Of a stretch of DNA of 64,000 nucleotides, positions 1 to 64,000 are shown piece after piece. Every line of letters begins with the position of its first letter. The stretch's first letter is position 1. Source of the stretch: a virus; the IMG/VR virus record IMGVR_UViG_3300036770_005778, positions 1-64,000 of that record, one strand, 5' to 3'. The position numbers and the translations under genes were made by a program. Under the pieces are notes generated by a model. That model ran no database searches, was not told the origin of the DNA, and saw nothing but the letters and a program-made list of their open reading frames with translations.

Positions 1-264
1 CTGTCCTTCTCCGGCCAGCAACAGATCGTACATCATCTTGATGATCGCCATAGGTGACTTCATCGAATCAACTCTGTTGTAGAAGAAAGCGATTTTTTCT
101 GGCTTCATCCTACGTGCAGGCTTGCCCTTGATCAGTTCTTTGGCTCTGGCTTTGAGTGTTTCGAAATCTCTGATCTTTTCTAGACTCTTGATGTCGTCTA
201 TGGTAAAATTATCTTTGTTAGAATCTGCATCCTTGAGTTCAAGGATTACTTCACTGATTTTCAT
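1..264 (-). CDS. hypothetical protein, C-terminal part beyond the window
   Basis: An open frame starts at the ATG at 264-262 and runs 88 codons to the window edge without a stop. The start overlaps the stop of the upstream gene as ATGA, so translation is probably coupled. The product begins MKISEVILELKD and is rich in Lys and Glu. I recognise no domain in the visible part. The orientation and overlap place it at the end of the 874-to-1 minus-strand unit. Confidence 0.7.
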   Translation of the reverse strand, partial: MKISEVILELKDADSNKDNFTIDDIKSLEKIRDFETLKARAKELIKGKPARRMKPEKIAFFYNRVDSMKSPMAIIKMMYDLLLAGEGQ

Positions 265-494
265 GCTAATTTGGCTCCGATCATCACGCAACTGACCAAC
301 ATGTTCTTGATGTCCATGTCGTCGGCTTCTTCATTGAGTTTGTCAGAATTTATGAGATCAGCCATCAGTGCTTGATATTCACTTTCTGATATCTGACCTT
401 GTTGTAGGGCCCCTGTGATCTCTAGGGCAAATTGAGCACGTTGCTCAGCCCAGGGACGTCCGCAGGTGCTTAAGAATTGTAGTTGTTCGATCAT
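261..494 (-). CDS. small hypothetical protein, 77 aa
   Basis: The ATG at 494 is chosen because it overlaps the upstream TAA stop (TAATG) and has GGGGAG just upstream. A longer reading needs a non-ATG start. The product is soluble and mildly acidic, with a Trp-Ala-Glu-Gln helix near the N-terminus, and resembles no family I know. It shares ATGA with the next gene, so the 874-to-1 genes form one translationally coupled unit. Confidence 0.65.
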   Translation of the reverse strand: MIEQLQFLSTCGRPWAEQRAQFALEITGALQQGQISESEYQALMADLINSDKLNEEADDMDIKNMLVSCVMIGAKLA

Positions 495-874
495 TACCAT
501 CTCCCCAGGATGACTCGACTGGCTCTCTCACCCTGTTGTATTAACAGTTTCTTCTTGAGTTCGCAGTAGGTCTTGGAACCTTCACCTCGCTGCGACCATT
601 CTTTGACTGTTGACTGCATGGGCTCAATGACACGGAGAACATCCTTCTGTAGTGTGCCCTTGGCTTCACTGTACATTTCAAACCAGCGCAGTTCTCGAGA
701 CAGCGACTCTATCTGCGGAATCTGTGGTTCTGAACAGTTGATGATCTCTACTCGTTGTCTGACATCTATGATGCGAGCTGATTGGTTATCATCCCAAAAA
801 GATGGTACCCAGTTCTGTATGGTAGAACAACCGGACAATAAAACCAACGCAGCGATCGAGATCCATTTAATCAT
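494..874 (-). CDS. predicted lipoprotein, 126 aa
   Basis: The N-terminus is a lipoprotein signal: MIKW, a hydrophobic stretch (ISIAALV) and a lipobox LLSGC at residues 12-16. The mature protein should therefore be acylated and sit in the outer or inner membrane. The rest is charged and helical with three further Cys. The start at 874 is favoured over an upstream alternative because it is at the lipobox-proximal Met and a TAAATA late-promoter core at 880-885 lies exactly 5 nt upstream. The role is unknown. An outer-membrane spanin-like role is possible, but it is longer than most Rz1-type proteins and nothing proves it. Confidence 0.7.
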   Translation of the reverse strand: MIKWISIAALVLLSGCSTIQNWVPSFWDDNQSARIIDVRQRVEIINCSEPQIPQIESLSRELRWFEMYSEAKGTLQKDVLRVIEPMQSTVKEWSQRGEGSKTYCELKKKLLIQQGERASRVILGRW

Positions 875-879
875 AATCG

Positions 880-885
880 TATTTA
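880..885 (-). promoter_or_regulatory. T4-type late promoter core TAAATA, 5 nt from ATG
   Basis: TAAATA is followed by 5 nt and the ATG at 874. With T4 geometry, transcription would start about at the ATG. Confidence 0.6.
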
Positions 886-889
886 CCAA

Positions 890-1456
890 TCAACGGAAAT
901 TGAACGGTATGCTGATCTTAACGCCTGTGCAGGTACTGACAGAATGCGTGAGCCAAGCAGGGAACAGCACCAATTTACCCGTTTGGGCGGGCATACGCAC
1001 ATACGACTGTTGGGGGTCCACGCTGCTGGGCCATGCTCGATTCATCATCAAGGGGTTGGGATTGCGGAACCATAGATCGCCGTTGCCAGGCTCTGCTTGA
1101 TAATAATAGATACCGCTGATCTTGCAGCCCGGGTGTTCATGATCGCCCATATAACCCCCTGATTCATAGATGTTGACCCAACTTTCGCAGAGATCCAGCG
1201 GTCCTGAGGTCTGCAGAGATTGGCAGTAGTCCGATACTGATTCCAGTATGACCTGCAGCAGAGCCTGCATCTGATGTTCTAATATATCATTGCTGCCTGT
1301 GTGTCTGTATGTGGTCTGTACGCTGTGTCTGGCACTGTCTCTGTGCAGAGCCAAACGATCCCAGACTGCAGAGACCTCTTCTCTGATCCACTGCTGTTCT
1401 TGGCTGTCTATGATCCGAGCCCAGATGGGCACGGCGAATATCTGTTCTGTGTTCAT
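890..1456 (-). CDS. 2OG-Fe(II) oxygenase family protein (TIGR02466-like), 188 aa
   Basis: The protein looks like the TIGR02466 group of putative 2-oxoglutarate/Fe(II) oxygenases common in T4-like marine phages. It opens with an FAVPIWARII segment. A double-stranded beta-helix region carries GDHEHPG followed by SGIYYYQ, then a late LTHSV histidine, which fit the iron ligands. The start at 1456 is chosen from the ATGA overlap with the upstream oxygenase gene. A 23-residue extension read upstream is Arg/His-rich and lacks its own signal. The substrate is unknown. Such phage enzymes sit among structural genes and may hydroxylate virion or host proteins. Confidence 0.75.
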   Translation of the reverse strand: MNTEQIFAVPIWARIIDSQEQQWIREEVSAVWDRLALHRDSARHSVQTTYRHTGSNDILEHQMQALLQVILESVSDYCQSLQTSGPLDLCESWVNIYESGGYMGDHEHPGCKISGIYYYQAEPGNGDLWFRNPNPLMMNRAWPSSVDPQQSYVRMPAQTGKLVLFPAWLTHSVSTCTGVKISIPFNFR

Positions 1457-2052
1457 ATGAAATGTAGATAAGTGCTGAGTATGTATTTGTCTGTGACCCG
1501 GGGTTCGTGACCTATGTGCGGCCACTGCAGGCCTGGAGGGAACATCAACAATCTGCCCTGGCGGGCTTCTACAGTGATGTTTTCTAGAGGAAACTCTGTG
1601 CCCGCATCTGAATCATTGAGATAGAACAGAAAAGCCAAGAATCTAGTGCTCATTTCTCTGCAACCGGCATCTGTGTGTATGGGGAACTGATCACCCGTGC
1701 CCGCTTTGTAGCCTTTGATGCGGAACCCTTCCATGGTGAAATCTTCAGGAAAACTGTGCAGATGATCCCAATGTTCTCTGTAATCTCCTACTACAGAATA
1801 AACACAGTCTACCAGATGTTGGCATTCTTCAGTGAAATCCTGGCGGCGCAACACACCTCGCAGCAACTCCTGGGTGGTAAACTGCCTGTAGGTGCGGCTG
1901 TAGAGGCTGAGTTCCCAGAGCCGTGGATAGTCCTGCCTGCGCAGTTGTTGGTCCTGGCACTCAGTGAATCGATCTATGAGGTGATCACAGAACTCCGGGG
2001 TCAGCACTCCGTCCACGACCCGTATCCAATTTTCGTCCATGCTGATCTGCAT
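1453..2052 (-). CDS. 2OG-Fe(II) oxygenase, prolyl-hydroxylase-like, 199 aa
   Basis: The HxD iron-binding pair is visible as PIHTDAG, followed about 40 residues later by a second histidine (WPHIGHEP) and a basic residue. This is the order seen in prolyl-4-hydroxylase-type oxygenases. FLAFLFYLND before the distal His fits the core strand. The start at 2052 is preferred to a TTG at 2076 because TAAATA lies 5 nt upstream of this ATG. It overlaps the next oxygenase gene by ATGA, so two different oxygenases are made together. The substrate is not evident. Confidence 0.8.
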   Translation of the reverse strand: MQISMDENWIRVVDGVLTPEFCDHLIDRFTECQDQQLRRQDYPRLWELSLYSRTYRQFTTQELLRGVLRRQDFTEECQHLVDCVYSVVGDYREHWDHLHSFPEDFTMEGFRIKGYKAGTGDQFPIHTDAGCREMSTRFLAFLFYLNDSDAGTEFPLENITVEARQGRLLMFPPGLQWPHIGHEPRVTDKYILSTYLHFI

Positions 2053-2057
2053 GTTGA

Positions 2058-2063
2058 TATTTA
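2058..2063 (-). promoter_or_regulatory. late promoter core TAAATA, 5 nt from ATG
   Basis: TAAATA is separated from the ATG at 2052 by TCAAC. No Shine-Dalgarno fits between them. Confidence 0.6.
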
Positions 2064-2072
2064 CTGGCAGAG

Positions 2073-2849
2073 TCAACTGCCCAGGGCTATACTGAATGCG
2101 ATGTTCAGCGGCTGCTGCGCCCGTATCTCGGCAGCCACGAAGTCTCTGCGTGTGGCGCTGCTGGCCAAGGTGCCCTGGCTGGTCAGCTCCACGGTGCCCA
2201 CGAAATTGCCCGTGGTGGCCGAAGTATCTAACACTAGATTCAACTGATAGTTGGGTGCTGATCCCGTGAGGGTGGCCGATGAGCCCAGGCCCGTGGGATT
2301 CTGTGTCACGGTGCCTATGGTGATAGTGGGCACCACCTGGCCCGCATTGATGTCCTGTAGATCGTCCAGGATCACACGTAGATCACCGTTGCTGTCCACG
2401 AACACATCACCGATGCCCAGTCCAGGCGTGCCGGGCTCACCTACTACTGTGACAGTGGCTGAGCCCAGTGTCGCAGCGGGTCTCAGGGCCACAGTGGCTG
2501 AAGTGGCTATTTCTGTGAGCCGTTGGCCCTGGGTGTCCGTGATGTTCTGAGGCTGTATCTCCGTTTCTCGATCCGGAAACACCGTGACCCCCGTGCGCGA
2601 GTTTTCTTCGTAGATCTCCTGCCAGCGCAGGGTCCAAGCGGGGCGATCCCTGTAGACTTCCGTGCCCAGGGTCATGCTGACGATCTGCTGCGGGCGGCGC
2701 AGTTGAGGAGCACGAGGTGTCACGATCTCCGATCTGCGATAGACCAGATAGATCTGGTTGATGATCCTAGTGATGTCCGTGCTGCCACGAGCAGTTTCAC
2801 TGACTATCAGAGAGTTCAGTTGCTCGCGAGTGAGGGAAAGTTCTGCCAT
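2073..2849 (-). CDS. probable virion structural protein, 258 aa
   Basis: The C-terminal two thirds are Gly/Thr/Ser/Val-rich short beta strands (for example GEPGTPGLGIGDVFVDSNGD), typical of tail-fibre or baseplate-associated phage proteins. The N-terminus is helical (LTREQLNSLIV). There is no catalytic motif. The start follows TAAATA by 6 nt, consistent with late expression. The assignment is by composition and late-type context only, so confidence is moderate. Confidence 0.55.
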   Translation of the reverse strand: MAELSLTREQLNSLIVSETARGSTDITRIINQIYLVYRRSEIVTPRAPQLRRPQQIVSMTLGTEVYRDRPAWTLRWQEIYEENSRTGVTVFPDRETEIQPQNITDTQGQRLTEIATSATVALRPAATLGSATVTVVGEPGTPGLGIGDVFVDSNGDLRVILDDLQDINAGQVVPTITIGTVTQNPTGLGSSATLTGSAPNYQLNLVLDTSATTGNFVGTVELTSQGTLASSATRRDFVAAEIRAQQPLNIAFSIALGS

Positions 2850-2855
2850 ATTGGA

Positions 2856-2861
2856 TATTTA
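2856..2861 (-). promoter_or_regulatory. late promoter core TAAATA, 6 nt from ATG
   Basis: GATAAATA is followed by TCCAAT and the ATG at 2849. Confidence 0.6.
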
Positions 2862-2923
2862 TCGGCAGCACAGAGTCTACGAGCCGCGAAGCGGCGCAGC
2901 CAGCGCAAAAATTTGCAGCCTGC

Positions 2924-3067
2924 TTAGAGGTTCATGCCCACTAGAACTCCTAGACTGATCCAAGCCAATCTAGTTAACGTCCTGCGCACACGCTGTCGCC
3001 AACGATAGACGATGGGTGCGAAGGCAATGGCCAGCAAGACTGCCGATAACAGGGTGTCCGAGGGCAT
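2924..3067 (-). CDS. small membrane protein, 47 aa
   Basis: The frame encodes two hydrophobic segments (LLSAVLLAIAFAPIV and LAWISLGVLVGM) separated by an Arg-rich loop (RWRQRVRRTLTR), so it is probably a two-helix inner-membrane protein. An upstream ATG at 3160 would add 31 residues but overlap the preceding gene by 43 nt, so the inner start is preferred. The start is uncertain and the function unknown. Confidence 0.5.
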   Translation of the reverse strand: MPSDTLLSAVLLAIAFAPIVYRWRQRVRRTLTRLAWISLGVLVGMNL

Positions 3068-3117
3068 GCTCTGGAGATAATTTACGACGTCGAGGTCCAC
3101 TGAGTATATAGTGGCTG

Positions 3118-3303
3118 CTAGGCTATGAGATAGATATAAGTGGCAGTCTCCGGTGTGCATTCGATCATGACGAACACTAGATCGTCCGTGAGCCTGTGCT
3201 GTATGCCCAATATGTACTGATGACTGCCCTCAGCATACAGTGTTTCTAGGTAATCAGTGACTCGCTCTAACTGGGCTTCAGTGACAGTAAAGGTGTATAA
3301 CAT
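3118..3303 (-). CDS. small hypothetical protein, 61 aa
   Basis: Two ATGs lie in tandem at 3306 and 3303. The second is 4 nt after a TAAATA core, matching the spacing of other late genes here. The product has a helix-loop-strand pattern (TEAQLERVTDYLETL) and no recognised domain. It is the first minus-strand gene after the divergent switch to the plus-strand early region. Confidence 0.6.
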   Translation of the reverse strand: MLYTFTVTEAQLERVTDYLETLYAEGSHQYILGIQHRLTDDLVFVMIECTPETATYIYLIA

Positions 3304-3307
3304 CATG

Positions 3308-3313
3308 TATTTA
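3308..3313 (-). promoter_or_regulatory. late promoter core TAAATA, 4 nt from second ATG
   Basis: GTAAATA precedes tandem ATG codons. It lies at the divergent boundary between the late minus-strand genes and the early plus-strand genes. Confidence 0.55.
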
Positions 3314-3365
3314 CGATAAGTATGTGTATGGATACCTTACTTCGCCCTGCTGTGGGTCTGAGTCT

Positions 3366-3536
3366 ATGATGATCACTGCTACTACCGTATGGCTGCTGGT
3401 GCTGATCACTCCCGGAGGCACTATGAGCCTACAGAGCATACACGCTAGTCCGGAAGCATGCGAGGCCGCTAGGCGGACATATGAGACCAGCAGATACTAC
3501 CGTGCAGAGTGCAGAGCCAAGGAGCGTGAGAGATGA
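3366..3536 (+). CDS. small secreted or membrane-anchored protein, 56 aa
   Basis: The product starts MMITATTVWLLVLITPGG, a short hydrophobic segment resembling a signal peptide or anchor. A charged Cys-containing tail (EACEAARRTYE) follows. An upstream ATG at 3324 adds residues rich in Cys/Gly that do not look coding. The stop overlaps the next ATG (ATGA). The function is unknown. Small exported proteins with paired Cys are frequent in phage early or lysis regions. Confidence 0.5.
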   Translation: MMITATTVWLLVLITPGGTMSLQSIHASPEACEAARRTYETSRYYRAECRAKERER

Positions 3537-3631
3537 TGTTAGAACAGTTGGTGTTTTGGTTAGCGACAGGCTCAGTGGGCCTGTTGATCATCATAGTGCT
3601 GTTGATGCTGTGGGCGCTGTGGCAGCGATGA
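3533..3631 (+). CDS. single-pass membrane microprotein, 32 aa
   Basis: The ATG at 3533 has AAGGAG 8 nt upstream and overlaps the previous stop by ATGA. The peptide is a short amphipathic start followed by one long hydrophobic helix (VGLLIIIVLLMLWALW) and ends QR. It could be a lysis-timing or membrane-modulating peptide, but that is only inference. Confidence 0.55.
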   Translation: MMLEQLVFWLATGSVGLLIIIVLLMLWALWQR

Positions 3632-3980
3632 CGGAATGGCCCCGCTGTAAGATTGCTTGACAGGCAGGCAATCAACTAGGTGCGTCAGTAAGTGTGATTT
3701 ACTGCGGCCAGAATGCTTGTAGAGCCTGATAAACAGGCCGAGGGGAACAAAAGGGTGTGAAAAAGTGTGATAAAGTGTGGAATTGTGTGACCATTTTAGC
3801 ATAGCCTCATCAACCACCGTCCATCAAAAAAAATCTACTGTGATCTCAGTGTGCTCGAGTGCTCAAACGATCAAAAAACCTAGTTTAGGCCAAGGCCCCG
3901 CTGCGTGATCTCGCGTGATCTACTATCGATATTACCGTAAGTGTGGGACTCTCAGACAGCGCTGAGTATACATATACTGT
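3632..3980. other. 349-nt intergenic region with tandem repeats and a GC-rich decamer
   Basis: I see no convincing gene here. It holds a hairpin (GATTGC...GCAATC, 3652-3674), a four-copy 10-bp repeat at 3751-3790, two copies of GGCCCCGCTG (3638-3647 and 3894-3903), and an A-run at 3826-3833. It ends in the ATACTGT-ATG element at the next gene. A replication or regulatory role is possible. Confidence 0.5.
3751..3790 (+). repeat. iteron-like 10-bp tandem repeat, 4 copies
   Basis: Four successive 10-mers aagggtgtga, aaaagtgtga, taaagtgtgg and aattgtgtga share the core GTGTG at exactly one helical turn. Further single GTGTG-type matches flank the array near 3690 and 3941. Confidence 0.6.
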
Positions 3981-4118
3981 ATGAGAGTCTGGTTCTACAT
4001 TCTACTGCTCTGGTTCATGTTCTCGCTACTGTATATCTCAGGTGAGTTCCTATCCTGCTACTACATGATCCCAGGATCTTCTGGGTGGTGCGAGCCCGTA
4101 TTAAGGCTGTTTTGGTAA
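3981..4118 (+). CDS. small membrane protein, 45 aa
   Basis: The ATG at 3981 opens a frame beginning MRVWFYILLLWFMFSLLYI, a single strong transmembrane helix, then a Cys-containing tail. No Shine-Dalgarno is visible. Instead the start is directly preceded by ACATATACTGT, an element also found before two other starts (20859 and 21965). The function is unknown. Confidence 0.5.
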   Translation: MRVWFYILLLWFMFSLLYISGEFLSCYYMIPGSSGWCEPVLRLFW

Positions 4119-4120
4119 AT

Positions 4121-4136
4121 GGCCCCGCTGCGGGGT
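4121..4136 (+). repeat. GGCCCCGCTG copy forming a GC-rich hairpin
   Basis: GGCCCCGCTGCGGGGTC folds as a short hairpin immediately upstream of a TTGACA promoter. It is one of five copies of this decamer (3638, 3894, 4121, 12361, 18331). Confidence 0.5.
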
Positions 4137-4138
4137 CG

Positions 4139-4167
4139 TTGACAATTCTCGTATATACGTGTATAAT
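4139..4167 (+). promoter_or_regulatory. sigma70-type early promoter
   Basis: TTGACA (4139-4144), 17-nt spacer, TATAAT (4162-4167). It drives the BPSL0761-family gene and probably the tRNAs. Confidence 0.8.
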
Positions 4168-4210
4168 AGTCATTGTTGTGATAGAAACCATACTGAACCA
4201 AAGGCGATCA

Positions 4211-4456
4211 ATGACTCTACCAGACGAGCGATATCGAGCATTAAAGTGGGCTGAGGAGTTCCTCAAGGATCTCCAGGATCCTCAAAAGACTCCCAGGGTT
4301 CCCAAGACCGTCAGGGCACAGGCTCGCAGCATATTGCGGCATTATCCCGGAGAATACTATCTAGAGCAGATGGCTCGACGATCGCCGGACATCATACAGC
4401 CCCAGATGGAGGCTGTCCACAAGTTCATATTACAAGGGCAGCAGCAGGATAACTAA
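4211..4456 (+). CDS. BPSL0761-family protein, 81 aa
   Basis: The sequence MTLPDERYRALKWAEEFL, followed by TPRVPKTVRAQARSILRHYPG, matches the signature of the small BPSL0761 family as I remember it from beta- and gammaproteobacteria and their phages. The function of the family is unknown. The start at 4211 is chosen because it begins the conserved region. A longer frame from 4085 would run through the promoter. The gene is followed directly by the tRNA cluster and is probably co-transcribed with it. Confidence 0.75.
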   Translation: MTLPDERYRALKWAEEFLKDLQDPQKTPRVPKTVRAQARSILRHYPGEYYLEQMARRSPDIIQPQMEAVHKFILQGQQQDN

Positions 4457-4462
4457 ATTACC

Positions 4463-4539
<77 letters not shown>

Positions 4540-4571
4540 AACATCGACAGCAGCATGAGCAGCAGCACATT

Positions 4572-4647
4572 CCGCCCTTAGCTCAGGGGATAGAGCAACA
4601 GCCTTCTAAGCTGTGGGTCAGACGTTCGATTCGTCTAGGGCGGGCCA
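4572..4647 (+). tRNA. tRNA-Arg (TCT)
   Basis: Acceptor CCGCCCT pairs with AGGGCGG, the anticodon stem is ACAGC/GCTGT with loop CTTCTAA (anticodon TCT), the T-loop is TTCGATT, and CCA is encoded. It reads AGA, a codon common in the late genes but scarce in the early ones. Confidence 0.9.
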
Positions 4648-4668
4648 GAGTACAGCAGCAACAGCACT

Positions 4669-4753
4669 GCGACCGTGGTGAAATAGGTAGACACAAGAGA
4701 CTTAAAATCTCTCGACTTCGGTCATGCCGGTTCGATTCCGGCCGGTCGCACCA
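4669..4753 (+). tRNA. tRNA-Leu (TAA)
   Basis: An 85-nt class II tRNA: acceptor GCGACCG/CGGTCGC, anticodon stem AGAGA/TCTCT with loop CTTAAAA (anticodon TAA), a long variable arm (CGACTTCGGTCAT), TTCGATT T-loop and encoded CCA. Confidence 0.9.
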
Positions 4754-4771
4754 CTCACAGCAGCAACAGAG

Positions 4772-4797
4772 ACCCTACCCTGAGTAGGGTTTCTTTT
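4772..4797 (+). terminator. intrinsic terminator after tRNA cluster
   Basis: Stem ACCCTAC / GTAGGGT with loop CCTGA, followed by TTCTTTT. Confidence 0.75.
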
Positions 4798-4917
4798 GGG
4801 TCAGTAGGCGCTGACTTTCCGCTGCGGAGAAGATCACGTGTCGCGAACAGTTGGTAAGCACTGACTAGGAGGGGCAGTGCCTAGCGTGTGGCATTTTGGC
4901 AACAGGTGATCTTTTGG

Positions 4918-4946
4918 TAGACAATTAGGCAGTCTGGGTGCATAAT
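4918..4946 (+). promoter_or_regulatory. early promoter, weak -35 (TAGACA)
   Basis: TAGACA, 17-nt spacer and CATAAT. The spacer starts ATTAGGCAG like the other early promoters. The downstream leader keeps the GGAGCG element before the ATG at 4977. Confidence 0.65.
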
Positions 4947-4976
4947 ACTAGTATGATGAAGCAGACGGAGCGGACA

Positions 4977-5300
4977 ATGGCTAGAGCAAAGCGATCAGAT
5001 CGCAATCACATCATCTACGAACTGGTGTTGCCCCAGGGCAATTACATCGGAGTCACGGCCAAGACGGAGACCACTGTACTGAAGTCGGTGCGGGCTAGGG
5101 CCGCCAAGCACTTCTACCGCGCCAAGACGGAGACCAAGAACTGGCTGCTCTGCGAAGCGCTGAGAGGGATCGCTAGCAAAGAAGACATAGAGATCCGTGT
5201 ACACGAGATCGTCCGTGGCAAAGCAGATGCCCACAAGCGGGAAGTTGAGATCCGCAGGACTGTGAAGCCCACCCTGAACACGGATGTAAGGGGAGATTGA
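4977..5300 (+). CDS. possible GIY-YIG-like nuclease, 107 aa
   Basis: The order of motifs suggests a small GIY-YIG-type domain: IIYELVLPQ then GNYIGVT near residues 10-24, an Arg/His helix (VRARAAKHFYR), a later acidic-basic helix (EVEIRR) and a terminal KPTLN with the family's usual Asn. The start is the ATG at 4977 because GGAGCG lies 4 nt upstream as in the other early genes. An upstream ATG would fall inside the promoter. The canonical first Tyr is shifted, so the assignment is tentative. Confidence 0.5.
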   Translation: MARAKRSDRNHIIYELVLPQGNYIGVTAKTETTVLKSVRARAAKHFYRAKTETKNWLLCEALRGIASKEDIEIRVHEIVRGKADAHKREVEIRRTVKPTLNTDVRGD

Positions 5301-5301
5301 C

Positions 5302-5469
5302 ATGATCGACTTAGGTGAATTTGATGCACGGGCTACAATCCGGGCCAGTGCCGAGGAGCAGGACTCAGTGTTCGCCCGGCATCGGGCCAGAGTCCAGGCC
5401 TTGATGCTTGACAAAAGACCTGAATGGGCATACAATAGAGACTTAGTTAAACAAAAGGAGCGAAGATGA
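5302..5469 (+). CDS. small basic/acidic protein, 55 aa, carrying the next promoter in its coding sequence
   Basis: The ATG at 5302 has GGGGAG 6 nt upstream. The 55-codon frame ends at a TGA that overlaps the next ATG (ATGA at 5466). The product (MIDLGEFDARATIRASAEEQ...) is charged and helical with no known domain. The last 20 codons coincide with a complete early promoter and leader at 5408-5465, so the same bases serve as protein code and promoter. Confidence 0.55.
   Translation: MIDLGEFDARATIRASAEEQDSVFARHRARVQALMLDKRPEWAYNRDLVKQKERR
5408..5436 (+). promoter_or_regulatory. early promoter with TTAGTTAA leader
   Basis: TTGACA, 17-nt spacer, TACAAT, then AGAGACTTAGTTAA and AAGGAGCG before the ATG at 5466. 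Confidence 0.8.
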
Positions 5470-5717
5470 AAGCACTAAACGATTACGTAGAAGGACGCAA
5501 CCGTATCCGCGCACTGTTCAAGCAACGGCCCTTGAGCCTAGACAGTGCCAAGGATCGGCAGCAACTGGCCGACGACATCTCCTGCTCGCTGAGCCCGGAG
5601 AACTTGACCTGCGACGGTGAGATTCCTAGGTCGGTGGTAGAGAAGAAGTACCGGATGCTGACCCAGGTGCGGGGGCAACTCCTGCGCATGGACCCTGCGG
5701 TTTCATTCTACGAATAG
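5466..5717 (+). CDS. hypothetical early protein, 83 aa
   Basis: The start has AAAGGAGCG at the standard early-leader position. The product is highly charged (RNRIRALFKQRP... DRQQLADDI) with one Cys pair region and no known domain. It probably encodes a small host-takeover protein, judging only from its place in the early region. Confidence 0.65.
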   Translation: MKALNDYVEGRNRIRALFKQRPLSLDSAKDRQQLADDISCSLSPENLTCDGEIPRSVVEKKYRMLTQVRGQLLRMDPAVSFYE

Positions 5718-5725
5718 GGGGCTGT

Positions 5726-5857
5726 ATGCAACGAGGAACTATCTGCGTCTTGCGCTGGGCTTGGATCGACGGAGTATGCGAAGAGTTGATCATGCCCTTG
5801 AACGATCAGTGGCAGTACCGAGAGTGGTCGGGTTGTTTTAGCTATCTAGGAGATTGA
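5726..5857 (+). CDS. small hypothetical protein, 43 aa
   Basis: The ATG at 5726 follows GGGGG at a suitable distance. The peptide is Trp/Cys-rich (CVLRWAWIDGVCEEL ... WQYREWSGC) and its stop lies 1 nt before the next start. The unusual Trp and Cys content could suit a binding microprotein, but I recognise no family. Confidence 0.5.
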   Translation: MQRGTICVLRWAWIDGVCEELIMPLNDQWQYREWSGCFSYLGD

Positions 5858-5858
5858 T

Positions 5859-6332
5859 ATGGAAACGGTAACATTACGCGGTGAGGACTTCAAGATCATC
5901 CACAACACCCTCTGCGATCTCAGGAACTTGGTGAGTCGTATGGAACGCAGCATGATCAAGGTCGACGAGTTCGATCGCATCATAGAGGGCTTCCAAATGG
6001 GGCTAGCAGATGCCTACGAGCAGGACGGTAGTGCCTTTGATCGCAAGACGGACTACTACAACCAGTTCCGTGAGGACAACGGGCTCCGGGCCATCTGGTC
6101 GATCTTCGAACTTGAAGAGCACGGGTTCCTGTTCAATCATCCCTGGGAGGGTGCCTCAATCCTGGTATACGGGCGAATCACAGTGAAGATCCAGGGTCCA
6201 ACCTGGGCAGACCTGTATCGTGCCGCTGACCTAGCCATAGAAGAGAGTGGTGACGATCACCATATCTTCATCGAGGGTTTTGGCAAATATGCCACAGACA
6301 ACTCCATGCTGGAGTTGACAACTGGCAGTTGA
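5859..6332 (+). CDS. hypothetical protein, 157 aa
   Basis: AGGAG lies 8 nt upstream of the ATG at 5859. The N-terminal third is a predicted coiled helix (IIHNTLCDLRNLVSRMERSM), followed by an acidic mixed region ending in DDHHIFIEGFGKY. I know no matching family. It is transcribed with the two preceding genes from the promoter at 5408. The next early promoter overlaps its 3' end. Confidence 0.6.
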   Translation: METVTLRGEDFKIIHNTLCDLRNLVSRMERSMIKVDEFDRIIEGFQMGLADAYEQDGSAFDRKTDYYNQFREDNGLRAIWSIFELEEHGFLFNHPWEGASILVYGRITVKIQGPTWADLYRAADLAIEESGDDHHIFIEGFGKYATDNSMLELTTGS

Positions 6333-6343
6333 GATCGTATAAT
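6315..6343 (+). promoter_or_regulatory. early promoter
   Basis: TTGACA, 17-nt spacer, TATAAT, with AGAGACTTAGTTAAC and AAAGGAGCG downstream. The -35 lies inside the 3' end of the previous gene. Confidence 0.85.
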
Positions 6344-6373
6344 AGAGACTTAGTTAACTGAAAGGAGCGCGAA

Positions 6374-6571
6374 ATGAACAAAGTGTATATCGTAGCAGGC
6401 GACAACGGTCTGGGCAACTCGGGCAATGTCGTGTTGGGTCTGTACCCCACGCAGGCTTTGGCTGAGAAGCGGGTAGAACAAGCCCGAGGAGTAGAAGCAG
6501 AATACGTCTACTTTGATGTGGTAGAAGTTGGCGCTGAGGGGGCCGATTGCCGCGTGGCAGTAGAAGGTTGA
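6374..6571 (+). CDS. small hypothetical protein, 65 aa
   Basis: The start is fixed by AAAGGAGCG. MNKVYIVAGDNG, a helix (TQALAEKRVEQARG) and two strands suggest a compact alpha/beta fold, but no family is recognised. It is monocistronic, between two early promoters. Confidence 0.6.
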   Translation: MNKVYIVAGDNGLGNSGNVVLGLYPTQALAEKRVEQARGVEAEYVYFDVVEVGAEGADCRVAVEG

Positions 6572-6596
6572 CAATTGGGCAGTTTGGGCATACAAT
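6568..6596 (+). promoter_or_regulatory. early promoter, consensus-like
   Basis: TTGACA, spacer ATTGGGCAGTTTGGGCA, TACAAT. The leader has TTAGTTAAC and CAAGGAGCG. Confidence 0.85.
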
Positions 6597-6626
6597 AGAG
6601 ACTTAGTTAACAACAAGGAGCGAGCA

Positions 6627-7034
6627 ATGGGTACACGATCACGAGTGGCCGTCATGCACGGCGACGTCTGCAAGTCAGTCTACTGCCACTACGACGGCTA
6701 TCTGGACTACACGGGCAGGATCCTGCAGGAACACTACGACAGCACACGGGCCAATCTCTTGGTGTCCATGGGTGATAACTCGGGCGTCAAAGAGACCGTA
6801 GAGGAGATGAACTTCTACAAGGACCGTGGTGAGGATGACGTTGACTTCCGTGTAGCCCACTCCTTCGAGGAGTTCCTGGAGCAGGTAGATCGTTGTTGCG
6901 GCGAATACTACTATGTGATGCGAGACGGCGTTTGGTACGCAGGGTGCCTCTACGAAACGGCTGGCTTGATCAAGAACGGGCTGGTTCCTTTGGCTGAGGC
7001 ATTGCAGGCCCTTGCAGTAGCAGAGGACGAATAA
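6627..7034 (+). CDS. hypothetical phage protein, 135 aa
   Basis: The opening MGTRSRVAVMHGDVCKSVY, followed by CHYDGYLDYTGRIL, is typical of a conserved phage protein of unknown role seen in many tailed phages. Several Cys and Tyr are present (DRCCGEYYYVM). The start is fixed by AAGGAGCG. It is a single-gene unit ending before a weak hairpin. Confidence 0.65.
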   Translation: MGTRSRVAVMHGDVCKSVYCHYDGYLDYTGRILQEHYDSTRANLLVSMGDNSGVKETVEEMNFYKDRGEDDVDFRVAHSFEEFLEQVDRCCGEYYYVMRDGVWYAGCLYETAGLIKNGLVPLAEALQALAVAEDE

Positions 7035-7037
7035 CCC

Positions 7038-7056
7038 ACCCTGTTGTAGGGTTTCT
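7038..7056 (+). terminator. weak intrinsic terminator
   Basis: ACCCT / AGGGT stem, loop GTTGT, then a short TTTCT tail, just before the next promoter. Confidence 0.4.
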
Positions 7057-7060
7057 GGGC

Positions 7061-7089
7061 TTGACAAAAGAGCCCAGAGGCAGTACAAT
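7061..7089 (+). promoter_or_regulatory. early promoter
   Basis: TTGACA, 17-nt spacer, TACAAT, then AGAGACTTAGTTAAC and AAGGAGCG before the ATG at 7120. Confidence 0.8.
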
Positions 7090-7119
7090 AGAGACTTAGT
7101 TAACAACAAGGAGCGAACT

Positions 7120-7359
7120 ATGCGGGACCACCCAAACATGTCGTATTGCATGTGCAACAATACGGAAGCCGCACTCAACCAGATCATGGACGCCATGGAC
7201 GAGCAGGGCGACGTAGACTTTGTAAAAGATTTGAGCATGGACGAACTACGCTCGTTCAACGAGATCGCGTTCATCGCTCGCCAATTCGCACAGAGGGCAG
7301 AGCGTGCCGTAGATCAAGTGATCAACGATCGGGTCGACGAAGTGCTTGACAAAGAGTGA
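7120..7359 (+). CDS. small acidic hypothetical protein, 79 aa
   Basis: The start is fixed by AAGGAGCG. The protein is helical and acidic (MDAMDEQGDVDFVKDL ... AVDQVINDRVDEVLD). The N-terminus has CMCNN. No family is recognised. The promoter for the next gene overlaps its last codons. Confidence 0.6.
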   Translation: MRDHPNMSYCMCNNTEAALNQIMDAMDEQGDVDFVKDLSMDELRSFNEIAFIARQFAQRAERAVDQVINDRVDEVLDKE

Positions 7360-7374
7360 GTTTGGCCGTACAAT
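7346..7374 (+). promoter_or_regulatory. early promoter
   Basis: TTGACA, spacer ending TTTGGCCG, TACAAT, TTAGTTAAC and TAGGAGCG before the ATG at 7404. Confidence 0.8.
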
Positions 7375-7403
7375 AAAGACTTAGTTAACAAATAGGAGCG
7401 ACT

Positions 7404-8498
7404 ATGTATATCACATTCACAGAGGGCTGGTACAATATCAAGGGTCAGCCCACTAACGTTGGTGGACTCACTTTCAAACTAGTTGAGGACTACAAAGTAG
7501 CCAAGACTGGTGAGGGCTATGTTACAGTCGAAGGTGGTAGCCAGCCCGGCTTCCCTGATCGTAGCATCCGCATCAAATGCCGTCAGGGTGCCTACAATGT
7601 CGCAGGCAGTGCCAAACCCATCCCACAAGGAGTAGCAATGCTGACAGCATTGAAGAGCAAGAAAGGTGAGACTGTAACGGACTTCACCCAGGTCAAGGTC
7701 GAAGACTCGGCTGTAGCACACGAGACTGACGAAGAGATCATCGAGCGGACTCGCATGCGTTTCCAGATCCTCAAGGACATGACGCAGGCAGTCAAAGGCG
7801 GTGATGTACGTGCTATGATCGTCACAGGCCCTCCAGGCGTGGGCAAGTCGTTTGGCGTCGAAGAAGTACTTGCCAAAGACGACCTGTTCGACCTGATGGG
7901 TCAGCGCAAGCCCAAGTACGAGATCGTCAAAGGTGCTATGAGTGCCATCGGACTCTACTCCAAACTGTACAAATACAGTGACCCGAAGAGCATCTTGGTG
8001 TTCGACGACTGCGACAGCATCCTGCTGGACGATGTGGCGCTGAACATCTTGAAGGCTGCTTTGGATTCCAGCAAGAAGCGTACTATCTCGTGGAACACTG
8101 ACAGCCGTCTGCTCCGTTCAGAAGGAGTGCCTGACAAGTTCGACTTCAAGGGTGGTGCTATCTTCATCACCAACTTGAAGTTTGAGAACGTGCGTTCAAA
8201 GAAACTACAAGAGCACTTGGCTGCTTTGGAGAGCCGCTGTCACTATATCGATCTGCGCATGGACACGGATCGAGAGAAGATGCTCCGTATCAAGCAGATC
8301 GTCAAGGACGGTATGTTGGACAGTTACGAGTTAGAAGACTTCGCCAAAGATGAGGTCGTGAACTTCATCGACGATCATCGTGGCGTCATGCGCGAACTGA
8401 GCCTGCGTACTGTGCTGAAAGTAGCAGATCTGCGCAAGAGTTTCCCTGCCAATTGGCAGAACATGGCTAAGGTTACTGTCATGAAGGGAGCCTACTGA
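7404..8498 (+). CDS. AAA+ ATPase, 364 aa
   Basis: A Walker A GPPGVGKS lies at about residues 142-149 and a Walker B ILVFDDCD at about 197-204, with a sensor-like IFITNLKF later. This is the arrangement of an AAA+ ATPase. About 110 residues of a separate N-terminal domain precede it (MYITFTEGWYNIKG), rich in beta strands. The C-terminus is helical and carries MRELSLRTVLKVADLRK. It is not a T4 clamp loader or a known replication AAA protein. It may remodel a host or phage complex. The next gene starts within its stop (TGATG). Confidence 0.8.
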   Translation: MYITFTEGWYNIKGQPTNVGGLTFKLVEDYKVAKTGEGYVTVEGGSQPGFPDRSIRIKCRQGAYNVAGSAKPIPQGVAMLTALKSKKGETVTDFTQVKVEDSAVAHETDEEIIERTRMRFQILKDMTQAVKGGDVRAMIVTGPPGVGKSFGVEEVLAKDDLFDLMGQRKPKYEIVKGAMSAIGLYSKLYKYSDPKSILVFDDCDSILLDDVALNILKAALDSSKKRTISWNTDSRLLRSEGVPDKFDFKGGAIFITNLKFENVRSKKLQEHLAALESRCHYIDLRMDTDREKMLRIKQIVKDGMLDSYELEDFAKDEVVNFIDDHRGVMRELSLRTVLKVADLRKSFPANWQNMAKVTVMKGAY

Positions 8499-8689
8499 TG
8501 GGCTCTTTCATGAAAGTGGGTGGGATCGTGGCACTCATCCTGTTCCTGATCCTCGTAGGGCCTCTGTTAACTATTTGGGCCCTGAACACCCTGTTCCCCG
8601 TGTTGGCTATCCCCTACACGGTTTGGACATGGTTTGCCGTGGTGATCTTAGCGGCGGCAGTTCGAGCAAACGTTTCAGTCAAACGGTAA
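8498..8689 (+). CDS. two-helix membrane protein, 63 aa
   Basis: The ATG overlaps the ATPase stop. Two hydrophobic helices (IVALILFLILVGPLLTIW and TWFAVVILAAAV) flank a short loop, and the tail is basic. It is probably an inner-membrane protein translated with the AAA+ ATPase, which hints that the ATPase may act at the membrane. This is inference from coupling only. Confidence 0.6.
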   Translation: MGSFMKVGGIVALILFLILVGPLLTIWALNTLFPVLAIPYTVWTWFAVVILAAAVRANVSVKR

Positions 8690-8698
8690 GACTGAGGC

Positions 8699-8726
8699 TT
8701 GCGATAGTTTCGAAAGATGCTATAAT
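8699..8726 (+). promoter_or_regulatory. divergent-type early promoter, TTGCGA / TATAAT
   Basis: TTGCGA, 16-nt spacer, TATAAT, followed by a long AT-rich leader and AAAGGAAA before the ATG at 8787. It lacks the TTTGGC spacer and GGAGCG leader of the main set. Confidence 0.6.
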
Positions 8727-8786
8727 TATTGAACGCTGAATAAAAGTAATCAGCTATTTTTAACTTAACTTAAAGGAAACACACAC

Positions 8787-9059
8787 ATGAAGTTCATTTC
8801 TAAAGACACCAAGACTTTCAAGGTCTTCAATGCTCTGTACAACGGTGAGCGTCTCACCCAATCGCAGGCAGCCAAGCGTTTCGGCGTAAAGAACCTCAGC
8901 GCTGAAGTCAGCCGTATCCGTTCTAATGGTTACGCTGTCTACACTCGCAACCGTACCGCTGGCAACAATGTCACGGTCACTGAGTACGAGATGGGCAAGC
9001 CCAGCCGTGAGATCGTTGCTCTCGGCTACAAGGCCAAGGCCATGGGCATCACCCTGTAA
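8787..9059 (+). CDS. small winged-helix/HTH DNA-binding protein, 90 aa
   Basis: The first half (FKVFNALYNGERLTQSQAAK then RFGVKNLSAEVSRIRSNGYA) reads as a helix-turn-helix: QSQAAKRFGV is the turn and NLSAEVSRIR the recognition helix. A beta wing follows (YTRNRTAGNNVTVTEYEMG). Comparable small proteins are frequent in marine T4-like phages. A role in transcription control or nucleoid binding is likely. A dedicated promoter and a strong terminator isolate the gene. Confidence 0.7.
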   Translation: MKFISKDTKTFKVFNALYNGERLTQSQAAKRFGVKNLSAEVSRIRSNGYAVYTRNRTAGNNVTVTEYEMGKPSREIVALGYKAKAMGITL

Positions 9060-9076
9060 GGTTTCAAACACCCAAG

Positions 9077-9091
9077 CCGATTCGCTCCCGG
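9077..9091 (+). repeat. 15-bp 3'-UTR motif CCGATTCGCTCCCGG, copy 1
   Basis: An exact copy occurs at 16695-16709. Both lie a few bases after a stop codon and just before an intrinsic terminator. Confidence 0.6.
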
Positions 9092-9103
9092 GGCGGGGTT
9101 TGA

Positions 9104-9137
9104 GGGCTGTGGCAGAAATGTCACAGCCCTTTTTCTT
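9104..9137 (+). terminator. strong intrinsic terminator
   Basis: GGGCTGTG / CACAGCCC stem with loop GCAGAAATGT... and a TTTTTCTTT tail. Confidence 0.85.
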
Positions 9138-9155
9138 TCTGGCACTCCAAACCGG

Positions 9156-9184
9156 TTGACAATTGGGCGGCCCGGCTATATAAT
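9156..9184 (+). promoter_or_regulatory. early promoter
   Basis: TTGACA, spacer ATTGGGCGGCCCGGCTA, TATAAT, leader with GGATAACAAGGAGCG. Confidence 0.85.
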
Positions 9185-9212
9185 AGAGATAATGGATAAC
9201 AAGGAGCGAACC

Positions 9213-9845
9213 GTGGAATTCACAGCAGATCAAGTTTGGGCCTATGCTGTCACAGCAGATCGCATCAACGGTGGCTATGTGAAAATGGATCAGTGGAGCA
9301 CTGATGGCCAGTGCGTGATCAAGCGGGCCAACAAGATGATGGTCAAAGAGTGGCTCCGCGAGAACTACTGCGGTGAGGACACCGAAGCGGATTGGGAGAC
9401 TGGCCGCAGGTTCCGCCAGCATTTCAACTCTTACACCTTCTTGGCTATCCAGGGCAAACTCAACGACTTCCAGCGGCAGGCTCTGAAGATCGCACAGATG
9501 GACCGGTTCACGGGCAAGAATATGCTAGAGTTCTCGATCATCTCGTGCCTGCCCGATGTGGCCCGTAGAGATCAAGCCCAGAACAAGTTCAAGCAGGATC
9601 TATATGCTTCCGAACCCATCCAGGGTGCCGAGGGAGAAAAGATCTCGGGCTACTTCACAGTAGAGCAATGCCGGTTCAACCCCAACTACAATAAATTCAG
9701 GATCCAGGGTCGTATGGGCGAATCGTTCGTGGACTTTTGGTTCGGGCGGGAACTGTTAGTAGGCGCTAACTTACCCATCAAGGGCAAGATCAAGCGGCTG
9801 CGTGGCGATAAAACCACACAGTTGAATTTCGTTAGAGTAGGTTGA
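9213..9845 (+). CDS. hypothetical early protein, 210 aa, GTG start
   Basis: The start is taken as GTG at 9213 because AAGGAGCGAACC precedes it exactly as AAGGAGCGAACT precedes ATG elsewhere. The ATG at 9192 lies at the predicted transcription start. The first 110 residues are helical. The C-terminal part (ISGYFTVEQCRFNPNYNKFR ... FWFGRELLVGANLPIKGKIK) is beta-rich and could be an OB-like or nucleic-acid-binding fold. No family is recognised. Confidence 0.65.
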   Translation: MEFTADQVWAYAVTADRINGGYVKMDQWSTDGQCVIKRANKMMVKEWLRENYCGEDTEADWETGRRFRQHFNSYTFLAIQGKLNDFQRQALKIAQMDRFTGKNMLEFSIISCLPDVARRDQAQNKFKQDLYASEPIQGAEGEKISGYFTVEQCRFNPNYNKFRIQGRMGESFVDFWFGRELLVGANLPIKGKIKRLRGDKTTQLNFVRVG

Positions 9846-9870
9846 CAATTACAGGGTTTGGCCTTATAAT
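9842..9870 (+). promoter_or_regulatory. early promoter for MoxR-like ATPase
   Basis: TTGACA, spacer ATTACAGGGTTTGGCCT, TATAAT. The leader differs: it lacks GGAGCG and has AGCGAGG before the ATG at 9919. Confidence 0.8.
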
Positions 9871-9918
9871 TATGATACTGGGAAAGCAATTCGTAGTTTA
9901 ACTTTTTAGCGAGGTCTT

Positions 9919-11004
9919 ATGTCAAAGCAAACTGATATTTCCGTCCGCCAAGTTGGACCAAAGGGTGCCAAGAAGGCGATCCGTAAGGCGATCAAAGTTC
10001 GCCGTCCTACTTTCCTGTGGGGCCCTCCTGGAATTGGTAAATCCGACATCGTCAAGCAGATTGGCGATGAACTCGATCGCGAAGTCATCGACGTGCGATT
10101 GGCCCTTTGGGAGCCCACAGACATCAAGGGTATCCCTTACTACAATTCCGATCAAGGCAGAATGGTCTGGGCACCTCCAAGCGAGCTGCCTACGGACCCA
10201 GAGTCCACGGCGATCATCTTCTTGGACGAGTTGAACTCCGCTCCTCCAGCCGTACAGGCTGCGGCCTACCAGTTGATCCTTAACCGCCGGGTAGGCACCT
10301 ACGAACTGCCCAAGGGCGTTGACATCGTTGCCGCTGGTAACCGTGAAGGCGATCGTGGCGTGACCTATCGTATGCCTGCTCCGTTGGCTAACCGCTTCGT
10401 CCACTTGGAGATGAAGGTAGACTTCGATGACTTCCAGGACTGGGCTACGCTCAACAAGGTGCATCCAGACGTGGTTGGTTATGTTGGTTTCGCCAAGCAG
10501 GACCTCTACGACTTCGATCCTAAGAGTGCCTCTAAGGCGTTCGCTACTCCTCGTTCTTGGGTGTTCGTCAGCGATTTGCTAGACGATGACGACACTGACA
10601 CCGATACGCTGGCTACCCTTATCGCAGGCGCCATCGGTGACGGGCTCGCCAACAAGTTCATGGCTCACCGTAAGATCGCAGGTAAACTGCCCAAAGCAGA
10701 TGACATTCTCGATGGCAAGGTCAAGGACCTGCAGATCAAGGAGGTGTCAGCCATGTATTCGTTGACGGTGAGTCTCTGCTACGAACTCAAGGACCGTGCT
10801 GAGAAGAAGGCCAAGGGCTGGGATGCTATGGCAGATAACTTCTTCTCCTACATGATGACGAACTTCCCAACGGAGTTGGTGGTTATGGGTGCCAAGACTG
10901 CACTGACCAACTACAACTTGCCCTTGGACGCTAGTAAGATGAAGTCCTTCGACGAGTTCCACAAGCGGTTCGGCAAGTATGTTTTGCAAGCGATGGAGAA
11001 CTAA
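9919..11004 (+). CDS. MoxR-family AAA+ ATPase, 361 aa
   Basis: Walker A GPPGIGKS lies at residues 35-42, Walker B IIFLDELN at about 99-106, and a sensor-type VAAGNRE near 137-143. The WEPTDIKGIPYY segment and the Asn-Arg repeat helix are typical of MoxR ATPases. The C-terminus is a helical lid. MoxR proteins act as chaperones with von Willebrand A partners, and the next gene encodes exactly such a partner. Its own promoter and terminator allow separate dosing of the two proteins. Confidence 0.85.
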   Translation: MSKQTDISVRQVGPKGAKKAIRKAIKVRRPTFLWGPPGIGKSDIVKQIGDELDREVIDVRLALWEPTDIKGIPYYNSDQGRMVWAPPSELPTDPESTAIIFLDELNSAPPAVQAAAYQLILNRRVGTYELPKGVDIVAAGNREGDRGVTYRMPAPLANRFVHLEMKVDFDDFQDWATLNKVHPDVVGYVGFAKQDLYDFDPKSASKAFATPRSWVFVSDLLDDDDTDTDTLATLIAGAIGDGLANKFMAHRKIAGKLPKADDILDGKVKDLQIKEVSAMYSLTVSLCYELKDRAEKKAKGWDAMADNFFSYMMTNFPTELVVMGAKTALTNYNLPLDASKMKSFDEFHKRFGKYVLQAMEN

Positions 11005-11020
11005 GACCTCGCCCATCGCA

Positions 11021-11058
11021 GGGCGGGGGCTTGCCCAGAGTTCCCGCCCACCTTTTTT
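11021..11058 (+). terminator. intrinsic terminator
   Basis: GGGCGGG / CCCGCCC stem followed by ACCTTTTTT. Confidence 0.8.
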
Positions 11059-11060
11059 GG

Positions 11061-11089
11061 TTGACAAATCAGCGACACGACATTATAAT
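11061..11089 (+). promoter_or_regulatory. early promoter
   Basis: TTGACA, 17-nt spacer, TATAAT. The leader has AAGGAGAGCGAGCA before the ATG at 11117. Confidence 0.8.
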
Positions 11090-11116
11090 AGATACATACA
11101 GTAAGGAGAGCGAGCA

Positions 11117-12331
11117 ATGTCAAATTCAGCGATCATCGAAAAGTTAACCACAGCCCGAGTAGGCCTGCTACTCAAAGCACCGTTCTTCGGCAACATGGCC
11201 ACCCGCATGAAACTGATCGAATCAGATGACTGGTGCCCGACTGCGGCCACAGACGGACGCAACTTCTTCTACTCTACCAAGTTCGTAGAGAAACTGTCAG
11301 TCAAGAAACTAGAGTTCCTGTTCGCACACGAGATCTGCCACGCTATCTTCGATCACTTTGGTCGCGTGGGTTCGCGTGATCGTACCCTGTCTAACATCGC
11401 GCAGGACTATGCCGTCAACCAGATCCTCGTAGATGAGCGCATCGGTGAGAAGATCACTGAAGTGCAGATCTGCTACGATCCCAAGTATCGCGGCATGGCC
11501 TGGGAAGAGATCTACGATGAACTCTGGGAAAAAGCAGAGAAGATCAGCCTGCCCGAACTGATGAAGCAACTGGGCGATCTGCTTGACGAGCACATCAAAG
11601 AAGAAGAGGGTGCCGGTGCTGGCGACAAAGACAAAGATGGCAAAGGCAAGCCCAGCCTTACCAAAGAAGAAGCAGAGCAGATCCGCCAGGAGATCAAGAA
11701 TGCTATGATCCAAAGTGCCGCGGCCAGTGGTGCAGGTAAAGTGCCCGCAGGTATCCAGCGTATGATCAAGAACTTGACCGAGCCCAAGATGGATTGGCGT
11801 CAACTTGTTCGTCAGGAGATCCAAAGCATCGTCCGCAATGACTATTCTTTTACCCGCCCTAATCGTAAGAGTATGCACTCAGGTGCCATCCTTCCGGGCA
11901 TGAAAGAGGCTACTACTATCGATGTGGCTATTGGCATCGATATGAGCGGAAGCATCGGCGATGAGGATGCCAAAGTGTTCTTGAGCGAAGTCAAAGGTAT
12001 CATGGATCAGTACGAGGACTTCAAGATCAATATCTGGTGCTTTGACACAGAGATCTATAACGCACAAGAGATCACGCACGATAACAGTGAGGACCTCGTT
12101 GACTACGAGCCCATGGGCGGTGGTGGCACGGACTTTGAAGTCAACTGGACATTCATGCAAGATAATGGTATCCAGCCCAAGAAGTTCATCATGTTCACAG
12201 ACGGCTACCCTTGCGGTTCGTGGGGTGACGAAGACTACTGCGATACCATATTCGTTGTCAAAGGCAACGACAAGGCGCAGGCTCCGTTTGGACAGACTGT
12301 GATCTACGAGCGGGAGACAGCGGCGGCCTAA
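11117..12331 (+). CDS. VWA-domain protein with N-terminal metallopeptidase-like domain, 404 aa
   Basis: The N-terminal region has a zinc-site motif HEICH at residues 71-75 with a further His at 80, as in the DUF2201-type metallopeptidase-like domain. A charged linker (GDKDKDGKGKP) at 170-180 follows. The C-terminal VWA domain has a MIDAS motif DMSGS at 275-279 and GGGGTDF further on. This two-domain protein is the classic partner of MoxR ATPases, encoded immediately upstream. Together they probably remodel, insert metal into or inactivate a target complex. The target is unknown. Confidence 0.85.
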   Translation: MSNSAIIEKLTTARVGLLLKAPFFGNMATRMKLIESDDWCPTAATDGRNFFYSTKFVEKLSVKKLEFLFAHEICHAIFDHFGRVGSRDRTLSNIAQDYAVNQILVDERIGEKITEVQICYDPKYRGMAWEEIYDELWEKAEKISLPELMKQLGDLLDEHIKEEEGAGAGDKDKDGKGKPSLTKEEAEQIRQEIKNAMIQSAAASGAGKVPAGIQRMIKNLTEPKMDWRQLVRQEIQSIVRNDYSFTRPNRKSMHSGAILPGMKEATTIDVAIGIDMSGSIGDEDAKVFLSEVKGIMDQYEDFKINIWCFDTEIYNAQEITHDNSEDLVDYEPMGGGGTDFEVNWTFMQDNGIQPKKFIMFTDGYPCGSWGDEDYCDTIFVVKGNDKAQAPFGQTVIYERETAAA

Positions 12332-12347
12332 GTGCCGGGGGCTGTGG

Positions 12348-12370
12348 CTTTTTTGCAACAGGCCCCGCTG
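12348..12370 (+). repeat. TTTTTTGCAACA-type hairpin with GGCCCCGCTG
   Basis: GGGGCTGT and ACAGGCCCC can pair around the T-run, giving a terminator-like element after the VWA gene. GCAACA followed by GGCCCCGCTG recurs at 18318-18340. Confidence 0.45.
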
Positions 12371-12390
12371 TTATACGTGTGCGTACAGAG

Positions 12391-12419
12391 TTGACAAAAG
12401 ACTTATCCGATCGTATAAT
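12391..12419 (+). promoter_or_regulatory. early promoter
   Basis: TTGACA, 17-nt spacer, TATAAT. The leader has TTAGGAGCGAGCA before the ATG at 12452. Confidence 0.8.
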
Positions 12420-12451
12420 ATAGATACTGAGAAACAACTTAGGAGCGAGCA

Positions 12452-12721
12452 ATGAATGATCTAAGAAACATCCTAGTAGACATCCGCAACGGTGATTTCA
12501 ACAATGATGATCTTAACCTGATCATCGAGGCCGTCAAGTTCAAGCGAGCACAGAATGCCCGCAAGGCTGCGAATACTCTTAGGATCGGTGAGCAGGTCAC
12601 GTTCAACGGTAAGAACGGTCCTGTGGTAGGACGTCTTGAGCAGATCAAGATCAAAAAGGCCATCGTGGTCAGTGGTATGACCCGTTGGAATGTTCCACTG
12701 GCAATGTTGGAGGCTGTATAA
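12452..12721 (+). CDS. hypothetical early protein, 89 aa
   Basis: A short helical N-terminus (LRNILVDIRNGDFNNDDLNLI) is followed by a basic helix (FKRAQNARKAANTL) and a small beta barrel-like region (IGEQVTFNGKNGPVVGRLEQI) that resembles a KOW/SH3-type strand set. It could bind nucleic acid, but this is inference. It is first of a coupled set and its stop overlaps the next ATG (TAATG). Confidence 0.6.
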   Translation: MNDLRNILVDIRNGDFNNDDLNLIIEAVKFKRAQNARKAANTLRIGEQVTFNGKNGPVVGRLEQIKIKKAIVVSGMTRWNVPLAMLEAV

Positions 12722-12849
12722 TGCAACTACTGATTGGGTTTATCCTAGGAGTCGTGGTGTCTACGATCGGATTCTCGGGCGTGGCCTATTACGCCGATCA
12801 AGGCGTCAACAAGATCAAAGAAATCACACAAGAGGCGACTAACAAATGA
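12721..12849 (+). CDS. membrane microprotein, 42 aa
   Basis: The ATG overlaps the upstream stop. The peptide has an N-terminal hydrophobic helix (LLIGFILGVVVSTIGFSG) and a charged tail ending in EATNK. Its stop overlaps the next ATG (ATGA). It is probably an inner-membrane anchor. Confidence 0.55.
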   Translation: MQLLIGFILGVVVSTIGFSGVAYYADQGVNKIKEITQEATNK

Positions 12850-13025
12850 GCATCATGAAAGACCTAGCCTATGATATCGAACAGATGTGGATCGAAGGAT
12901 ATCGTCCGATCACGATCGCAGGTCTGCTCGATTGCCACGTAGACCTAGTCTACGATTGGATCGAGTCCAACAACCTGAGTGCCGACGAGGCTTCGTATGA
13001 CCCGCACGACACCATCAACTCCTAA
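12846..13025 (+). CDS. small hypothetical protein, 59 aa
   Basis: Start and stop are set by ATGA coupling upstream. The sequence (LAYDIEQMWIEGYRPITIAG then LLDCHVDLVYDWI) fits a small helix-turn-helix fold similar to Sigma70-region-4-like or transposase-type HTH modules, with LLDCHVDLVYDWI as the recognition helix. It may therefore bind DNA. No family is recognised. Confidence 0.55.
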   Translation: MSIMKDLAYDIEQMWIEGYRPITIAGLLDCHVDLVYDWIESNNLSADEASYDPHDTINS

Positions 13026-13080
13026 CCGCGATCCTGCGCCGGCAGACGACTCATACGAACTGCCCCCGCATACAGATTAA
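12997..13080 (+). CDS. possible overlapping microprotein, 27 aa
   Basis: GAGG precedes an ATG at 12997 that opens a 27-codon frame overlapping the previous gene by 29 nt (MTRTTPSTPNRDP...). It is Pro/Thr-rich and unstructured. It fits the dense packing of the region but could be chance. Confidence 0.25.
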   Translation: MTRTTPSTPNRDPAPADDSYELPPHTD

Positions 13081-13105
13081 GAATTGTTCTTGTTGCGCTC
13101 CCTTT

Positions 13106-13133
13106 GACCCTGCTCGCATCAGGGTCTTTTTTT
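13106..13133 (+). terminator. intrinsic terminator
   Basis: GACCCTG / CAGGGTC stem, loop CTCGCAT, seven T. Confidence 0.9.
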
Positions 13134-13135
13134 GG

Positions 13136-13164
13136 TTGACAATTGGGTGCTCTGGCTGTAGAAT
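13136..13164 (+). promoter_or_regulatory. early promoter
   Basis: TTGACA, spacer ending TCTGGCTG, TAGAAT, leader GGATAACAAGGAGCG. Confidence 0.8.
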
Positions 13165-13191
13165 AGAGATACTGGATAACAAGGAGCGGCT

Positions 13192-13392
13192 ATGGGCTAC
13201 ACGGTATTCGAGCGGGATGTGAACTACGGACCACGTAACGGACTGGAAGGACCCTTCCACTATCCAAACGGGCAGGTCCTGTACTATGATCCCAAAGCGG
13301 GCGAGTACTGGGATCCAACCACGGACTTCTACGTGCCCAACGAAGATGTGGCTCGTTTGCAACAGACGATCTTCGACTCAATCCGTGGTTGA
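13192..13392 (+). CDS. small hypothetical protein, 66 aa
   Basis: The start is fixed by AAGGAGCGGCT-ATG. The sequence is rich in Tyr, Pro and Asp (FHYPNGQVLYYDPKAGEYWD), giving a small beta-hairpin-like protein with a helical tail. Function unknown. The next promoter's -35 begins inside its last codons. Confidence 0.6.
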   Translation: MGYTVFERDVNYGPRNGLEGPFHYPNGQVLYYDPKAGEYWDPTTDFYVPNEDVARLQQTIFDSIRG

Positions 13393-13417
13393 CAATTGGA
13401 CGATTTGGCTGTAGAAT
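13389..13417 (+). promoter_or_regulatory. early promoter
   Basis: TTGACA, spacer ATTGGACGATTTGGCTG, TAGAAT. The leader has ACAAGGAGCG before the ATG at 13452. Confidence 0.8.
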
Positions 13418-13451
13418 TATGATACTGGGAAAACAAAACAAGGAGCGAAAG

Positions 13452-13799
13452 ATGACTGCAACATTCGATACCGTAAAAGTGCAAATGGCCCACGCATTGG
13501 CCCTGCATGAAGCCAAACACGCCGCGTATGGCTTCGCCCATAAGCACATGGGTGGCAAGGATGGCGGACCCTGCGGATTTGCCTGGGTCAACATCTACAA
13601 GGTCAGGAAGAACTCCAAACTGGGAAAGGCCTTGGAGGCAGTAGGGTTCCGTAAATCCTACGATGGCAGTTTCCAACTCTGGAACAAGTGGTGGCCAGGG
13701 CAGAGCGTGGATGCGGCCGATGCTGGTGCGTGTGCCTATGCAGAGACCATGCGCAGAGAATTAGGTCTGGACTTCTACGCAGGTAGCAGGCTGGACTAA
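13452..13799 (+). CDS. hypothetical early protein, 115 aa
   Basis: The N-terminal helix has spaced His residues (HALALHEAKHAAYGFAHKH). A central segment GGPCGFAWVNIYKVRKNSK and DAADAGACAYAETMRRELG follow. The Gly-Phe-Ala-Trp-Val-Asn pattern looks like a conserved core shared with small phage proteins of unknown role. The start is set by GGAGCG. It is monocistronic. Confidence 0.6.
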   Translation: MTATFDTVKVQMAHALALHEAKHAAYGFAHKHMGGKDGGPCGFAWVNIYKVRKNSKLGKALEAVGFRKSYDGSFQLWNKWWPGQSVDAADAGACAYAETMRRELGLDFYAGSRLD

Positions 13800-13861
13800 G
13801 TCCCAGGTTGATCGCTGGGCCAGGGTGGGCGAGCAACCCCCGCCCTGTTAGAACAAATTGG

Positions 13862-13890
13862 TTGACAATTGGACGGTCTGGGCTTATACT
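13862..13890 (+). promoter_or_regulatory. early promoter
   Basis: TTGACA, spacer ATTGGACGGTCTGGGCT, TATACT, leader ACAAGGAGCG before 13921. Confidence 0.8.
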
Positions 13891-13920
13891 GTAGGTATAG
13901 TGAAAGACAAGGAGCGCGAA

Positions 13921-14169
13921 ATGCAGACAGAAAAAGAAAAGGTAGTAGGCGCCCTGCGGGGTTGGGAATTCATCCGTGAGCGCCACGGTAGCCTGTTTGA
14001 TCGCGGCAGTGCCGATTCCTACTACGGTCGGGCACCTGATCCGCACTACGGTGGCGTTGGTGGCGACAGTGGGATCCGTGTCAAGGTTATGTACACAGAA
14101 GCCGTGGCAGAATACATGGCGGGCTACGAGGACAACGAGAAGTTCGGTCACAAGAAGGACTACGCCTAA
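13921..14169 (+). CDS. hypothetical early protein, 82 aa
   Basis: The start is set by AAGGAGCGCGAA-ATG. The middle is Gly/Tyr/Asp-rich (SADSYYGRAPDPHYGGVGGD) and the ends are charged helices. No known family. The stop overlaps the next start (TAATG), so the SWIM protein is co-translated. Confidence 0.6.
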   Translation: MQTEKEKVVGALRGWEFIRERHGSLFDRGSADSYYGRAPDPHYGGVGGDSGIRVKVMYTEAVAEYMAGYEDNEKFGHKKDYA

Positions 14170-14516
14170 TGGAAGCGGTCCGTGAGATCACTGCTTGGGA
14201 TGTAGAGTACCGACAGCCCAATCACATCTACCTGCTAGACGGGGACCGTGTTAAGGCCTACATCAAGTGGGGCGAAGGTCCGGTAGAATGGCTGTCAGGA
14301 AAGGTCAAGATTGATCGCCGTGGCCGTAAGTTCGAGAAAGCAGACATTGGTCTGTTCGAAGTTAAAGAAGCAAAGGATCCTGTGATCTTGGAAGTGCCTG
14401 GTAGCAAGGGTGCGACCTACTATGTGAACACAGAAACTGGGACCTGCACCTGCCCTGGATTCACTTTCCGTGGTGCCTGTAAACACACAAAGGAGTTAGA
14501 ACTTGAAGACTACTGA
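14169..14516 (+). CDS. SWIM zinc-finger protein, 115 aa
   Basis: The C-terminus carries CTCPGFTFRGACKH (about residues 95-108), a CxC...CxH SWIM zinc-binding motif, preceded by the usual TYYVNTETG strands. The N-terminal 80 residues are beta-rich and unassigned. SWIM modules bind DNA or proteins and occur in recombination regulators. Here the protein is a compact early gene product, coupled to the gene before it. Confidence 0.75.
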   Translation: MEAVREITAWDVEYRQPNHIYLLDGDRVKAYIKWGEGPVEWLSGKVKIDRRGRKFEKADIGLFEVKEAKDPVILEVPGSKGATYYVNTETGTCTCPGFTFRGACKHTKELELEDY

Positions 14517-14622
14517 TCAAGAATACGCGAGATGGGTTTGGACTACTACGGGCCGTATGTTCCTACAGGCCGTGGCGATCTACGGTGGGCTGTTAGGTGC
14601 CTATTGGGTGCTAGTAGGATGA
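14503..14622 (+). CDS. membrane microprotein with TTG start, 39 aa
   Basis: A TTG at 14503 has AAGGAG 7 nt upstream and opens a 39-codon frame with one transmembrane helix (MFLQAVAIYGGLLGAYWVLVG). It ends in ATGA at the next ATG, the regional rule for coupled genes. The competing frame from the ATG at 14532 covers the same DNA. The overlap geometry favours this reading, but not decisively. Confidence 0.45.
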   Translation: MKTTDQEYARWVWTTTGRMFLQAVAIYGGLLGAYWVLVG

Positions 14623-14867
14623 TCGACCAGTTCCTTTGGTTCTGCCTGCCTGAGGAGGACAAGAGGTTCTTAGAACCATACAGATCCCCTAAGACCGAGA
14701 CCAGCCTGTTCAAATGGATACCTGTGGCAGAAAAGCCACGAGCACGGGATCTCTGCTTGAAACTGGGGCTGCGTGTCCGGGTAGTCTACAGAGGGCCTAG
14801 GAAGCGGTGGGCAGCTCACACGGCCCAAGAAGATGCTACCCATTTCACGGTCTATCCAATCGGTTGA
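14619..14867 (+). CDS. hypothetical early protein, 82 aa (alternative start 14532)
   Basis: From the ATG at 14619 (ATGA overlap) the product is MIDQFLWFCLPEEDKRFLEP... and ends basic (VVYRGPRKRWAAH). Reading from 14532 would add 29 residues. No family is recognised. The start depends on whether the TTG gene at 14503 is real. Confidence 0.5.
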   Translation: MIDQFLWFCLPEEDKRFLEPYRSPKTETSLFKWIPVAEKPRARDLCLKLGLRVRVVYRGPRKRWAAHTAQEDATHFTVYPIG

Positions 14868-14892
14868 CAATTGGCGGGTTTGGCCGTATAAT
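14864..14892 (+). promoter_or_regulatory. early promoter
   Basis: TTGACA, spacer ATTGGCGGGTTTGGCCG, TATAAT, leader ACAAGGAGCG before 14923. Confidence 0.85.
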
Positions 14893-14922
14893 GTAAGTAT
14901 AGTGAAAAACAAGGAGCGAAAA

Positions 14923-15189
14923 ATGACATCAGCACAATCCAAATTCAACGCATATCTAGACGAATGCCGTGAAACCCGAGAGGCTTTGGGTGCCTTTGAG
15001 AAGGCAGTCCACGAAAAGTATGATGGTTCGGGCTACGCCTATATCGCAGGCTACATGATGACCCAACTACAGGATGCTATCACCCACTTGCCCAAAGCCA
15101 AACGGGCAGAGTTCCGTGAGACTTTCCTCCGTGCAGCCAAGAAGTTCGAGCAAGAGAACCTCATGAAGATGATCAAGGAGACTGCATGA
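14923..15189 (+). CDS. helical hypothetical protein, 88 aa
   Basis: The protein is nearly all helix (FNAYLDECRETREALGAFEK ... FLRAAKKFEQENLMKM). A central YAYIAGYMMTQLQ segment is more hydrophobic. No family is recognised. The stop overlaps the next ATG (ATGA). The start is fixed by GGAGCG. Confidence 0.6.
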   Translation: MTSAQSKFNAYLDECRETREALGAFEKAVHEKYDGSGYAYIAGYMMTQLQDAITHLPKAKRAEFRETFLRAAKKFEQENLMKMIKETA

Positions 15190-15374
15190 TCACCAACATC
15201 AACTATCTGAAGACAGCCATAGGAGTCCTCGAACAAGGGCAGACTCCTATGACGGAAGCCAAGATCCTTAAGATCATGCGGGATATCTGCGAGATGAACA
15301 TCCAGCGGATCGAGCAGAATTTGGTTGACAAAGTAGAAGATCGGTTGTATAATAAAGATACAGTAAACGAATAG
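15186..15374 (+). CDS. small hypothetical protein, 62 aa
   Basis: Translation is coupled to the previous gene by ATGA. It is helical (TEAKILKIMRDICEMNIQRI). Its last 17 codons overlap the next promoter and leader, so part of the C-terminus (DRLYNKDTVNE) is dictated by promoter sequence. Confidence 0.55.
   Translation: MITNINYLKTAIGVLEQGQTPMTEAKILKIMRDICEMNIQRIEQNLVDKVEDRLYNKDTVNE
15325..15353 (+). promoter_or_regulatory. early promoter inside the upstream coding sequence
   Basis: TTGACA, 17-nt spacer, TATAAT, leader AATAGGAGCG before 15384. Confidence 0.8.
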
Positions 15375-15383
15375 GAGCGAACT

Positions 15384-15500
15384 ATGGAATTTGAAGATCT
15401 GTTTGATGATGTAGACGAAACTGTGATAGATGAAGATCTAGACATCGACGAAGCAGTAGATATCCTCTACGATGCGATCTATGGAGACGACAATGCCTAA
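15384..15500 (+). CDS. highly acidic microprotein, 38 aa
   Basis: About half of the residues are Asp or Glu (EFEDLFDDVDE, DEDLDIDEAVD), with a single hydrophobic Ile-Leu-Tyr patch. The start is fixed by GGAGCGAACT. Such composition is seen in DNA-mimic or protein-binding inhibitors of phages, a possibility only. Its end overlaps the next gene by 8 nt. Confidence 0.6.
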   Translation: MEFEDLFDDVDETVIDEDLDIDEAVDILYDAIYGDDNA

Positions 15501-16116
15501 TTGGTGCTCGAATTACATTTCCGTGCGCGGTCGTAGACAAGAGGCCGTGCAGAAGTTGGCGGATGCCTTTGATGCAGGTGAATTCTGCAATGCAGTGATC
15601 CCCTGTCCAGAAGATCTACTGCGTGATGGCAGTAGCACCCACGGCGGTCCTAACGCAGATGCCTACGACCAGATCCGTGCAGAGAACAAGGCCAAACACG
15701 GCTACGACAACTGGTATGACTTCAATGTGGCCAATTGGGGAACCAAATGGGACATCACTGTCAGTTCAGAGTGCGAGCGTGACGAAGACGGATTGAGTTT
15801 CAGCGGACAGTTCGACACAGCCTGGTCGCCACCTATGGGCATCGTAGAGCGATTGACCCAGCAGGGCTACGATGTCACCCTCTACTACTACGAGCCGGGC
15901 ATGGGCTTTGTAGGCAAGTATGAGGACGGTGTAGATGACTACTATGAACTGTCAGGTTTGGACAGTTCCACCGTGGCGGCCACCATCGGTGACGAATTGG
16001 ACGACTTCTTTGGCATCTCTGAACAGATGGCCGAATACGAGTCAGAGCAGGAAGAAGAAGAGCTCACAGAATGGATCAAAGATGGCGCTGACAAGCGTGG
16101 ATTGGTCACTGTATGA
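15493..16116 (+). CDS. Api92-like (DUF1281, ferredoxin-like fold) protein, 207 aa
   Basis: The opening MPNWCSNYISVRG and the central NWGTKWDITV are hallmarks of the Api92/YubB-like DUF1281 family found on phages and plasmids. A long acidic C-terminal tail (YESEQEEEELTEWIK) is present. The family has no established function. The ATG at 15493 overlaps the preceding stop by 8 nt, and the stop overlaps the next start by ATGA. Confidence 0.8.
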   Translation: MPNWCSNYISVRGRRQEAVQKLADAFDAGEFCNAVIPCPEDLLRDGSSTHGGPNADAYDQIRAENKAKHGYDNWYDFNVANWGTKWDITVSSECERDEDGLSFSGQFDTAWSPPMGIVERLTQQGYDVTLYYYEPGMGFVGKYEDGVDDYYELSGLDSSTVAATIGDELDDFFGISEQMAEYESEQEEEELTEWIKDGADKRGLVTV

Positions 16117-16304
16117 GAACTTACCGTTTCCAATTTGAAGTGATCTGTGCCGGCCAAGGTCGGCCCGATCTCAAGAGAGTCGAAGACATGCTGGATCTCA
16201 GCATGCAGGATCTGGTCATGGACGACGAGTTTGTCGCCGCCCTAGACGAGACGGAAGCGGTGACCATCCAGGTTACGCCGCTGTTTGGTGATACAGATGG
16301 TTGA
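16113..16304 (+). CDS. small hypothetical protein, 63 aa
   Basis: It is coupled to the Api92-like gene by ATGA. A strand-helix-strand order (YRFQFEVICAG, RVEDMLDLSMQDLVM, EAVTIQVTPL) suggests a small ferredoxin-like or ACT-like fold. No family is recognised. Confidence 0.6.
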   Translation: MRTYRFQFEVICAGQGRPDLKRVEDMLDLSMQDLVMDDEFVAALDETEAVTIQVTPLFGDTDG

Positions 16305-16329
16305 CATCTGGATTGGTTGAGTATATAAT
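16301..16329 (+). promoter_or_regulatory. early promoter with long leader
   Basis: TTGACA, 17-nt spacer, TATAAT, then TTAGTTAAC and a CA-repeat stretch before TAGGAGA and the ATG at 16378. Confidence 0.75.
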
Positions 16330-16377
16330 TAATATACTTGGTAGTTAGTTAACGCACACACACTTAGGAGATTTAGA

Positions 16378-16692
16378 ATGGCAACTTCAAAGACTTTCGC
16401 TGTAGCAGGTGTTTCCACCCACAAAGACGGCACCAAGATCCGTTTCGCCAACGATGCGGCTCGCGTCAAGATCTTGATCAAGAACGGACACACGGACATC
16501 GAGCTGATCGACCTGCCCCGGGAGATGACCAAGGCAGAGATCGCCCAATACCTGTTCGAAACCGACTTCGCTAAAGGTCGTGTTGCGGTCATGGACGCGA
16601 TCAAGGATCTAGCCAAAAAGAACCGTGTGAAGGCAGTGCCTGAAGTAAGTAAAAGTACCACTGCCGCGAAGGCAGAGGCCGTCGCCCAGTAA
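16378..16692 (+). CDS. conserved hypothetical early protein, 104 aa
   Basis: Compact alpha/beta protein (KTFAVAGVSTHKDGTKIRFA ... DIELIDLPREMTKAEIAQYL) with a flexible Lys/Ala-rich tail. The TKAEIAQYLFET helix resembles a DNA-binding helix, but no family is certain. Like the HTH gene at 8787 it is followed by the CCGATTCGCTCCCGG motif and a strong terminator, which suggests high expression and related control. Confidence 0.65.
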   Translation: MATSKTFAVAGVSTHKDGTKIRFANDAARVKILIKNGHTDIELIDLPREMTKAEIAQYLFETDFAKGRVAVMDAIKDLAKKNRVKAVPEVSKSTTAAKAEAVAQ

Positions 16693-16694
16693 GA

Positions 16695-16709
16695 CCGATT
16701 CGCTCCCGG
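16695..16709 (+). repeat. 15-bp 3'-UTR motif CCGATTCGCTCCCGG, copy 2
   Basis: Identical to 9077-9091. It starts two bases after the stop codon. Confidence 0.6.
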
Positions 16710-16723
16710 TTTGGGTGACACTT

Positions 16724-16758
16724 GGGGGGCTGCTTTAACGGGCAGCCCTCTTTTTTTT
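16724..16758 (+). terminator. strong intrinsic terminator
   Basis: GGGCTGC / GCAGCCC stem, loop TTTAACGG, then CTC and eight T. Confidence 0.9.
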
Positions 16759-16766
16759 CTTCGGAG

Positions 16767-16772
16767 TAAATA
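16767..16772 (+). promoter_or_regulatory. late promoter core TAAATA, 4 nt from ATG
   Basis: AGTAAATA-CAAG-ATG, a late-type signal within the early region. A GGAG lies farther upstream. Confidence 0.55.
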
Positions 16773-16776
16773 CAAG

Positions 16777-17160
16777 ATGATCATCGAATTCCTTATAGTC
16801 TTTGCTGTGGGTTTTTGGTTGGGCAGCCTCTTCCGGGGTGCCTGGATGGCTCTGAGTTTCCGTGAAATCCTCAAGGATCTAGGAGTCACTGATCAGCAAC
16901 TGCGTAACCTAGCAAAGAAGAATGGCCTAGATCTCGATGATCCAGAACCCACTGCTCGAAATGAGAAAGACGATCTTCCGGTGCTAGAAGTCCGCATCGA
17001 ACAGCATCCAGAAGGCCTGTTCGCATATCGCAAAGAGGACAACTTCTTTATCGCACAGGGCTCAGACCGCACCACACTGATGGAGAACCTGGTCAACAAC
17101 CTCACCAACGTCAGGGTCGTGGTAGCCAAAGAAGACGGGGCTGATCTGATCAACCCCTAG
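16777..17160 (+). CDS. single-pass membrane protein, 127 aa
   Basis: An N-terminal transmembrane helix (FLIVFAVGFWLGSLF) is followed by a helix-turn-helix-like LGVTDQQLRNLAKKNGLD and a basic-acidic beta region (LPVLEVRIEQHPEGLFAYRK). The start at 16777 is preferred because TAAATA lies 4 nt upstream. An upstream frame would run through the terminator. A cytoplasmic domain anchored to the membrane is likely. No family is recognised. Confidence 0.6.
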   Translation: MIIEFLIVFAVGFWLGSLFRGAWMALSFREILKDLGVTDQQLRNLAKKNGLDLDDPEPTARNEKDDLPVLEVRIEQHPEGLFAYRKEDNFFIAQGSDRTTLMENLVNNLTNVRVVVAKEDGADLINP

Positions 17161-17215
17161 GCAGTTAGTAAGCACTTACTTAATCCCGACTACGTTACTA
17201 CACTATTATAAAAAA

Positions 17216-17281
17216 CACTTGCAAATTGGGCTGTGTTGCGCTATAATGTTTTTGTGTTAGTTAATAAGCAAATAGGAGCGT
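17216..17281 (+). repeat. 66-bp promoter-leader direct repeat, copy 1
   Basis: It matches 17495-17560 with three mismatches and covers the -35, -10, TTAGTTAATAAGC and TAGGAGCGT. Confidence 0.85.
17219..17247 (+). promoter_or_regulatory. early promoter, TTGCAA variant
   Basis: TTGCAA, spacer ATTGGGCTGTGTTGCGC, TATAAT, leading to 17285. Confidence 0.75.
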
Positions 17282-17284
17282 AAT

Positions 17285-17470
17285 ATGCAACAAGTAAACA
17301 ATGTTTTAGTAGCACTGCAAACAGCACACGCAACAGTGCGCATGGCTAAAGACTACGAGCAAGAAGAAGCAGTAAACGACACAGCGTTTGCAATTGTGGA
17401 ACTACTGCGCACACTGCACGACAACGATTTTGACATTGCAGATTTAGCACAGCAAGCGTTAGAGATGTAG
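17285..17470 (+). CDS. helical hypothetical protein, 61 aa
   Basis: All-helical and acidic (LVALQTAHATVRMAKDYEQE ... FDIADLAQQALEM). The start is fixed by TAGGAGCG. Codon use differs from the genes on either side (ATT and GCA preferred). No family is recognised. Confidence 0.55.
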   Translation: MQQVNNVLVALQTAHATVRMAKDYEQEEAVNDTAFAIVELLRTLHDNDFDIADLAQQALEM

Positions 17471-17494
17471 CATAAACGCAACAGCACTACACAG

Positions 17495-17560
17495 CACTTG
17501 CAATTTGGGCTGTGTAGTGCTATAATGTTTTTGTGTTAGTTAATAAGCAAATAGGAGCGT
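17495..17560 (+). repeat. 66-bp promoter-leader direct repeat, copy 2
   Basis: Second copy of the repeat at 17216-17281. It precedes the gene at 17563. Confidence 0.85.
17498..17526 (+). promoter_or_regulatory. early promoter, TTGCAA variant
   Basis: TTGCAA, spacer TTTGGGCTGTGTAGTGC, TATAAT, leading to 17563. Confidence 0.75.
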
Positions 17561-17562
17561 GT

Positions 17563-17895
17563 ATGTTAAAAATTACAAACACTACAGTAGAGCGTGATGA
17601 AGAAGAAGGCATGACTTACACGAGCTATGACGTAGAAGGCTTTGCTACGCTAGACGGTACGAGCATTTGGGACTACGACTATGCTAAGGAAGGCACACAG
17701 GTTAAAGTTACGCACATAGGCGTGACGGAGTACGACGACGAAGATTACGGCAAGAGCATTTATGTGACGCACGACAAAGGCTGGGAGATTTACACAGACA
17801 GAGGCTTTGAGCAGAGCATTAGTAGTGTGCTGGGCTTTGACGTTACGTTTACAGAGCAAGGCATGCAAGACGACGAACTTGCGAGCATGGAGTAA
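17563..17895 (+). CDS. acidic beta-rich hypothetical protein, 110 aa
   Basis: Alternating strands with many Asp, Glu, Thr and Tyr (TYTSYDVEGFATLDGTSIWD ... YDDEDYGKSIYVTHDKGWEI). It could be a small beta sandwich. The start is fixed by TAGGAGCG. No family is recognised. It lies in the GATC-free cassette. Confidence 0.55.
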   Translation: MLKITNTTVERDEEEGMTYTSYDVEGFATLDGTSIWDYDYAKEGTQVKVTHIGVTEYDDEDYGKSIYVTHDKGWEIYTDRGFEQSISSVLGFDVTFTEQGMQDDELASME

Positions 17896-17916
17896 CTTTT
17901 ACGCAACACTACGCAC

Positions 17917-17945
17917 TTGACATTTTGGGTGCGTAGTGCTATAAT
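17917..17945 (+). promoter_or_regulatory. early promoter, cassette variant
   Basis: TTGACA, spacer TTTTGGGTGCGTAGTGC, TATAAT, leader AACGGAGCG. Confidence 0.75.
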
Positions 17946-17973
17946 GCTTACACACTAAACAAACGGAGCGAAT

Positions 17974-18291
17974 ATGCAACTAGCAACTACAAAACAAACA
18001 CGTAAAATTGTAAGCAACTACTTTAACGGTATTAGTTTTAGCGGTAACAGTTGGACAGACAAGTGTGCAGGCGACGAGACTATGCGGCGTGTGGCGTTTA
18101 AGATTTGCGGCGGTAGCATGGAAGCAACTAGGCTAGAAACTATACGCAAAGACTTGCAGGCGCTGTTTATGCTGGCAGGCTTTGCTAACGAAGTTAAAAC
18201 AACGGACAGCACGAGCAAGCGTGTAGGGCTTTTGGCATACTGTAGGGACGACAGCGGTTGCTACGTGCGTGTTAAAGCACGGGCAAGTTAG
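17974..18291 (+). CDS. hypothetical protein, 105 aa
   Basis: A mixed alpha/beta protein with several Cys (DKCAGDETMRRVAFKICGGS) and a C-terminal strand pair (LLAYCRDDSGCYVRVKARAS). Function unknown. It is the last gene of the GATC-free cassette. A hairpin (GGGTGTTGC / GCAACACCC) follows. Confidence 0.55.
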   Translation: MQLATTKQTRKIVSNYFNGISFSGNSWTDKCAGDETMRRVAFKICGGSMEATRLETIRKDLQALFMLAGFANEVKTTDSTSKRVGLLAYCRDDSGCYVRVKARAS

Positions 18292-18301
18292 CACTAACTA
18301 A

Positions 18302-18340
18302 CAGGGTGTTGCGTTTTTGCAACACCCCCCGGCCCCGCTG
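18302..18340 (+). repeat. hairpin plus GGCCCCGCTG element
   Basis: GGGTGTTGC-GTTTTT-GCAACACCC folds strongly and is followed directly by GGCCCCGCTG (18331-18340). The T-run is in the loop, so termination is doubtful. Confidence 0.5.
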
Positions 18341-18348
18341 CTAGCCGG

Positions 18349-18377
18349 TTGACAATTGGCGGGTTTGGCTGTAGAAT
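18349..18377 (+). promoter_or_regulatory. early promoter
   Basis: TTGACA, spacer ATTGGCGGGTTTGGCTG, TAGAAT, leader AAAGGAGCG before 18407. Confidence 0.8.
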
Positions 18378-18406
18378 GTAGTTACAGTGAAACAAAGGAG
18401 CGAACT

Positions 18407-18520
18407 ATGTTGAAACTCATCGGAATTGCGGCAGTAGTGTACGTGGGTTGGATCACCGGCATCATCCAAGCAGCACTTCTAATCACAGCCGCAGGGCTGA
18501 CTACTGTGGCGGGGCTGTGA
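18407..18520 (+). CDS. membrane microprotein, 37 aa
   Basis: The start is fixed by AAAGGAGCGAACT. The peptide is hydrophobic almost throughout (LIGIAAVVYVGWITGIIQAA ... GLTTVAGL) and likely spans the membrane once or as a hairpin. The stop overlaps the next ATG (TGATG). It opens a four-gene coupled operon. Confidence 0.55.
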   Translation: MLKLIGIAAVVYVGWITGIIQAALLITAAGLTTVAGL

Positions 18521-18702
18521 TGTTTGGATTCAATCATCGAGTAAGCCGCCCAGCGACCAACGAACTCATCGACCTAGCAGAAGGCGGAGTCATCGACTGG
18601 GAGTCATTGGCCCGAGATCTGTTGGGCTGGATGAGCGAGCACGAAGTCGCAGAGTTCGCCCGACGCAATGACTACATCCGGGAGGAGGACGAGGATGCCT
18701 AA
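18520..18702 (+). CDS. small hypothetical protein, 60 aa
   Basis: It is coupled to the membrane peptide before it. The sequence (ATNELIDLAEGGVIDWESLA then RDLLGWMSEHEVAEFARRND) is a two-helix module seen in many small phage proteins, with a Trp-containing amphipathic helix. Function unknown. It ends 8 nt inside the next gene. Confidence 0.6.
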   Translation: MFGFNHRVSRPATNELIDLAEGGVIDWESLARDLLGWMSEHEVAEFARRNDYIREEDEDA

Positions 18703-18922
18703 GTATGTGTTCGAGCGCACCAGCCTAGTCACAGAGACTTTCACCGTGACGGCTGACGACGAGGATCAAGCCCTGGACCTAGTCCGGGACGGTGGGCCTA
18801 CAGTCAAAGTTGGTCCTATGCAGTGGCAGGATTGGTACGATGAGGAATACAGCCTAGATTCAGTAGAAGATGAACTGGTAACGTTCCTAAACTCAAAGGT
18901 GAAAGAATGCGCTATTTCCTGA
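18695..18922 (+). CDS. small hypothetical protein, 75 aa
   Basis: MPKYVFERTSLVTETFTVTA followed by DDEDQALDLVRDGG resembles the small 'YdcF-like' strand-helix repeats of phage proteins that carry an ETFTVTADD-type strand. Later residues are acidic and aromatic (QDWYDEEYSLDSVEDEL). The function is unknown. Overlaps of 8 and 16 nt with its neighbours show tight coupling. Confidence 0.55.
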   Translation: MPKYVFERTSLVTETFTVTADDEDQALDLVRDGGPTVKVGPMQWQDWYDEEYSLDSVEDELVTFLNSKVKECAIS

Positions 18923-19260
18923 TATCGTTTGACTGCAACGGCCTGGAGTGCCTGCAGGACATCTCAGAGTTCCATCCCGACAACTGGGACAAGAACCAAC
19001 TCATGGGCATAATGATGGGCAAGGCCTACAAGAAGGCGCCCATCCATGCCCAGATCTCGCAGATGGTCATGCGGGCCAAATTCAACCCACAGCGCCACTA
19101 CGAGATCTACATACAGCAGGCCGATGACGATATCTCAGCCGCAGATTTCGCCAGTGTGTTTAACGACGATCCGCAGTTCTGGGCGGATTACGTCCGTGAG
19201 CATCATAGTGTAAAGATATACAGTGATCGCATCAAGAAGGGATCTAGGGTCATCGAGTGA
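18907..19260 (+). CDS. hypothetical protein, 117 aa
   Basis: The opening MRYFLISFDCNGLECLQDIS suggests a beta-alpha core. Two Cys lie early, and a central helix (KAYKKAPIHAQISQMVMRAKF) precedes acidic C-terminal sequence. No family is recognised. It is the last gene of the 18407 operon. Confidence 0.6.
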   Translation: MRYFLISFDCNGLECLQDISEFHPDNWDKNQLMGIMMGKAYKKAPIHAQISQMVMRAKFNPQRHYEIYIQQADDDISAADFASVFNDDPQFWADYVREHHSVKIYSDRIKKGSRVIE

Positions 19261-19266
19261 TTTTGG

Positions 19267-19295
19267 TTGACAACTCCTTGTTTTGGACCTATAAT
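19267..19295 (+). promoter_or_regulatory. early promoter
   Basis: TTGACA, 17-nt spacer, TATAAT, leader GGATAACAAAACAAGGAGCG before 19330. Confidence 0.8.
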
Positions 19296-19329
19296 AGAAA
19301 CATAGGATAACAAAACAAGGAGCGACAAA

Positions 19330-19605
19330 ATGTACTTGGTTTATTCCGTGATAGCAGAACGTGATCACTACGAGGGCGATCGTGTGTATCCTTTGGCAGT
19401 GTTCGCAACCCGTGAAGAAGCAGTGGATTACGGTGTGGGCTACCTGTTCGATGACGATGGCGATGACCCTCGCATAGGCGTTATGGATTCCGTGCGTGTG
19501 GTAGAGTTCGACGGTGCCCTCCCTGCGGTGGACCTGTATGCTTACCGCGATGGTCTGGTAGGGCGTGGCGCTGGTGAGTGCGTGATGCGTTTGGCTGTGG
19601 CCTAA
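19330..19605 (+). CDS. hypothetical early protein, 91 aa
   Basis: Small alpha/beta protein: MYLVYSVIAERDHYEGDRV, a helix (ATREEAVDYGVGYL), an acidic turn (FDDDGDDP) and two strands. The pattern is that of a small phage 'Tyr-Val-Tyr-Ser' family protein of unknown role. The start is fixed by AAGGAGCG. Confidence 0.6.
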   Translation: MYLVYSVIAERDHYEGDRVYPLAVFATREEAVDYGVGYLFDDDGDDPRIGVMDSVRVVEFDGALPAVDLYAYRDGLVGRGAGECVMRLAVA

Positions 19606-19610
19606 TTTGG

Positions 19611-19639
19611 TTGACAATTCCCTAGTTTGGCAGCATAAT
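19611..19639 (+). promoter_or_regulatory. early promoter
   Basis: TTGACA, spacer ATTCCCTAGTTTGGCAG, CATAAT, leader ACAACAAGGAGCG before 19673. Confidence 0.8.
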
Positions 19640-19672
19640 AACAACTGTAGCAAAACACAACAAGGAGCGAAA

Positions 19673-19891
19673 ATGAAAGACATTGCACTGAACGTAGCCA
19701 ACATAGCCTATAAGACCGTGATTGGCATCATCATACTGCCCTTTATCGCAGTGGCTTTTGGCATAACCAAACTGCTGGGCGGCGAGCCCCTCAGCATGGA
19801 CGACATGGGCGCGGGCTTCATGATCATGTGTGCCATAGCCATTGGCTTAGCGATCGCTACGGTAGCATTCGGCATAGGATACCTGCTGTAA
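19673..19891 (+). CDS. two-helix membrane protein, 72 aa
   Basis: Two transmembrane helices (TVIGIIILPFIAVAFGI and FMIMCAIAIGLAIATVAFGI) flank a loop with GGEPLSMDDMG. The start is fixed by AAGGAGCG. The stop overlaps the next ATG (TAATG). Similar pairs of small membrane genes follow, suggesting a membrane module. Confidence 0.65.
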   Translation: MKDIALNVANIAYKTVIGIIILPFIAVAFGITKLLGGEPLSMDDMGAGFMIMCAIAIGLAIATVAFGIGYLL

Positions 19892-20112
19892 TGCCGTTAA
19901 CTGCCCTAAAATGGCTGGGCACTGGGTTTACCATACTGGGAGCCCTGCTGACGAGCCTGGGATCATATGATCCTTATAATGTCACAGCATTCAACCTGGG
20001 TGCGGTGTTTTGGCTGTGGGCTTCGATCCGTATGCGAGATCCAGCGCTGATCACTGTGAACGCAGTGCTGTTGACAATCTATGTGTTTGGCAGTATACTA
20101 AGACTACAGTAA
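19891..20112 (+). CDS. membrane protein, 73 aa
   Basis: Two or three hydrophobic helices (LGTGFTILGALLTSLG, NLGAVFWLWASI, ALITVNAVLLTIYVFG). The start overlaps the preceding stop. A complete early promoter (20071-20099) lies in its last 14 codons. Confidence 0.6.
   Translation: MPLTALKWLGTGFTILGALLTSLGSYDPYNVTAFNLGAVFWLWASIRMRDPALITVNAVLLTIYVFGSILRLQ
20071..20099 (+). promoter_or_regulatory. early promoter inside a coding sequence
   Basis: TTGACA, spacer ATCTATGTGTTTGGCAG, TATACT, leader AAAGGAGCAAGCA before 20129. Confidence 0.75.
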
Positions 20113-20128
20113 ACTAAAGGAGCAAGCA

Positions 20129-20305
20129 ATGACTAAACTAGCAATGACATTTATCTTTGGTGGCGTCCTACTGATGTTTGGCGCCGTGGGTGGCATGGAA
20201 GATCCTGCCAAAGCAGACTACTTCTTGGAGCAGTTAGTCATAGCACTGGTGGGCGTGTTCTTTGCCTTCGTGGGCACACGCCTGCTGCCCCAGGAGCAGG
20301 TATGA
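20129..20305 (+). CDS. two-helix membrane protein, 58 aa
   Basis: Two hydrophobic helices (MTFIFGGVLLMFGAVGG and LVIALVGVFFAFVGT) with a charged loop. Too short for most tools but well supported by an AAAGGAG site and an ATGA link to the next gene. Together with its neighbours it forms a run of small membrane proteins, possibly the lysis region. Confidence 0.6.
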   Translation: MTKLAMTFIFGGVLLMFGAVGGMEDPAKADYFLEQLVIALVGVFFAFVGTRLLPQEQV

Positions 20306-20517
20306 TCACCATACAAGGATTCACAGCCCTGCAGCGTGACATCGCTGACCGCATATGGGCCATGGACACTGAGCACGAAGTAGAACACTACATACAGAGC
20401 ATGCCCCGTCGTATGCAGCCACAGGCCCGGGTAGTGCTCGACATGATCATAGCCACAGAACTAGACTCATACATGGAGATCACGGATGAAGTACGCGATT
20501 ATCTCTGCAGCCGCTAG
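20302..20517 (+). CDS. helical hypothetical protein, 71 aa
   Basis: Soluble, helical, Met/Arg-rich (LQRDIADRIWAMDTEHEVEH ... MPRRMQPQARVVLDMIIATE). The sequence IWAMDTEHEVEHYIQSMP resembles a family of small phage proteins of unknown function. It is coupled upstream by ATGA and overlaps the following lipoprotein gene by 32 nt. Confidence 0.6.
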   Translation: MITIQGFTALQRDIADRIWAMDTEHEVEHYIQSMPRRMQPQARVVLDMIIATELDSYMEITDEVRDYLCSR

Positions 20518-20689
20518 CCTAGCGTTACTGCAAGGCTGCGGTACAGTGCGCGATCACAGAGATGCTGCCTGGGATCCCGCGCCAGGCCGACTGCTGTTCG
20601 AACAGATCCCCCCGTGGGATGATCGGGCGCATAGGATCTGCTGTGGCCATCTCAGGGAATGCCAGCCTCACCAATCGCCTCGGTGCTGA
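20486..20689 (+). CDS. small predicted lipoprotein, 67 aa
   Basis: A signal peptide with lipobox LLQGC (residues 14-18) precedes a Pro- and Cys-containing mature part. Small lipoproteins nested in or overlapping an upstream gene are typical of Rz1-type outer-membrane spanins. The neighbouring membrane proteins fit a lysis module, but no clear partner spanin or endolysin is seen. The spanin role is therefore only a possibility. Confidence 0.55.
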   Translation: MKYAIISAAASLALLQGCGTVRDHRDAAWDPAPGRLLFEQIPPWDDRAHRICCGHLRECQPHQSPRC

Positions 20690-20784
20690 GGTCATGGTGG
20701 GGTCTATGGTGGCCGACCGGTATACAGCGTAGCATGTTAGTATGCGCTAACTTAGGCTAGTGGTCTAAAATCACCACCCTGAAA

Positions 20785-20812
20785 ATTTAAGTACTCCACC
20801 TAAATTTTTTGC
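20785..20812 (+). terminator. possible AT-rich terminator at the end of the early region
   Basis: AAATTTAAGTACTCCACC-TAAATTTTTT: short AAATTTA / TAAATTT stem with a T tail. A second hairpin GTTAG-TATGCG-CTAAC lies at about 20737-20752. It is the likely end of the 19-kb early transcripts. Confidence 0.4.
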
Positions 20813-20858
20813 GCGGCTGTTTTTTTCCCCTGCAGGACCCATTTGGGCTACATACTGT

Positions 20859-21713
20859 ATGTCCACACTACACACTTTTGGCTGCTCTATCACACAGGGA
20901 TTCGCTTTACCGGACCTAGTACGACCTATCACTGACCACCATGGACAGCCGCTCACGGGACAGCAGATCCGTGATCTCGATCGACCCATAGATTGGCAAG
21001 ACATACACGTCTACGAACCCAGCCAATTCGCTTGGCCTGCTGTGTTAGCCCGACTGCTGGACCTTCCCGTACACAATCATGCACGTCGCGGAGCCTGTTT
21101 TAACCAGATCGCTCGACAGTGTGTCCTGGCTGCTCCCACTATACGATCCCAGGACACAGTCATCGTGATGTGGACCTATCTGAGTAGGATCAGCCTGCAG
21201 TGGCCTGCTCGCACCGCAGTACCATTCTGTAACCTAGTCGATCCCGCGGGACACGGTTGGCGCACTCTAATCCTAGGTTTTAACAAGTGGTTTGGACTAG
21301 ATCGTGCTGATCAAACACGTGATGATCGTGTGTTAAAGTACATACACGACAGCACACGTATCACACATCTAGATCCATTGGGAGTCTACGATAGATACTA
21401 TAATCATCTAGTTTTACAGATCACGGTCGACGGTCTACTGCAGAGCACAGGTGCTCGTGTCATACACCTTTCAGTAGAGCCCGAATCCTATCTTGATCAA
21501 CTGGAAACTGCAAGGCTAGAACTAGAACCTTCGCTGCAAGCACCCTATCAAATACCCGATCCTCGCAGTTGGTATACGCTCGACACGGATCATCACAGTT
21601 GTCGCGTCATACTAGATCCCTCAATTCCACCAGCAGAAAATGACATGCATCCCAGCTGCCAGCATCATCAAAACTTCGCTGATCACCTCCGCCGCCTGTA
21701 TTTTTCTGGCTAG
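20859..21713 (+). CDS. SGNH/GDSL-type hydrolase-like protein, 284 aa
   Basis: MSTLHTFGCSITQGFALPDL starts like an SGNH domain, with GCSIT in place of GDSx (Ser kept). A later HLVLQ...DG and a terminal DMHPS-QHH segment could give the Asp/His partners. It resembles the proteins at 24204 and 25090 in size and layout. The start is preceded by ACATACTGT and no Shine-Dalgarno. Likely target: glycan or acyl esters of host envelope or virion. Confidence 0.6.
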   Translation: MSTLHTFGCSITQGFALPDLVRPITDHHGQPLTGQQIRDLDRPIDWQDIHVYEPSQFAWPAVLARLLDLPVHNHARRGACFNQIARQCVLAAPTIRSQDTVIVMWTYLSRISLQWPARTAVPFCNLVDPAGHGWRTLILGFNKWFGLDRADQTRDDRVLKYIHDSTRITHLDPLGVYDRYYNHLVLQITVDGLLQSTGARVIHLSVEPESYLDQLETARLELEPSLQAPYQIPDPRSWYTLDTDHHSCRVILDPSIPPAENDMHPSCQHHQNFADHLRRLYFSG

Positions 21714-21940
21714 TCTTCTAGGATCTGCCACTTCGCGCCAGGTTGGCACCAACTCAGCGCGAATAAAGTATATGCTCGATCATCAGTGAACGTGACACTG
21801 AGCCTATAGTAAGTGATCCTAGTAGTGTACTCGAAACCATAGAGATCTCGCCATCGCGCCAGTTCACGATTAAGCACGGAGCATGAGTAGTGTGCGGCCT
21901 GCCCACCCGCTCCGGAAGGCAATTTGAATTCCACATGCAT
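21710..21940 (-). CDS. hypothetical late protein, 76 aa
   Basis: The frame starts at the ATG at 21940, 6 nt after TAAATA. It is a beta-rich protein (HYSCSVLNRELARWRDLYGF ... TTRITYYRLSVTFTDD) with aromatic residues. It converges with the SGNH gene, the stops overlapping by 4 nt. No family is recognised. Confidence 0.55.
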   Translation of the reverse strand: MHVEFKLPSGAGGQAAHYSCSVLNRELARWRDLYGFEYTTRITYYRLSVTFTDDRAYTLFALSWCQPGAKWQILED

Positions 21941-21946
21941 CACTGT

Positions 21947-21952
21947 TATTTA
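21947..21952 (-). promoter_or_regulatory. late promoter core TAAATA, 6 nt from ATG
   Basis: GTAAATA-ACAGTG-ATG. Divergent to the start at 21965. Confidence 0.55.
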
Positions 21953-21964
21953 CATATATACTGT

Positions 21965-22156
21965 ATGAAAACATTTGTGTTACAGTTGCTCACAGCAGTC
22001 ACGGCCACGGGTTTTATCACATTCACTGTTACGCACCTACATCAACCTATGATCGCATGGTCGCTTTGGGCTCTACACTGGATCCTAGCCATTCCCATAG
22101 CCTTGGTCACTGTGCGTTACGTCGCACCTTTTTACAAGCGAGTGTTTGGGCTATGA
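21965..22156 (+). CDS. DUF2798-like membrane protein, 63 aa
   Basis: Two helices (FVLQLLTAVTATGFITFTVT and WSLWALHWILAIPIALVTVR) with the closing YVAPFYKRVF motif fit DUF2798, a family of small bacterial inner-membrane proteins of unknown role. The start is preceded by ACATATATACTGT and no Shine-Dalgarno. It may be of host origin. Confidence 0.65.
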   Translation: MKTFVLQLLTAVTATGFITFTVTHLHQPMIAWSLWALHWILAIPIALVTVRYVAPFYKRVFGL

Positions 22157-22163
22157 TCGCAGA

Positions 22164-22169
22164 TAAATA
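22164..22169 (+). promoter_or_regulatory. late promoter core TAAATA with SD leader
   Basis: GATAAATA is followed by a 23-nt leader with AAGGAG. Here the late core is well separated from the ATG at 22193. Confidence 0.6.
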
Positions 22170-22192
22170 TTTTCAACAAGGAGCACCATAAC

Positions 22193-22375
22193 ATGGCCAA
22201 AACCACCAAAGAAACACAGCAGTTGACTGCCCAGACCGAGCGTGAAAATCGCGGTCGAGAAGCACAGGGTCGAGCACCTGAACAGCCTCAGCAGTCGCAG
22301 GATCCCACGATCAGTACCACGCCTGACAATCCACAGGTCTACGATGCCAGCCAACACGGACTGCGCCCAGTCTAA
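22193..22375 (+). CDS. small disordered hydrophilic protein, 60 aa
   Basis: Strongly hydrophilic and Gln/Pro/Glu-rich (TTKETQQLTAQTERENRGRE) with no hydrophobic core, so it is probably intrinsically disordered. The start is fixed by AAGGAG. Expressed late. It may be packaged or bind a partner. No family. Confidence 0.6.
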   Translation: MAKTTKETQQLTAQTERENRGREAQGRAPEQPQQSQDPTISTTPDNPQVYDASQHGLRPV

Positions 22376-22384
22376 CTGATCACC

Positions 22385-22816
22385 ATGCTGGCCGCCCAGC
22401 AGCAGTTTCTAGCGTTGGTACAGGATCACAGCCAGCGCACGGGATTTTCAGCACCCGAGGATCTTTTGGCCTATTTGGCTCTGATCCTAGCCGAGCGTCT
22501 AGATCGACCCGATTTCATACCTGCGACATTCGCTGAGCAGTATCTCACGCTGTATGCGGCCTACCATCGCGGCGTCTATCGCGAGTTCGCTGACACCACG
22601 CTGATATTCTGCAGTCTCTTGCCCGACTACGGTCATCGGCGCGGCCTCAACATGGACTACTATGCCACCATGGGCATTTCTACCTACTACACTCTGGGCG
22701 ATCTAGCCCAGGATCCTAGATTCACGCAGTTAGGCAATTGGTTCTATCACTGCCAGCGATTTTTAACCAGCCTGCTGCATCCAGATCGCGGGCTAGAGTT
22801 GGTGAGATTCAGATAA
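22385..22816 (+). CDS. hypothetical protein, 143 aa
   Basis: Helical (PEDLLAYLALILAERLDRPD ... GNWFYHCQRFLTSLLHPDRG) with aromatic clusters and a DYYATMGISTYYTLGDLA stretch. No Shine-Dalgarno is obvious, suggesting coupled translation from the previous gene 9 nt upstream. No family is recognised. Confidence 0.6.
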   Translation: MLAAQQQFLALVQDHSQRTGFSAPEDLLAYLALILAERLDRPDFIPATFAEQYLTLYAAYHRGVYREFADTTLIFCSLLPDYGHRRGLNMDYYATMGISTYYTLGDLAQDPRFTQLGNWFYHCQRFLTSLLHPDRGLELVRFR

Positions 22817-22823
22817 TTACTGG

Positions 22824-23393
22824 ATGTTACATGTGGTCGATGATCTACTACAGCCTCAGCATTTTGCCTATGCACAGGCCAAGTTTTCCAGCATAGAAAT
22901 ACCCTGGTTCTATCTGCCCTTTACGGCCAATCCACGTGATCTAGATCACTTGCCTGAATATGCGGGATCTTTCAGCCACTTGGTCTACAAAGATGACGAA
23001 CCTGCCAGCCCTCTGGCCGAAGCAGCCATACACATCTTGATCACGGCCTGCGATCGGCTGGGTCACGATCTAGATCGTGTCATAAGGATACGACTGGGCA
23101 TGAGCACACGCACACCCCGACAGATACAGCACACGCCTCACAAGGATCAGCAGTATCCGCATCGTGCGGCCATATGGTATCCCATCACTGCCTCGGGCGA
23201 CACCGTGATCTTTGAAGAAACTGCGGTCAGCCGTCGCTACACTGAATGCTATCGCTGCTCGCCCGTGGCCAATCGTTGGCTGGATTTTCCTGGAGAGCAC
23301 ATGCATGCCAGCACCACACCTGATCAGCACGAACAGCGCATAGTCCTAAACTTTAACTATACTGTTCGTGGCATGCCCCCGCCCCCGGGCTAG
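22824..23393 (+). CDS. 2OG-Fe(II) oxygenase-like protein, 189 aa
   Basis: A possible iron triad is seen: HKD within QHTPHKDQQYPHR (HxD), then HMHAS about 55 residues later, then QRIVLNFNY with the Arg that would hold 2-oxoglutarate. YPITASGDTVIFEE is the usual core strand. This is the same fold class as the proteins at 890 and 1453 but a different subgroup. Substrate unknown. Confidence 0.65.
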   Translation: MLHVVDDLLQPQHFAYAQAKFSSIEIPWFYLPFTANPRDLDHLPEYAGSFSHLVYKDDEPASPLAEAAIHILITACDRLGHDLDRVIRIRLGMSTRTPRQIQHTPHKDQQYPHRAAIWYPITASGDTVIFEETAVSRRYTECYRCSPVANRWLDFPGEHMHASTTPDQHEQRIVLNFNYTVRGMPPPPG

Positions 23394-23395
23394 AA

Positions 23396-23456
23396 AAAAT
23401 CTCGCGCTGCGCTTCGCGCTGGAATTTTCGCGCTGGGCTGCGCCCCGGATCGGGGC
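23396..23456 (+). repeat. GC-rich repeats TCGCGCTG and hairpins
   Basis: TCGCGCTG occurs three times, then GGGCTGCGCCC and CCCCGGATCGGGG can each fold. It lies between a gene end and a late promoter and may terminate or stabilise transcripts. Confidence 0.5.
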
Positions 23457-23462
23457 TAAATA
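23457..23462 (+). promoter_or_regulatory. late promoter core TAAATA
   Basis: GGCTAAATA with a 22-nt gap containing GAGGAG before the ATG at 23485. Confidence 0.6.
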
Positions 23463-23484
23463 TTTCAGCAACGAGGAGAAGTCT

Positions 23485-23691
23485 ATGAAAGCATGGAAGA
23501 TCATGGCCCGCAACACACGCACTCACATGCGCATCCAAAAACAGTTTCTAGACGGCTATGTGATCACTGATCACGCAGTGGCCAACGCAGAAGCACAGCG
23601 TTTCGCACAGGCCCAGGCAGATCGCACACGCGAGCCTTGGGTAGCAGAAGTATCGCAGTACGAAGTAGGCCGTAGACCCAGCCTTCAGTGA
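23485..23691 (+). CDS. small hypothetical protein, 68 aa
   Basis: The start is fixed by GAGGAG. Basic N-terminus (KAWKIMARNTRTHMRIQK) then a helix with Ala/Gln repeats (VANAEAQRFAQAQADRTREP). Its end overlaps the convergent gene by 7 nt. No family is recognised. Confidence 0.6.
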   Translation: MKAWKIMARNTRTHMRIQKQFLDGYVITDHAVANAEAQRFAQAQADRTREPWVAEVSQYEVGRRPSLQ

Positions 23692-24119
23692 TATAGATAG
23701 TTCACGGTGTCCGAGTTGACTCGATATCGACTGGCACCATTGTTGAGGTGGAATCGCTCGGCCATTTCCGTTTTTGGGCTCAGTGTCACGAACGTTTTGA
23801 CTTCTGGATGCTGCGATCGTATCTCAGCCTGGGCCTGCTCTATCAGCCTGCGACCAGCACCTCGCGCATAACTCCAAATGGTATAGAACACCGCAGTGGT
23901 AGCAGTGTTTGACAGCAGGTATAGATCTTCCACGGTCTGTGGTATGTCAGCCAGCAGTTTCACGCAGGTCACTGCCAAAGGCTGTCCTTGATCGTCTTTG
24001 AGCACGAACACTCTACCTCGATCCGAAACACGGAATTCCGGAGGTATGTCCGGGCGCACGGGATCGTCCCTCAGCAGTCCTAGCAGTTCTTCAGTGAGTT
24101 CGGTGATGGTGTCTAGCAT
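23685..24119 (-). CDS. GNAT-like acetyltransferase, 144 aa
   Basis: The C-terminal half fits a GNAT fold: a strand ending in TAVFYTIWSYARGAGRRLIE (pyrophosphate-binding Arg/Gly loop) then a helix, then KTFVTLSPKTEMAERFHLNN and GASRY. The N-terminus supplies the leading helices. The match is by pattern, not by known homologue. A TAAATA core lies 24 nt upstream of the start. Confidence 0.5.
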   Translation of the reverse strand: MLDTITELTEELLGLLRDDPVRPDIPPEFRVSDRGRVFVLKDDQGQPLAVTCVKLLADIPQTVEDLYLLSNTATTAVFYTIWSYARGAGRRLIEQAQAEIRSQHPEVKTFVTLSPKTEMAERFHLNNGASRYRVNSDTVNYLYH

Positions 24120-24143
24120 GTCAGTGTCGCAGTATAATGTGTG

Positions 24144-24149
24144 TATTTA
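24144..24149 (-). promoter_or_regulatory. late promoter core TAAATA
   Basis: GTTAAATA, 24 nt upstream of the ATG at 24119. Leader with no clear Shine-Dalgarno. Confidence 0.5.
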
Positions 24150-24203
24150 ACTCGAGATGGAAAAAAATCCTGCCGATCTCGATGCTGAGATAATTACAAG
24201 CAT

Positions 24204-25088
24204 ATGACCACTATCTATGTTTTCGGTGATTCTTTCACTGTGCCCAATCAGATCTATACCAGCAGCGGTGAGCAGGGCCTCTACGCCAGTCCTGGTGAAA
24301 GTTGGAGCCAGGGCGCTCCGAAACCCAAATGCCCCACATGGATCAATCTCGTAGCCGCGGCCCTGAGCCAGCAGCATCAGGAACTGGATTTGATCAACTA
24401 CAGCCAGCACGGTGTGGCACAAGATTTCTGTTGGCTGCAGTTGATCAAAGCCTTGCCCGTGATACGGCCCGAAGACTACGTGATCGTGGCAGTGACGCAT
24501 CCCAACAGATTTTGGTATCTGGAAGAGCATCCCAATCTGTCAAATCATCATATAATCAATCTAGAAAACATGCTGACCGAACAGCAGGCTTTGGCCGTGA
24601 AACTGTTCATGCAGCATATACAGCGACCCCAATTGGACACACTGCACCAGACCAACCGCATGCGCAGCCTGGCCTATGAAGTGTTGAAACGAGGACTGCG
24701 GCGCCCTATGATGCTGAACTGTTTTGCTTCAGACATCACGGAAGTAGAACAACTAGATGATCTCATGTGGGCCAAAGGCAATCTTTTCAGCATACAGGCT
24801 CTGGAATATCTGGACGGCGAGGAAGAAAGCACTACGTTTTTCAATGGCGTCGACTGCCGTTACAATCATCTATGCCTCAGCAATCACAGGATCTTGGCTG
24901 ATAAAATACTCAGTGCGTTCAACCAAGGCACTGTGGTAGATCTGGATCAGGGATTCCATCAAGGGCTGCTCAAAGACGGAGTGCTAGAAGACACTGAGTT
25001 TTGCCTGCAAGAACTGGACTGGGATAAACTACAGTTTACCAGACAGCAAGAGAAAACCAAAAAATATCCTTGGTTAAAGTTGAGATAA
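24204..25088 (+). CDS. SGNH-type hydrolase-like protein, 294 aa
   Basis: The N-terminus has GDSF (residues 8-11, TTIYVFGDSFTVPN), followed by strands INYSQHGVAQDFCWLQL and VIVAVTHPNRFWYL, and a late YNHLCLSNHRILADKIL that places a His near the C-terminus (block V-like). It is a close paralogue of the next gene. Likely an esterase or acyl-hydrolase acting on polysaccharide. No Shine-Dalgarno: ATAATTAC precedes the ATG. Confidence 0.7.
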   Translation: MTTIYVFGDSFTVPNQIYTSSGEQGLYASPGESWSQGAPKPKCPTWINLVAAALSQQHQELDLINYSQHGVAQDFCWLQLIKALPVIRPEDYVIVAVTHPNRFWYLEEHPNLSNHHIINLENMLTEQQALAVKLFMQHIQRPQLDTLHQTNRMRSLAYEVLKRGLRRPMMLNCFASDITEVEQLDDLMWAKGNLFSIQALEYLDGEEESTTFFNGVDCRYNHLCLSNHRILADKILSAFNQGTVVDLDQGFHQGLLKDGVLEDTEFCLQELDWDKLQFTRQQEKTKKYPWLKLR

Positions 25089-25089
25089 T

Positions 25090-25953
25090 ATGGGTAGATT
25101 ATTCGTTATAGGTGACAGTTTTTCCGCCAGCCCACGACGGGGTGACGAAACCAAGAATTGGTGCAGGCTGCTGGCAGAACTGCTGCATCAAAGAACAGGA
25201 CAGGACATCACGTTGATCAACAACAGCCTGATAGGAACCAGCCAAGATTGGTGTTGGACGCATCTCCAGATATGGTTGAACTATGAAATGACTGCCGATG
25301 ATTATCTGGTCATCTGTCTCACGCATCCCAGCAGGGTCTGGTTCCTAGAACGCATGCCTGAAATGACCAATTCCAACATCATCGATCTAGATCGTTGGGT
25401 CACCAAAGAAGAAGCCAAGGCCATAGAACTGTATATCAGATACATACAGCGCCCTATGATAGATCTCATGAACGTCAATAATAGGCTGGCCTATGTGGCC
25501 TATCAGACGCAGCGCAGATCTCTGAGAAAACCAGTGATCATCAAATGCTTTGATCAAGATCTAGATCAGGGAGAAGAATTTCCAGAGATCCAGATCGCAC
25601 AGGGATCTCTGATGTCAGACGTGCAATATCACGAATTCGATGATCCCGAAGCAGAAAGAGAAAGCAGATATTGGAGAGGTATCGACTGCCGATACAACCA
25701 TCTGTGTCTCAGCAATCACAAGATCTTGGCAGAAAAGATCGCAGACAGTTTGGTATCAGGTCAAACCATAGATCTCAAAACTGGATTCCATAGAGGCCTA
25801 TTGAAGGACGGCGGCCTTGACGATCTGGAGTTTTGCCAACGAGAATTGGACATGCATACCAGAGAAAACAATCTAAACAACGCCGATAAATTCAAACCAA
25901 TCATACCTTGGGCTAAAAAAGTCGGAGTCAAAACCGGCCTAATAGAGCCTTGA
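25090..25953 (+). CDS. SGNH-type hydrolase-like protein, 287 aa
   Basis: MGRLFVIGDSFSASPRRGDE has the GDSF block, and the shared core TSQDWCWTHLQIWLNY plus RYNHLCLSNHKILAEKI (His block) matches the gene just upstream. Both end in a DLKTGFHRGLLKDG stretch. These two are tandem duplicates. The first is 1 nt away. The 20859 protein is a more distant third copy. Confidence 0.7.
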   Translation: MGRLFVIGDSFSASPRRGDETKNWCRLLAELLHQRTGQDITLINNSLIGTSQDWCWTHLQIWLNYEMTADDYLVICLTHPSRVWFLERMPEMTNSNIIDLDRWVTKEEAKAIELYIRYIQRPMIDLMNVNNRLAYVAYQTQRRSLRKPVIIKCFDQDLDQGEEFPEIQIAQGSLMSDVQYHEFDDPEAERESRYWRGIDCRYNHLCLSNHKILAEKIADSLVSGQTIDLKTGFHRGLLKDGGLDDLEFCQRELDMHTRENNLNNADKFKPIIPWAKKVGVKTGLIEP

Positions 25954-25956
25954 TCG

Positions 25957-25985
25957 TTGACAGGTTTGATAAATTAGTATATAAT
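25957..25985 (+). promoter_or_regulatory. sigma70-type promoter for BI-1 gene
   Basis: TTGACA, 17-nt spacer, TATAAT, then TTTAAGGAG before 26011. Confidence 0.8.
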
Positions 25986-26010
25986 ATCATTATCTTTTAA
26001 GGAGTCTAAA

Positions 26011-26682
26011 ATGGATTATCAACTTTCTGCTGCACAATCATTGAATTCGGCTGTGGCAGGTGTACTGGCTCGTATGGCAGTCGGAGTCGCAGCCACATTG
26101 GTTGCTGCTGGAGCGATCAGCGCCATGGGTTTAGTCCCATTGCTGTTTTCTTCAGTACTGGGTTGGATATTGATGTTTGCGCCGCTGGCCATGAGCCTTT
26201 ACATCGGGTTCCGCGGCCAGTCTATGAGCGAATCACAGATCAAGACCTGGTATTTCGCGTTTGCTGCTGTTATGGGCGTGAGTCTTAGCCTGATCATCAG
26301 CATGTTCACTACCGCATCTATCGTCACAGCACTGTTAGGTACCACAGTATCGTTTGGAGCGCTGGCGTTCTGGGGCTACTTCACCAAACGTGATCTCAGT
26401 GGCTTTGGTCCGTTCTTGTTTGCTGGTGTGATCGGTTTGATCGTAGCAGGTATCGCTAATATCTTTATCGCATCTACTGCCTTGCAGATGACATTGAACG
26501 TGATCTGTATTTTGGTATTCTTAGGTCTCACAGCCTACGATATGAACAGAATCAGAGATATGTTTTGGTCCGCATCTCAAGATGACATCGCCCGCATGCA
26601 ATGGTTCGGAGCATTGAGCCTTTACATCAACTTTATCAACATCTTTGTCAGCATGTTGCAGTTGTTCGGCAATCGAGAATAA
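26011..26682 (+). CDS. Bax inhibitor-1/YccA family membrane protein, 223 aa
   Basis: Seven predicted transmembrane helices are visible, with the family's features: WYFAFAAVMGVSLSLI, FWGYFTKRDLSGFG, and the C-terminal LTAYDMNRIRDMF followed by GALSLYINFINIFVSMLQLF. The host homologue (YccA-type) binds the FtsH protease and can alter its turnover. An early-type promoter suggests a role in the infected cell. BI-1 proteins are occasionally seen in phages, and protection of phage membrane or holin proteins from FtsH is one possible use. Confidence 0.85.
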   Translation: MDYQLSAAQSLNSAVAGVLARMAVGVAATLVAAGAISAMGLVPLLFSSVLGWILMFAPLAMSLYIGFRGQSMSESQIKTWYFAFAAVMGVSLSLIISMFTTASIVTALLGTTVSFGALAFWGYFTKRDLSGFGPFLFAGVIGLIVAGIANIFIASTALQMTLNVICILVFLGLTAYDMNRIRDMFWSASQDDIARMQWFGALSLYINFINIFVSMLQLFGNRE

Positions 26683-26683
26683 A

Positions 26684-27397
26684 CTAATCTAGAAGATTGT
26701 TTTGTTGTTCTAAAGAGAGCTCTTGATCTTCGAGCTCTCTTATTTTTTCTGTGATTTGATCGATAAGACCTAGGTTGCGGAGTATCTTGAACACTAGGTT
26801 TTCTACCGACCACTCTCCTGCTCGCTCCAAGCCCGCTTTACGCATCTTAGTGATCTTTTCTTTGACCAGTCGCAGTTTGGCCAGATCCTTGCTGAGCATA
26901 GCAGATTCTATGTCACGCATTATGCTGTCTTTTTTAGCTTCTACTGCGGCATCGTCTATCTTAGGTTTGACTTTCTTGGGCTCTACCAGCCACTTGTTCT
27001 TTACGATACTGTAAACACCGGTTGAGTGATGCGGTTCGTCCTCGCCCTGTATATAGGTTTCTACAGGCAGGCCTTTGATAGTGATGTTGTGCTGCTCACC
27101 CCAAAGAGATTTCTTAGCATTGAAAAGCTCACGCTGTTCTTCTGTAGGAGTGCCGGGAATGATCAAATGCAGATCTAGGTCGCTGTATTCTGTCCAGGTA
27201 TAATTGGCATTGGATCCAGTTACGGTATAATCTATGACATCTAGTTCTATGCCCACAAACTCTTCGAACGCACGGGCGATATCTTTGAGTTTGCCTATGA
27301 CTTCTGGATTGAGACGATCGTCTTGCCAAATTTTGGGATTAAGGCGACGATTAACAGTGACTAGATTCGATCTTTCGTGTAATTCTCTAAGACGCAT
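26684..27397 (-). CDS. nucleotidyltransferase-fold protein, 237 aa
   Basis: A Pol-beta-like NTase motif is visible: GSNANYTWTEYSDLDLHLII (about residues 61-80), i.e. GS...SDxD. The C-terminus is a long coiled helix (KITEKIRELEDQELS). Similar 'predicted nucleotidyltransferase' genes occur in marine T4-like phages. The start at 27397 lies 4 nt after TAAATA. Its 3' end contains a terminator for the convergent BI-1 gene. Confidence 0.65.
   Translation of the reverse strand: MRLRELHERSNLVTVNRRLNPKIWQDDRLNPEVIGKLKDIARAFEEFVGIELDVIDYTVTGSNANYTWTEYSDLDLHLIIPGTPTEEQRELFNAKKSLWGEQHNITIKGLPVETYIQGEDEPHHSTGVYSIVKNKWLVEPKKVKPKIDDAAVEAKKDSIMRDIESAMLSKDLAKLRLVKEKITKMRKAGLERAGEWSVENLVFKILRNLGLIDQITEKIRELEDQELSLEQQNNLLD
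26714..26748 (+). terminator. intrinsic terminator for BI-1, inside the convergent gene
   Basis: AGAGAGCTC / GAGCTCTCT stem, 9-nt loop, then TATTTTTT on the plus strand. It lies in the coding end of the 26684 gene. Confidence 0.8.
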
Positions 27398-27400
27398 CCA

Positions 27401-27646
27401 TTATTTAGCCCACATTAGATGATAGGCTGTGAGTGTTTTCTGATCGTAAAATTCTGCTACTAATTTAACATCTGCGCCAGATTTATCCATGACCAATTGG
27501 CAGTGTGTTTTTGGTTGATCTAACAGCCAACTCAGTTGATCTCGTCCTATAGTTTTCTGTACGTGAGGCCAATCTATATCTAAAAAATTAGCAGATTCGT
27601 CGGTAGTATACTGCCATTCAACTAATACTATTCGATCACTCTTCAT
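27401..27646 (-). CDS. small hypothetical protein, 81 aa
   Basis: Alpha/beta protein (DRIVLVEWQYTTDESANFLD ... VKLVAEFYDQKTLTAYHLMW) with no recognised domain. It overlaps the helicase gene by 11 nt and ends in a late promoter core. Presumably a replication accessory or unknown. Confidence 0.6.
   Translation of the reverse strand: MKSDRIVLVEWQYTTDESANFLDIDWPHVQKTIGRDQLSWLLDQPKTHCQLVMDKSGADVKLVAEFYDQKTLTAYHLMWAK
27402..27407 (-). promoter_or_regulatory. late promoter core TAAATA, 4 nt from ATG
   Basis: CTAAATA-ATGG-ATG. The TAA of the core is also the stop of the preceding gene. Confidence 0.6.
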
Positions 27647-36417: not shown

Positions 36418-37121
36418 TTGTTCCTCTTTTCTAACATTGCTCGTGTTTTTTGATATGATAATCCGAACGAATGATTCCATCGTCCAAAATATTTGTTCCA
36501 TTCTCGATCATCAAACAAATTGATATCCATATCCCAGTCCTCTTCAAACAAAGGAACGAACTGTGCAAGAGCCTGTCCTGCTTTTATATGAATCATATAA
36601 GGTTTTTCTTTTAATTTCAACAGGCAATTAATGTTACTGACATGTTGATATCTAAATTCTAAAACACCCGGAGATACTGTCCATTCTAGAGGATCTTTTT
36701 GATCCCAGATCGGAGGCATCATCAACCATTTTACCATTCGATCAGTTTTAAAATACCAAGGACTCATTAATTTGATATTGCAGTAACCGGGCCAAGCACC
36801 TGAAGCCTGGCTGTCGATATGATGTCTTTCCAATGGCAATTTAATTTCTTCTTTGCAGGCAAAATCGTAGGCAATGCTACCGTCTGGTCGTACTTCAATA
36901 TCGATATCTGACCACGATCTAATGACAAAACTATTTTTATAAAGATCTCGAAATCCGTTGCAATGCCTTACTGTGATCCATTCGGGATCTTTATTTAGAT
37001 TGAAATACCAATCGGGTAGAGATCCGCTACCTATCTGTGGGGGGAACAAATCGACCAAACTCTGCATAGTAGTGTAACAGTTAAGTTTGATTTTTTTCTT
37101 TTTAAAATTAAAAAAATTCAT
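36414..37121 (-). CDS. hypothetical protein, 235 aa
   Basis: Trp-rich soluble protein: LPDWYFNLNKDPEWITVRHC, KLMSPWYFKTDRMVKWLMMP and WDMDINLFDDREWNKYFGRW. It resembles a conserved phage family of unknown function that appears near sugar or oxygenase genes. The ATG overlaps the UvsW stop (TAATG). Confidence 0.6.
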   Translation of the reverse strand: MNFFNFKKKKIKLNCYTTMQSLVDLFPPQIGSGSLPDWYFNLNKDPEWITVRHCNGFRDLYKNSFVIRSWSDIDIEVRPDGSIAYDFACKEEIKLPLERHHIDSQASGAWPGYCNIKLMSPWYFKTDRMVKWLMMPPIWDQKDPLEWTVSPGVLEFRYQHVSNINCLLKLKEKPYMIHIKAGQALAQFVPLFEEDWDMDINLFDDREWNKYFGRWNHSFGLSYQKTRAMLEKRNK

Positions 37122-38575
37122 TATGTGATAACCTTGGTTATTGTAAAAGGATATTTTGCATCCTTGTAAAATTTCTTTCGTTCTGTAAGATGCCGCTTGG
37201 CATACTTGCAGGTACTGGTTATGTCCCAGATCTGTACAAAGTCTTTGTCTTCGGCCTTACGTATTCCTCGGCCGATGCTTTGTATCACCCGAACAAAACT
37301 TTTGCCAGGTTCCAAAAGAACCAGGTTGAAAATGCGAGGTATGTTGATACCAACAGCGGCAACGCCATAAGTCGCCACGATGATTTTATTATCGCTGGTT
37401 TTGATTTCATCATATTCTTCTTTCCTATCATCTAACTTGACTGCACCGCTGATAAACACTGCGTCTTTTAAGATATCTACTAATTTATTTCCTGTATCGA
37501 TTCTATTAACTAATACCAGTGTGTTGCCTGCATCCGATATTTCTTGTATCTTATTAGCGATCCAGGCTATGCGTTTTTGGTCAGTGACTAGCCATGTGTA
37601 TTCTTCTTGATATGATCGAAATTCTTCGATGTCTGTGGTTTGTAATATATTGATTTCTAGTTTCGCCAGGACATCTTTCTGTTGGAGATCATAGGCAGAT
37701 ACTTGATTGATTACTGGTCCTATGCTGGATAGTAGACTCTGAAATTCCCATTTTTCTTTAGGTATAGTTCCGGTGAGACCCCATCGTATCGGACAATTGC
37801 GAAAATTCTGTGTGGCCAATCTCATCAATACATCTGCTTTTGCTTGGTGTACTTCGTCGACGATGATCGCTACGACCCCTTCACAGAATTCTGCTAGGCT
37901 CAATGTATCGTCATCGTAACTTTTCTTCTCTAGAACATTTAAACTCTGCCATGTGCAGATGGTGTGTGTCTTGCCTAGTTCTTTACGATCACCGAAATAT
38001 ACGCCGACGTCTAAGCCTAGATTTTTGTAGTCTTCTTCAGTTTGTACAACAAGCGATTTGTTCGGAACAATAACCATCGTACGGCCATATGGTTCACAAA
38101 GATGCGATAACGTCGCAGTAGTAATTGTTTTACCCGCACCTGTTGCTACTTCCTGTAATGATTGCGGATTCTCTAGAAATTTATTAACGACATCGTATTG
38201 ATAATCTCTTAGAACGATAGGTTGGCCGGCCATGGGATGACCTTCGGGCCATGTTTTACCTTGACTGCTCCAATAATTTTCATCAACTGGATTGAATTTT
38301 AATGATCGATTTTGTCGAAGATCTTCGACATCTATGTCATAGCCTGCTTCTTCTATAATAGGTAATATAATATCTAAATGAGCGAGATATCCGGTACCAC
38401 CGATGCCGAAAAATGTTTTAGTACCATCCCATCTGCCAAGTTTATAAGCGGGCATATGCCTTGCGTACGGTAAGTCATATTTTAACGAGTTAACTATTTT
38501 TCTTCGGACTTCAACACTGAGTCCTTCGACTTTGATATTAACTTCATCCTTAATAACTAGTTTACAAATTGACAA
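37121..38575 (-). CDS. uvsW: UvsW-type DNA helicase, 484 aa
   Basis: SF2 helicase motifs are clear: EVATGAGKT (motif I, about 142-150), DEVHQ (motif II, 240-244), LTGTIP (III), LVLVNRIDTG (IV), VATYGVAAVGINIP (V) and VIQSIGRGIRK (VI). The N-terminal domain (MPAYKLGRWDGTKTFF) is the UvsW DNA-binding part. It unwinds D-loops and branched DNA in recombination-dependent replication. It overlaps the preceding gene by 14 nt. Confidence 0.95.
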   Translation of the reverse strand: MSICKLVIKDEVNIKVEGLSVEVRRKIVNSLKYDLPYARHMPAYKLGRWDGTKTFFGIGGTGYLAHLDIILPIIEEAGYDIDVEDLRQNRSLKFNPVDENYWSSQGKTWPEGHPMAGQPIVLRDYQYDVVNKFLENPQSLQEVATGAGKTITTATLSHLCEPYGRTMVIVPNKSLVVQTEEDYKNLGLDVGVYFGDRKELGKTHTICTWQSLNVLEKKSYDDDTLSLAEFCEGVVAIIVDEVHQAKADVLMRLATQNFRNCPIRWGLTGTIPKEKWEFQSLLSSIGPVINQVSAYDLQQKDVLAKLEINILQTTDIEEFRSYQEEYTWLVTDQKRIAWIANKIQEISDAGNTLVLVNRIDTGNKLVDILKDAVFISGAVKLDDRKEEYDEIKTSDNKIIVATYGVAAVGINIPRIFNLVLLEPGKSFVRVIQSIGRGIRKAEDKDFVQIWDITSTCKYAKRHLTERKKFYKDAKYPFTITKVIT

Positions 38576-39761
38576 TTTTAAAATTCCTTATCACTGTTGG
38601 CTTTACCTCTCCTAGATAACACAAACAGGGATGATGAAAAATCCATGTAGAAGTAATAGAATCACTGAGTGGTGGTACATAACAGTTTGTACCTATAATT
38701 TTAACATCTATTTTATTTTTAAACAACCACTTAGGTGGTTTCTGTAAAAATATATATAGGTTGCCCTGATCGACTTTTCCGCCTAATTGATTTTCTTTGA
38801 TCCAACGGTTGATTTGAGAATCGTCATCGACTGTTTCTCTAAAACAGATCTTTATATCATTCTTGCAACCGGCGATTTCAGCATCAGAAACGAACCGTTT
38901 CAGCCAGCCAAACAAATCTTTGGTGTTTTTATCTAAAATCACAGCAGCCTTTCCGCCTACTGATTTGTACAATTCAAAAAATTTGGAATTTTCCTTTAAC
39001 CAAAATTGATTGGCAGTATTCGTAGAAATAACTTCGGTCAAGGTGATCGGAGATTTTTCTAATTTTAAGACAAATCCCATGGTTTTTGCCAGGAAGATAT
39101 CTTGTTCATAGACCGAAGTTCGACGAGACTGAAAGTTCGTGACTGCATCCTCTGTGGCATTGACTAATGTGACATTGCCTTGATCGATAGAGGCGTATGG
39201 TACTATCGAATCTTGCTGTTGCCATATTTCTTCGACACTGCTAACCAGGTCTAAAAACGTATTATCGATGTCAAAATTATGGTAATTTACAAATTCATTG
39301 ATGTGCATGATATTATGCTTGTAGGCTTCTACCATCCTCAATTTTTTTTCATGATTCCATCGATTATTTTCACTGTTTGATCTTTCGTCTTTGATTTCTT
39401 TGTCAAATGTTTCTTTTAAAGAAAACGGAAATTTTAGGCAAATCCAGATTTTTTTCTGGCTATCAACTTCGACGAATACCTTTTTAGATAAATCTAAAGT
39501 ACGAAAAGTTTTTTTCCAAGAAGGGTTTAAAATTTCAGATTTATAATCTAGACCAAGATCAAAACTTTCATTTTTATATCTAGATAAAATTTTTAGGAGA
39601 TAGTTGGCCTGGTTAACGGTCAATGATTTTTCTTCATCTACGCAATAATCATAGAGACTATGTGCAGCCATTAGGTCTTGTTTAGTGATCAATAATTGTT
39701 GTGCAACAATCAACGAGTAGAACTGATCAAAAATATCTTCTATATAAACGGGTTTCGACAT
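38562..39761 (-). CDS. hypothetical protein linked to UvsW, 399 aa
   Basis: A large protein with no domain I can name. N-terminal helices (IFDQFYSLIVAQQLLITKQD), a beta region (KKVFVEVDSQKKIWICLKFP) and a C-terminal part with IFLQKPPKWLF. The second ATG (39761) lies 6 nt after a TAAACT -10, like the primase start. Made in the same transcript as UvsW, so a role in recombination is plausible. Confidence 0.65.
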   Translation of the reverse strand: MSKPVYIEDIFDQFYSLIVAQQLLITKQDLMAAHSLYDYCVDEEKSLTVNQANYLLKILSRYKNESFDLGLDYKSEILNPSWKKTFRTLDLSKKVFVEVDSQKKIWICLKFPFSLKETFDKEIKDERSNSENNRWNHEKKLRMVEAYKHNIMHINEFVNYHNFDIDNTFLDLVSSVEEIWQQQDSIVPYASIDQGNVTLVNATEDAVTNFQSRRTSVYEQDIFLAKTMGFVLKLEKSPITLTEVISTNTANQFWLKENSKFFELYKSVGGKAAVILDKNTKDLFGWLKRFVSDAEIAGCKNDIKICFRETVDDDSQINRWIKENQLGGKVDQGNLYIFLQKPPKWLFKNKIDVKIIGTNCYVPPLSDSITSTWIFHHPCLCYLGEVKPTVIRNFKIVNL

Positions 39762-39767
39762 CATAAT

Positions 39768-39796
39768 AGTTTACTATAAATCTTTGTCTAAGTCAA
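39768..39796 (-). promoter_or_regulatory. sigma70-type promoter, 6 nt from ATG
   Basis: TTGACT, 17-nt spacer, TAAACT, then ATTATG and the ATG at 39761. Confidence 0.65.
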
Positions 39797-39800
39797 GTGT

Positions 39801-40631
39801 TCAAGATCTAGGAAAAATCCTGGTAAAAGGCAGACCCGATTGTATTTCTGGAATGGTCCATTCGGTATGACATAATTTTAAAAACCATTCTTCTCTGTCA
39901 GGTAATTTCGGATCTTCTAAATTGACCCATCGATCCGAAACTGGATATGCAAGGCTAGACTGATCGCAGATAACTGGGTTTCCTTCTATGGCTGATCGAA
40001 CCGCTGGACCGCTGTTAAAGTTGATCACACAATGGTAAGAATAGTCTATGTCAAAATCGTCATAGGAATTTGGTATTTTAACAGGTCTAACTAGTCGTGT
40101 GCCCGGCAAATTTATATTAATAGGCGATCGAGGATGGGGCCTAATTTCAATAGGACGATCAGAATACTGTCTGATCTGATCTACAGTGTCTGCGACCCAT
40201 CGAACCATGCTTGGCTGACCTTGCCACTGAAGGCTGTGTTCGTGTTGGCATGCGATAAGAATGTTTTCTTTTCGATTCTCGTTAATTGGTCGTAGGACTG
40301 CACCTAGTTTTCTAGGACGATCAAGGTCGAGATCGCAGTCGTTGCCGAATTTTCCAAGACCATGGATATGATCGAGACTCAATCTCCATGTTCGGCCTCT
40401 GAAGAGATTCCCTACCTCTATGATCATCACAGGCCTGTTTTGATTTTTAGCCTGGTCGAAAACGAATTTATTAGATTTCATCCGACCATACCATAGCACC
40501 GACCATATTACATCAACGTCTTGATGGTCGTTGACCACTGCCATGCCGATATTTTTTAGCCCTTGTTCAACAGCAGCGAAGACTGGCGGACTATTGAGAG
40601 CACCGTGCTCTCTCCATAATTTGAATTTCAT
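39801..40631 (-). CDS. KpsC/KpsS-like capsule glycosyltransferase, 276 aa
   Basis: The C-terminal half has the GT-B-like pair EIRPHPRSP and INFNSGPAVRSAIEGNPVICD, seen also in the proteins at 44390, 45322 and 46301. The N-terminus has a WREHGALNSPPVF start. It probably transfers a sugar in capsule-like glycan synthesis. Divergent TAAATA promoters separate it from 40670. Confidence 0.6.
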   Translation of the reverse strand: MKFKLWREHGALNSPPVFAAVEQGLKNIGMAVVNDHQDVDVIWSVLWYGRMKSNKFVFDQAKNQNRPVMIIEVGNLFRGRTWRLSLDHIHGLGKFGNDCDLDLDRPRKLGAVLRPINENRKENILIACQHEHSLQWQGQPSMVRWVADTVDQIRQYSDRPIEIRPHPRSPININLPGTRLVRPVKIPNSYDDFDIDYSYHCVINFNSGPAVRSAIEGNPVICDQSSLAYPVSDRWVNLEDPKLPDREEWFLKLCHTEWTIPEIQSGLPFTRIFPRS

Positions 40632-40638
40632 AATGTCT

Positions 40639-40646
40639 TATAAATA
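40639..40646 (+). promoter_or_regulatory. late promoter TATAAATA (divergent pair)
   Basis: Perfect T4 core on the plus strand toward 40670. A reverse TAAATA (40653-40658) points to the gene ending at 39801. Confidence 0.7.
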
Positions 40647-40669
40647 ACCTAGTATTTAATGATAAAATT

Positions 40670-41065
40670 ATGAGTAAATTCGCCAAACGGATAAAAAAGT
40701 TAAACAAAAAAACCAGAAACATCCTTGTAGCAGGAAATGCTTGGGGTAATCTATCAGAACTGGTGGATTCGTTTGGAACTATATTCTTAATCGACGACAA
40801 CAAAAGAATACTACGTGGAAAAAATATCGTTTACCGTGAGAATTTTGACAATATTTCTCATCTCTATGACGTCGATACTGTTTTAATCAATTTAGATCAT
40901 GAAAATCATATCATCGAACTTTTGCCATTGTTAAAAAGATGGAATTCTCTCATAGTTATCGAAGGACCTGCATTGATTTCTCAAGAAAATCAAAAATTTC
41001 TCAAATCTCACAACTATCAAATCGTCGATGTTTATAAAAATTGCTATGTCTGGAAATTAAGATGA
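40670..41065 (+). CDS. hypothetical protein, 131 aa
   Basis: Rossmann-like order of strands and helices: NILVAGNAWGNLSELVDSFG, IFLIDDNKRILR, DTVLINLDHENHIIELLPLL, LIVIEGPALI. It could be the nucleotide-binding half of a small sugar or methyl transferase. A basic N-terminal helix (SKFAKRIKKLNKKTR) precedes it. No family is recognised. Confidence 0.55.
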   Translation: MSKFAKRIKKLNKKTRNILVAGNAWGNLSELVDSFGTIFLIDDNKRILRGKNIVYRENFDNISHLYDVDTVLINLDHENHIIELLPLLKRWNSLIVIEGPALISQENQKFLKSHNYQIVDVYKNCYVWKLR

Positions 41066-41079
41066 CCAGAAATGTACGC

Positions 41080-41087
41080 TATAAATA
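41080..41087 (+). promoter_or_regulatory. late promoter TATAAATA
   Basis: Perfect T4 late core, 26 nt upstream of the gmd ATG at 41114. Confidence 0.7.
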
Positions 41088-41113
41088 AAACAATATTTTA
41101 ATCTGGAAAAAAA

Positions 41114-42124
41114 ATGAAAAAAATCGCATTTGTTACAGGAATGACTGGCCAAGATGGTCCCTACCTTGCAAAATTACTGATTGAAAAAGGCTACAAGGTA
41201 TATGGATTGATAAAACGATATTCAAATCCCAATCTTGACAATATTAGATATTTAGAAATCGAAAATGACATCGAATTAATCACTGGAGATATCACTGATG
41301 ATGGAAATATGAATCATCTAGTGAAAAATATCAGACCGAATGAATTTTATAATCTGGCTGCCCAGAGTTTTGTCGGCGCCAGTTGGGATCTCAACAAATT
41401 AACTACCGAAGTCAACGCCATCGGTCCGTTAAATATTCTCAATGCTATCAAACAACACAGCCCTGAAACTAGATTTTATCAGGCTTCTACTTCAGAGATG
41501 TACGGAAACAGCATAGAAATTTCAGGAGGTCAGCAAGACGAATCAACGCCGTTCTGGCCACGAAGTCCTTATGGTGTTGCTAAACTATACGCCTATTGGA
41601 TGACCATAAATTTTAGAGAAAGTTATAGTTTGCATGCATCGAATGGTATTTTATTCAATCACGAAAGTCCTATCCGTGGTAAAGAATTCGTCACAAGAAA
41701 AATCACAGACGGAGTCGCTAAAATCAAATGTGGACTAGCAGATAGCATCACGTTAGGTAATCTAGATGCCAAACGAGATTGGGGATTTGCTGGCGATTTT
41801 GTCGAAGCAATGTGGCTGATGTTGCAACAAAATGAACCAGGTGATTATGTTGTGGCCACAGGTCAGCAGTATACTATTGGGGATTTACTAGAACGTGCTT
41901 TTAAATACGCCGGCATCGGCGATTGGCAGAAATATGTCAAGACTGATCCGAGATTTAAACGTCCTGCTGAACTTCACAGTCTCTGTGGTAGTCCTAAAAA
42001 GGCAGAAACCGTTTTAGGTTGGCAACGACGCACTGATTTTGACACTTTGGTAAAAATGATGGTCGAAGCCGACATTAAACGATGCGGCGGCAATGTTGAT
42101 GATTGGACTTTGCAAACTAAATGA
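41114..42124 (+). CDS. gmd: GDP-mannose 4,6-dehydratase, 336 aa
   Basis: Extended SDR features: GMTGQDGPYLAK (NADP-binding Gly loop, residues 9-20), the catalytic STSEMYG, SPYGVAKLYAYW (YxxxK), and the GDP-mannose dehydratase stretch FNHESPIRGKEFVTRKITDG. It makes GDP-4-keto-6-deoxymannose, precursor of fucose, rhamnose-D or perosamine. Opens the plus-strand glycan block. The stop overlaps the next gene by ATGA. Confidence 0.9.
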   Translation: MKKIAFVTGMTGQDGPYLAKLLIEKGYKVYGLIKRYSNPNLDNIRYLEIENDIELITGDITDDGNMNHLVKNIRPNEFYNLAAQSFVGASWDLNKLTTEVNAIGPLNILNAIKQHSPETRFYQASTSEMYGNSIEISGGQQDESTPFWPRSPYGVAKLYAYWMTINFRESYSLHASNGILFNHESPIRGKEFVTRKITDGVAKIKCGLADSITLGNLDAKRDWGFAGDFVEAMWLMLQQNEPGDYVVATGQQYTIGDLLERAFKYAGIGDWQKYVKTDPRFKRPAELHSLCGSPKKAETVLGWQRRTDFDTLVKMMVEADIKRCGGNVDDWTLQTK

Positions 42125-42876
42125 AATTTACACTCCCTTACGAAAAACAAGGTTATAGCCAATACGGAGAAACTGGTATAATAGAGTTCTTAACTGAAAA
42201 AATTATCAATCCGAAAAACAATTTTGTTGAGATTGGGTTTGGCACTGGGAATCAAAATATGACTCTCGATCTATTAGACCGTGGATTTACCGGAATAGGT
42301 ATCGATGTACGAGATTGGAATCCTTCGACTCCGAATAGATGGGGAGATAATATTCATAAAATTCAAGCACTCATTAATCCGGATAATATTTTTGATTTGT
42401 TAAAAACATCAGATCAAAATTGTGATTTTTTTAGTTTAGACATTGATAGTTTTGATTTCGAAATAGCGAAAACGTTAGTTGAAAAAAATTTTCATCCTTC
42501 GGTAATTTGTGTTGAAATAAATCCTTGGTTTGGTTCAGATGTTGAAGCTAGTTTTCCTTATATTGCTGCGACAGGAAAAAAAACATATACACGAAGACAT
42601 TTTCGAGGGGCTAGTCTTCAAAAATACATAAACTTATTTAAAAAATACAATTATGAATTCTTTACTTTGAACAGTTGGTCTTATCATAACGGATTTTTTT
42701 ATGACCCGAGTTGTTTAACATCTTTTTCGGCTCCGAGAATTACTAAAATAAACGAAAATAATTCTACAGAATTTTTAGATCCTGTAATTTACGATCCTTT
42801 GTGGTTAAGGGCTGCTATAGAATCGCATAATGTATGGAAAAATTATGTAGATATAATTTATAGCGAGTATAAATGA
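42121..42876 (+). CDS. FkbM-like methyltransferase, 251 aa
   Basis: The SAM-binding motif FVEIGFGTGNQNMTLDLLDR (residues 35-54) and the later FFSLDIDSFDFEIAK resemble FkbM-type or class I SAM methyltransferases. EINPWFGSDVEASFPYIA is the post-motif region. It may methylate a sugar of the phage-made glycan. ATGA links both sides. Confidence 0.65.
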   Translation: MKFTLPYEKQGYSQYGETGIIEFLTEKIINPKNNFVEIGFGTGNQNMTLDLLDRGFTGIGIDVRDWNPSTPNRWGDNIHKIQALINPDNIFDLLKTSDQNCDFFSLDIDSFDFEIAKTLVEKNFHPSVICVEINPWFGSDVEASFPYIAATGKKTYTRRHFRGASLQKYINLFKKYNYEFFTLNSWSYHNGFFYDPSCLTSFSAPRITKINENNSTEFLDPVIYDPLWLRAAIESHNVWKNYVDIIYSEYK

Positions 42877-43697
42877 AAAAAGCCGTAGTTACCACTTTCC
42901 ACAAAGAAGGATACGACAAATATGCCAAGAGGATGATTCAGACATTCTTGGAAACTTGGCCGGAAGATATTACGTTATATGCCTATCCTCAAGATCATGC
43001 TATAGAAGAATCTGCCAACAATCTTGTGGTCAGAGATTTACATGATTCTTGTCCCGATCTTGTTGCTTTTAAAAACAAATGGGGTAATGATCCCAAGGCC
43101 AAGGGTGAAGTGGCCACAGGACCCGTTGATCGAAAAGGGAAACAGCCCGGAATAGGCTTTCGCTGGGATGCTATAAGGTTTAGCCATAAAATATATGCTG
43201 TCTGCCATGCGGCTCGTAACACAGATGCAGATATATTGCTATGGATGGACGCTGACATGATCTGTCATACTCCAATTCCTCATCATTTCATTGACAGAAT
43301 GTGCCAACCCCATATCGGTTTAGGTTTTTTAGGCAGAGAAAAAAAGTTCACGGAATGCGGTCTATATTATATGAACTTAAAAGATTCTCACACCCAGAAA
43401 TTTCTGTTTGAATTTCAACGAGCCTACGATACAGGAAGATTATTTCAGTTCAGCGAATGGAATGATTGTTGGGTATTTGACGAAGTTCGAAAAGAAATCA
43501 AACAGCAACATCCGGCATGGCAGTGGAACGATTGGTGCAAGGGTCTAATCAAAGAAGAAGGGCATCCGTTGGTCAATTCTGAATGGGGCGCCTACTTAGA
43601 TCACCTCAAAGGTAATAGGAAGAATTCAGGAAAAAGCCTAGCGTCTGATTTTATTAGGCCAAGGACTGAAAAATATTGGACTACTCGTCAGAGTTAA
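42873..43697 (+). CDS. GT-A glycosyltransferase-like protein, 274 aa
   Basis: AVVTTFHKEGYDKYAKRMIQ starts like the related proteins at 43681 and 52450. A DxD motif (LLWMDADMICHT) sits mid-protein, followed by a GLGFLGREKKFTECGLYYMN acceptor region. A nucleotide-sugar transferase of unknown specificity. Converges with the next gene, overlapping by 17 nt. Confidence 0.7.
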   Translation: MKKAVVTTFHKEGYDKYAKRMIQTFLETWPEDITLYAYPQDHAIEESANNLVVRDLHDSCPDLVAFKNKWGNDPKAKGEVATGPVDRKGKQPGIGFRWDAIRFSHKIYAVCHAARNTDADILLWMDADMICHTPIPHHFIDRMCQPHIGLGFLGREKKFTECGLYYMNLKDSHTQKFLFEFQRAYDTGRLFQFSEWNDCWVFDEVRKEIKQQHPAWQWNDWCKGLIKEEGHPLVNSEWGAYLDHLKGNRKNSGKSLASDFIRPRTEKYWTTRQS

Positions 43698-44397
43698 ACT
43701 CTGCTTTGCTATGCTTGGCCTTATAGTGTTCCATATAAGGGCCTAGTACAGTATGTCGCATCGGAGTTTTGTAAGGTTTGACAAAATCTTTACAAAGATC
43801 TAGTCCCGGAGCTTTCAATTTCTCAAATACATAACCGTACACATCGTTATCGTAGAATCTACGAAGATCTTTGTGGTCGTGTTCTACATAGTGTCGTCTG
43901 TATTCTTTTCTAAATTCATCAAATAGCGGATGTTGTGTGTTGACTGCAAAAAATCCTGTTTCTGGTACGAACCAACGACCTGAAGTTCCATCTTTAGAAG
44001 ATAGATAAGTCACACCCATGTGTGTGCTTAATATATCGTCAGGTAATATAGAGTTTATAAATTTTCTGTCTAAAAAGTTTATATGAAGAACATCGGCGTC
44101 TAACCATATGATTCTATCTGCAGATGAATTATACATCGCATGTATAAAACTCCATGCTTTTTTAGCAAATTTCTTTACTTGCTTGTGTGCAGTCTCTTGG
44201 AATTCAAAATATTCTTTTTCAAATTTATCGAATGATATCTGCTTTAATCTAGGATTATGCGGTAATTTAAATTCTTCAACGTAACAGGTCAAAGTCATTT
44301 CTTTTGGCCAATACTTTAACCAAGTTTCGACAGCATCTTTACCTATAAGGTCATAGTAATGTTGATTAAAACTAGTAATAACTTCTATATTAGACAT
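43681..44397 (-). CDS. GT-A glycosyltransferase-like protein, 238 aa
   Basis: MSNIEVITSFNQHYYDLIGK then IIWLDADVLHINFL (DxD) and ETGFFAVNTQHPLFDEF match the layout of the 42873 and 52450 proteins, so they are paralogues. The last part binds acceptor. Coupled to the KpsC/S-like gene upstream by an 8-nt overlap. Confidence 0.7.
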   Translation of the reverse strand: MSNIEVITSFNQHYYDLIGKDAVETWLKYWPKEMTLTCYVEEFKLPHNPRLKQISFDKFEKEYFEFQETAHKQVKKFAKKAWSFIHAMYNSSADRIIWLDADVLHINFLDRKFINSILPDDILSTHMGVTYLSSKDGTSGRWFVPETGFFAVNTQHPLFDEFRKEYRRHYVEHDHKDLRRFYDNDVYGYVFEKLKAPGLDLCKDFVKPYKTPMRHTVLGPYMEHYKAKHSKAEFNSDE

Positions 44398-45325
44398 AAT
44401 TCCTCATATGACTCCAACACTCTCCGTTTCCAATTTCACCGAAGTTCCAATGAAACATACTGATTCTTTCAACCCACTGCTGTCTATCAAACAGCATAGG
44501 AGTTTCTATGTTTTTTAGATCTGTGTTAGCGATCTCTCGACACTGACTTCTTTCTGGATCTGTTACGAAAATCGGATACCCTTCTATGGCTGCACCGACT
44601 ACGGGACTAGAGTTATGATTCACCACGGCCCAACACTTGTGAAGATCGTCCATCAACGTCGCATTAGGTTTCGATAGCCTAACATTTTTAAGAATTCCGA
44701 TTTTATTCATTAAATTTTTAGGACTCAGATATGCCCCAGAACCTTTATCACCGGGATGTGCCCGGATAACTATTTCTCGATCAGTGTACTTTCTTAACTC
44801 CCTTATAGTTGACGCGGTCCAATCTACGACATCGTATCCGGCCATGCTCCAACCGCCGTTACGCTGAAGACATAAAAGTATATGATGGCCGTTTTTTCTA
44901 TAATCTTTCATGGTTATACCGCTGTTCTGGGATAAACGTTTCCATCTATCAGGATCTACCTTATCATCGCAATAGATTCCGGTGTTTGGAAATATACCGT
45001 TAAAACTGTATCTAAGATAATGCAATGGATTTTCTTTATTTGCATAAAGAAACAGATTACTATCTGCTAACAATACTTTTTTCTTATGCGATAATTGATG
45101 ATCAATAATAGATTTTCTTAATTTTAAATGCGGAACGTCTTTAGAATCTTCATGTACCCAACCTACGCTTAGGGCTACATCACTATCGATCAAGGTATGA
45201 CCTTGATGTAACAAGATTTCGTCGCCGGCTGCTAGCACTCCTTGAGAAAATCTAGGAAGGATTTCTCCTTTTTCGATATTCTTGTTGTTAAGAGGCAAAC
45301 AAGACAGGTAAGCAACTACTTTCAT
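44390..45325 (-). CDS. KpsC/KpsS-like glycosyltransferase, 311 aa
   Basis: Two domains in GT-B style. The second carries EIVIRAHPGDKGSGAYL (about 193) and VVNHNSSPVVGAAIEGYPIF (about 237), the signature shared with 39801, 45322 and 46301. The first (KVVAYLSCLPLNNKNIEKGE) is the acceptor half. Likely acts on a capsule-like or LPS-like sugar. Confidence 0.65.
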   Translation of the reverse strand: MKVVAYLSCLPLNNKNIEKGEILPRFSQGVLAAGDEILLHQGHTLIDSDVALSVGWVHEDSKDVPHLKLRKSIIDHQLSHKKKVLLADSNLFLYANKENPLHYLRYSFNGIFPNTGIYCDDKVDPDRWKRLSQNSGITMKDYRKNGHHILLCLQRNGGWSMAGYDVVDWTASTIRELRKYTDREIVIRAHPGDKGSGAYLSPKNLMNKIGILKNVRLSKPNATLMDDLHKCWAVVNHNSSPVVGAAIEGYPIFVTDPERSQCREIANTDLKNIETPMLFDRQQWVERISMFHWNFGEIGNGECWSHMRNYV

Positions 45326-46311
45326 TTTTTCTTCTTTTTAGATTCTTCTGGAACTGAAAGACTCTGTGCGTATGCTGTGCTTTCTACGATTGGCTGGAGA
45401 TGTGACCATGCGATGCCTTCTCTCATTTCGGCCACACTCCATTGCGAATAGGCTAGATTAAGTAACCATTTTTTTATCTCGTCATCTGAAGGAATTTTTA
45501 TGGAATTTATTTCATCTGGATAGCGAGAACTGATCTCGAACGTAAAATTACCCGGATCGCAGGCAATAGTCGGGATTCCGAACAATACCGAATCTATAGC
45601 CGATCCGCTGGTATAAGAAACTGAGCAATAAGCACCGTCGAGAGTTTTTTGTAGAGTCGTTTCTTTCGGGTCTACGAATTCTATGTTTTCGATTTTGTTT
45701 TTATGCAGATCAAAAAAGAAATCATAAAATTCCTCGCCGGCACGCAATGGAGCCAATGGATGCGGTCTGACCACGATTTTTTTATCTGTTTGTGTTCTTA
45801 TAGATTCTACCGTAGATTTAGCCCAAGAATATATGTTCGCACCTCTTAAAGACGCATCGGCTGGTAATTGCAGTAATAATACAATATGACCGTTTTTACT
45901 GTAATCCCATCCTCGCCAACTCGCTCCTATTTTTTGCAATCTAGAAGGATCGTAGGTCTCAGACGGATCAGTAAAGAATCCCTGATTATTCAAAAATCCA
46001 TTAACTCCGATTCTGTAGTAGGTATTTTCTTCTTGTACTTTTCTATTCAACAATGGTGTTTCAATGCAGACAAAAACTTTAGAATTAAAGGCGACGCTAG
46101 ATCTAACTGCATGGTGTCCCTTTTCTCTGGCCTTCCAAGATCCTATCATCAAAGCAACATCACAGGGGACATAGACCTCGTCGAGATCATATTCTACTTC
46201 ATAGTCTAAACCTTTTTCATTTGAATAACGTTCAATACCTTCGGTAAACTTCATTAATATCTGCTGTTCTTGAAAATCTCTAGCAGTTTGTATAAAAGAT
46301 CTAATTTTCAT
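45322..46311 (-). CDS. KpsC/KpsS-like glycosyltransferase, 329 aa
   Basis: KKIVVRPHPLAPLRAGEEFY and SYTSGSAIDSVLFGIPTIAC are the family signature. The N-terminal domain is distinct. Start at 46311 gives a 11-nt overlap with the preceding gene. An upstream in-frame start would add only eight residues. Lys-rich C-terminus (PEESKKKKK). Confidence 0.65.
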   Translation of the reverse strand: MKIRSFIQTARDFQEQQILMKFTEGIERYSNEKGLDYEVEYDLDEVYVPCDVALMIGSWKAREKGHHAVRSSVAFNSKVFVCIETPLLNRKVQEENTYYRIGVNGFLNNQGFFTDPSETYDPSRLQKIGASWRGWDYSKNGHIVLLLQLPADASLRGANIYSWAKSTVESIRTQTDKKIVVRPHPLAPLRAGEEFYDFFFDLHKNKIENIEFVDPKETTLQKTLDGAYCSVSYTSGSAIDSVLFGIPTIACDPGNFTFEISSRYPDEINSIKIPSDDEIKKWLLNLAYSQWSVAEMREGIAWSHLQPIVESTAYAQSLSVPEESKKKKK

Positions 46312-47107
46312 TAAGAATTCTCCAGGCAGTACCATCTTTTAATTCGTTGACATGAAATTGTCCGTAAGCGAGATGGCTGGCCCATGCATATACTTTATCC
46401 TTTTCTGGGTAGTAGGGTTTTTCAATCTGACTTAGATCTTGAGAAGTGACTGGTTTAGCGGCATGTGTAGGAGACAGCGTGAATGCAGGATAGCCATACA
46501 TCACTGCTTCAGTGGCAGCATTGCTATTGAATGTTACTAGACAATGCGTGTCATCGTCTAATACTTCTTTCAAAGAATTGTTGTGCATCCTTTCGACTCT
46601 GCTCTTTACACGTTCTCTGATCACGATAGGTCTATCTGTATATTTCTTTATAATTTCTATGGTTTCATTTAACCAGTCATCTAATTCTAGACCATAAAAT
46701 TTCATAGGTTTTTCATCGGGCTTCGCAATAACTATTTTTCTTCCGCCTTTTTTCCAGGGATAAAGAGGTATCGCTAATTTTTTAAATCGATCATCTGGTC
46801 TAGGAACTATTTCATTATCGTGTTGTAAATCATTTTTAACGATTCTGTGATAATATTTCCACCCCATGGGATTAATAGCACTGCGCTGATTTCCCATATA
46901 GCCAGTATCCATAAAATAAAAATCTCTGTTGTACAACCAACATTTTTTCATTATTTTATGTTTTAATATTCCTCGTAGAACGATAGGATCTTCCGAATCA
47001 TTGTATTCAAAGTCGTCGGTGTTTATGACTCTTCCGCCACTACCTATAGCGAACATATTAATATATTCGTCTTTGCCGTCTTTGCTGAGAAATATCCAAT
47101 TATTCAT
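46301..47107 (-). CDS. KpsC/KpsS-like protein with altered active loop, 268 aa
   Basis: The acceptor-binding stretch is VTFNSNAATEAVMYGYPAFT as in its three paralogues. But the usual RPHP is replaced by IVIRERVKSRVE, so the His is lost. It may be catalytically impaired or specific for another donor. 12 nt after the methyltransferase gene. Confidence 0.6.
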   Translation of the reverse strand: MNNWIFLSKDGKDEYINMFAIGSGGRVINTDDFEYNDSEDPIVLRGILKHKIMKKCWLYNRDFYFMDTGYMGNQRSAINPMGWKYYHRIVKNDLQHDNEIVPRPDDRFKKLAIPLYPWKKGGRKIVIAKPDEKPMKFYGLELDDWLNETIEIIKKYTDRPIVIRERVKSRVERMHNNSLKEVLDDDTHCLVTFNSNAATEAVMYGYPAFTLSPTHAAKPVTSQDLSQIEKPYYPEKDKVYAWASHLAYGQFHVNELKDGTAWRILNEN

Positions 47108-47119
47108 TTTCTAATCTGG

Positions 47120-47905
47120 TTAATTTTTACTCTTGAATCTGGTTGATTCAAATACAGTGTTCCAATATTCGTCGTCACAATAAATCAAATTATCATTTTT
47201 TATAAATCTATCAAATTCGTCGTCGTTAGACAAACAGACAAAAATTGCTCTTGTCGGTCTAGGTAAATTTTCTTTGGTAATAAAAATATGTTTATAGCCA
47301 GCATCTTTCATCCAACTAGCGTAGCAGGCCGAAGTGGCCCCGGTCCAATTAGATATAGGTCCTAATTCTTTGGTTCTATAGAATTTAGATTGTGCTATAT
47401 ATTGATTAGATTTAACATCGATAAATGATTCAAAAATAGCGATTCCTTTGCATACAGATTTTGTTCTTTCGATGGCTAACAAAGGATGTCTAAGATGATA
47501 TAACAAACCATGGCAAAATATAACATCAAACTGTCCTTTGACCTCGTATATGCTTTCTTTTTTGACAACTACTTTACTGTTTAAATTTTTATGATGAAAA
47601 TCGAAAACTTTTCTACCGCCACGATTTGCATTTAGCCCATTGATCCATTCCCAATCTTTTTCTGCCCCCCAATCGTAGTCTTCTCCTAATTCTACATCAC
47701 TGGCTTCAACGTAATCTGCACCTTGCATTTCAGCCCAGAAAGCCCACCAACCTTCGTCGGTGGCTATGTCTAAGACACGTTTTCCTTTAAAATTAAAGTC
47801 AGTAATTCCTAATAAATTAGTCCATTGAAAAAAATCTTTTTTTCCTTCGTACGTGGTACCGTTAGGATAAATGATTTTCATTCTAAATATATTCGGGACA
47901 CTCAT
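47120..47905 (-). CDS. SAM-dependent methyltransferase, CmoB-like, 261 aa
   Basis: The class I SAM loop is seen as VLDIATDEGWWAFWAEMQGA (GxG replaced by DEG) with VEASDVELGE and IFCHGLLYHLRHPLLAIERT, features of the CmoB/tRNA-mo5U34 family. The first 30 residues (KIIYPNGTTYEGKKDFFQW) match that family too. In a glycan cluster it more likely alkylates a sugar. Start set by ATGA overlap with 47902. Confidence 0.65.
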   Translation of the reverse strand: MSVPNIFRMKIIYPNGTTYEGKKDFFQWTNLLGITDFNFKGKRVLDIATDEGWWAFWAEMQGADYVEASDVELGEDYDWGAEKDWEWINGLNANRGGRKVFDFHHKNLNSKVVVKKESIYEVKGQFDVIFCHGLLYHLRHPLLAIERTKSVCKGIAIFESFIDVKSNQYIAQSKFYRTKELGPISNWTGATSACYASWMKDAGYKHIFITKENLPRPTRAIFVCLSNDDEFDRFIKNDNLIYCDDEYWNTVFESTRFKSKN

Positions 47906-48573
47906 TTTAACATTTCTATTAGATAATTTTTCCACACATCGTGATAATCACAATGTCGATAATCCTTAAACCAAGGGCCGCCTTCGGTATAGTGTATGGC
48001 TTTGGGGGACCCATCACCGGGCTCTTTGTACCAATTAACTAACCAATTCCATTTATGGTCGACAGAGCCGATTTCATGATCATCGAGCCACTGAAATCTA
48101 TGAAGATACTGACCTGTTTCTTCGTTAACTGTTTTTAGATCGAGTTTCCGATTTGATGTATGTCCGCAATTCCATAAAATTAATGAACTCCAATTTTTTC
48201 GAGGATAAGGCAGTTGTCGGCAGCCGTCCATCTTGACTCCTTCTTTAGGAGTATAATCATGCTTGGCTACCATAGCAGCATATCGATCGTCTGCGAGATC
48301 AAACAACTCAGAAATATCTGTCGTCCATAGAAAATCACAGTCACAAAATACTGCCCAACCAGTGTAATCTGAAAGGTAAGGAACGAGAAATCTAGTAAAT
48401 GTAAATTCAGTCGAACTGAGATTATCAACTGGGCGTTGATATATTCCGGCATCTCTTAGATCTTTTTGTTTGAGAGGAATAACTTCAGCAGTCGGTTGAT
48501 GTTTTAAAATGCTGTATTCGCAAACTTGGTAAGTTATATCTTCTCTTGTGTCATAACCTACAAAAATTTTCAT
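47902..48573 (-). CDS. glycosyltransferase-like protein (GT8-type), 223 aa
   Basis: MKIFVGYDTREDITYQVCEY opens like GT8 enzymes, with the DxD variant VFCDCDFLWTTDI, and WNCGHTSNRKLDLKTV then WNWLVNWYKEPGDGSPKAIH near the end. Start 48573 follows from the ATGA overlap with the upstream gene. Likely transfers a hexose or similar. Confidence 0.7.
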   Translation of the reverse strand: MKIFVGYDTREDITYQVCEYSILKHQPTAEVIPLKQKDLRDAGIYQRPVDNLSSTEFTFTRFLVPYLSDYTGWAVFCDCDFLWTTDISELFDLADDRYAAMVAKHDYTPKEGVKMDGCRQLPYPRKNWSSLILWNCGHTSNRKLDLKTVNEETGQYLHRFQWLDDHEIGSVDHKWNWLVNWYKEPGDGSPKAIHYTEGGPWFKDYRHCDYHDVWKNYLIEMLK

Positions 48574-49334
48574 TTGCGTTCGATGTCCTCTTCGACACAA
48601 TTTTCTCCGTATTGTATTTCAATAATTTTCAATGGTTGGTCGGTTTCATTGCATAATTGGTGCCATTCTGTGCGATTGATATGTATATGATTAAATTTTT
48701 TAAATTCGCCAAGTAATTCAACATCAGTGCTACGATTGATCGTATAGACTGTTGCTGTACCTTCAGATACGAACCAGTGTTCTGCACGTTCTTTGTGTTT
48801 TTGCATCGACAATTTTTTTCCAGGATCGACAGTTAGTTCTTTTAACTTAACTTCTCGGCCTTGCTCGTGAAGCACACGATAATATCCCCAGGGCCGTTCA
48901 GTTTTAGGTGCTTTCCATTCTTGTAATATCCAAGAACTGGAATTCATTTTGTGTTCACCACCAACACCGAATACAAATTCTAAATTTTTATCGATTAAAT
49001 CCATCTCTGGAATATTAACTTTAGTTCGATCGCCCCCATTAGCGAAAACTATTTTATCATTCGGGAAAATTTGACGAACTTTTTTAATGGCGTCTTTTGC
49101 TGATCCATCCGAATCGTTAAAATTAATAACTCGATCCACATCTTTGATAGCACTTAAAATACTAGCACGTTCTTCCCAGGGCATAAATTCTTGCCCTTTC
49201 TTTCTACGCAACCATTCGTCGGAGTTTGCCCCGACAATTAGAATATCACCTAGTTTACGTGCTTCTTTAATATAATTGATATGACCCGAATGGATGGGAT
49301 CAAAACCACCTGTTGCAATTACAATTATTTTCAT
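48570..49334 (-). CDS. bifunctional HxGH nucleotidyltransferase-cupin protein, 254 aa
   Basis: N-terminal cytidylyltransferase-like domain: ATGGFDPIHSGHINYIKEAR with the HxGH motif at residues 17-20 and later VGANSDEWLRRKK. C-terminal domain: type II mannose-6-phosphate isomerase-like cupin (RPWGYYRVLHEQGREVKLKE, SMQKHKERAEHWFVSEGTAT). An unusual pairing that may activate and isomerise a sugar phosphate. ATGA links on both sides. Confidence 0.75.
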   Translation of the reverse strand: MKIIVIATGGFDPIHSGHINYIKEARKLGDILIVGANSDEWLRRKKGQEFMPWEERASILSAIKDVDRVINFNDSDGSAKDAIKKVRQIFPNDKIVFANGGDRTKVNIPEMDLIDKNLEFVFGVGGEHKMNSSSWILQEWKAPKTERPWGYYRVLHEQGREVKLKELTVDPGKKLSMQKHKERAEHWFVSEGTATVYTINRSTDVELLGEFKKFNHIHINRTEWHQLCNETDQPLKIIEIQYGENCVEEDIERK

Positions 49335-50002
49335 ATAAGATCCTTATGGATATACATCACATCGCTTTCAAAAGTGGTCCTTTCTACATAACCCCAATTA
49401 CTTAAAAGGTCGTCAATCTTTTCTTTCATCCAACCATATGCATCACCAAACCCGTTAATTTCTAATACAATTACTGGTTTAGATCTTTTAATCGTTTCCT
49501 CTGCGCCCAACAATGCAAACCCTTCAAACCCTTCAATATCCAAATGTATTAAAGACGGGCTTAAACCAAAACAATCTATTTTTACCTGAGGTATAACTCC
49601 TTCACCGGCAATTCGTAATCCTCCGAGATTAAAATCGTGATCTTTATGTAGTTCTAAACTAAGGGGAGTGTTGTTGTTACCAATACAAGATCTGAATTTA
49701 AACACATTTTCTTCAGGAACATTATACGAAAGACAATAAAAATTTCTATGATCGGGTTCAAATGTCACTACAGTATCAAATAATTTAGAATACTGTTTTG
49801 GATAATAGCCAGCATTTCCGCCTGCCTGAATAACTAACTTTTTTTCTTTGCAATGTTCTGCAATTTTTTTTGGCAGGTTCCGGAATCTTTCTTTATTTAA
49901 ATGGTGCCAGCACCATGTGTCGTCAATCGGCCATAACCAATCGCTGCCCTCTTTTGGATCTTTTCTAATTTCTAAATTTAAATGTTTAAACATGATTTCC
50001 AT
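49331..50002 (-). CDS. FkbM-family methyltransferase, 223 aa
   Basis: VIQAGGNAGYYPKQYSKLFD (SAM loop), TFEPDHRNFYCLSYNV, and PSLIHLDIEGFEGFALLGAE are the FkbM pattern in order. It probably methylates a glycan. The start is either ATG 50002 or 49993; neither has a clear Shine-Dalgarno. Overlaps the next gene. Confidence 0.75.
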   Translation of the reverse strand: MEIMFKHLNLEIRKDPKEGSDWLWPIDDTWCWHHLNKERFRNLPKKIAEHCKEKKLVIQAGGNAGYYPKQYSKLFDTVVTFEPDHRNFYCLSYNVPEENVFKFRSCIGNNNTPLSLELHKDHDFNLGGLRIAGEGVIPQVKIDCFGLSPSLIHLDIEGFEGFALLGAEETIKRSKPVIVLEINGFGDAYGWMKEKIDDLLSNWGYVERTTFESDVMYIHKDLI

Positions 50003-50553
50003 TCATCAAATGACATCGGCACAAAATTAATATCGTTTCTTACAAACCAAGTTTCGAATTTTTTATTTTTTCTATCGTCTGGGTACACATCATATATCAC
50101 GGGCTTGTAATTATATTTTGCCAGATATTCTATAGAAATTACATTCCAGTCTTTTTTAGCAGCATAATTATCATGTTCGTAAGTGATACAATCAAATGTA
50201 ATTCCTTGTGACAATACTTGTTGTAAGGCTGAAAATGTGTTTTCTGGAGGCTCAATGTCGCAACTTAAATAACCAAGATGCATTGGAAGATCGTTATCGG
50301 CTACTGCCTTTGCATAATCAAAGGTTAATGCATCCTCCCAATATATTTTATTTGTGCGCTCGGGATGCGCTGCCCAAATAGATTGATAATTAGTATTCAA
50401 TTCAATACTAAAACCCTTCCAGCCCCCCATCTCTAAATTATAGGTATTGCTCCACTTAACAGGCTCATACCCACCAATTTCAATATAGGTCTTATTTTTA
50501 GTTATAAGATTTGATACAAATATATCTTGTAATGCTTGTGAGTTGCTTATCAT
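49978..50553 (-). CDS. FkbM-like methyltransferase, 191 aa
   Basis: TYIEIGGYEPVKWSNTYNLE and GFSIELNTNYQSIW recall the SAM loop of FkbM-type enzymes. CDIEPPENTFSALQQVLSQG is the post-motif. The start at 50553 is set by ATGA overlap with the HAD gene. Ten extra codons in the open frame upstream are not used. Confidence 0.6.
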   Translation of the reverse strand: MISNSQALQDIFVSNLITKNKTYIEIGGYEPVKWSNTYNLEMGGWKGFSIELNTNYQSIWAAHPERTNKIYWEDALTFDYAKAVADNDLPMHLGYLSCDIEPPENTFSALQQVLSQGITFDCITYEHDNYAAKKDWNVISIEYLAKYNYKPVIYDVYPDDRKNKKFETWFVRNDINFVPMSFDEWKSCLNI

Positions 50554-50894
50554 AAAAAGCCTTTGTTTCTTACCACATTCCATGCAATCGCAGTTTTTAA
50601 TCCTGCGGGTTTGGTATCATTAATAATTATCCTTTCTCCGGTTGGCAGGTTGAATAGTGCAAAATTATAACGTAAGCCATTTTTTTGTAAAAGAGCCAGT
50701 GTAGATTTTCGATATTGATCAGAGCGTCCTGTAGTAATCACAATATAATCATGGGCTGGAATTGTACTCCAGAACTCAATAACCCCCGGTAATAATCGAT
50801 CCCCGTCGCGCAGATGTGCGTTATGATCCAGTACAGTCCCATCTAGGTCAATAAACCAAGTGTGTGGTAAATCACTTAACTCAAACGGAATCAT
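50550..50894 (-). CDS. HAD-superfamily phosphatase, 114 aa
   Basis: The HAD motif I FIDLDGTVLD (nucleophile Asp) at residues 15-24, motif II VITTGRSDQ at about 51-59 and motif IV IINDTKPAG near the end are visible. The cap is very small, as in KdsC/GmhB- or capsule-phosphatase-type enzymes. It probably removes a phosphate from a sugar intermediate. ATGA links to 50891 and 49978. Confidence 0.75.
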   Translation of the reverse strand: MIPFELSDLPHTWFIDLDGTVLDHNAHLRDGDRLLPGVIEFWSTIPAHDYIVITTGRSDQYRKSTLALLQKNGLRYNFALFNLPTGERIIINDTKPAGLKTAIAWNVVRNKGFL

Positions 50895-52408
50895 AATTGT
50901 TGTAATCCCTTTTCAAGATAATAAAGACCGAGGTAAAAACTGCCGATGACACTATCAATGTCATCTTTTGCATATCCGCTTAACGCAAGCCAAATCAATC
51001 CGTGTAATATTTTAATTTTAGCGATGTCTTTACCGAAATGTTCAGTAAAAATTTCCTCAGCGTATATTTCAAATCTCGTTGGCTCTTGTAAAATTTCTAC
51101 AGTCTCTCTGTCAATATATAATTTAAATTTTCTACGATTAAACATGTCGTATCCGCCAACTGCACTGTAATATACCTTAGCAAAGTCGTACATCGGATCT
51201 CCCCATATGCCGGGTTTGCTAAAGTAGCCGCGAGGATCAATGTACCATATTTTTAAATTTTTATCTATAAGACTATTACTAAATGTCGGATCTCCGTGTA
51301 TAGGGGTAAACACTAACGGGTGAATAAATGTTAAAATAGTTTCGAATAAATGTTTATGTTTTTCTGAAAATATATTTTTACATTTTAACCCGTTTACGGT
51401 AATAGATTCTTGATCAAAATTAGGAATTATCTTTGAAACGCTGTTAACACGAGTTAATGTTTTTGTAATGTATGTGTCAATAACATCTTCATTTACTGCT
51501 GGTCTGGTAGATAAGTCATGTAAACCTATAAGTGAATCAATATAGTCAGCAAGTACCGCACGTTTTTCTCGTTCAGTAAGATCTGACATTTGATAAGCAT
51601 GATAGCCGTTGATTCTGGTCATTACATAAGGGTTTATAGAAATTATCTTTGGTATTCTACGAAATCCTAAATCGCTAACACTTTTATACCAGTCTTGTTC
51701 TTTTCCAATTAAATGTAGATAATTAGAATCAATTACACGTTTTTCAACAGTAGATTCGTTAATCTTAACTTCGTTAAAGAATCTACTAAATCCTGCTCGA
51801 TCGTTTTGCGTTTCAATAGTTGAGAAGTCACCTAATTCTTCTAGGTCGTTGCATAGTACCGTATTAAATTGTGTTACATTTTTGCTAAACCACTTCACAA
51901 ATTCCCCGCTTGGCGGAGGTTCTGGAAAATATTCTGCCTGGCTGGCATAAAATATACCAGGAATACCGTTAGGTCCGGGCTGCTCTATCAATACTCCTGC
52001 ATTGTTTTGTGTCCAGCGACAGGTAAAAGCGTTGGTTGTAATAACAGTTGGAAGAGTAGAGTTTAAAATTGTTGGCATGCTCCCAATAATTAAATCACTC
52101 CATGTAATTATAAGTTCAGCATCTTTTGGAATAGTTTTAAGTGCTTCACTAATTCCACTAGCGGTACCCTTCTCATTAGTTTGTGTTAAAGTATATTCGA
52201 CTGCCGGAGTATTTACTTGTAAATAGTTTTCAAGTTGATCATACGCATAGTCACCGATTATGTGAAAATGTGCTGTAGAAAATCGATCAAATAAATGATA
52301 CAATAACGGTTTTCCTCGAACACTTACTAAGCATTTTGGTTTATTCCACGTGTGGTGACGTAAACGACTGCCGCGACCGCCTGCTTGAACAATAATATGT
52401 AAATTCAT
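50891..52408 (-). CDS. nucleotidyltransferase-choline-kinase-like fusion, 505 aa
   Basis: N-terminal NTP-transferase domain: VQAGGRGSRLRHHTWNKPKC (residues 7-26), then VRGKPLLYHLF and WSDLIIG. C-terminal kinase-like domain (LicA/APH type): FTPIHGDPTFSNSLI with HxD-like HGD and YIDPRGYFS. The pair suggests synthesis and activation of a phosphorylated small molecule such as choline or phosphoramidate for glycan decoration. The start is 5 nt after TAAATA. Confidence 0.75.
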   Translation of the reverse strand: MNLHIIVQAGGRGSRLRHHTWNKPKCLVSVRGKPLLYHLFDRFSTAHFHIIGDYAYDQLENYLQVNTPAVEYTLTQTNEKGTASGISEALKTIPKDAELIITWSDLIIGSMPTILNSTLPTVITTNAFTCRWTQNNAGVLIEQPGPNGIPGIFYASQAEYFPEPPPSGEFVKWFSKNVTQFNTVLCNDLEELGDFSTIETQNDRAGFSRFFNEVKINESTVEKRVIDSNYLHLIGKEQDWYKSVSDLGFRRIPKIISINPYVMTRINGYHAYQMSDLTEREKRAVLADYIDSLIGLHDLSTRPAVNEDVIDTYITKTLTRVNSVSKIIPNFDQESITVNGLKCKNIFSEKHKHLFETILTFIHPLVFTPIHGDPTFSNSLIDKNLKIWYIDPRGYFSKPGIWGDPMYDFAKVYYSAVGGYDMFNRRKFKLYIDRETVEILQEPTRFEIYAEEIFTEHFGKDIAKIKILHGLIWLALSGYAKDDIDSVIGSFYLGLYYLEKGLQQL

Positions 52409-52413
52409 ATCAA

Positions 52414-52419
52414 TATTTA
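52414..52419 (-). promoter_or_regulatory. late promoter core TAAATA, 5 nt from ATG
   Basis: ATAAATA-TTGAT-ATG at 52408. Divergent with the plus-strand promoter 52438-52443. Confidence 0.65.
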
Positions 52420-52437
52420 TGTACGCATTTAATTGAC

Positions 52438-52443
52438 TAAATA
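52438..52443 (+). promoter_or_regulatory. late promoter core TAAATA, 6 nt from ATG
   Basis: CTAAATA-ATTTTC-ATG at 52450. Divergent pair with 52414-52419. Confidence 0.65.
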
Positions 52444-52449
52444 ATTTTC

Positions 52450-53184
52450 ATGAGCACAAATAGTTTAACGATAGTATCTACATTTACTAAAGATCTTTGG
52501 GAAGAATACGGTAACAGATCAATTCCTACGTGGTTTCAATATTTTGATTCGACAGTTAAGTTTCATCTTCATACAGAATTTAAACCTATCATCGATCAAC
52601 GAATAACTTATTTTTTAGATACCAAAGAAAAATTAGATTTCTTAAAAAGAAACACTCGAATTAATCGACAAGGCACTAAAGATATGCACCCAGTAGGAAG
52701 AAAATGGGATACTTATTGTCATAAGGTATACGCCCAATACGAATCTTTCAAAAAATCCGATACTCGTTATCTTTTATTTTTAGATGCAGATGTTGCTGCA
52801 TTAAAATCCTTTAACGGGAACATTGCTGCCGATTTATTAGATAATCATTTTTGCGGGTTTATTGGCAGAGATTCGTTATTAACTGAAACTGGATTTATTT
52901 TATACGACTTACACTATCCGGGATCATCTCAATTCTTTGAAAGTTTTATAGACTTATATAATAAAGATCAATTATTTAATTTAACGTCGTGGTGCGATTG
53001 TGGAGCATTTGATCACATTAGAACTAATTCTCCCTTATTATTTAAAAATCTTTCTGGACAATACAGTCACTTTATTGATCCGATCGCGGTTGGAGAAATA
53101 GGAGAATATTTCGATCATTGGATTAGTAAAAAAAGTAAAAGAAAGGGATTCAGTAAACACAGAAAATTTAGAAACAAAGTATGA
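52450..53184 (+). CDS. GT-A glycosyltransferase-like protein, 244 aa
   Basis: SLTIVSTFTKDLWEEYGNRS, then YLLFLDADVAALKSF (DxD) and ETGFILYDLHYPGSSQFF follow the layout of the 42873 and 43681 proteins. The C-terminus is basic (SKKSKRKGFSKHRKFRNK). Glycosyltransferase of unknown sugar. ATGA link to the next gene. Confidence 0.7.
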   Translation: MSTNSLTIVSTFTKDLWEEYGNRSIPTWFQYFDSTVKFHLHTEFKPIIDQRITYFLDTKEKLDFLKRNTRINRQGTKDMHPVGRKWDTYCHKVYAQYESFKKSDTRYLLFLDADVAALKSFNGNIAADLLDNHFCGFIGRDSLLTETGFILYDLHYPGSSQFFESFIDLYNKDQLFNLTSWCDCGAFDHIRTNSPLLFKNLSGQYSHFIDPIAVGEIGEYFDHWISKKSKRKGFSKHRKFRNKV

Positions 53185-53906
53185 TAAAGAAAATTTTTTT
53201 AAAATATAATAAAGACCCAAGAGAGAATCCGTCGTCGTTACACTGTTTAAATTTCTGGTTAAGTGTTTTTGCAGACAGAGATATATGCATAATCTGTGAT
53301 ATATTTGATTCAAATTTAGGATTTCCAAAACAATTTAAAAATTATTCATCGTATAAATTTATAAATTCTAATTATTCTTTATCCGAACCAATCGATGATC
53401 TGTTAGAATCAAAAAGATGGAAAAATGTTGCTGCATCAAATTTATCGTGCTATGAAAAAAGTGAGTTTGATCCTTTTTGGTTAATAGATGCTGATGATAC
53501 GTTGTTTATAACATTTGATCTATCTTTAATAAAAGAAAAAATAAAATCGGCTGAAGATTATTTTTTAGAAAATGGTTTAGATGGATTTTCTTTAGATTTT
53601 TATAGAACGTTTAAAAGAGATCACTGGAGTTTCGGTGTTTCGTTGTTGCAAAATAAGCCTGATCTCATTTCTATTCTGTGTTCGACAGATTTAGATTTTT
53701 TTCAAACATTAAAACTGCCATACAATCTTGATGCATTATTTGATTGCAACAGAAGACAAGGAAAATTAAAATTAGAAAGTTTTATTTTTGATAATATGTT
53801 TTTTCAACATCAGTTAGACCAAAAATTTTTGCCATATGGGATTTATAGGTGGGAAAATCAAAAGCTATGGAATATGGAACTAAATCCCGAGGTTAAGATT
53901 TTTTGA
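53181..53906 (+). CDS. DxD glycosyltransferase-like protein, 241 aa
   Basis: The centre FDPFWLIDADDTLFITFDLS has a DAD motif after hydrophobic residues, typical of GT-A enzymes, and an SLDFYRTFKRDHWSFGVSLL region. Less similar to the DxD paralogues. Very AT-rich and Lys/Asn-rich. It converges with the epimerase gene, overlapping by 27 nt. Confidence 0.55.
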   Translation: MIKKIFLKYNKDPRENPSSLHCLNFWLSVFADRDICIICDIFDSNLGFPKQFKNYSSYKFINSNYSLSEPIDDLLESKRWKNVAASNLSCYEKSEFDPFWLIDADDTLFITFDLSLIKEKIKSAEDYFLENGLDGFSLDFYRTFKRDHWSFGVSLLQNKPDLISILCSTDLDFFQTLKLPYNLDALFDCNRRQGKLKLESFIFDNMFFQHQLDQKFLPYGIYRWENQKLWNMELNPEVKIF

Positions 53907-54854
53907 ATAAAACTCACTAGTTCTAAGCCAGTTATAATAAATTTCAAATCCTTCATCGATATCTACTTTAGGATCGAAACCAAAATCTCTGCGGGCGGCC
54001 GTAATATCTAATGCACCTCGGCTAGGAAAATCTGCATCTTTTTCTCGAACTTCGATACTGCCTTTGCCTACTAATTTAATAGCCAGTTCGGCAGCAGCAA
54101 GTAAAGTCTTACTGTGACTTTTTGTTATATTATAGGTTTTGTTTTTGGTATTTTCGCTTAATAGTGCTTCTACGATTCCATTAGCAGCATCGTCGACATA
54201 GGTAAAATCTAGAGTTTCATTTACACCGTTAACTTTTAACACTCCGCTTCTCATAGCAGTTAAAAGAAATTTACTAATAACTCTATCTTCAACGTCGAGC
54301 GGACCATATACAGCACTGGGGCGAAATATCGTATAGTTAATTCCGCGACGTTGATAATCTTTAATAAGCCACTCACCTGCTAATTTAAGAATACCGTATT
54401 GACCTTGTGGATGGCAAACAGCATCTTCGGTAACATAATCATTGAAATCGCCATATACCATACTACTGCTAGTATATAAAAATCTATTACAGTTATATTT
54501 TACACAGGCTTCTAACAGATTAAGCAAACCTTCGCTCATTACCTTTGCACCGAGAGCAGGATTAGCATTGACTACTTTTTGTCTAGGAAAACTGGCTAGA
54601 TGTATAACAGCATCTGGTCGATACTGCCTGAATAGCCATTCGGCATTTTCTCGGTCACTTATATCTATTCTATGTATTTTTTCTGTTTGAATAAATTTAA
54701 CACGCTCTGAGATAAGATAATCTATTTCCTGTTGAGGAATGATATTGTAATTTGTTTTTGTGTCTGTGATGATTACTTCATGACCGTGTTGTTCTAATTT
54801 TTTAACAACATTATGTCCAATTAATCCCAGGCCACCAGTTACTAAAATATTCAT
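53880..54854 (-). CDS. NAD-dependent epimerase/dehydratase, 324 aa
   Basis: Extended SDR: TGGLGLIG (residues 6-13, GxxGxxG), YTSSSMVYG, YGILKLAGEW (YxxxK), and FRPSAVYGPLD. It most resembles UDP-glucose or UDP-hexuronate 4-epimerases. Couples the glycan cluster to the recombination operon: its ATG overlaps the stop of the UvsY-like gene by ATGA. Confidence 0.85.
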   Translation of the reverse strand: MNILVTGGLGLIGHNVVKKLEQHGHEVIITDTKTNYNIIPQQEIDYLISERVKFIQTEKIHRIDISDRENAEWLFRQYRPDAVIHLASFPRQKVVNANPALGAKVMSEGLLNLLEACVKYNCNRFLYTSSSMVYGDFNDYVTEDAVCHPQGQYGILKLAGEWLIKDYQRRGINYTIFRPSAVYGPLDVEDRVISKFLLTAMRSGVLKVNGVNETLDFTYVDDAANGIVEALLSENTKNKTYNITKSHSKTLLAAAELAIKLVGKGSIEVREKDADFPSRGALDITAARRDFGFDPKVDIDEGFEIYYNWLRTSEFYSKNLNLGI

Positions 54855-55306
54855 AGTGTTGCGTCTTCTAATCCTGCGACTCTTAATTTAACGATGTTAC
54901 TTAGGTGCCATTGTTTCTGATCAAGTGCTTTGATAATACCTAACCATTTATTACGAAGCAAGGCGAAGTCATTGATGATTTTTTCAAAGTCTACAACGTC
55001 TGCTTCACCTTCTACGAACTTTTCACAGTCTCTAGAAGATAAAGCACGTTGATAGTTTTCGAGATACTTACGAAAATGCTGACTACGCAGTCTACGAAGT
55101 TCGATATTGAGGTATTCAAGAATGCCCTCAATTTCTTGGAGTTGATTGAATCGGTTTTCTACGATGCCTGGCATAGCAGCCGATGCTCGTTCGATGTTTC
55201 CCGCTATGCGGGCATCTTTTTTTGCTTCTAGCAGTTCGCTTTCATAGTATGCTACAGCATCTGGAATTTCAGAAATGTCTTTCGAAACTCGCTCATACCA
55301 ATTCAT
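54851..55306 (-). CDS. UvsY-like recombination mediator, 151 aa
   Basis: The C-terminal half aligns loosely with T4 UvsY (RRLRSQHFRKYLENYQRALS then LLRNKWLGIIKALDQKQWHL and NIVKLRV), and the gene sits directly downstream of uvsX. UvsY loads UvsX on gp32-coated DNA. The N-terminal 70 residues are coiled. The identity is low, so the assignment leans on context. Confidence 0.5.
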   Translation of the reverse strand: MNWYERVSKDISEIPDAVAYYESELLEAKKDARIAGNIERASAAMPGIVENRFNQLQEIEGILEYLNIELRRLRSQHFRKYLENYQRALSSRDCEKFVEGEADVVDFEKIINDFALLRNKWLGIIKALDQKQWHLSNIVKLRVAGLEDATL

Positions 55307-55543
55307 TTATTCCTCATCTTCGTTATAATCGTCGTATTCTTCTTCGATTTCCTCATCGTCGATGGCGTAGTCGATGGCTTCATCGAGATGAGTGTCAATA
55401 CCTAAAAGACTCTGGAGTGTAGATTCTTTGATTCCATAGTCTAATAATGTGTTAACGAAACCGGAGGCTACATCTGCTCTGGCTTTTTCTGGGATATGTT
55501 CTACTACCAATGTCCAAATGTCTGCAATTAAATCTTCTTTCAT
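55307..55543 (-). CDS. small acidic hypothetical protein, 78 aa
   Basis: KEDLIADIWTLVVEHIPEKA is a helical start and the C-terminus is a run of Asp/Glu/Tyr (DDEEIEEEYDDYNEDEE). A companion of UvsX in many T4-like phages, of unknown role. ATGA overlap with the uvsX stop and adjacency to the next gene. Confidence 0.6.
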   Translation of the reverse strand: MKEDLIADIWTLVVEHIPEKARADVASGFVNTLLDYGIKESTLQSLLGIDTHLDEAIDYAIDDEEIEEEYDDYNEDEE

Positions 55544-56619
55544 TCCACGCTCTCCAAATTGGTTGTGACATCTTTAATTATCCCGGATTCGATTTTTTCG
55601 CCATGTTTCGAAAACTCATTCATAACGACGTCGAGACAACCATTTTCGTTGCGTTCCCACTCTTTGCGATAAAACTTAAGGATTTCACCATCGCCGGTGG
55701 TGAAAGATAATCTGTTACCATCCTTTACCAACATGCCTTTGGCTTCTGCGAGATCTACTAATCCGCTGTAGGGATTCATACCTGTCTCATAGGGAATCTT
55801 GACCTGCACTGATTCAAAAGGTTTGGCATAACGTGTTTTCATGATCTTACAGGCAGCACGGATGCCTTTGACTTCTGAAATCTTGTTACCATCCTCATCT
55901 TCTTTCAACTTCAACTTCTTCATTGCAACCACGATAGAACTTGCGTAAATGAAGCCTTGTCCACCTGAGATCTTATCGTCAGGATCGAACATGTCCTGTG
56001 ATGCATAAGTGTGATTCGTAGCCACTAATCCAATATTAAGGCTACCAAACATATTAACACAGTTGCGCACCAGAGCCGTAAGTGCTTTTGGCTTACGGCC
56101 CATATCACCTTTAAGGTCTCCTGCTTCAAACTGATTGACATCTGTAGGAGTCAACAACATACCAAGGCTATCGAGAACAAATAGAACTTTAGGTCTTCCG
56201 TCTTCTGGCATGGTTTTGTATTCTGCTACAAATTCTGTGATGGTCTTGGCCACATCATCGATCATGGCCATGTTGAGTTTTAGGAGTTTATCTTCTGAAG
56301 TATCCACTCCTAATGCCTTGAGCCAATCCTCGTCTAATGCATTTTCTGTATCAACTAAGATCGGATAGATGCCCTGCGCCTGTGCGGCTTTGATGAGATT
56401 ACCGGAGCAGATATATGATTTGCCTGCACCACTTTCTCCTGCGAATACAGTGACTTTACCTAGCGGAACTCCTCTATGGAAATCTCCGCTGATCAAATAG
56501 TTTAAGGCATAATTGCCTGTGCTGACCCAATCTGTGGGATCATTAAAACCAATACTCAATCCATCGATAGATTTAGTGATCGATTTTCTAAATTTAGAAA
56601 TATCAAATGCTTTTGCCAT
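55540..56619 (-). CDS. uvsX: UvsX RecA-like recombinase, 359 aa
   Basis: Walker A GESGAGKS at residues 61-68, Walker B VLFVLDSLGML (about 144-154) and the L2-like region (DDKISGGQGFIYASS) match UvsX. An N-terminal helix with Lys-rich residues is present. It pairs homologous DNA for recombination-dependent replication and repair. AGGA upstream of ATG; a gp32 terminator lies just before it. Confidence 0.95.
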   Translation of the reverse strand: MAKAFDISKFRKSITKSIDGLSIGFNDPTDWVSTGNYALNYLISGDFHRGVPLGKVTVFAGESGAGKSYICSGNLIKAAQAQGIYPILVDTENALDEDWLKALGVDTSEDKLLKLNMAMIDDVAKTITEFVAEYKTMPEDGRPKVLFVLDSLGMLLTPTDVNQFEAGDLKGDMGRKPKALTALVRNCVNMFGSLNIGLVATNHTYASQDMFDPDDKISGGQGFIYASSIVVAMKKLKLKEDEDGNKISEVKGIRAACKIMKTRYAKPFESVQVKIPYETGMNPYSGLVDLAEAKGMLVKDGNRLSFTTGDGEILKFYRKEWERNENGCLDVVMNEFSKHGEKIESGIIKDVTTNLESVE

Positions 56620-56637
56620 TATTATTTTCCTGTGATG

Positions 56638-56664
56638 AAAAGAGTGTGGGATTACCCCACACTC
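56638..56664 (-). terminator. intrinsic terminator after gp32
   Basis: GAGTGTGGG / CCCACACTC stem, 5-nt loop, then TTTT on the minus strand. uvsX must come from readthrough or an unseen promoter. Confidence 0.8.
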
Positions 56665-56677
56665 GTTACTTTAGCCG

Positions 56678-57664
56678 TTACTGGCCCTGGCGAGCGCGGA
56701 TCTTGGCAAGGATGTCTTGCGCACGGCTCGCACTTTCGCCGGTGGCCGCTGATGATTCTGCTTTAGGGGCAGGAGCACTTCGAACGGCGGCTGGTTCGTC
56801 ATCACTGTCCTCATCTACAGGAGCAGATGCACGAGATGCTGCTGGCTTGTTAGGATCACCGGTAGCCTGGCCCATGCCTGCGGGTTTGAAATACTGTCCC
56901 CAACGATCCATATCATAGGCTTCGCCGTCAACACTTGCTTCGAACATTTCTTTCATTACTTTAAGTTCGACATCGGTGGGCTTTTTGGGCAAGAAACTAG
57001 ACAGATCAAACAGGCCGTATTGATCGATGGCTGCTTTCTCTTGATCAGTCAATGATCTCTCACGACGGCTCCACTTAGAAGTAGAGTAGTCAGCGAATCC
57101 GCCTTTCGATGTTTTAGCGATGCGGAAATCCACTCCACGGAGGAAATCGGTTGGCAGTTCTTCAAGTTCTGGATCCATCAGTGCAGAGCGGATGATCTGA
57201 TAGATCTGAGGTCCGATGATGAATCTACGGATGGGATTATCCGGAGTAGTATCTTCTTTGAGAGGATCTTCGACTACGAAACCTTGGAAGATGTAGGAAC
57301 GCTTCTTCCAATACTTACGGCCCATCTCTTCAAGATTTTTATCTTTGAACCAGCCACGAACTTCTGAAAGGATCGGACATGTCGTACCATCGTTGTACAT
57401 TTCCACGCAGGGAACTTGAACTTGCACTGCACGGCTATCGGTTTCACCTTTGACACCTGCGAACGGCAGTTTGATCATCGCTCGTTCCACCCAGAAGAAT
57501 GTGTTATTTTGATTGCCATCAGGAAGAAAACGGACTACCGCTTCTTTGCCTTCTTGCATGTTCCAGTGGGGGTAAATTGCGTTGTCTCCACCGCCTGTGG
57601 AGTTGCCGGATGTTTTGCTTTGTGCTTCTTGAAGTTTTGCACGGATTTCTGCTAGAGTTGCCAT
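56678..57664 (-). CDS. 32: single-stranded DNA-binding protein, T4 gp32 homologue, 328 aa
   Basis: The N-terminus (MATLAEIRAKLQEAQ) and a central core with AVVRFLPDGNQNNTFFWVER, CVEMYNDGTTCPIL and WKKRSYIFQGFVVEDP match gp32 of T4-like phages. An acidic tail with DEDSDDEPAAV then a short terminal helix fit the protein-interaction domain. Cys at the zinc site are partly kept. Coats ssDNA and recruits helicase, primase and UvsY. AGGAGG precedes the ATG. Confidence 0.9.
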   Translation of the reverse strand: MATLAEIRAKLQEAQSKTSGNSTGGGDNAIYPHWNMQEGKEAVVRFLPDGNQNNTFFWVERAMIKLPFAGVKGETDSRAVQVQVPCVEMYNDGTTCPILSEVRGWFKDKNLEEMGRKYWKKRSYIFQGFVVEDPLKEDTTPDNPIRRFIIGPQIYQIIRSALMDPELEELPTDFLRGVDFRIAKTSKGGFADYSTSKWSRRERSLTDQEKAAIDQYGLFDLSSFLPKKPTDVELKVMKEMFEASVDGEAYDMDRWGQYFKPAGMGQATGDPNKPAASRASAPVDEDSDDEPAAVRSAPAPKAESSAATGESASRAQDILAKIRARQGQ

Positions 57665-57720
57665 TTTAAATTGCCTCCTTGTAAATTTGCCTTAAAATGT
57701 ATGCCTTACGCATAAAACAT

Positions 57721-57749
57721 ATTATGCGTGTTTTATTTAGTAAGGTCAA
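57721..57749 (-). promoter_or_regulatory. sigma70-type promoter for gp32 with embedded late core
   Basis: TTGACC, 17-nt spacer, CATAAT. The spacer holds TAAATA (57734-57739), so early and late polymerases may share the site. GCATAA...TTATGC in the leader can fold. Confidence 0.65.
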
Positions 57750-57771
57750 GATCTTTTTAAGAATTTTTAGC

Positions 57772-57800
57772 CAAAAGAAAAGGCTCCGGAGAGCCTTTCT
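57772..57800 (-). terminator. intrinsic terminator before gp32 unit
   Basis: AAAGGCTC / GAGCCTTT stem, loop 4 nt, minus-strand T run. It ends the 57810 gene. Confidence 0.85.
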
Positions 57801-57809
57801 TGTTACAGA

Positions 57810-60023
57810 TTAATAACCTATGCCTTGTGCTATGCCCGACAGTCTACGAATATCTTCCAATTCTGGTGAAACGCTTTGGATATCCTCACCTTTTGGCTTA
57901 CTGTGATGCTGTACTCGAGCATATGTATCGAGTAGATCTCCAACAAAATCTTCATCGTGCCTTAAAATGTAGCTGGCTCTCTTCTTGCCCAGATCGTTGA
58001 CCATAAATTCATACGCTGCATCAACCACTTCGTCTCCTCGGCCTTTTGCGCTGAGATTCGGATTCATCTTAAATACCCTGCTTGCCAGAGCATAGACATA
58101 ATCTTCATCGTAGAAAGAATCTCCTACATCGTCTGGATCTTCTTCCGGACTCATGTCTCTAATACGATCCCCTTCGTTTTGAACACCGGCTAATTCTTTC
58201 ATCCTAGATAATTCTTGCATTTGTTCTGCACCCTGTTCTTGATGCGGAGCCATACGCTCTACGAACTTACGGGCTACTTGTTCTGCCTGCTCGCCAAACT
58301 TCTTGCCTACCATTGTGCAAACGCTTTCTGGTCCTTTAGGGAATGTGCCTGTGTTGCGATCATAGAATGAAGTGATGTACTCGGCTAATTCTTTAACATC
58401 CATGGCCTGACGCATTCCCTGCTTGGCCAAATGTTTAGCGGTCGATGGTCCGATACCATATTTTCCTGCTTTGGCAGAAGGCGGCTTATCATCTGGATCA
58501 GCATCAAATGGCGTATCATCCTTGTCATCGTCTTTGCTTCGTTGGGTAGGATCGTCGGCGGACATCTGTGGTTCTTCTTCCGGTGCAGTTTGATCACCTC
58601 CTTCGCCTGCTGCCGGCTCATCGACCATATCGCCGAAGTCCAATTGATCTACTACTTCTGGTGCGTTCTGTTCTAGCCAATTTTTTATTAAAGGTCTTAC
58701 ACAACCGTCTGGGTCTGTCTTTGCCTGGTCTTTGATTTCTTTATACAACTGAGGATCTTCTATGATGCCCTTGAGACTCTCGATGGCATTAGAACCGTCC
58801 ACTCCAGCAGGGAAATGTTCCCCTACTAGATCTTGTAACTCTTTAACTGCCTGGCTTTGTTCTTCCGGATCTTGGCTGACTATAGCAGATTCTTCTCCTA
58901 GAGCCATGACCCAGTTTTCGAACCTGTCAAAATAATTATTTTCATCGTGTTCGATTACATCTACTTCATCGTTAACGATATTTTCTTGTGTCATCGCGAC
59001 TATGTCGTCATAGCCTAAGGTATTTTCTTCCTGCATCAACCGGTATATAACAGGAAATACAGATTTGATGTCTTCTTTGAAATTTTTAACTGTGAATTTT
59101 TCAATATATTCTTCTGCTACTTCTTGTGGAACTTCTATTTGTTCTCTAGATTGAAAATTTTCTTTATACGCTTCGTAGTGGCTCTGCTTAGATATTTTTT
59201 GTATAGTTTCTCTTAGATTGTTTAATGCCTGCGTACTACGTTCTACGATACCGTTGGTTTCTGAATTCATTAGATCGTTACGAACGACATAATTTCCAAA
59301 ACTTTTAAGTTGTGCGATTTCTTCGCTCATTTGTATGATGCTTTTACCTAGTTCGTCATACGGTAATCCGCCGTTGGCCACGTGTCTCTGCATAGCGCGG
59401 GCGCCTGCTAGATGGATGAATGGATATTTAAATCTTTCACCGTCTTGGTTTTCTACGAACAGCGCAGATATATGTCTCGTTCTGGCTCCAGGCTGTGTAT
59501 CATCCATCACTGCTTGGCTATGTTTGATAATAAGACGAGTATCCATTAATTTTTGATAACTCATGGTCTTAGTACCATAAAGTGTGCTTTCGTTCATAAC
59601 TTGTTCTCCGACCGGCTGTACGATAGTATTTGATTGTTCTTTGGGTTTGTTATGCTGGCTTAAAAATTCATAATCTCTTTTATCTAAATTGTCTTTAGCG
59701 ATATCTCGAGTATCAAAAGCCATCAGTCTACGTTTGGCAAAAATGCGTAATTCTTTTAGGAATTCGTACCAATGATCTTTTTGCTTGGTGTCCATGCCCT
59801 CCGTGATTCCGGTGCTGAAGTAAACTTTCATCGAATTTTCTTCTGCTAGGCTGATACTAACATGACCTATAGGAGTTTCGCCTTCCATATAATCAAAATC
59901 GAAGAATCTTGCTTCCTCGGGATTGATCGTTAGTTGACCCGATTCGTCACCTAATTTTAATCCACGAAAACGGCTACGCACCTTGTAAAAAAGATCTGTG
60001 GCAATATTATTTGTAGCATTCAT
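57810..60023 (-). CDS. large hypothetical late protein, 737 aa
   Basis: Soluble multi-domain protein. N-terminal beta region (GQLTINPEEARFFDFDYMEG ... PIGHVSISLAEENSMKVYFS), middle helices with an IEEP-like coiled part, a long acidic Pro/Asp/Glu linker (about 510-560), then a C-terminal helical domain (KYGIGPSTAKHLAKQGMRQA). KYGIGPSTAKHLAKQG could be a HhH-type DNA-binding motif. It is 5 nt after TAAATA and follows the large terminase gene. Function unknown; a packaged or packaging-linked protein fits the context. Confidence 0.65.
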   Translation of the reverse strand: MNATNNIATDLFYKVRSRFRGLKLGDESGQLTINPEEARFFDFDYMEGETPIGHVSISLAEENSMKVYFSTGITEGMDTKQKDHWYEFLKELRIFAKRRLMAFDTRDIAKDNLDKRDYEFLSQHNKPKEQSNTIVQPVGEQVMNESTLYGTKTMSYQKLMDTRLIIKHSQAVMDDTQPGARTRHISALFVENQDGERFKYPFIHLAGARAMQRHVANGGLPYDELGKSIIQMSEEIAQLKSFGNYVVRNDLMNSETNGIVERSTQALNNLRETIQKISKQSHYEAYKENFQSREQIEVPQEVAEEYIEKFTVKNFKEDIKSVFPVIYRLMQEENTLGYDDIVAMTQENIVNDEVDVIEHDENNYFDRFENWVMALGEESAIVSQDPEEQSQAVKELQDLVGEHFPAGVDGSNAIESLKGIIEDPQLYKEIKDQAKTDPDGCVRPLIKNWLEQNAPEVVDQLDFGDMVDEPAAGEGGDQTAPEEEPQMSADDPTQRSKDDDKDDTPFDADPDDKPPSAKAGKYGIGPSTAKHLAKQGMRQAMDVKELAEYITSFYDRNTGTFPKGPESVCTMVGKKFGEQAEQVARKFVERMAPHQEQGAEQMQELSRMKELAGVQNEGDRIRDMSPEEDPDDVGDSFYDEDYVYALASRVFKMNPNLSAKGRGDEVVDAAYEFMVNDLGKKRASYILRHDEDFVGDLLDTYARVQHHSKPKGEDIQSVSPELEDIRRLSGIAQGIGY

Positions 60024-60028
60024 AAGAG

Positions 60029-60034
60029 TATTTA
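60029..60034 (-). promoter_or_regulatory. late promoter core TAAATA, 5 nt from ATG
   Basis: GATAAATA-CTCTT-ATG at 60023. The core begins 1 nt after the terminase stop codon. Confidence 0.65.
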
Positions 60035-61621
60035 TCAAAAACCTGTACTGACGAAAATAGGCATAGGCATTTGATCTTCGGTGATCTTATCAGTCATTTT
60101 TTCGTAGATCTTTGGATCCCAATCGGCTAATATAGCAGCCATTCGCAATATCAATAATGTGCTAGATACGAGATCGTCGTTCTCTCCTGTTTTGGCGCCA
60201 AATCCTACGCCATGCGCAACGTAATTTTTTAATTCACTGACCAAAGGTTTGCTGTGTATGCGCATCTTACCAGTTTCTACCATGTGTTTAAATTGGCTGC
60301 AGGCTGCGATTTTCGATTTATGGGTGGTATTAAATCCTTTGCGAAATTTTCGAAAGTGCCCTTTGCGTATTGGTTCGCTAAGGAACAGGCCAGCAAAATT
60401 TTCTTCGCCTATGTTATTAATACAGATTAAAGCACTTTCGCCCACAGTATTATTTTCAACTGAATAATATATCTGCGGATTTCCGCCTCGCTCTTTGCCT
60501 CTAGTAGAGATATAATTACAAATTTCTTTGAGATGTTTGGCTTGATTTTGCACGGGGGTAAGATTGTGATGCCATTCCGCCACCTGTTCCATAGCAGGCA
60601 ATTCAAAAACCTGTATCGCAGAATAATCGCCGCCTGTACCTAAACTAGGATCTAGTGCCACTAGATAGGTGCATCTAGGATCTATATCTTTATACCAACG
60701 AGTCTGCCCCATGATCATATATGGATCATCACCTTTGAGTTCTGCTAATTTAACAGAATTGATCAATGTCTCGTCAAAGATTAAAAATTCGCAATCGAAT
60801 TCTCTACGGAATCGTTCTTCACCGATCTTGGCACGCTCAACGCGAGCCCATTCTTCGTCTCGATCTGGATGTTCGTTCCAATGGGCAAAATATGAAAAGA
60901 AGCCGTTGGTTCCTAGTTTTTGTTCATTACCGTAGTCATCAAACCGATTGTTGGCTTCGGTCCAAATTAATGCGAACTGATCTTCGTCTGAATTAGGTGT
61001 CGATGTGATGATACATTTACCACCTGTTGACAGTGTTGGAGAAAGTGCTGTCCAGAACTCTTTGGCTTTTTCCGGTGGCTGCACGAACGCAAACTCGTCA
61101 CAATAAATTAGAGATAGGGATTTACCACGACCTGTGTTTTCTGTGGTTGTAGTTGCTTGTATACGGCTTCCGTTATCGTATTCGATGGTATTCCTATTAT
61201 ATGAATACACCCCTGCACGGACGAAATCGGGCAAGTTCTCGTAGCCATAGCGATAGCGATTCATGATATCCTGCGCACCTTCATATTTGTGAGCAGCGAT
61301 TAGAACCTGTGCTTCTGGCACGAACATAGTATACCATAACAGATAACCGGTGGCGCAGGTAGTCTTACCCATCTGGCGAGGTAACATAGCGATACACTGT
61401 TTGTTTTCATGATAGGCCTGGATCAAACGTTCTTGATAATCATAGGGATCGAATTTTATCGCTCCGCGAGTAGGGTGTTGTATCTTTAGAAAATTCTTAC
61501 AGAAATATAAAGGTCCAGTCACAGGATCCATGCAGGCTTCGAGATGCTTGACTTCTTCCAGAGTGTATTTCTGGACAGCATGTGCCTTTTTGATCAGTAC
61601 TCCGTCTAATGATTTTGCCAT
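60035..61621 (-). CDS. 17: terminase large subunit, gp17, 528 aa
   Basis: ATPase domain: Walker A PRQMGKTT (81-88) and Walker B LIYCDEFAF with Asp-175/Glu-176, with TSTPN as coupling motif. Nuclease domain: VALDPSLGTGGDYS with Asp-324 and later acidic residues (DDLVSSTLL). It cuts and pumps the concatemer into the head. TAAATA lies 5 nt before its ATG. A terminator (61635-61663) precedes the gene. Confidence 0.95.
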   Translation of the reverse strand: MAKSLDGVLIKKAHAVQKYTLEEVKHLEACMDPVTGPLYFCKNFLKIQHPTRGAIKFDPYDYQERLIQAYHENKQCIAMLPRQMGKTTCATGYLLWYTMFVPEAQVLIAAHKYEGAQDIMNRYRYGYENLPDFVRAGVYSYNRNTIEYDNGSRIQATTTTENTGRGKSLSLIYCDEFAFVQPPEKAKEFWTALSPTLSTGGKCIITSTPNSDEDQFALIWTEANNRFDDYGNEQKLGTNGFFSYFAHWNEHPDRDEEWARVERAKIGEERFRREFDCEFLIFDETLINSVKLAELKGDDPYMIMGQTRWYKDIDPRCTYLVALDPSLGTGGDYSAIQVFELPAMEQVAEWHHNLTPVQNQAKHLKEICNYISTRGKERGGNPQIYYSVENNTVGESALICINNIGEENFAGLFLSEPIRKGHFRKFRKGFNTTHKSKIAACSQFKHMVETGKMRIHSKPLVSELKNYVAHGVGFGAKTGENDDLVSSTLLILRMAAILADWDPKIYEKMTDKITEDQMPMPIFVSTGF

Positions 61622-61626
61622 ATAAT

Positions 61627-61632
61627 TATTTA
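61627..61632 (-). promoter_or_regulatory. late promoter core TAAATA, 5 nt from ATG
   Basis: AGTAAATA-ATTAT-ATG at 61621, just after the terminator of the EF-hand gene. Confidence 0.7.
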
Positions 61633-61634
61633 CT

Positions 61635-61663
61635 GAAAAAAATAGGCTCTGTAGAGCCTATTT
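61635..61663 (-). terminator. intrinsic terminator
   Basis: AAATAGGCTC / GAGCCTATTT stem, loop TACA, T-run on the minus strand. It ends the EF-hand gene. Confidence 0.9.
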
Positions 61664-61686
61664 GATTATCGCAAGTTGCGAATTTT

Positions 61687-62397
61687 TTAAGATTTCTTTG
61701 CTTCGTTTAATCTCTGTAACAGTTCAGCACGAATTTGTGCTCGAAGGTCACTGCCCTCCATCTTTTGCATAGGATTGTCACCGCCTGCTACTTTAGGAAA
61801 TGTTTTCTTAGGTCTGTTCAGATCGTTACCATCTGGAATAATAGCATCTATTCCTTTATACTCGGAGTCTGAATCGTCCATAGAGTTAGCAAATGCTTCT
61901 TCTTTATCTTTTTTCTTTTCTATATCATGATCATCCATGTCATGATCGCCGTCGTCGTCTTTGTCTAGACTTTTTAGCAGTGGTTTCTCGGAAGCATGAT
62001 CTTTTTCGTGAGGATCTAATTTTCCATCTTTGTTGTAATCGGAATCCATCTCTCCGCCGATCTTGCTGTCATTGTCAGCATCGAAGTCGGGAAGCATTTT
62101 TAATGGCGGCAAACTGGGTTTGATACTCATGATGCTAGGTTCTGGACTCAGTGCGGGCAACGGTGGTAAAGAAGGTTTATCCATGTCTGGATTAACTTTC
62201 GTGACCAATTTCATTAGATCTTCGATGTTCTCCATTCCTTGTGCATTTAAATTAATGCTCATGCTAGGAGGAGCCACTGGTGGATCGTTGGGAGGCGGCA
62301 TCGGAGATCCGCAGCCCATTTCGTCTGTTATTTGTTCTACTGTAGATGCAGGTTTATCTAACTGCTGCATCTTGGCTAATAATTCATGAAAATTCAT
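61687..62397 (-). CDS. EF-hand-like calcium-binding protein, 236 aa
   Basis: A canonical EF-hand loop is seen at residues 120-131 (DYNKDGKLDPHE). Two degenerate loops lie at about 106-117 (DADNDSKIGGEM) and 145-156 (DKDDDGDHDMDD). The rest is Pro-rich and acidic with a helical C-terminus (LRAQIRAELLQRLNEAK). Calcium-binding proteins are rare in T4 packaging modules. It may be an internal head or prohead-core protein. The start has GGGGAG and is coupled to the upstream gene. Confidence 0.65.
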   Translation of the reverse strand: MNFHELLAKMQQLDKPASTVEQITDEMGCGSPMPPPNDPPVAPPSMSINLNAQGMENIEDLMKLVTKVNPDMDKPSLPPLPALSPEPSIMSIKPSLPPLKMLPDFDADNDSKIGGEMDSDYNKDGKLDPHEKDHASEKPLLKSLDKDDDGDHDMDDHDIEKKKDKEEAFANSMDDSDSEYKGIDAIIPDGNDLNRPKKTFPKVAGGDNPMQKMEGSDLRAQIRAELLQRLNEAKKS

Positions 62398-62399
62398 AT

Positions 62400-62966
62400 T
62401 TAACTCCCCATTGGGCTTTTTGTACCTGCTTTATCGATCTTGGCCTTGGGCAGTTTGTATTCGGTCTGTCCCTGATCTTTTTTACGAGCCTTGGCTGATT
62501 TTTCTAGATCTTTTAAAAATGATTTATTAAAATCGTCGCCAAAATAATCCTTATGTTTAACTTTTCCGGTGTTCTTGTCTAAGTCAGTTTCACTGAGTAA
62601 TGCTTCATTTTTGGTATCACTATTTAACATAACCTGATCTTCTTCTGAAGGTTCGCTGCTGCCGCGAACACGGAAACAACCTTCGTCGATGCCCATATGT
62701 TTGATATCTTGAGAAATCTCTGGAGCAGTTATAGGATATTCACAGATCACTTCAAAAATATGCACTTCTTTGTTTTCCATATTTGGAAAATCTAATGGTA
62801 ATTTTTGTATAGGCGTGGTCGTGATTTTTTCAATAGTCATTACTTTACAGCGATCGAGTCTTGTTTTTAATCCCTCCTGAAATTTTTCAGGTAATTCGCC
62901 GGCAATCTTGACTTTGAAACTGTAAACTTTTTGGCTCTCAGTGAGATATTGTTTAAAACTTTTCAT
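62400..62966 (-). CDS. hypothetical protein with capsid-targeting-like N-terminus, 188 aa
   Basis: The MKSFKQYLTES start resembles the capsid-targeting peptides of T4 internal proteins (MKTYQEFI-type). A beta region (VHIFEVICEYPITAPEISQD) and a Lys-rich tail (SAKARKKDQGQTEYKLPKAK) follow. It is likely packaged, but the match is only by a short motif. Starts 5 nt after TAAATA. Confidence 0.55.
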   Translation of the reverse strand: MKSFKQYLTESQKVYSFKVKIAGELPEKFQEGLKTRLDRCKVMTIEKITTTPIQKLPLDFPNMENKEVHIFEVICEYPITAPEISQDIKHMGIDEGCFRVRGSSEPSEEDQVMLNSDTKNEALLSETDLDKNTGKVKHKDYFGDDFNKSFLKDLEKSAKARKKDQGQTEYKLPKAKIDKAGTKSPMGS

Positions 62967-62971
62967 ATGTG

Positions 62972-62977
62972 TATTTA
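62972..62977 (-). promoter_or_regulatory. late promoter core TAAATA, 5 nt from ATG
   Basis: AATAAATA-CACAT-ATG at 62966. The TAA is also the stop of the gp16-like gene. Confidence 0.65.
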
Positions 62978-63454
62978 TTCCTTGTTGCCTAGTTTTTTCA
63001 ACAACTCGTTTCGATCAGTAATGATGTATCCTTGACCATTAATCACATCATTTGAATCTCCGGTAGAATCTTTATCTATTTTATATTTCTTTAATTGTAG
63101 ATCTACTGCTTTTAACTTTTTCTCAATTTTTGCACTTTTAGCATCTATAGCATTCTTTAACATCGTGCCCGCAACTTCAAAAATCCTACCGCTGTAACGA
63201 ACTTCTACGTTCATACCTAAATCCATTAGATCGTCGTAGGCCTGCTCTGCTTTGCTGGCCAAATTGTCTAACTCTTTGTCGTCTAATTCATCTAATTCCT
63301 TTATCTGAGGCAGTCCTTTGGTAATTTCGCTGACTGCTCGATAACTTTCGTCGAGGCTTTTTACTTCTTGATTTTCCGCGAGAGATTTTGGCACGGTTTC
63401 TTTTTTTGTCGAGGATTCTTCGAGATTTAACAGTTCTTCTAATTTTTTAGTCAT
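62975..63454 (-). CDS. 16: terminase small subunit, gp16-like, 159 aa
   Basis: MTKKLEELLNLEESSTKKET is the typical N-terminus, followed by a long central coiled-coil (ELDELDDKELDNLASKAEQA ... LKNAIDAKSAKIEKKLKAVD) and a short C-terminal part. Length and coil match gp16, which binds DNA ends and regulates gp17. The start at 63454 is used because the upstream extension overlaps gp4. TAAATA is 8 nt away. Confidence 0.75.
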   Translation of the reverse strand: MTKKLEELLNLEESSTKKETVPKSLAENQEVKSLDESYRAVSEITKGLPQIKELDELDDKELDNLASKAEQAYDDLMDLGMNVEVRYSGRIFEVAGTMLKNAIDAKSAKIEKKLKAVDLQLKKYKIDKDSTGDSNDVINGQGYIITDRNELLKKLGNKE

Positions 63455-63461
63455 AGTGTAC

Positions 63462-63902
63462 TTATTTACGTTTTCCGCCTTGATGGAAAATATCATCTTC
63501 ATTGATAATCCGAAATTTAACGTTCTGTTGGCGGCACCACTTGCTGGCTGCTTCCCATTTGGCCATGTTTTTAATATACTGTTCTTGATTGTAAAGACTT
63601 TTGCCTACTCGCTCTAGAATCATTTGATTGCTGGGCTTGACTTCCACCACTTCGGCGTGTTTTTTTCCGCCTTTGTCTTTGTAAACTATAAAAAAATCAG
63701 GGACATATATGGTATATTTTCCGCTCAGAGGATCTCTGTAAGGAATCTGTATGCTTTCGCTAGCCCAATTTTCTACGCCGGGGTGCTCATCTAACATCCT
63801 CATGAAAACAAATTCCCACGAACTGCGAGCCAACGGAGTCTTTTTCCCTACATACTTGTCGGGATTTTTCATCTCAAATCGTCCTTGCGCAAACTTAGCC
63901 AT
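63462..63902 (-). CDS. 4: head-completion protein, T4 gp4-like nuclease fold, 146 aa
   Basis: The order SSWEFVFMRMLDEHPGVENW, IPYRDPLSGKYTIYVPDFFI and KKHAEVVEVKPSNQM matches T4 gp4 and its cyanophage relatives, which have a TnsA/restriction-endonuclease-like fold. Asp in VPDFF and EVKP are the presumed catalytic residues. It finishes the head after packaging. Its ATG shares an A with the upstream stop (TGATG). Confidence 0.85.
   Translation of the reverse strand: MAKFAQGRFEMKNPDKYVGKKTPLARSSWEFVFMRMLDEHPGVENWASESIQIPYRDPLSGKYTIYVPDFFIVYKDKGGKKHAEVVEVKPSNQMILERVGKSLYNQEQYIKNMAKWEAASKWCRQQNVKFRIINEDDIFHQGGKRK
63463..63468 (-). promoter_or_regulatory. late promoter core TAAATA, 8 nt from ATG
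   Basis: GTAAATA-AGTACACT-ATG at 63454. Confidence 0.5.

Positions 63903-64000: not shown

What the first reader, a model, noticed from the sequence alone, without database searches (positions are those of the whole stretch)
869..62980. Twelve late genes have TAAATA 4-6 nt before the ATG: leaderless late mRNAs
At starts 874, 2052, 2849, 3303, 16777, 21940, 27397, 52408, 52450, 60023, 61621 and 62966 the TAAATA core lies 4-6 nt before ATG (exactly 5 in six of them). T4 late cores occupy about -13 to -6, so transcription would begin at or within one to two bases of the ATG. Most of these have no Shine-Dalgarno. Leaderless late genes as a rule would be new for a T4-type phage.
Basis: partly seen in the sequence, partly recalled or inferred. 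Interest (0 to 1): 0.78.

Follow-up and report, generated by a model that had tools for sequence, protein, structure and literature searches.

The report
Leaderless late genes in jumbo phages
In a group of giant phages known mainly from metagenomes, a T4-like late promoter sits so close to the start codon of certain genes that the messenger RNA should begin at the start codon itself, with no ribosome-binding leader; this placement is kept across dozens of relatives but is not a pattern in T4 or the other named phages compared.

Summary
All 12 TAAATA-N(4-6)-ATG sites exist and exceed chance: 15 pairs in the window, shuffle mean 2.9, maximum 10 of 500. In 80 related IMG/VR loci, 341 of 961 cores have an ATG exactly 5 nt downstream, 333 with a real ORF, all preceded by a pyrimidine, as expected if A of AUG is +1. 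Before terminase the spacing is kept in 78 of 80 loci, mostly with a terminator directly upstream. Such genes lack Shine-Dalgarno motifs (2 of 78, against 55 of 89 with the core 15-35 nt upstream), and spacings of 8-14 nt are nearly empty. T4, PA5oct and 13 other phages show no such pooled excess. A gp55-like late sigma is in 7 of 10 related contigs, not in the window's own fragment. Best reading: leaderless mRNAs from T4-type late promoters. But it is a subset, not a rule: tail sheath, a baseplate wedge and others keep leader and Shine-Dalgarno. Three of the 12 sites are weak, and most of the 12 genes are not shown to be late. No RNA 5' ends were available.

The parts
61627..61632 (-). TAAATA late-promoter core, 5 nt before the ATG of the terminase large subunit (60035-61621)
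   Evidence: TAAATA at 4-6 nt before the matched ATG in 78 of 80 related loci
61640..61663 (-). terminator hairpin directly upstream of the terminase promoter
   Evidence: hairpin plus T-run in front of 70 of 81 terminase sites
60035..61621 (-). terminase large subunit gene, leaderless by this reading
   Evidence: PHROG phrog_36964, E 2.3e-114
60029..60034 (-). TAAATA core, 5 nt before ATG 60023
   Evidence: 80 of 82 hits with spacing 4-5
57810..60023 (-). virion structural protein gene, leaderless by this reading
   Evidence: phrog_13484, E 4.1e-16
62972..62977 (-). TAAATA core, 5 nt before ATG 62966; its TAA is also the stop codon of the upstream ORF
   Evidence: 65 of 69 hits at 5 nt, 2 more at 7
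62400..62966 (-). virion structural protein gene, leaderless by this reading
   Evidence: phrog_14802, E 9.6e-10
52414..52419 (-). TAAATA core of the divergent pair, 5 nt before ATG 52408 (NTP-transferase-like gene 50891-52408)
   Evidence: one orthologue, in L016, with spacing 5
52438..52443 (+). TAAATA core of the divergent pair, 6 nt before ATG 52450 (gene 52450-53184)
   Evidence: 41 bp between the two ATGs; 1 of 4 homologues has the core at 6
27402..27407 (-). TAAATA core, 4 nt before ATG 27397 (nucleotidyltransferase-domain gene 26684-27397)
   Evidence: 1 of 2 homologues (G002) has the core at 4
2058..2063 (-). TAAATA core, 5 nt before ATG 2052 (2OG-Fe(II) oxygenase-like gene 1453-2052)
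   Evidence: the one homologue (G002) has the core at 4
880..885 (-). TAAATA core, 5 nt before ATG 874 (ORF 494-874)
   Evidence: the one homologue (G002) has the core at 5
2856..2861 (-). TAAATA core, 6 nt before ATG 2849 (258-aa gene 2073-2849)
   Evidence: no homologue in the loci compared
16767..16772 (+). TAAATA core, 4 nt before ATG 16777, just after a terminator-like hairpin and T-run; weak site because GGAG precedes the core
   Evidence: the one homologue (G001) lacks the spacing
3308..3313 (-). TAAATA core, 4 nt before ATG 3303; weak site (61-aa ORF, no homologue)
21947..21952 (-). TAAATA core, 6 nt before ATG 21940; weak site (76-aa ORF, no homologue)
22164..22169 (+). leadered counterpart: the same core 23 nt before the next start, with AAGGAG between
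23457..23462 (+). leadered counterpart: the same core 22 nt before the next start, with GAGGAG between

Best explanation
The phage and its relatives use T4-type late promoters (consensus here mostly RA-TAAATA), read by host RNA polymerase with a phage gp55-like late sigma. At a defined subset of genes (terminase, some virion, connector and tail genes, and many unknown genes) the promoter lies so that +1 is the A of the AUG. The mRNA then has no leader and no Shine-Dalgarno, and ribosomes must start on a 5'-terminal AUG. Other late genes use the same promoter type about 16-33 nt upstream, usually with a Shine-Dalgarno. Shown from sequence: the motif, its fixed spacing, its conservation, the missing SD, the upstream terminators, and the sigma gene in relatives. 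Inferred: that the sites are promoters, the exact +1, late timing, and leaderless translation.
For: Spacing: in 80 related loci (1.15 Mb, partly redundant) 341 of 961 cores have ATG at exactly 5 nt; every other distance from -1 to 40 has at most 44, except 76 at 31. Grouped by protein: 447 sites, 58 gene families, 24 in 2 or more records, 9 in 5 or more. Orthologues: terminase 78 of 80 loci, 45 distinct upstream sequences; gene 60023 80 of 82 hits; gene 62966 65 of 69 at 5 nt; gene 65385 54 of 63; gene 72709 24 of 38. Terminator, core and ATG abut at terminase. Spacings 4-6 / 8-14 / 16-33: G001 19/3/40, G002 31/3/38, T4 0/5/25, Atu_ph07 0/2/56, PA5oct 2/5/39. Seven related contigs: 178 matches at 4-6 nt, 35 at 10-12; 15 other phages: 172 and 196 (pooled Fisher P 3e-19). 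SD-like motif 2 of 78, against 55 of 89 leadered and 364 of 720 others. Base -1 is a pyrimidine in 40 of 40 sites at spacing 5 (305 of 720 others), 31 of 31 by gene family, 333 of 333 in the 80 loci. Both classes favour a purine then A before the core. Core density outside genes 3.0-3.5 per kb, inside 0.17-0.36 (G001, G002). Head-to-head pairs with ATGs 39-43 bp apart and a core at each end in own, G001 and G002. gp55-like sigma, E 1e-78 to 1e-84, in 7 of 10 related contigs. T4 anatomy: 8-bp box with first base at -13 (PMC2988020, passages), so it ends at -6 and a spacing of 5 puts A of ATG at +1.
Against: No RNA 5' ends exist for any member. The leadered class shows no pyrimidine-purine step at the offset where +1 should fall (39% pyrimidine, then 49% purine), so +1 is taken from T4 and not confirmed here. 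Spacing 4 is common (27 of 78 sites in own, G001 and G002); it needs the start to shift by one base, and only 15 of those 27 have a pyrimidine at -1. Where the core overlaps the upstream stop codon (62966), the gene could also be translated from a longer mRNA. The reversed pattern also occurs 77 times in the seven related contigs, so part of the 178 raw matches is chance. T4 has 10 raw ATGs at 5 nt, within its own range of 0-13 per distance, though none is a called start. The gp55-like gene was not found in the window's own contig, G006 or G007 (partial contigs), and the G010 hit holds an in-frame TGA. No related contig, and not PA5oct, matched the gp45 clamp model PF02916.
Confidence: 0.85

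Rival explanations
1. The cores are real late promoters, but the genes are mainly translated from longer upstream mRNAs (coupled or SD-led), and the short transcript is minor.
For: Some cores overlap or abut the upstream stop codon: 62966, where TAA of the core is the stop, and 60023, where the core directly follows TGA. Two of 12 window sites have an SD-like motif.
Against: Terminase, the 65385 family and 16777 have a terminator-like hairpin in front of the core (70 of 81, 51 of 55 and 1 of 1 sites). In the divergent pairs the neighbour upstream points the other way. SD motifs are missing in 76 of 78 sites.
Confidence: 0.1
2. TAAATA is a host sigma-70 type -10 box, not a phage late promoter; the phage follows a host that uses leaderless genes.
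For: Bacterial leaderless genes carry a TANNNT box about 10-12 bp upstream of the start (PMC3160421, abstract and passages), which TAAATA partly resembles.
Against: The same extended core precedes leadered virion genes. A gp55-like sigma is encoded in 7 of 10 related contigs. The bS21 of G002 is nearest to mostly gamma/betaproteobacterial bS21 (best 57-62%), a weak host hint; Proteobacteria are described as mainly SD-led.
Confidence: 0.08
3. TAAATA before ATG is a translation or RNA-processing signal, not a promoter.
For: The spacing is fixed relative to ATG, as for a ribosome-binding element.
Against: The same extended core is found 15-35 nt upstream of mostly SD-led genes, and directly after terminators. 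It matches the known T4 late box.
Confidence: 0.04
4. Chance matches in an AT-rich genome.
For: Three of the 12 window sites are weak (3303, 21940, 16777), and 3 further pairs in the window are not genes.
Against: Shuffles, permuted hexamers, other phages and orthologue conservation.
Confidence: 0.01

Closest known systems
Bacteriophage T4 late promoters (TATAAATA, gp55/gp33/gp45)
   Same: TAAATA core at the -10 position, no conserved upstream element in the 16 nt examined, gp55-like sigma encoded in relatives of the window phage
   Different: The two bases before the core are mostly purine-A here instead of TA. In T4 the box lies 13 nt or more before the next called start (most often 28), and 0 of 252 called genes have the core at 4-6.
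Pseudomonas jumbo phage PA5oct (Arenbergviridae)
   Same: Nearest named relative by helicase (54.6%); RA-TAAATA core (purine at the first place in 37 of 41) and a gp55-like sigma
   Different: 2 of 311 called genes have the core at 4-6 nt. Its orthologue of gene 62966 has the core 25 nt upstream with AAGGA between.
Bacterial leaderless (TA-led) genes, for example in Deinococcus-Thermus and Actinobacteria (PMC3160421, PMC12340547; abstracts and passages)
   Same: -10 box directly before the ATG, no SD, transcript expected to start at the AUG
   Different: There the box is a host sigma-70 type box. Here it matches a phage late-sigma box, and the same genomes also use it with leaders.
Thermus phage phiYS40 middle and late transcripts (Sevostyanova 2007; leaderless by recall, paper not held, reference seen)
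   Same: Phage late genes without leaders (recalled)
   Different: A Thermus phage, in a host group that uses leaderless genes widely; no T4-type gp55 system that I recall.
Lambda leaderless mRNA (cI)
   Same: Leaderless phage mRNA (mentioned in PMC3160421 and PMC9031893, passages)
   Different: A single gene; read by host sigma-70 (recalled).

Membership tests
T4-type late promoter | 8-bp TATA box with TAAATA core at -10 | tested here: met
   Core exact by selection. The two bases before it favour R and A (78 leaderless and 89 leadered sites; T4 and PA5oct compared), a variant of T4's TA.
T4-type late promoter | no conserved -35 element | tested here: inconclusive
   No base above 45% from 3 to 16 nt before the core; the -35 position itself lies further upstream and was not tabulated.
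T4-type late promoter | gp55-like sigma encoded | tested here: met
   phrog_12791 in G001-G005, G008 and G010; not in G000 (the window's own 75 kb), G006 or G007, all partial.
T4-type late promoter | sliding clamp gp45 and co-activator gp33 | tested here: inconclusive
   gp45 model PF02916 matched T4 only: 0 of 9 related contigs (own included) and not PA5oct; gp33 was not searched.
T4-type late promoter | transcription start 6 nt after the box | not testable with these tools
   Needs 5' end mapping; indirect support from 333 of 333 pyrimidines at -1, but no such step in the leadered class.
Leaderless gene | -10 box directly upstream of the start codon | tested here: met
   Fixed 5-nt spacing.
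Leaderless gene | no Shine-Dalgarno | tested here: met
   2 of 78, against 55 of 89 leadered.
Leaderless gene | AUG start codon | tested here: inconclusive
   ATG 63, GTG 0, TTG 0, CTG 2 at spacing 4-6 in G001 and G002; non-ATG starts are rare there anyway (398 of 419 and 408 of 428 called genes start with ATG).
Leaderless gene | 5' end of the mRNA at the AUG | not testable with these tools
   No RNA data.

The most novel reading that the evidence does not exclude
A phage late sigma factor drives two translation classes from one promoter type: a conserved set of packaging and assembly genes made as leaderless mRNAs, and a set of virion genes (tail sheath, baseplate) with leader and Shine-Dalgarno. 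This would be a built-in translational split within the late regulon, possibly tuned by phage-altered ribosomes (bS21 is encoded in G001, G002, G007 and G008, but also in PA5oct and Atu_ph07).
Probability: 0.35. Interest if true: 0.8.

Novelty: new variant of a known kind. Interest (0 to 1): 0.62.

Why it matters
If true, a phage group well represented in IMG/VR (290 stretches encoding a terminase relative) couples a T4-type late promoter to leaderless translation. I saw no report of this in my search listings. It gives a natural paired comparison: the same promoter with and without a leader in one genome, and an orthologue with a leader in PA5oct. It also gives a rule for start-codon annotation: my own caller, which favours SD, missed or moved several of these starts.

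Tried and rejected
Genome-wide TAAGTA variant: a subgroup of distant relatives has TAAGTA instead of TAAATA, 5 nt before terminase. It is not used genome-wide: 0-4 matches per related contig, T4 and PA5oct 5 each.

A translation-factor link: bS21 occurs in 4 of 8 related contigs but also in PA5oct and Atu_ph07; IF3 occurs only in Atu_ph07 among 11 records. No specific link to the leaderless class.

A-richness after the ATG: 0.379 against 0.370, no clear difference. Folding of the first 40 nt is weaker: -2.41 against -3.25 kcal/mol, P 0.007, n 60 and 831, a modest effect.

Exact TATAAATA as the motif: no match at 3-7 nt before ATG in the window's contig.

Sigma-70 consensus scan of 50000-63990: at chance level, 45 found, shuffle mean 42.2.

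Comparators that lean the same way in raw counts (4-6 against 10-12 nt): Atu_ph07 25 and 15, Phosso 6 and 2, Syn9 7 and 5, XaC1 9 and 8. In none of the four is the count clearly above the reversed-pattern control (47, 5, 10 and 34), and Atu_ph07 has 0 of 596 called genes with the core at 4-6.

Literature: ten searches combined leaderless, late promoter(s), T4, jumbo, TATAAATA, PA5oct, phiYS40 and Arenbergviridae terms. Several listings were capped (for example 15 of 416), and only the openly licensed library is held, so absence is weakly tested.

The orthologue script preferred, within 25 codons, an in-frame ATG that had the core; one search repeats the terminase count without that preference (78 of 80).


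Full report
What the window is. The window is bases 1-64000 of a 75,031-base IMG/VR virus record. Its DnaB-like helicase matches PA5oct at 54.6% identity, Phosso at 51.6% and Atu_ph07 at 50.0%. It carries a terminase large subunit, UvsX-like recombinase, SSB, primase and virion genes. It is a piece of a jumbo-phage genome near the Arenbergviridae, not a T4 relative in the narrow sense.

Observation. All 12 sites are there with the stated spacings. In the window 15 TAAATA-N4-6-ATG pairs occur against 2.94 expected from 500 dinucleotide shuffles (maximum 10); no other permutation of the hexamer exceeds 7. Upstream of called genes on the 75-kb contig, 10 of 91 have it against 0.39 in shuffles of the 40 nt before each start. 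Three of the 12 are weak: 3303 and 21940 are short ORFs without homologues in the loci compared, and 16777 has a GGAG in front of the core.

Relatives. The terminase query matched 290 stretches in IMG/VR; the best 80 were kept, at 84-93% identity. In these 80 loci (1.15 Mb, partly redundant) 341 of 961 cores have an ATG at exactly 5 nt, 333 of them opening an ORF of 60 codons or more; every other distance from -1 to 40 has at most 44, except 76 at 31 nt, where own and G002 have the tail sheath gene. Grouped by protein, the 447 sites of these loci plus own, G001 and G002 fall into 58 gene families, 24 in at least two records and 9 in at least five. The terminase ATG has the core at 4-6 nt in 78 of 80 loci, with 45 distinct upstream sequences (misses L026 and L078). 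Other orthologues, by a script that preferred an in-frame ATG with the core: gene 60023 80 of 82 hits, gene 62966 65 of 69 at 5 nt plus 2 at 7, gene 65385 (outside the window) 54 of 63, gene 72709 (outside) 24 of 38 (G001 and G002 contain two of the 80 loci, so those count twice). Genes near the left end of the window have few homologues to compare: 0 to 2 each for 874 to 27397. In 80 more distant relatives found with the PA5oct terminase, 90 ORFs lie at 5 nt and a smaller group of 42 at 7; the terminase itself has the core at 4-6 in 35 of 80.

Anatomy. At terminase a hairpin with a T-run, the core and the ATG abut. A terminator-like hairpin precedes 70 of 81 terminase sites and 51 of 55 sites of the 65385 family, whose G002 member is tail-tube-like (phrog_4542). 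In own, G001 and G002 there are head-to-head pairs with only 39-43 bp between the two ATGs and a core at each end. Neither arrangement leaves room for a leader from an upstream transcript, unless the terminator is read through.

Two classes. The distance from core to called start is two-peaked in own, G001 and G002 and single-peaked in the three comparators. Counts for 4-6, 8-14 and 16-33 nt: own 10, 1, 7; G001 19, 3, 40; G002 31, 3, 38; Atu_ph07 0, 2, 56; PA5oct 2, 5, 39; T4 0, 5, 25. The empty middle is what one expects if a transcript either starts on the AUG or must have room for a Shine-Dalgarno. SD-like motifs: 2 of 78 leaderless, 55 of 89 leadered, 364 of 720 others (P 6e-18 and 2e-19). 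Both classes favour a purine, then A, before TAAATA. At 5-nt spacing the base before ATG is T or C in 40 of 40 sites of own, G001 and G002 (305 of 720 elsewhere), 31 of 31 by gene family and 333 of 333 in the 80 loci. This fits a pyrimidine(-1)/A(+1) start on the AUG. Against it: the leadered class shows no such step at the same offset, and at spacing 4 only 15 of 27 have a pyrimidine.

Comparators. Across seven contigs (G000-G006) the pattern occurs 178 times at 4-6 nt and 35 times at 10-12; across 15 other phages (T4, PA5oct, Atu_ph07, Phosso, SCTP-2, XaC1, Vibrio 2.275.O, CBB, Aeh1, KVP40, Syn9, S-PM2, phiM7, phiM12, phiW-14) 172 and 196. The reversed pattern at 4-6 gives 77 in the seven contigs and 275 in the 15 phages. 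The PA5oct orthologue of gene 62966 has the core 25 nt upstream with AAGGA between, so the same gene is leadered there.

Mechanism. T4 late promoters are an 8-bp box beginning at -13 with no conserved -35 element (PMC2988020, passages); the box therefore ends at -6, and a 5-nt spacer puts A of ATG at +1. A gp55-like sigma is encoded in G001-G005, G008 and G010, 7 of 10 contigs searched; none was found in the window's own contig, G006 or G007, which are partial, and the G010 hit holds a TGA. The gp45 model found nothing in nine contigs or PA5oct. I conclude that these are late promoters whose transcripts begin on the AUG. This is inference until 5' ends are mapped.

Scope. It is a subset, not a rule: tail sheath, a baseplate wedge, a tail-spike-like gene and ribonucleotide reductase keep a leader. 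Of 37 leaderless sites in G002, 20 proteins were scanned: functions include head-tail adaptor, tail tube, a tail-fibre-like protein, metallophosphoesterase, 2OG-Fe(II) oxygenase and peptidase; the rest have no or unknown-function matches, apart from one weak aldolase match. Of the 12 window genes 10 were scanned, and three match packaging or virion families.

Known or new. Leaderless genes with a -10 box at the start codon are known in bacteria (PMC3160421, PMC12340547; abstracts and passages), and leaderless phage mRNAs are known (lambda cI; phiYS40 recalled). For jumbo phage AR9 the mapped leaders are 26-491 nt (PMC5312081, passages). I saw no leaderless class under T4-type late promoters in the listings of my ten searches, several of them capped. 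I file it as a new variant of a known kind.

Noticed in passing
52408-52450: Divergent gene pair with 41 bp between the ATGs and a TAAATA core at each end; similar head-to-head pairs occur in G001 (252941/252981) and G002 (281412/281456).
   Followed up: partly
L142, L145 and L147 (G001 contig): Relative G001 carries a cluster of 28 tRNA genes, a tmRNA candidate and a tRNA with a CTA anticodon that ARAGORN labels Pyl, possibly an amber suppressor.
   Followed up: no
4463-4753: Cluster of three tRNA genes: Met(cat), Arg(tct), Leu(taa).
   Followed up: no
L151:13352-13510 (G002): Phage-encoded bS21 in G001, G002, G007, G008, PA5oct and Atu_ph07; the nearest bacterial copies to the G002 protein are mostly gamma/betaproteobacterial, best 57-62%.
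   Followed up: partly
L224, L237, L248 and others: A subgroup of distant relatives has TAAGTA instead of TAAATA, 5 nt before the terminase ATG, not genome-wide.
   Followed up: partly
L004:8847 (PA5oct terminase): The PA5oct terminase ATG also sits directly behind a terminator-like hairpin, but without TAAATA.
   Followed up: no
L002:2096-5524: Tail sheath gene (named through its G002 counterpart) with a late core 31 nt upstream, an SD, and a short out-of-frame ATG in the leader.
   Followed up: no
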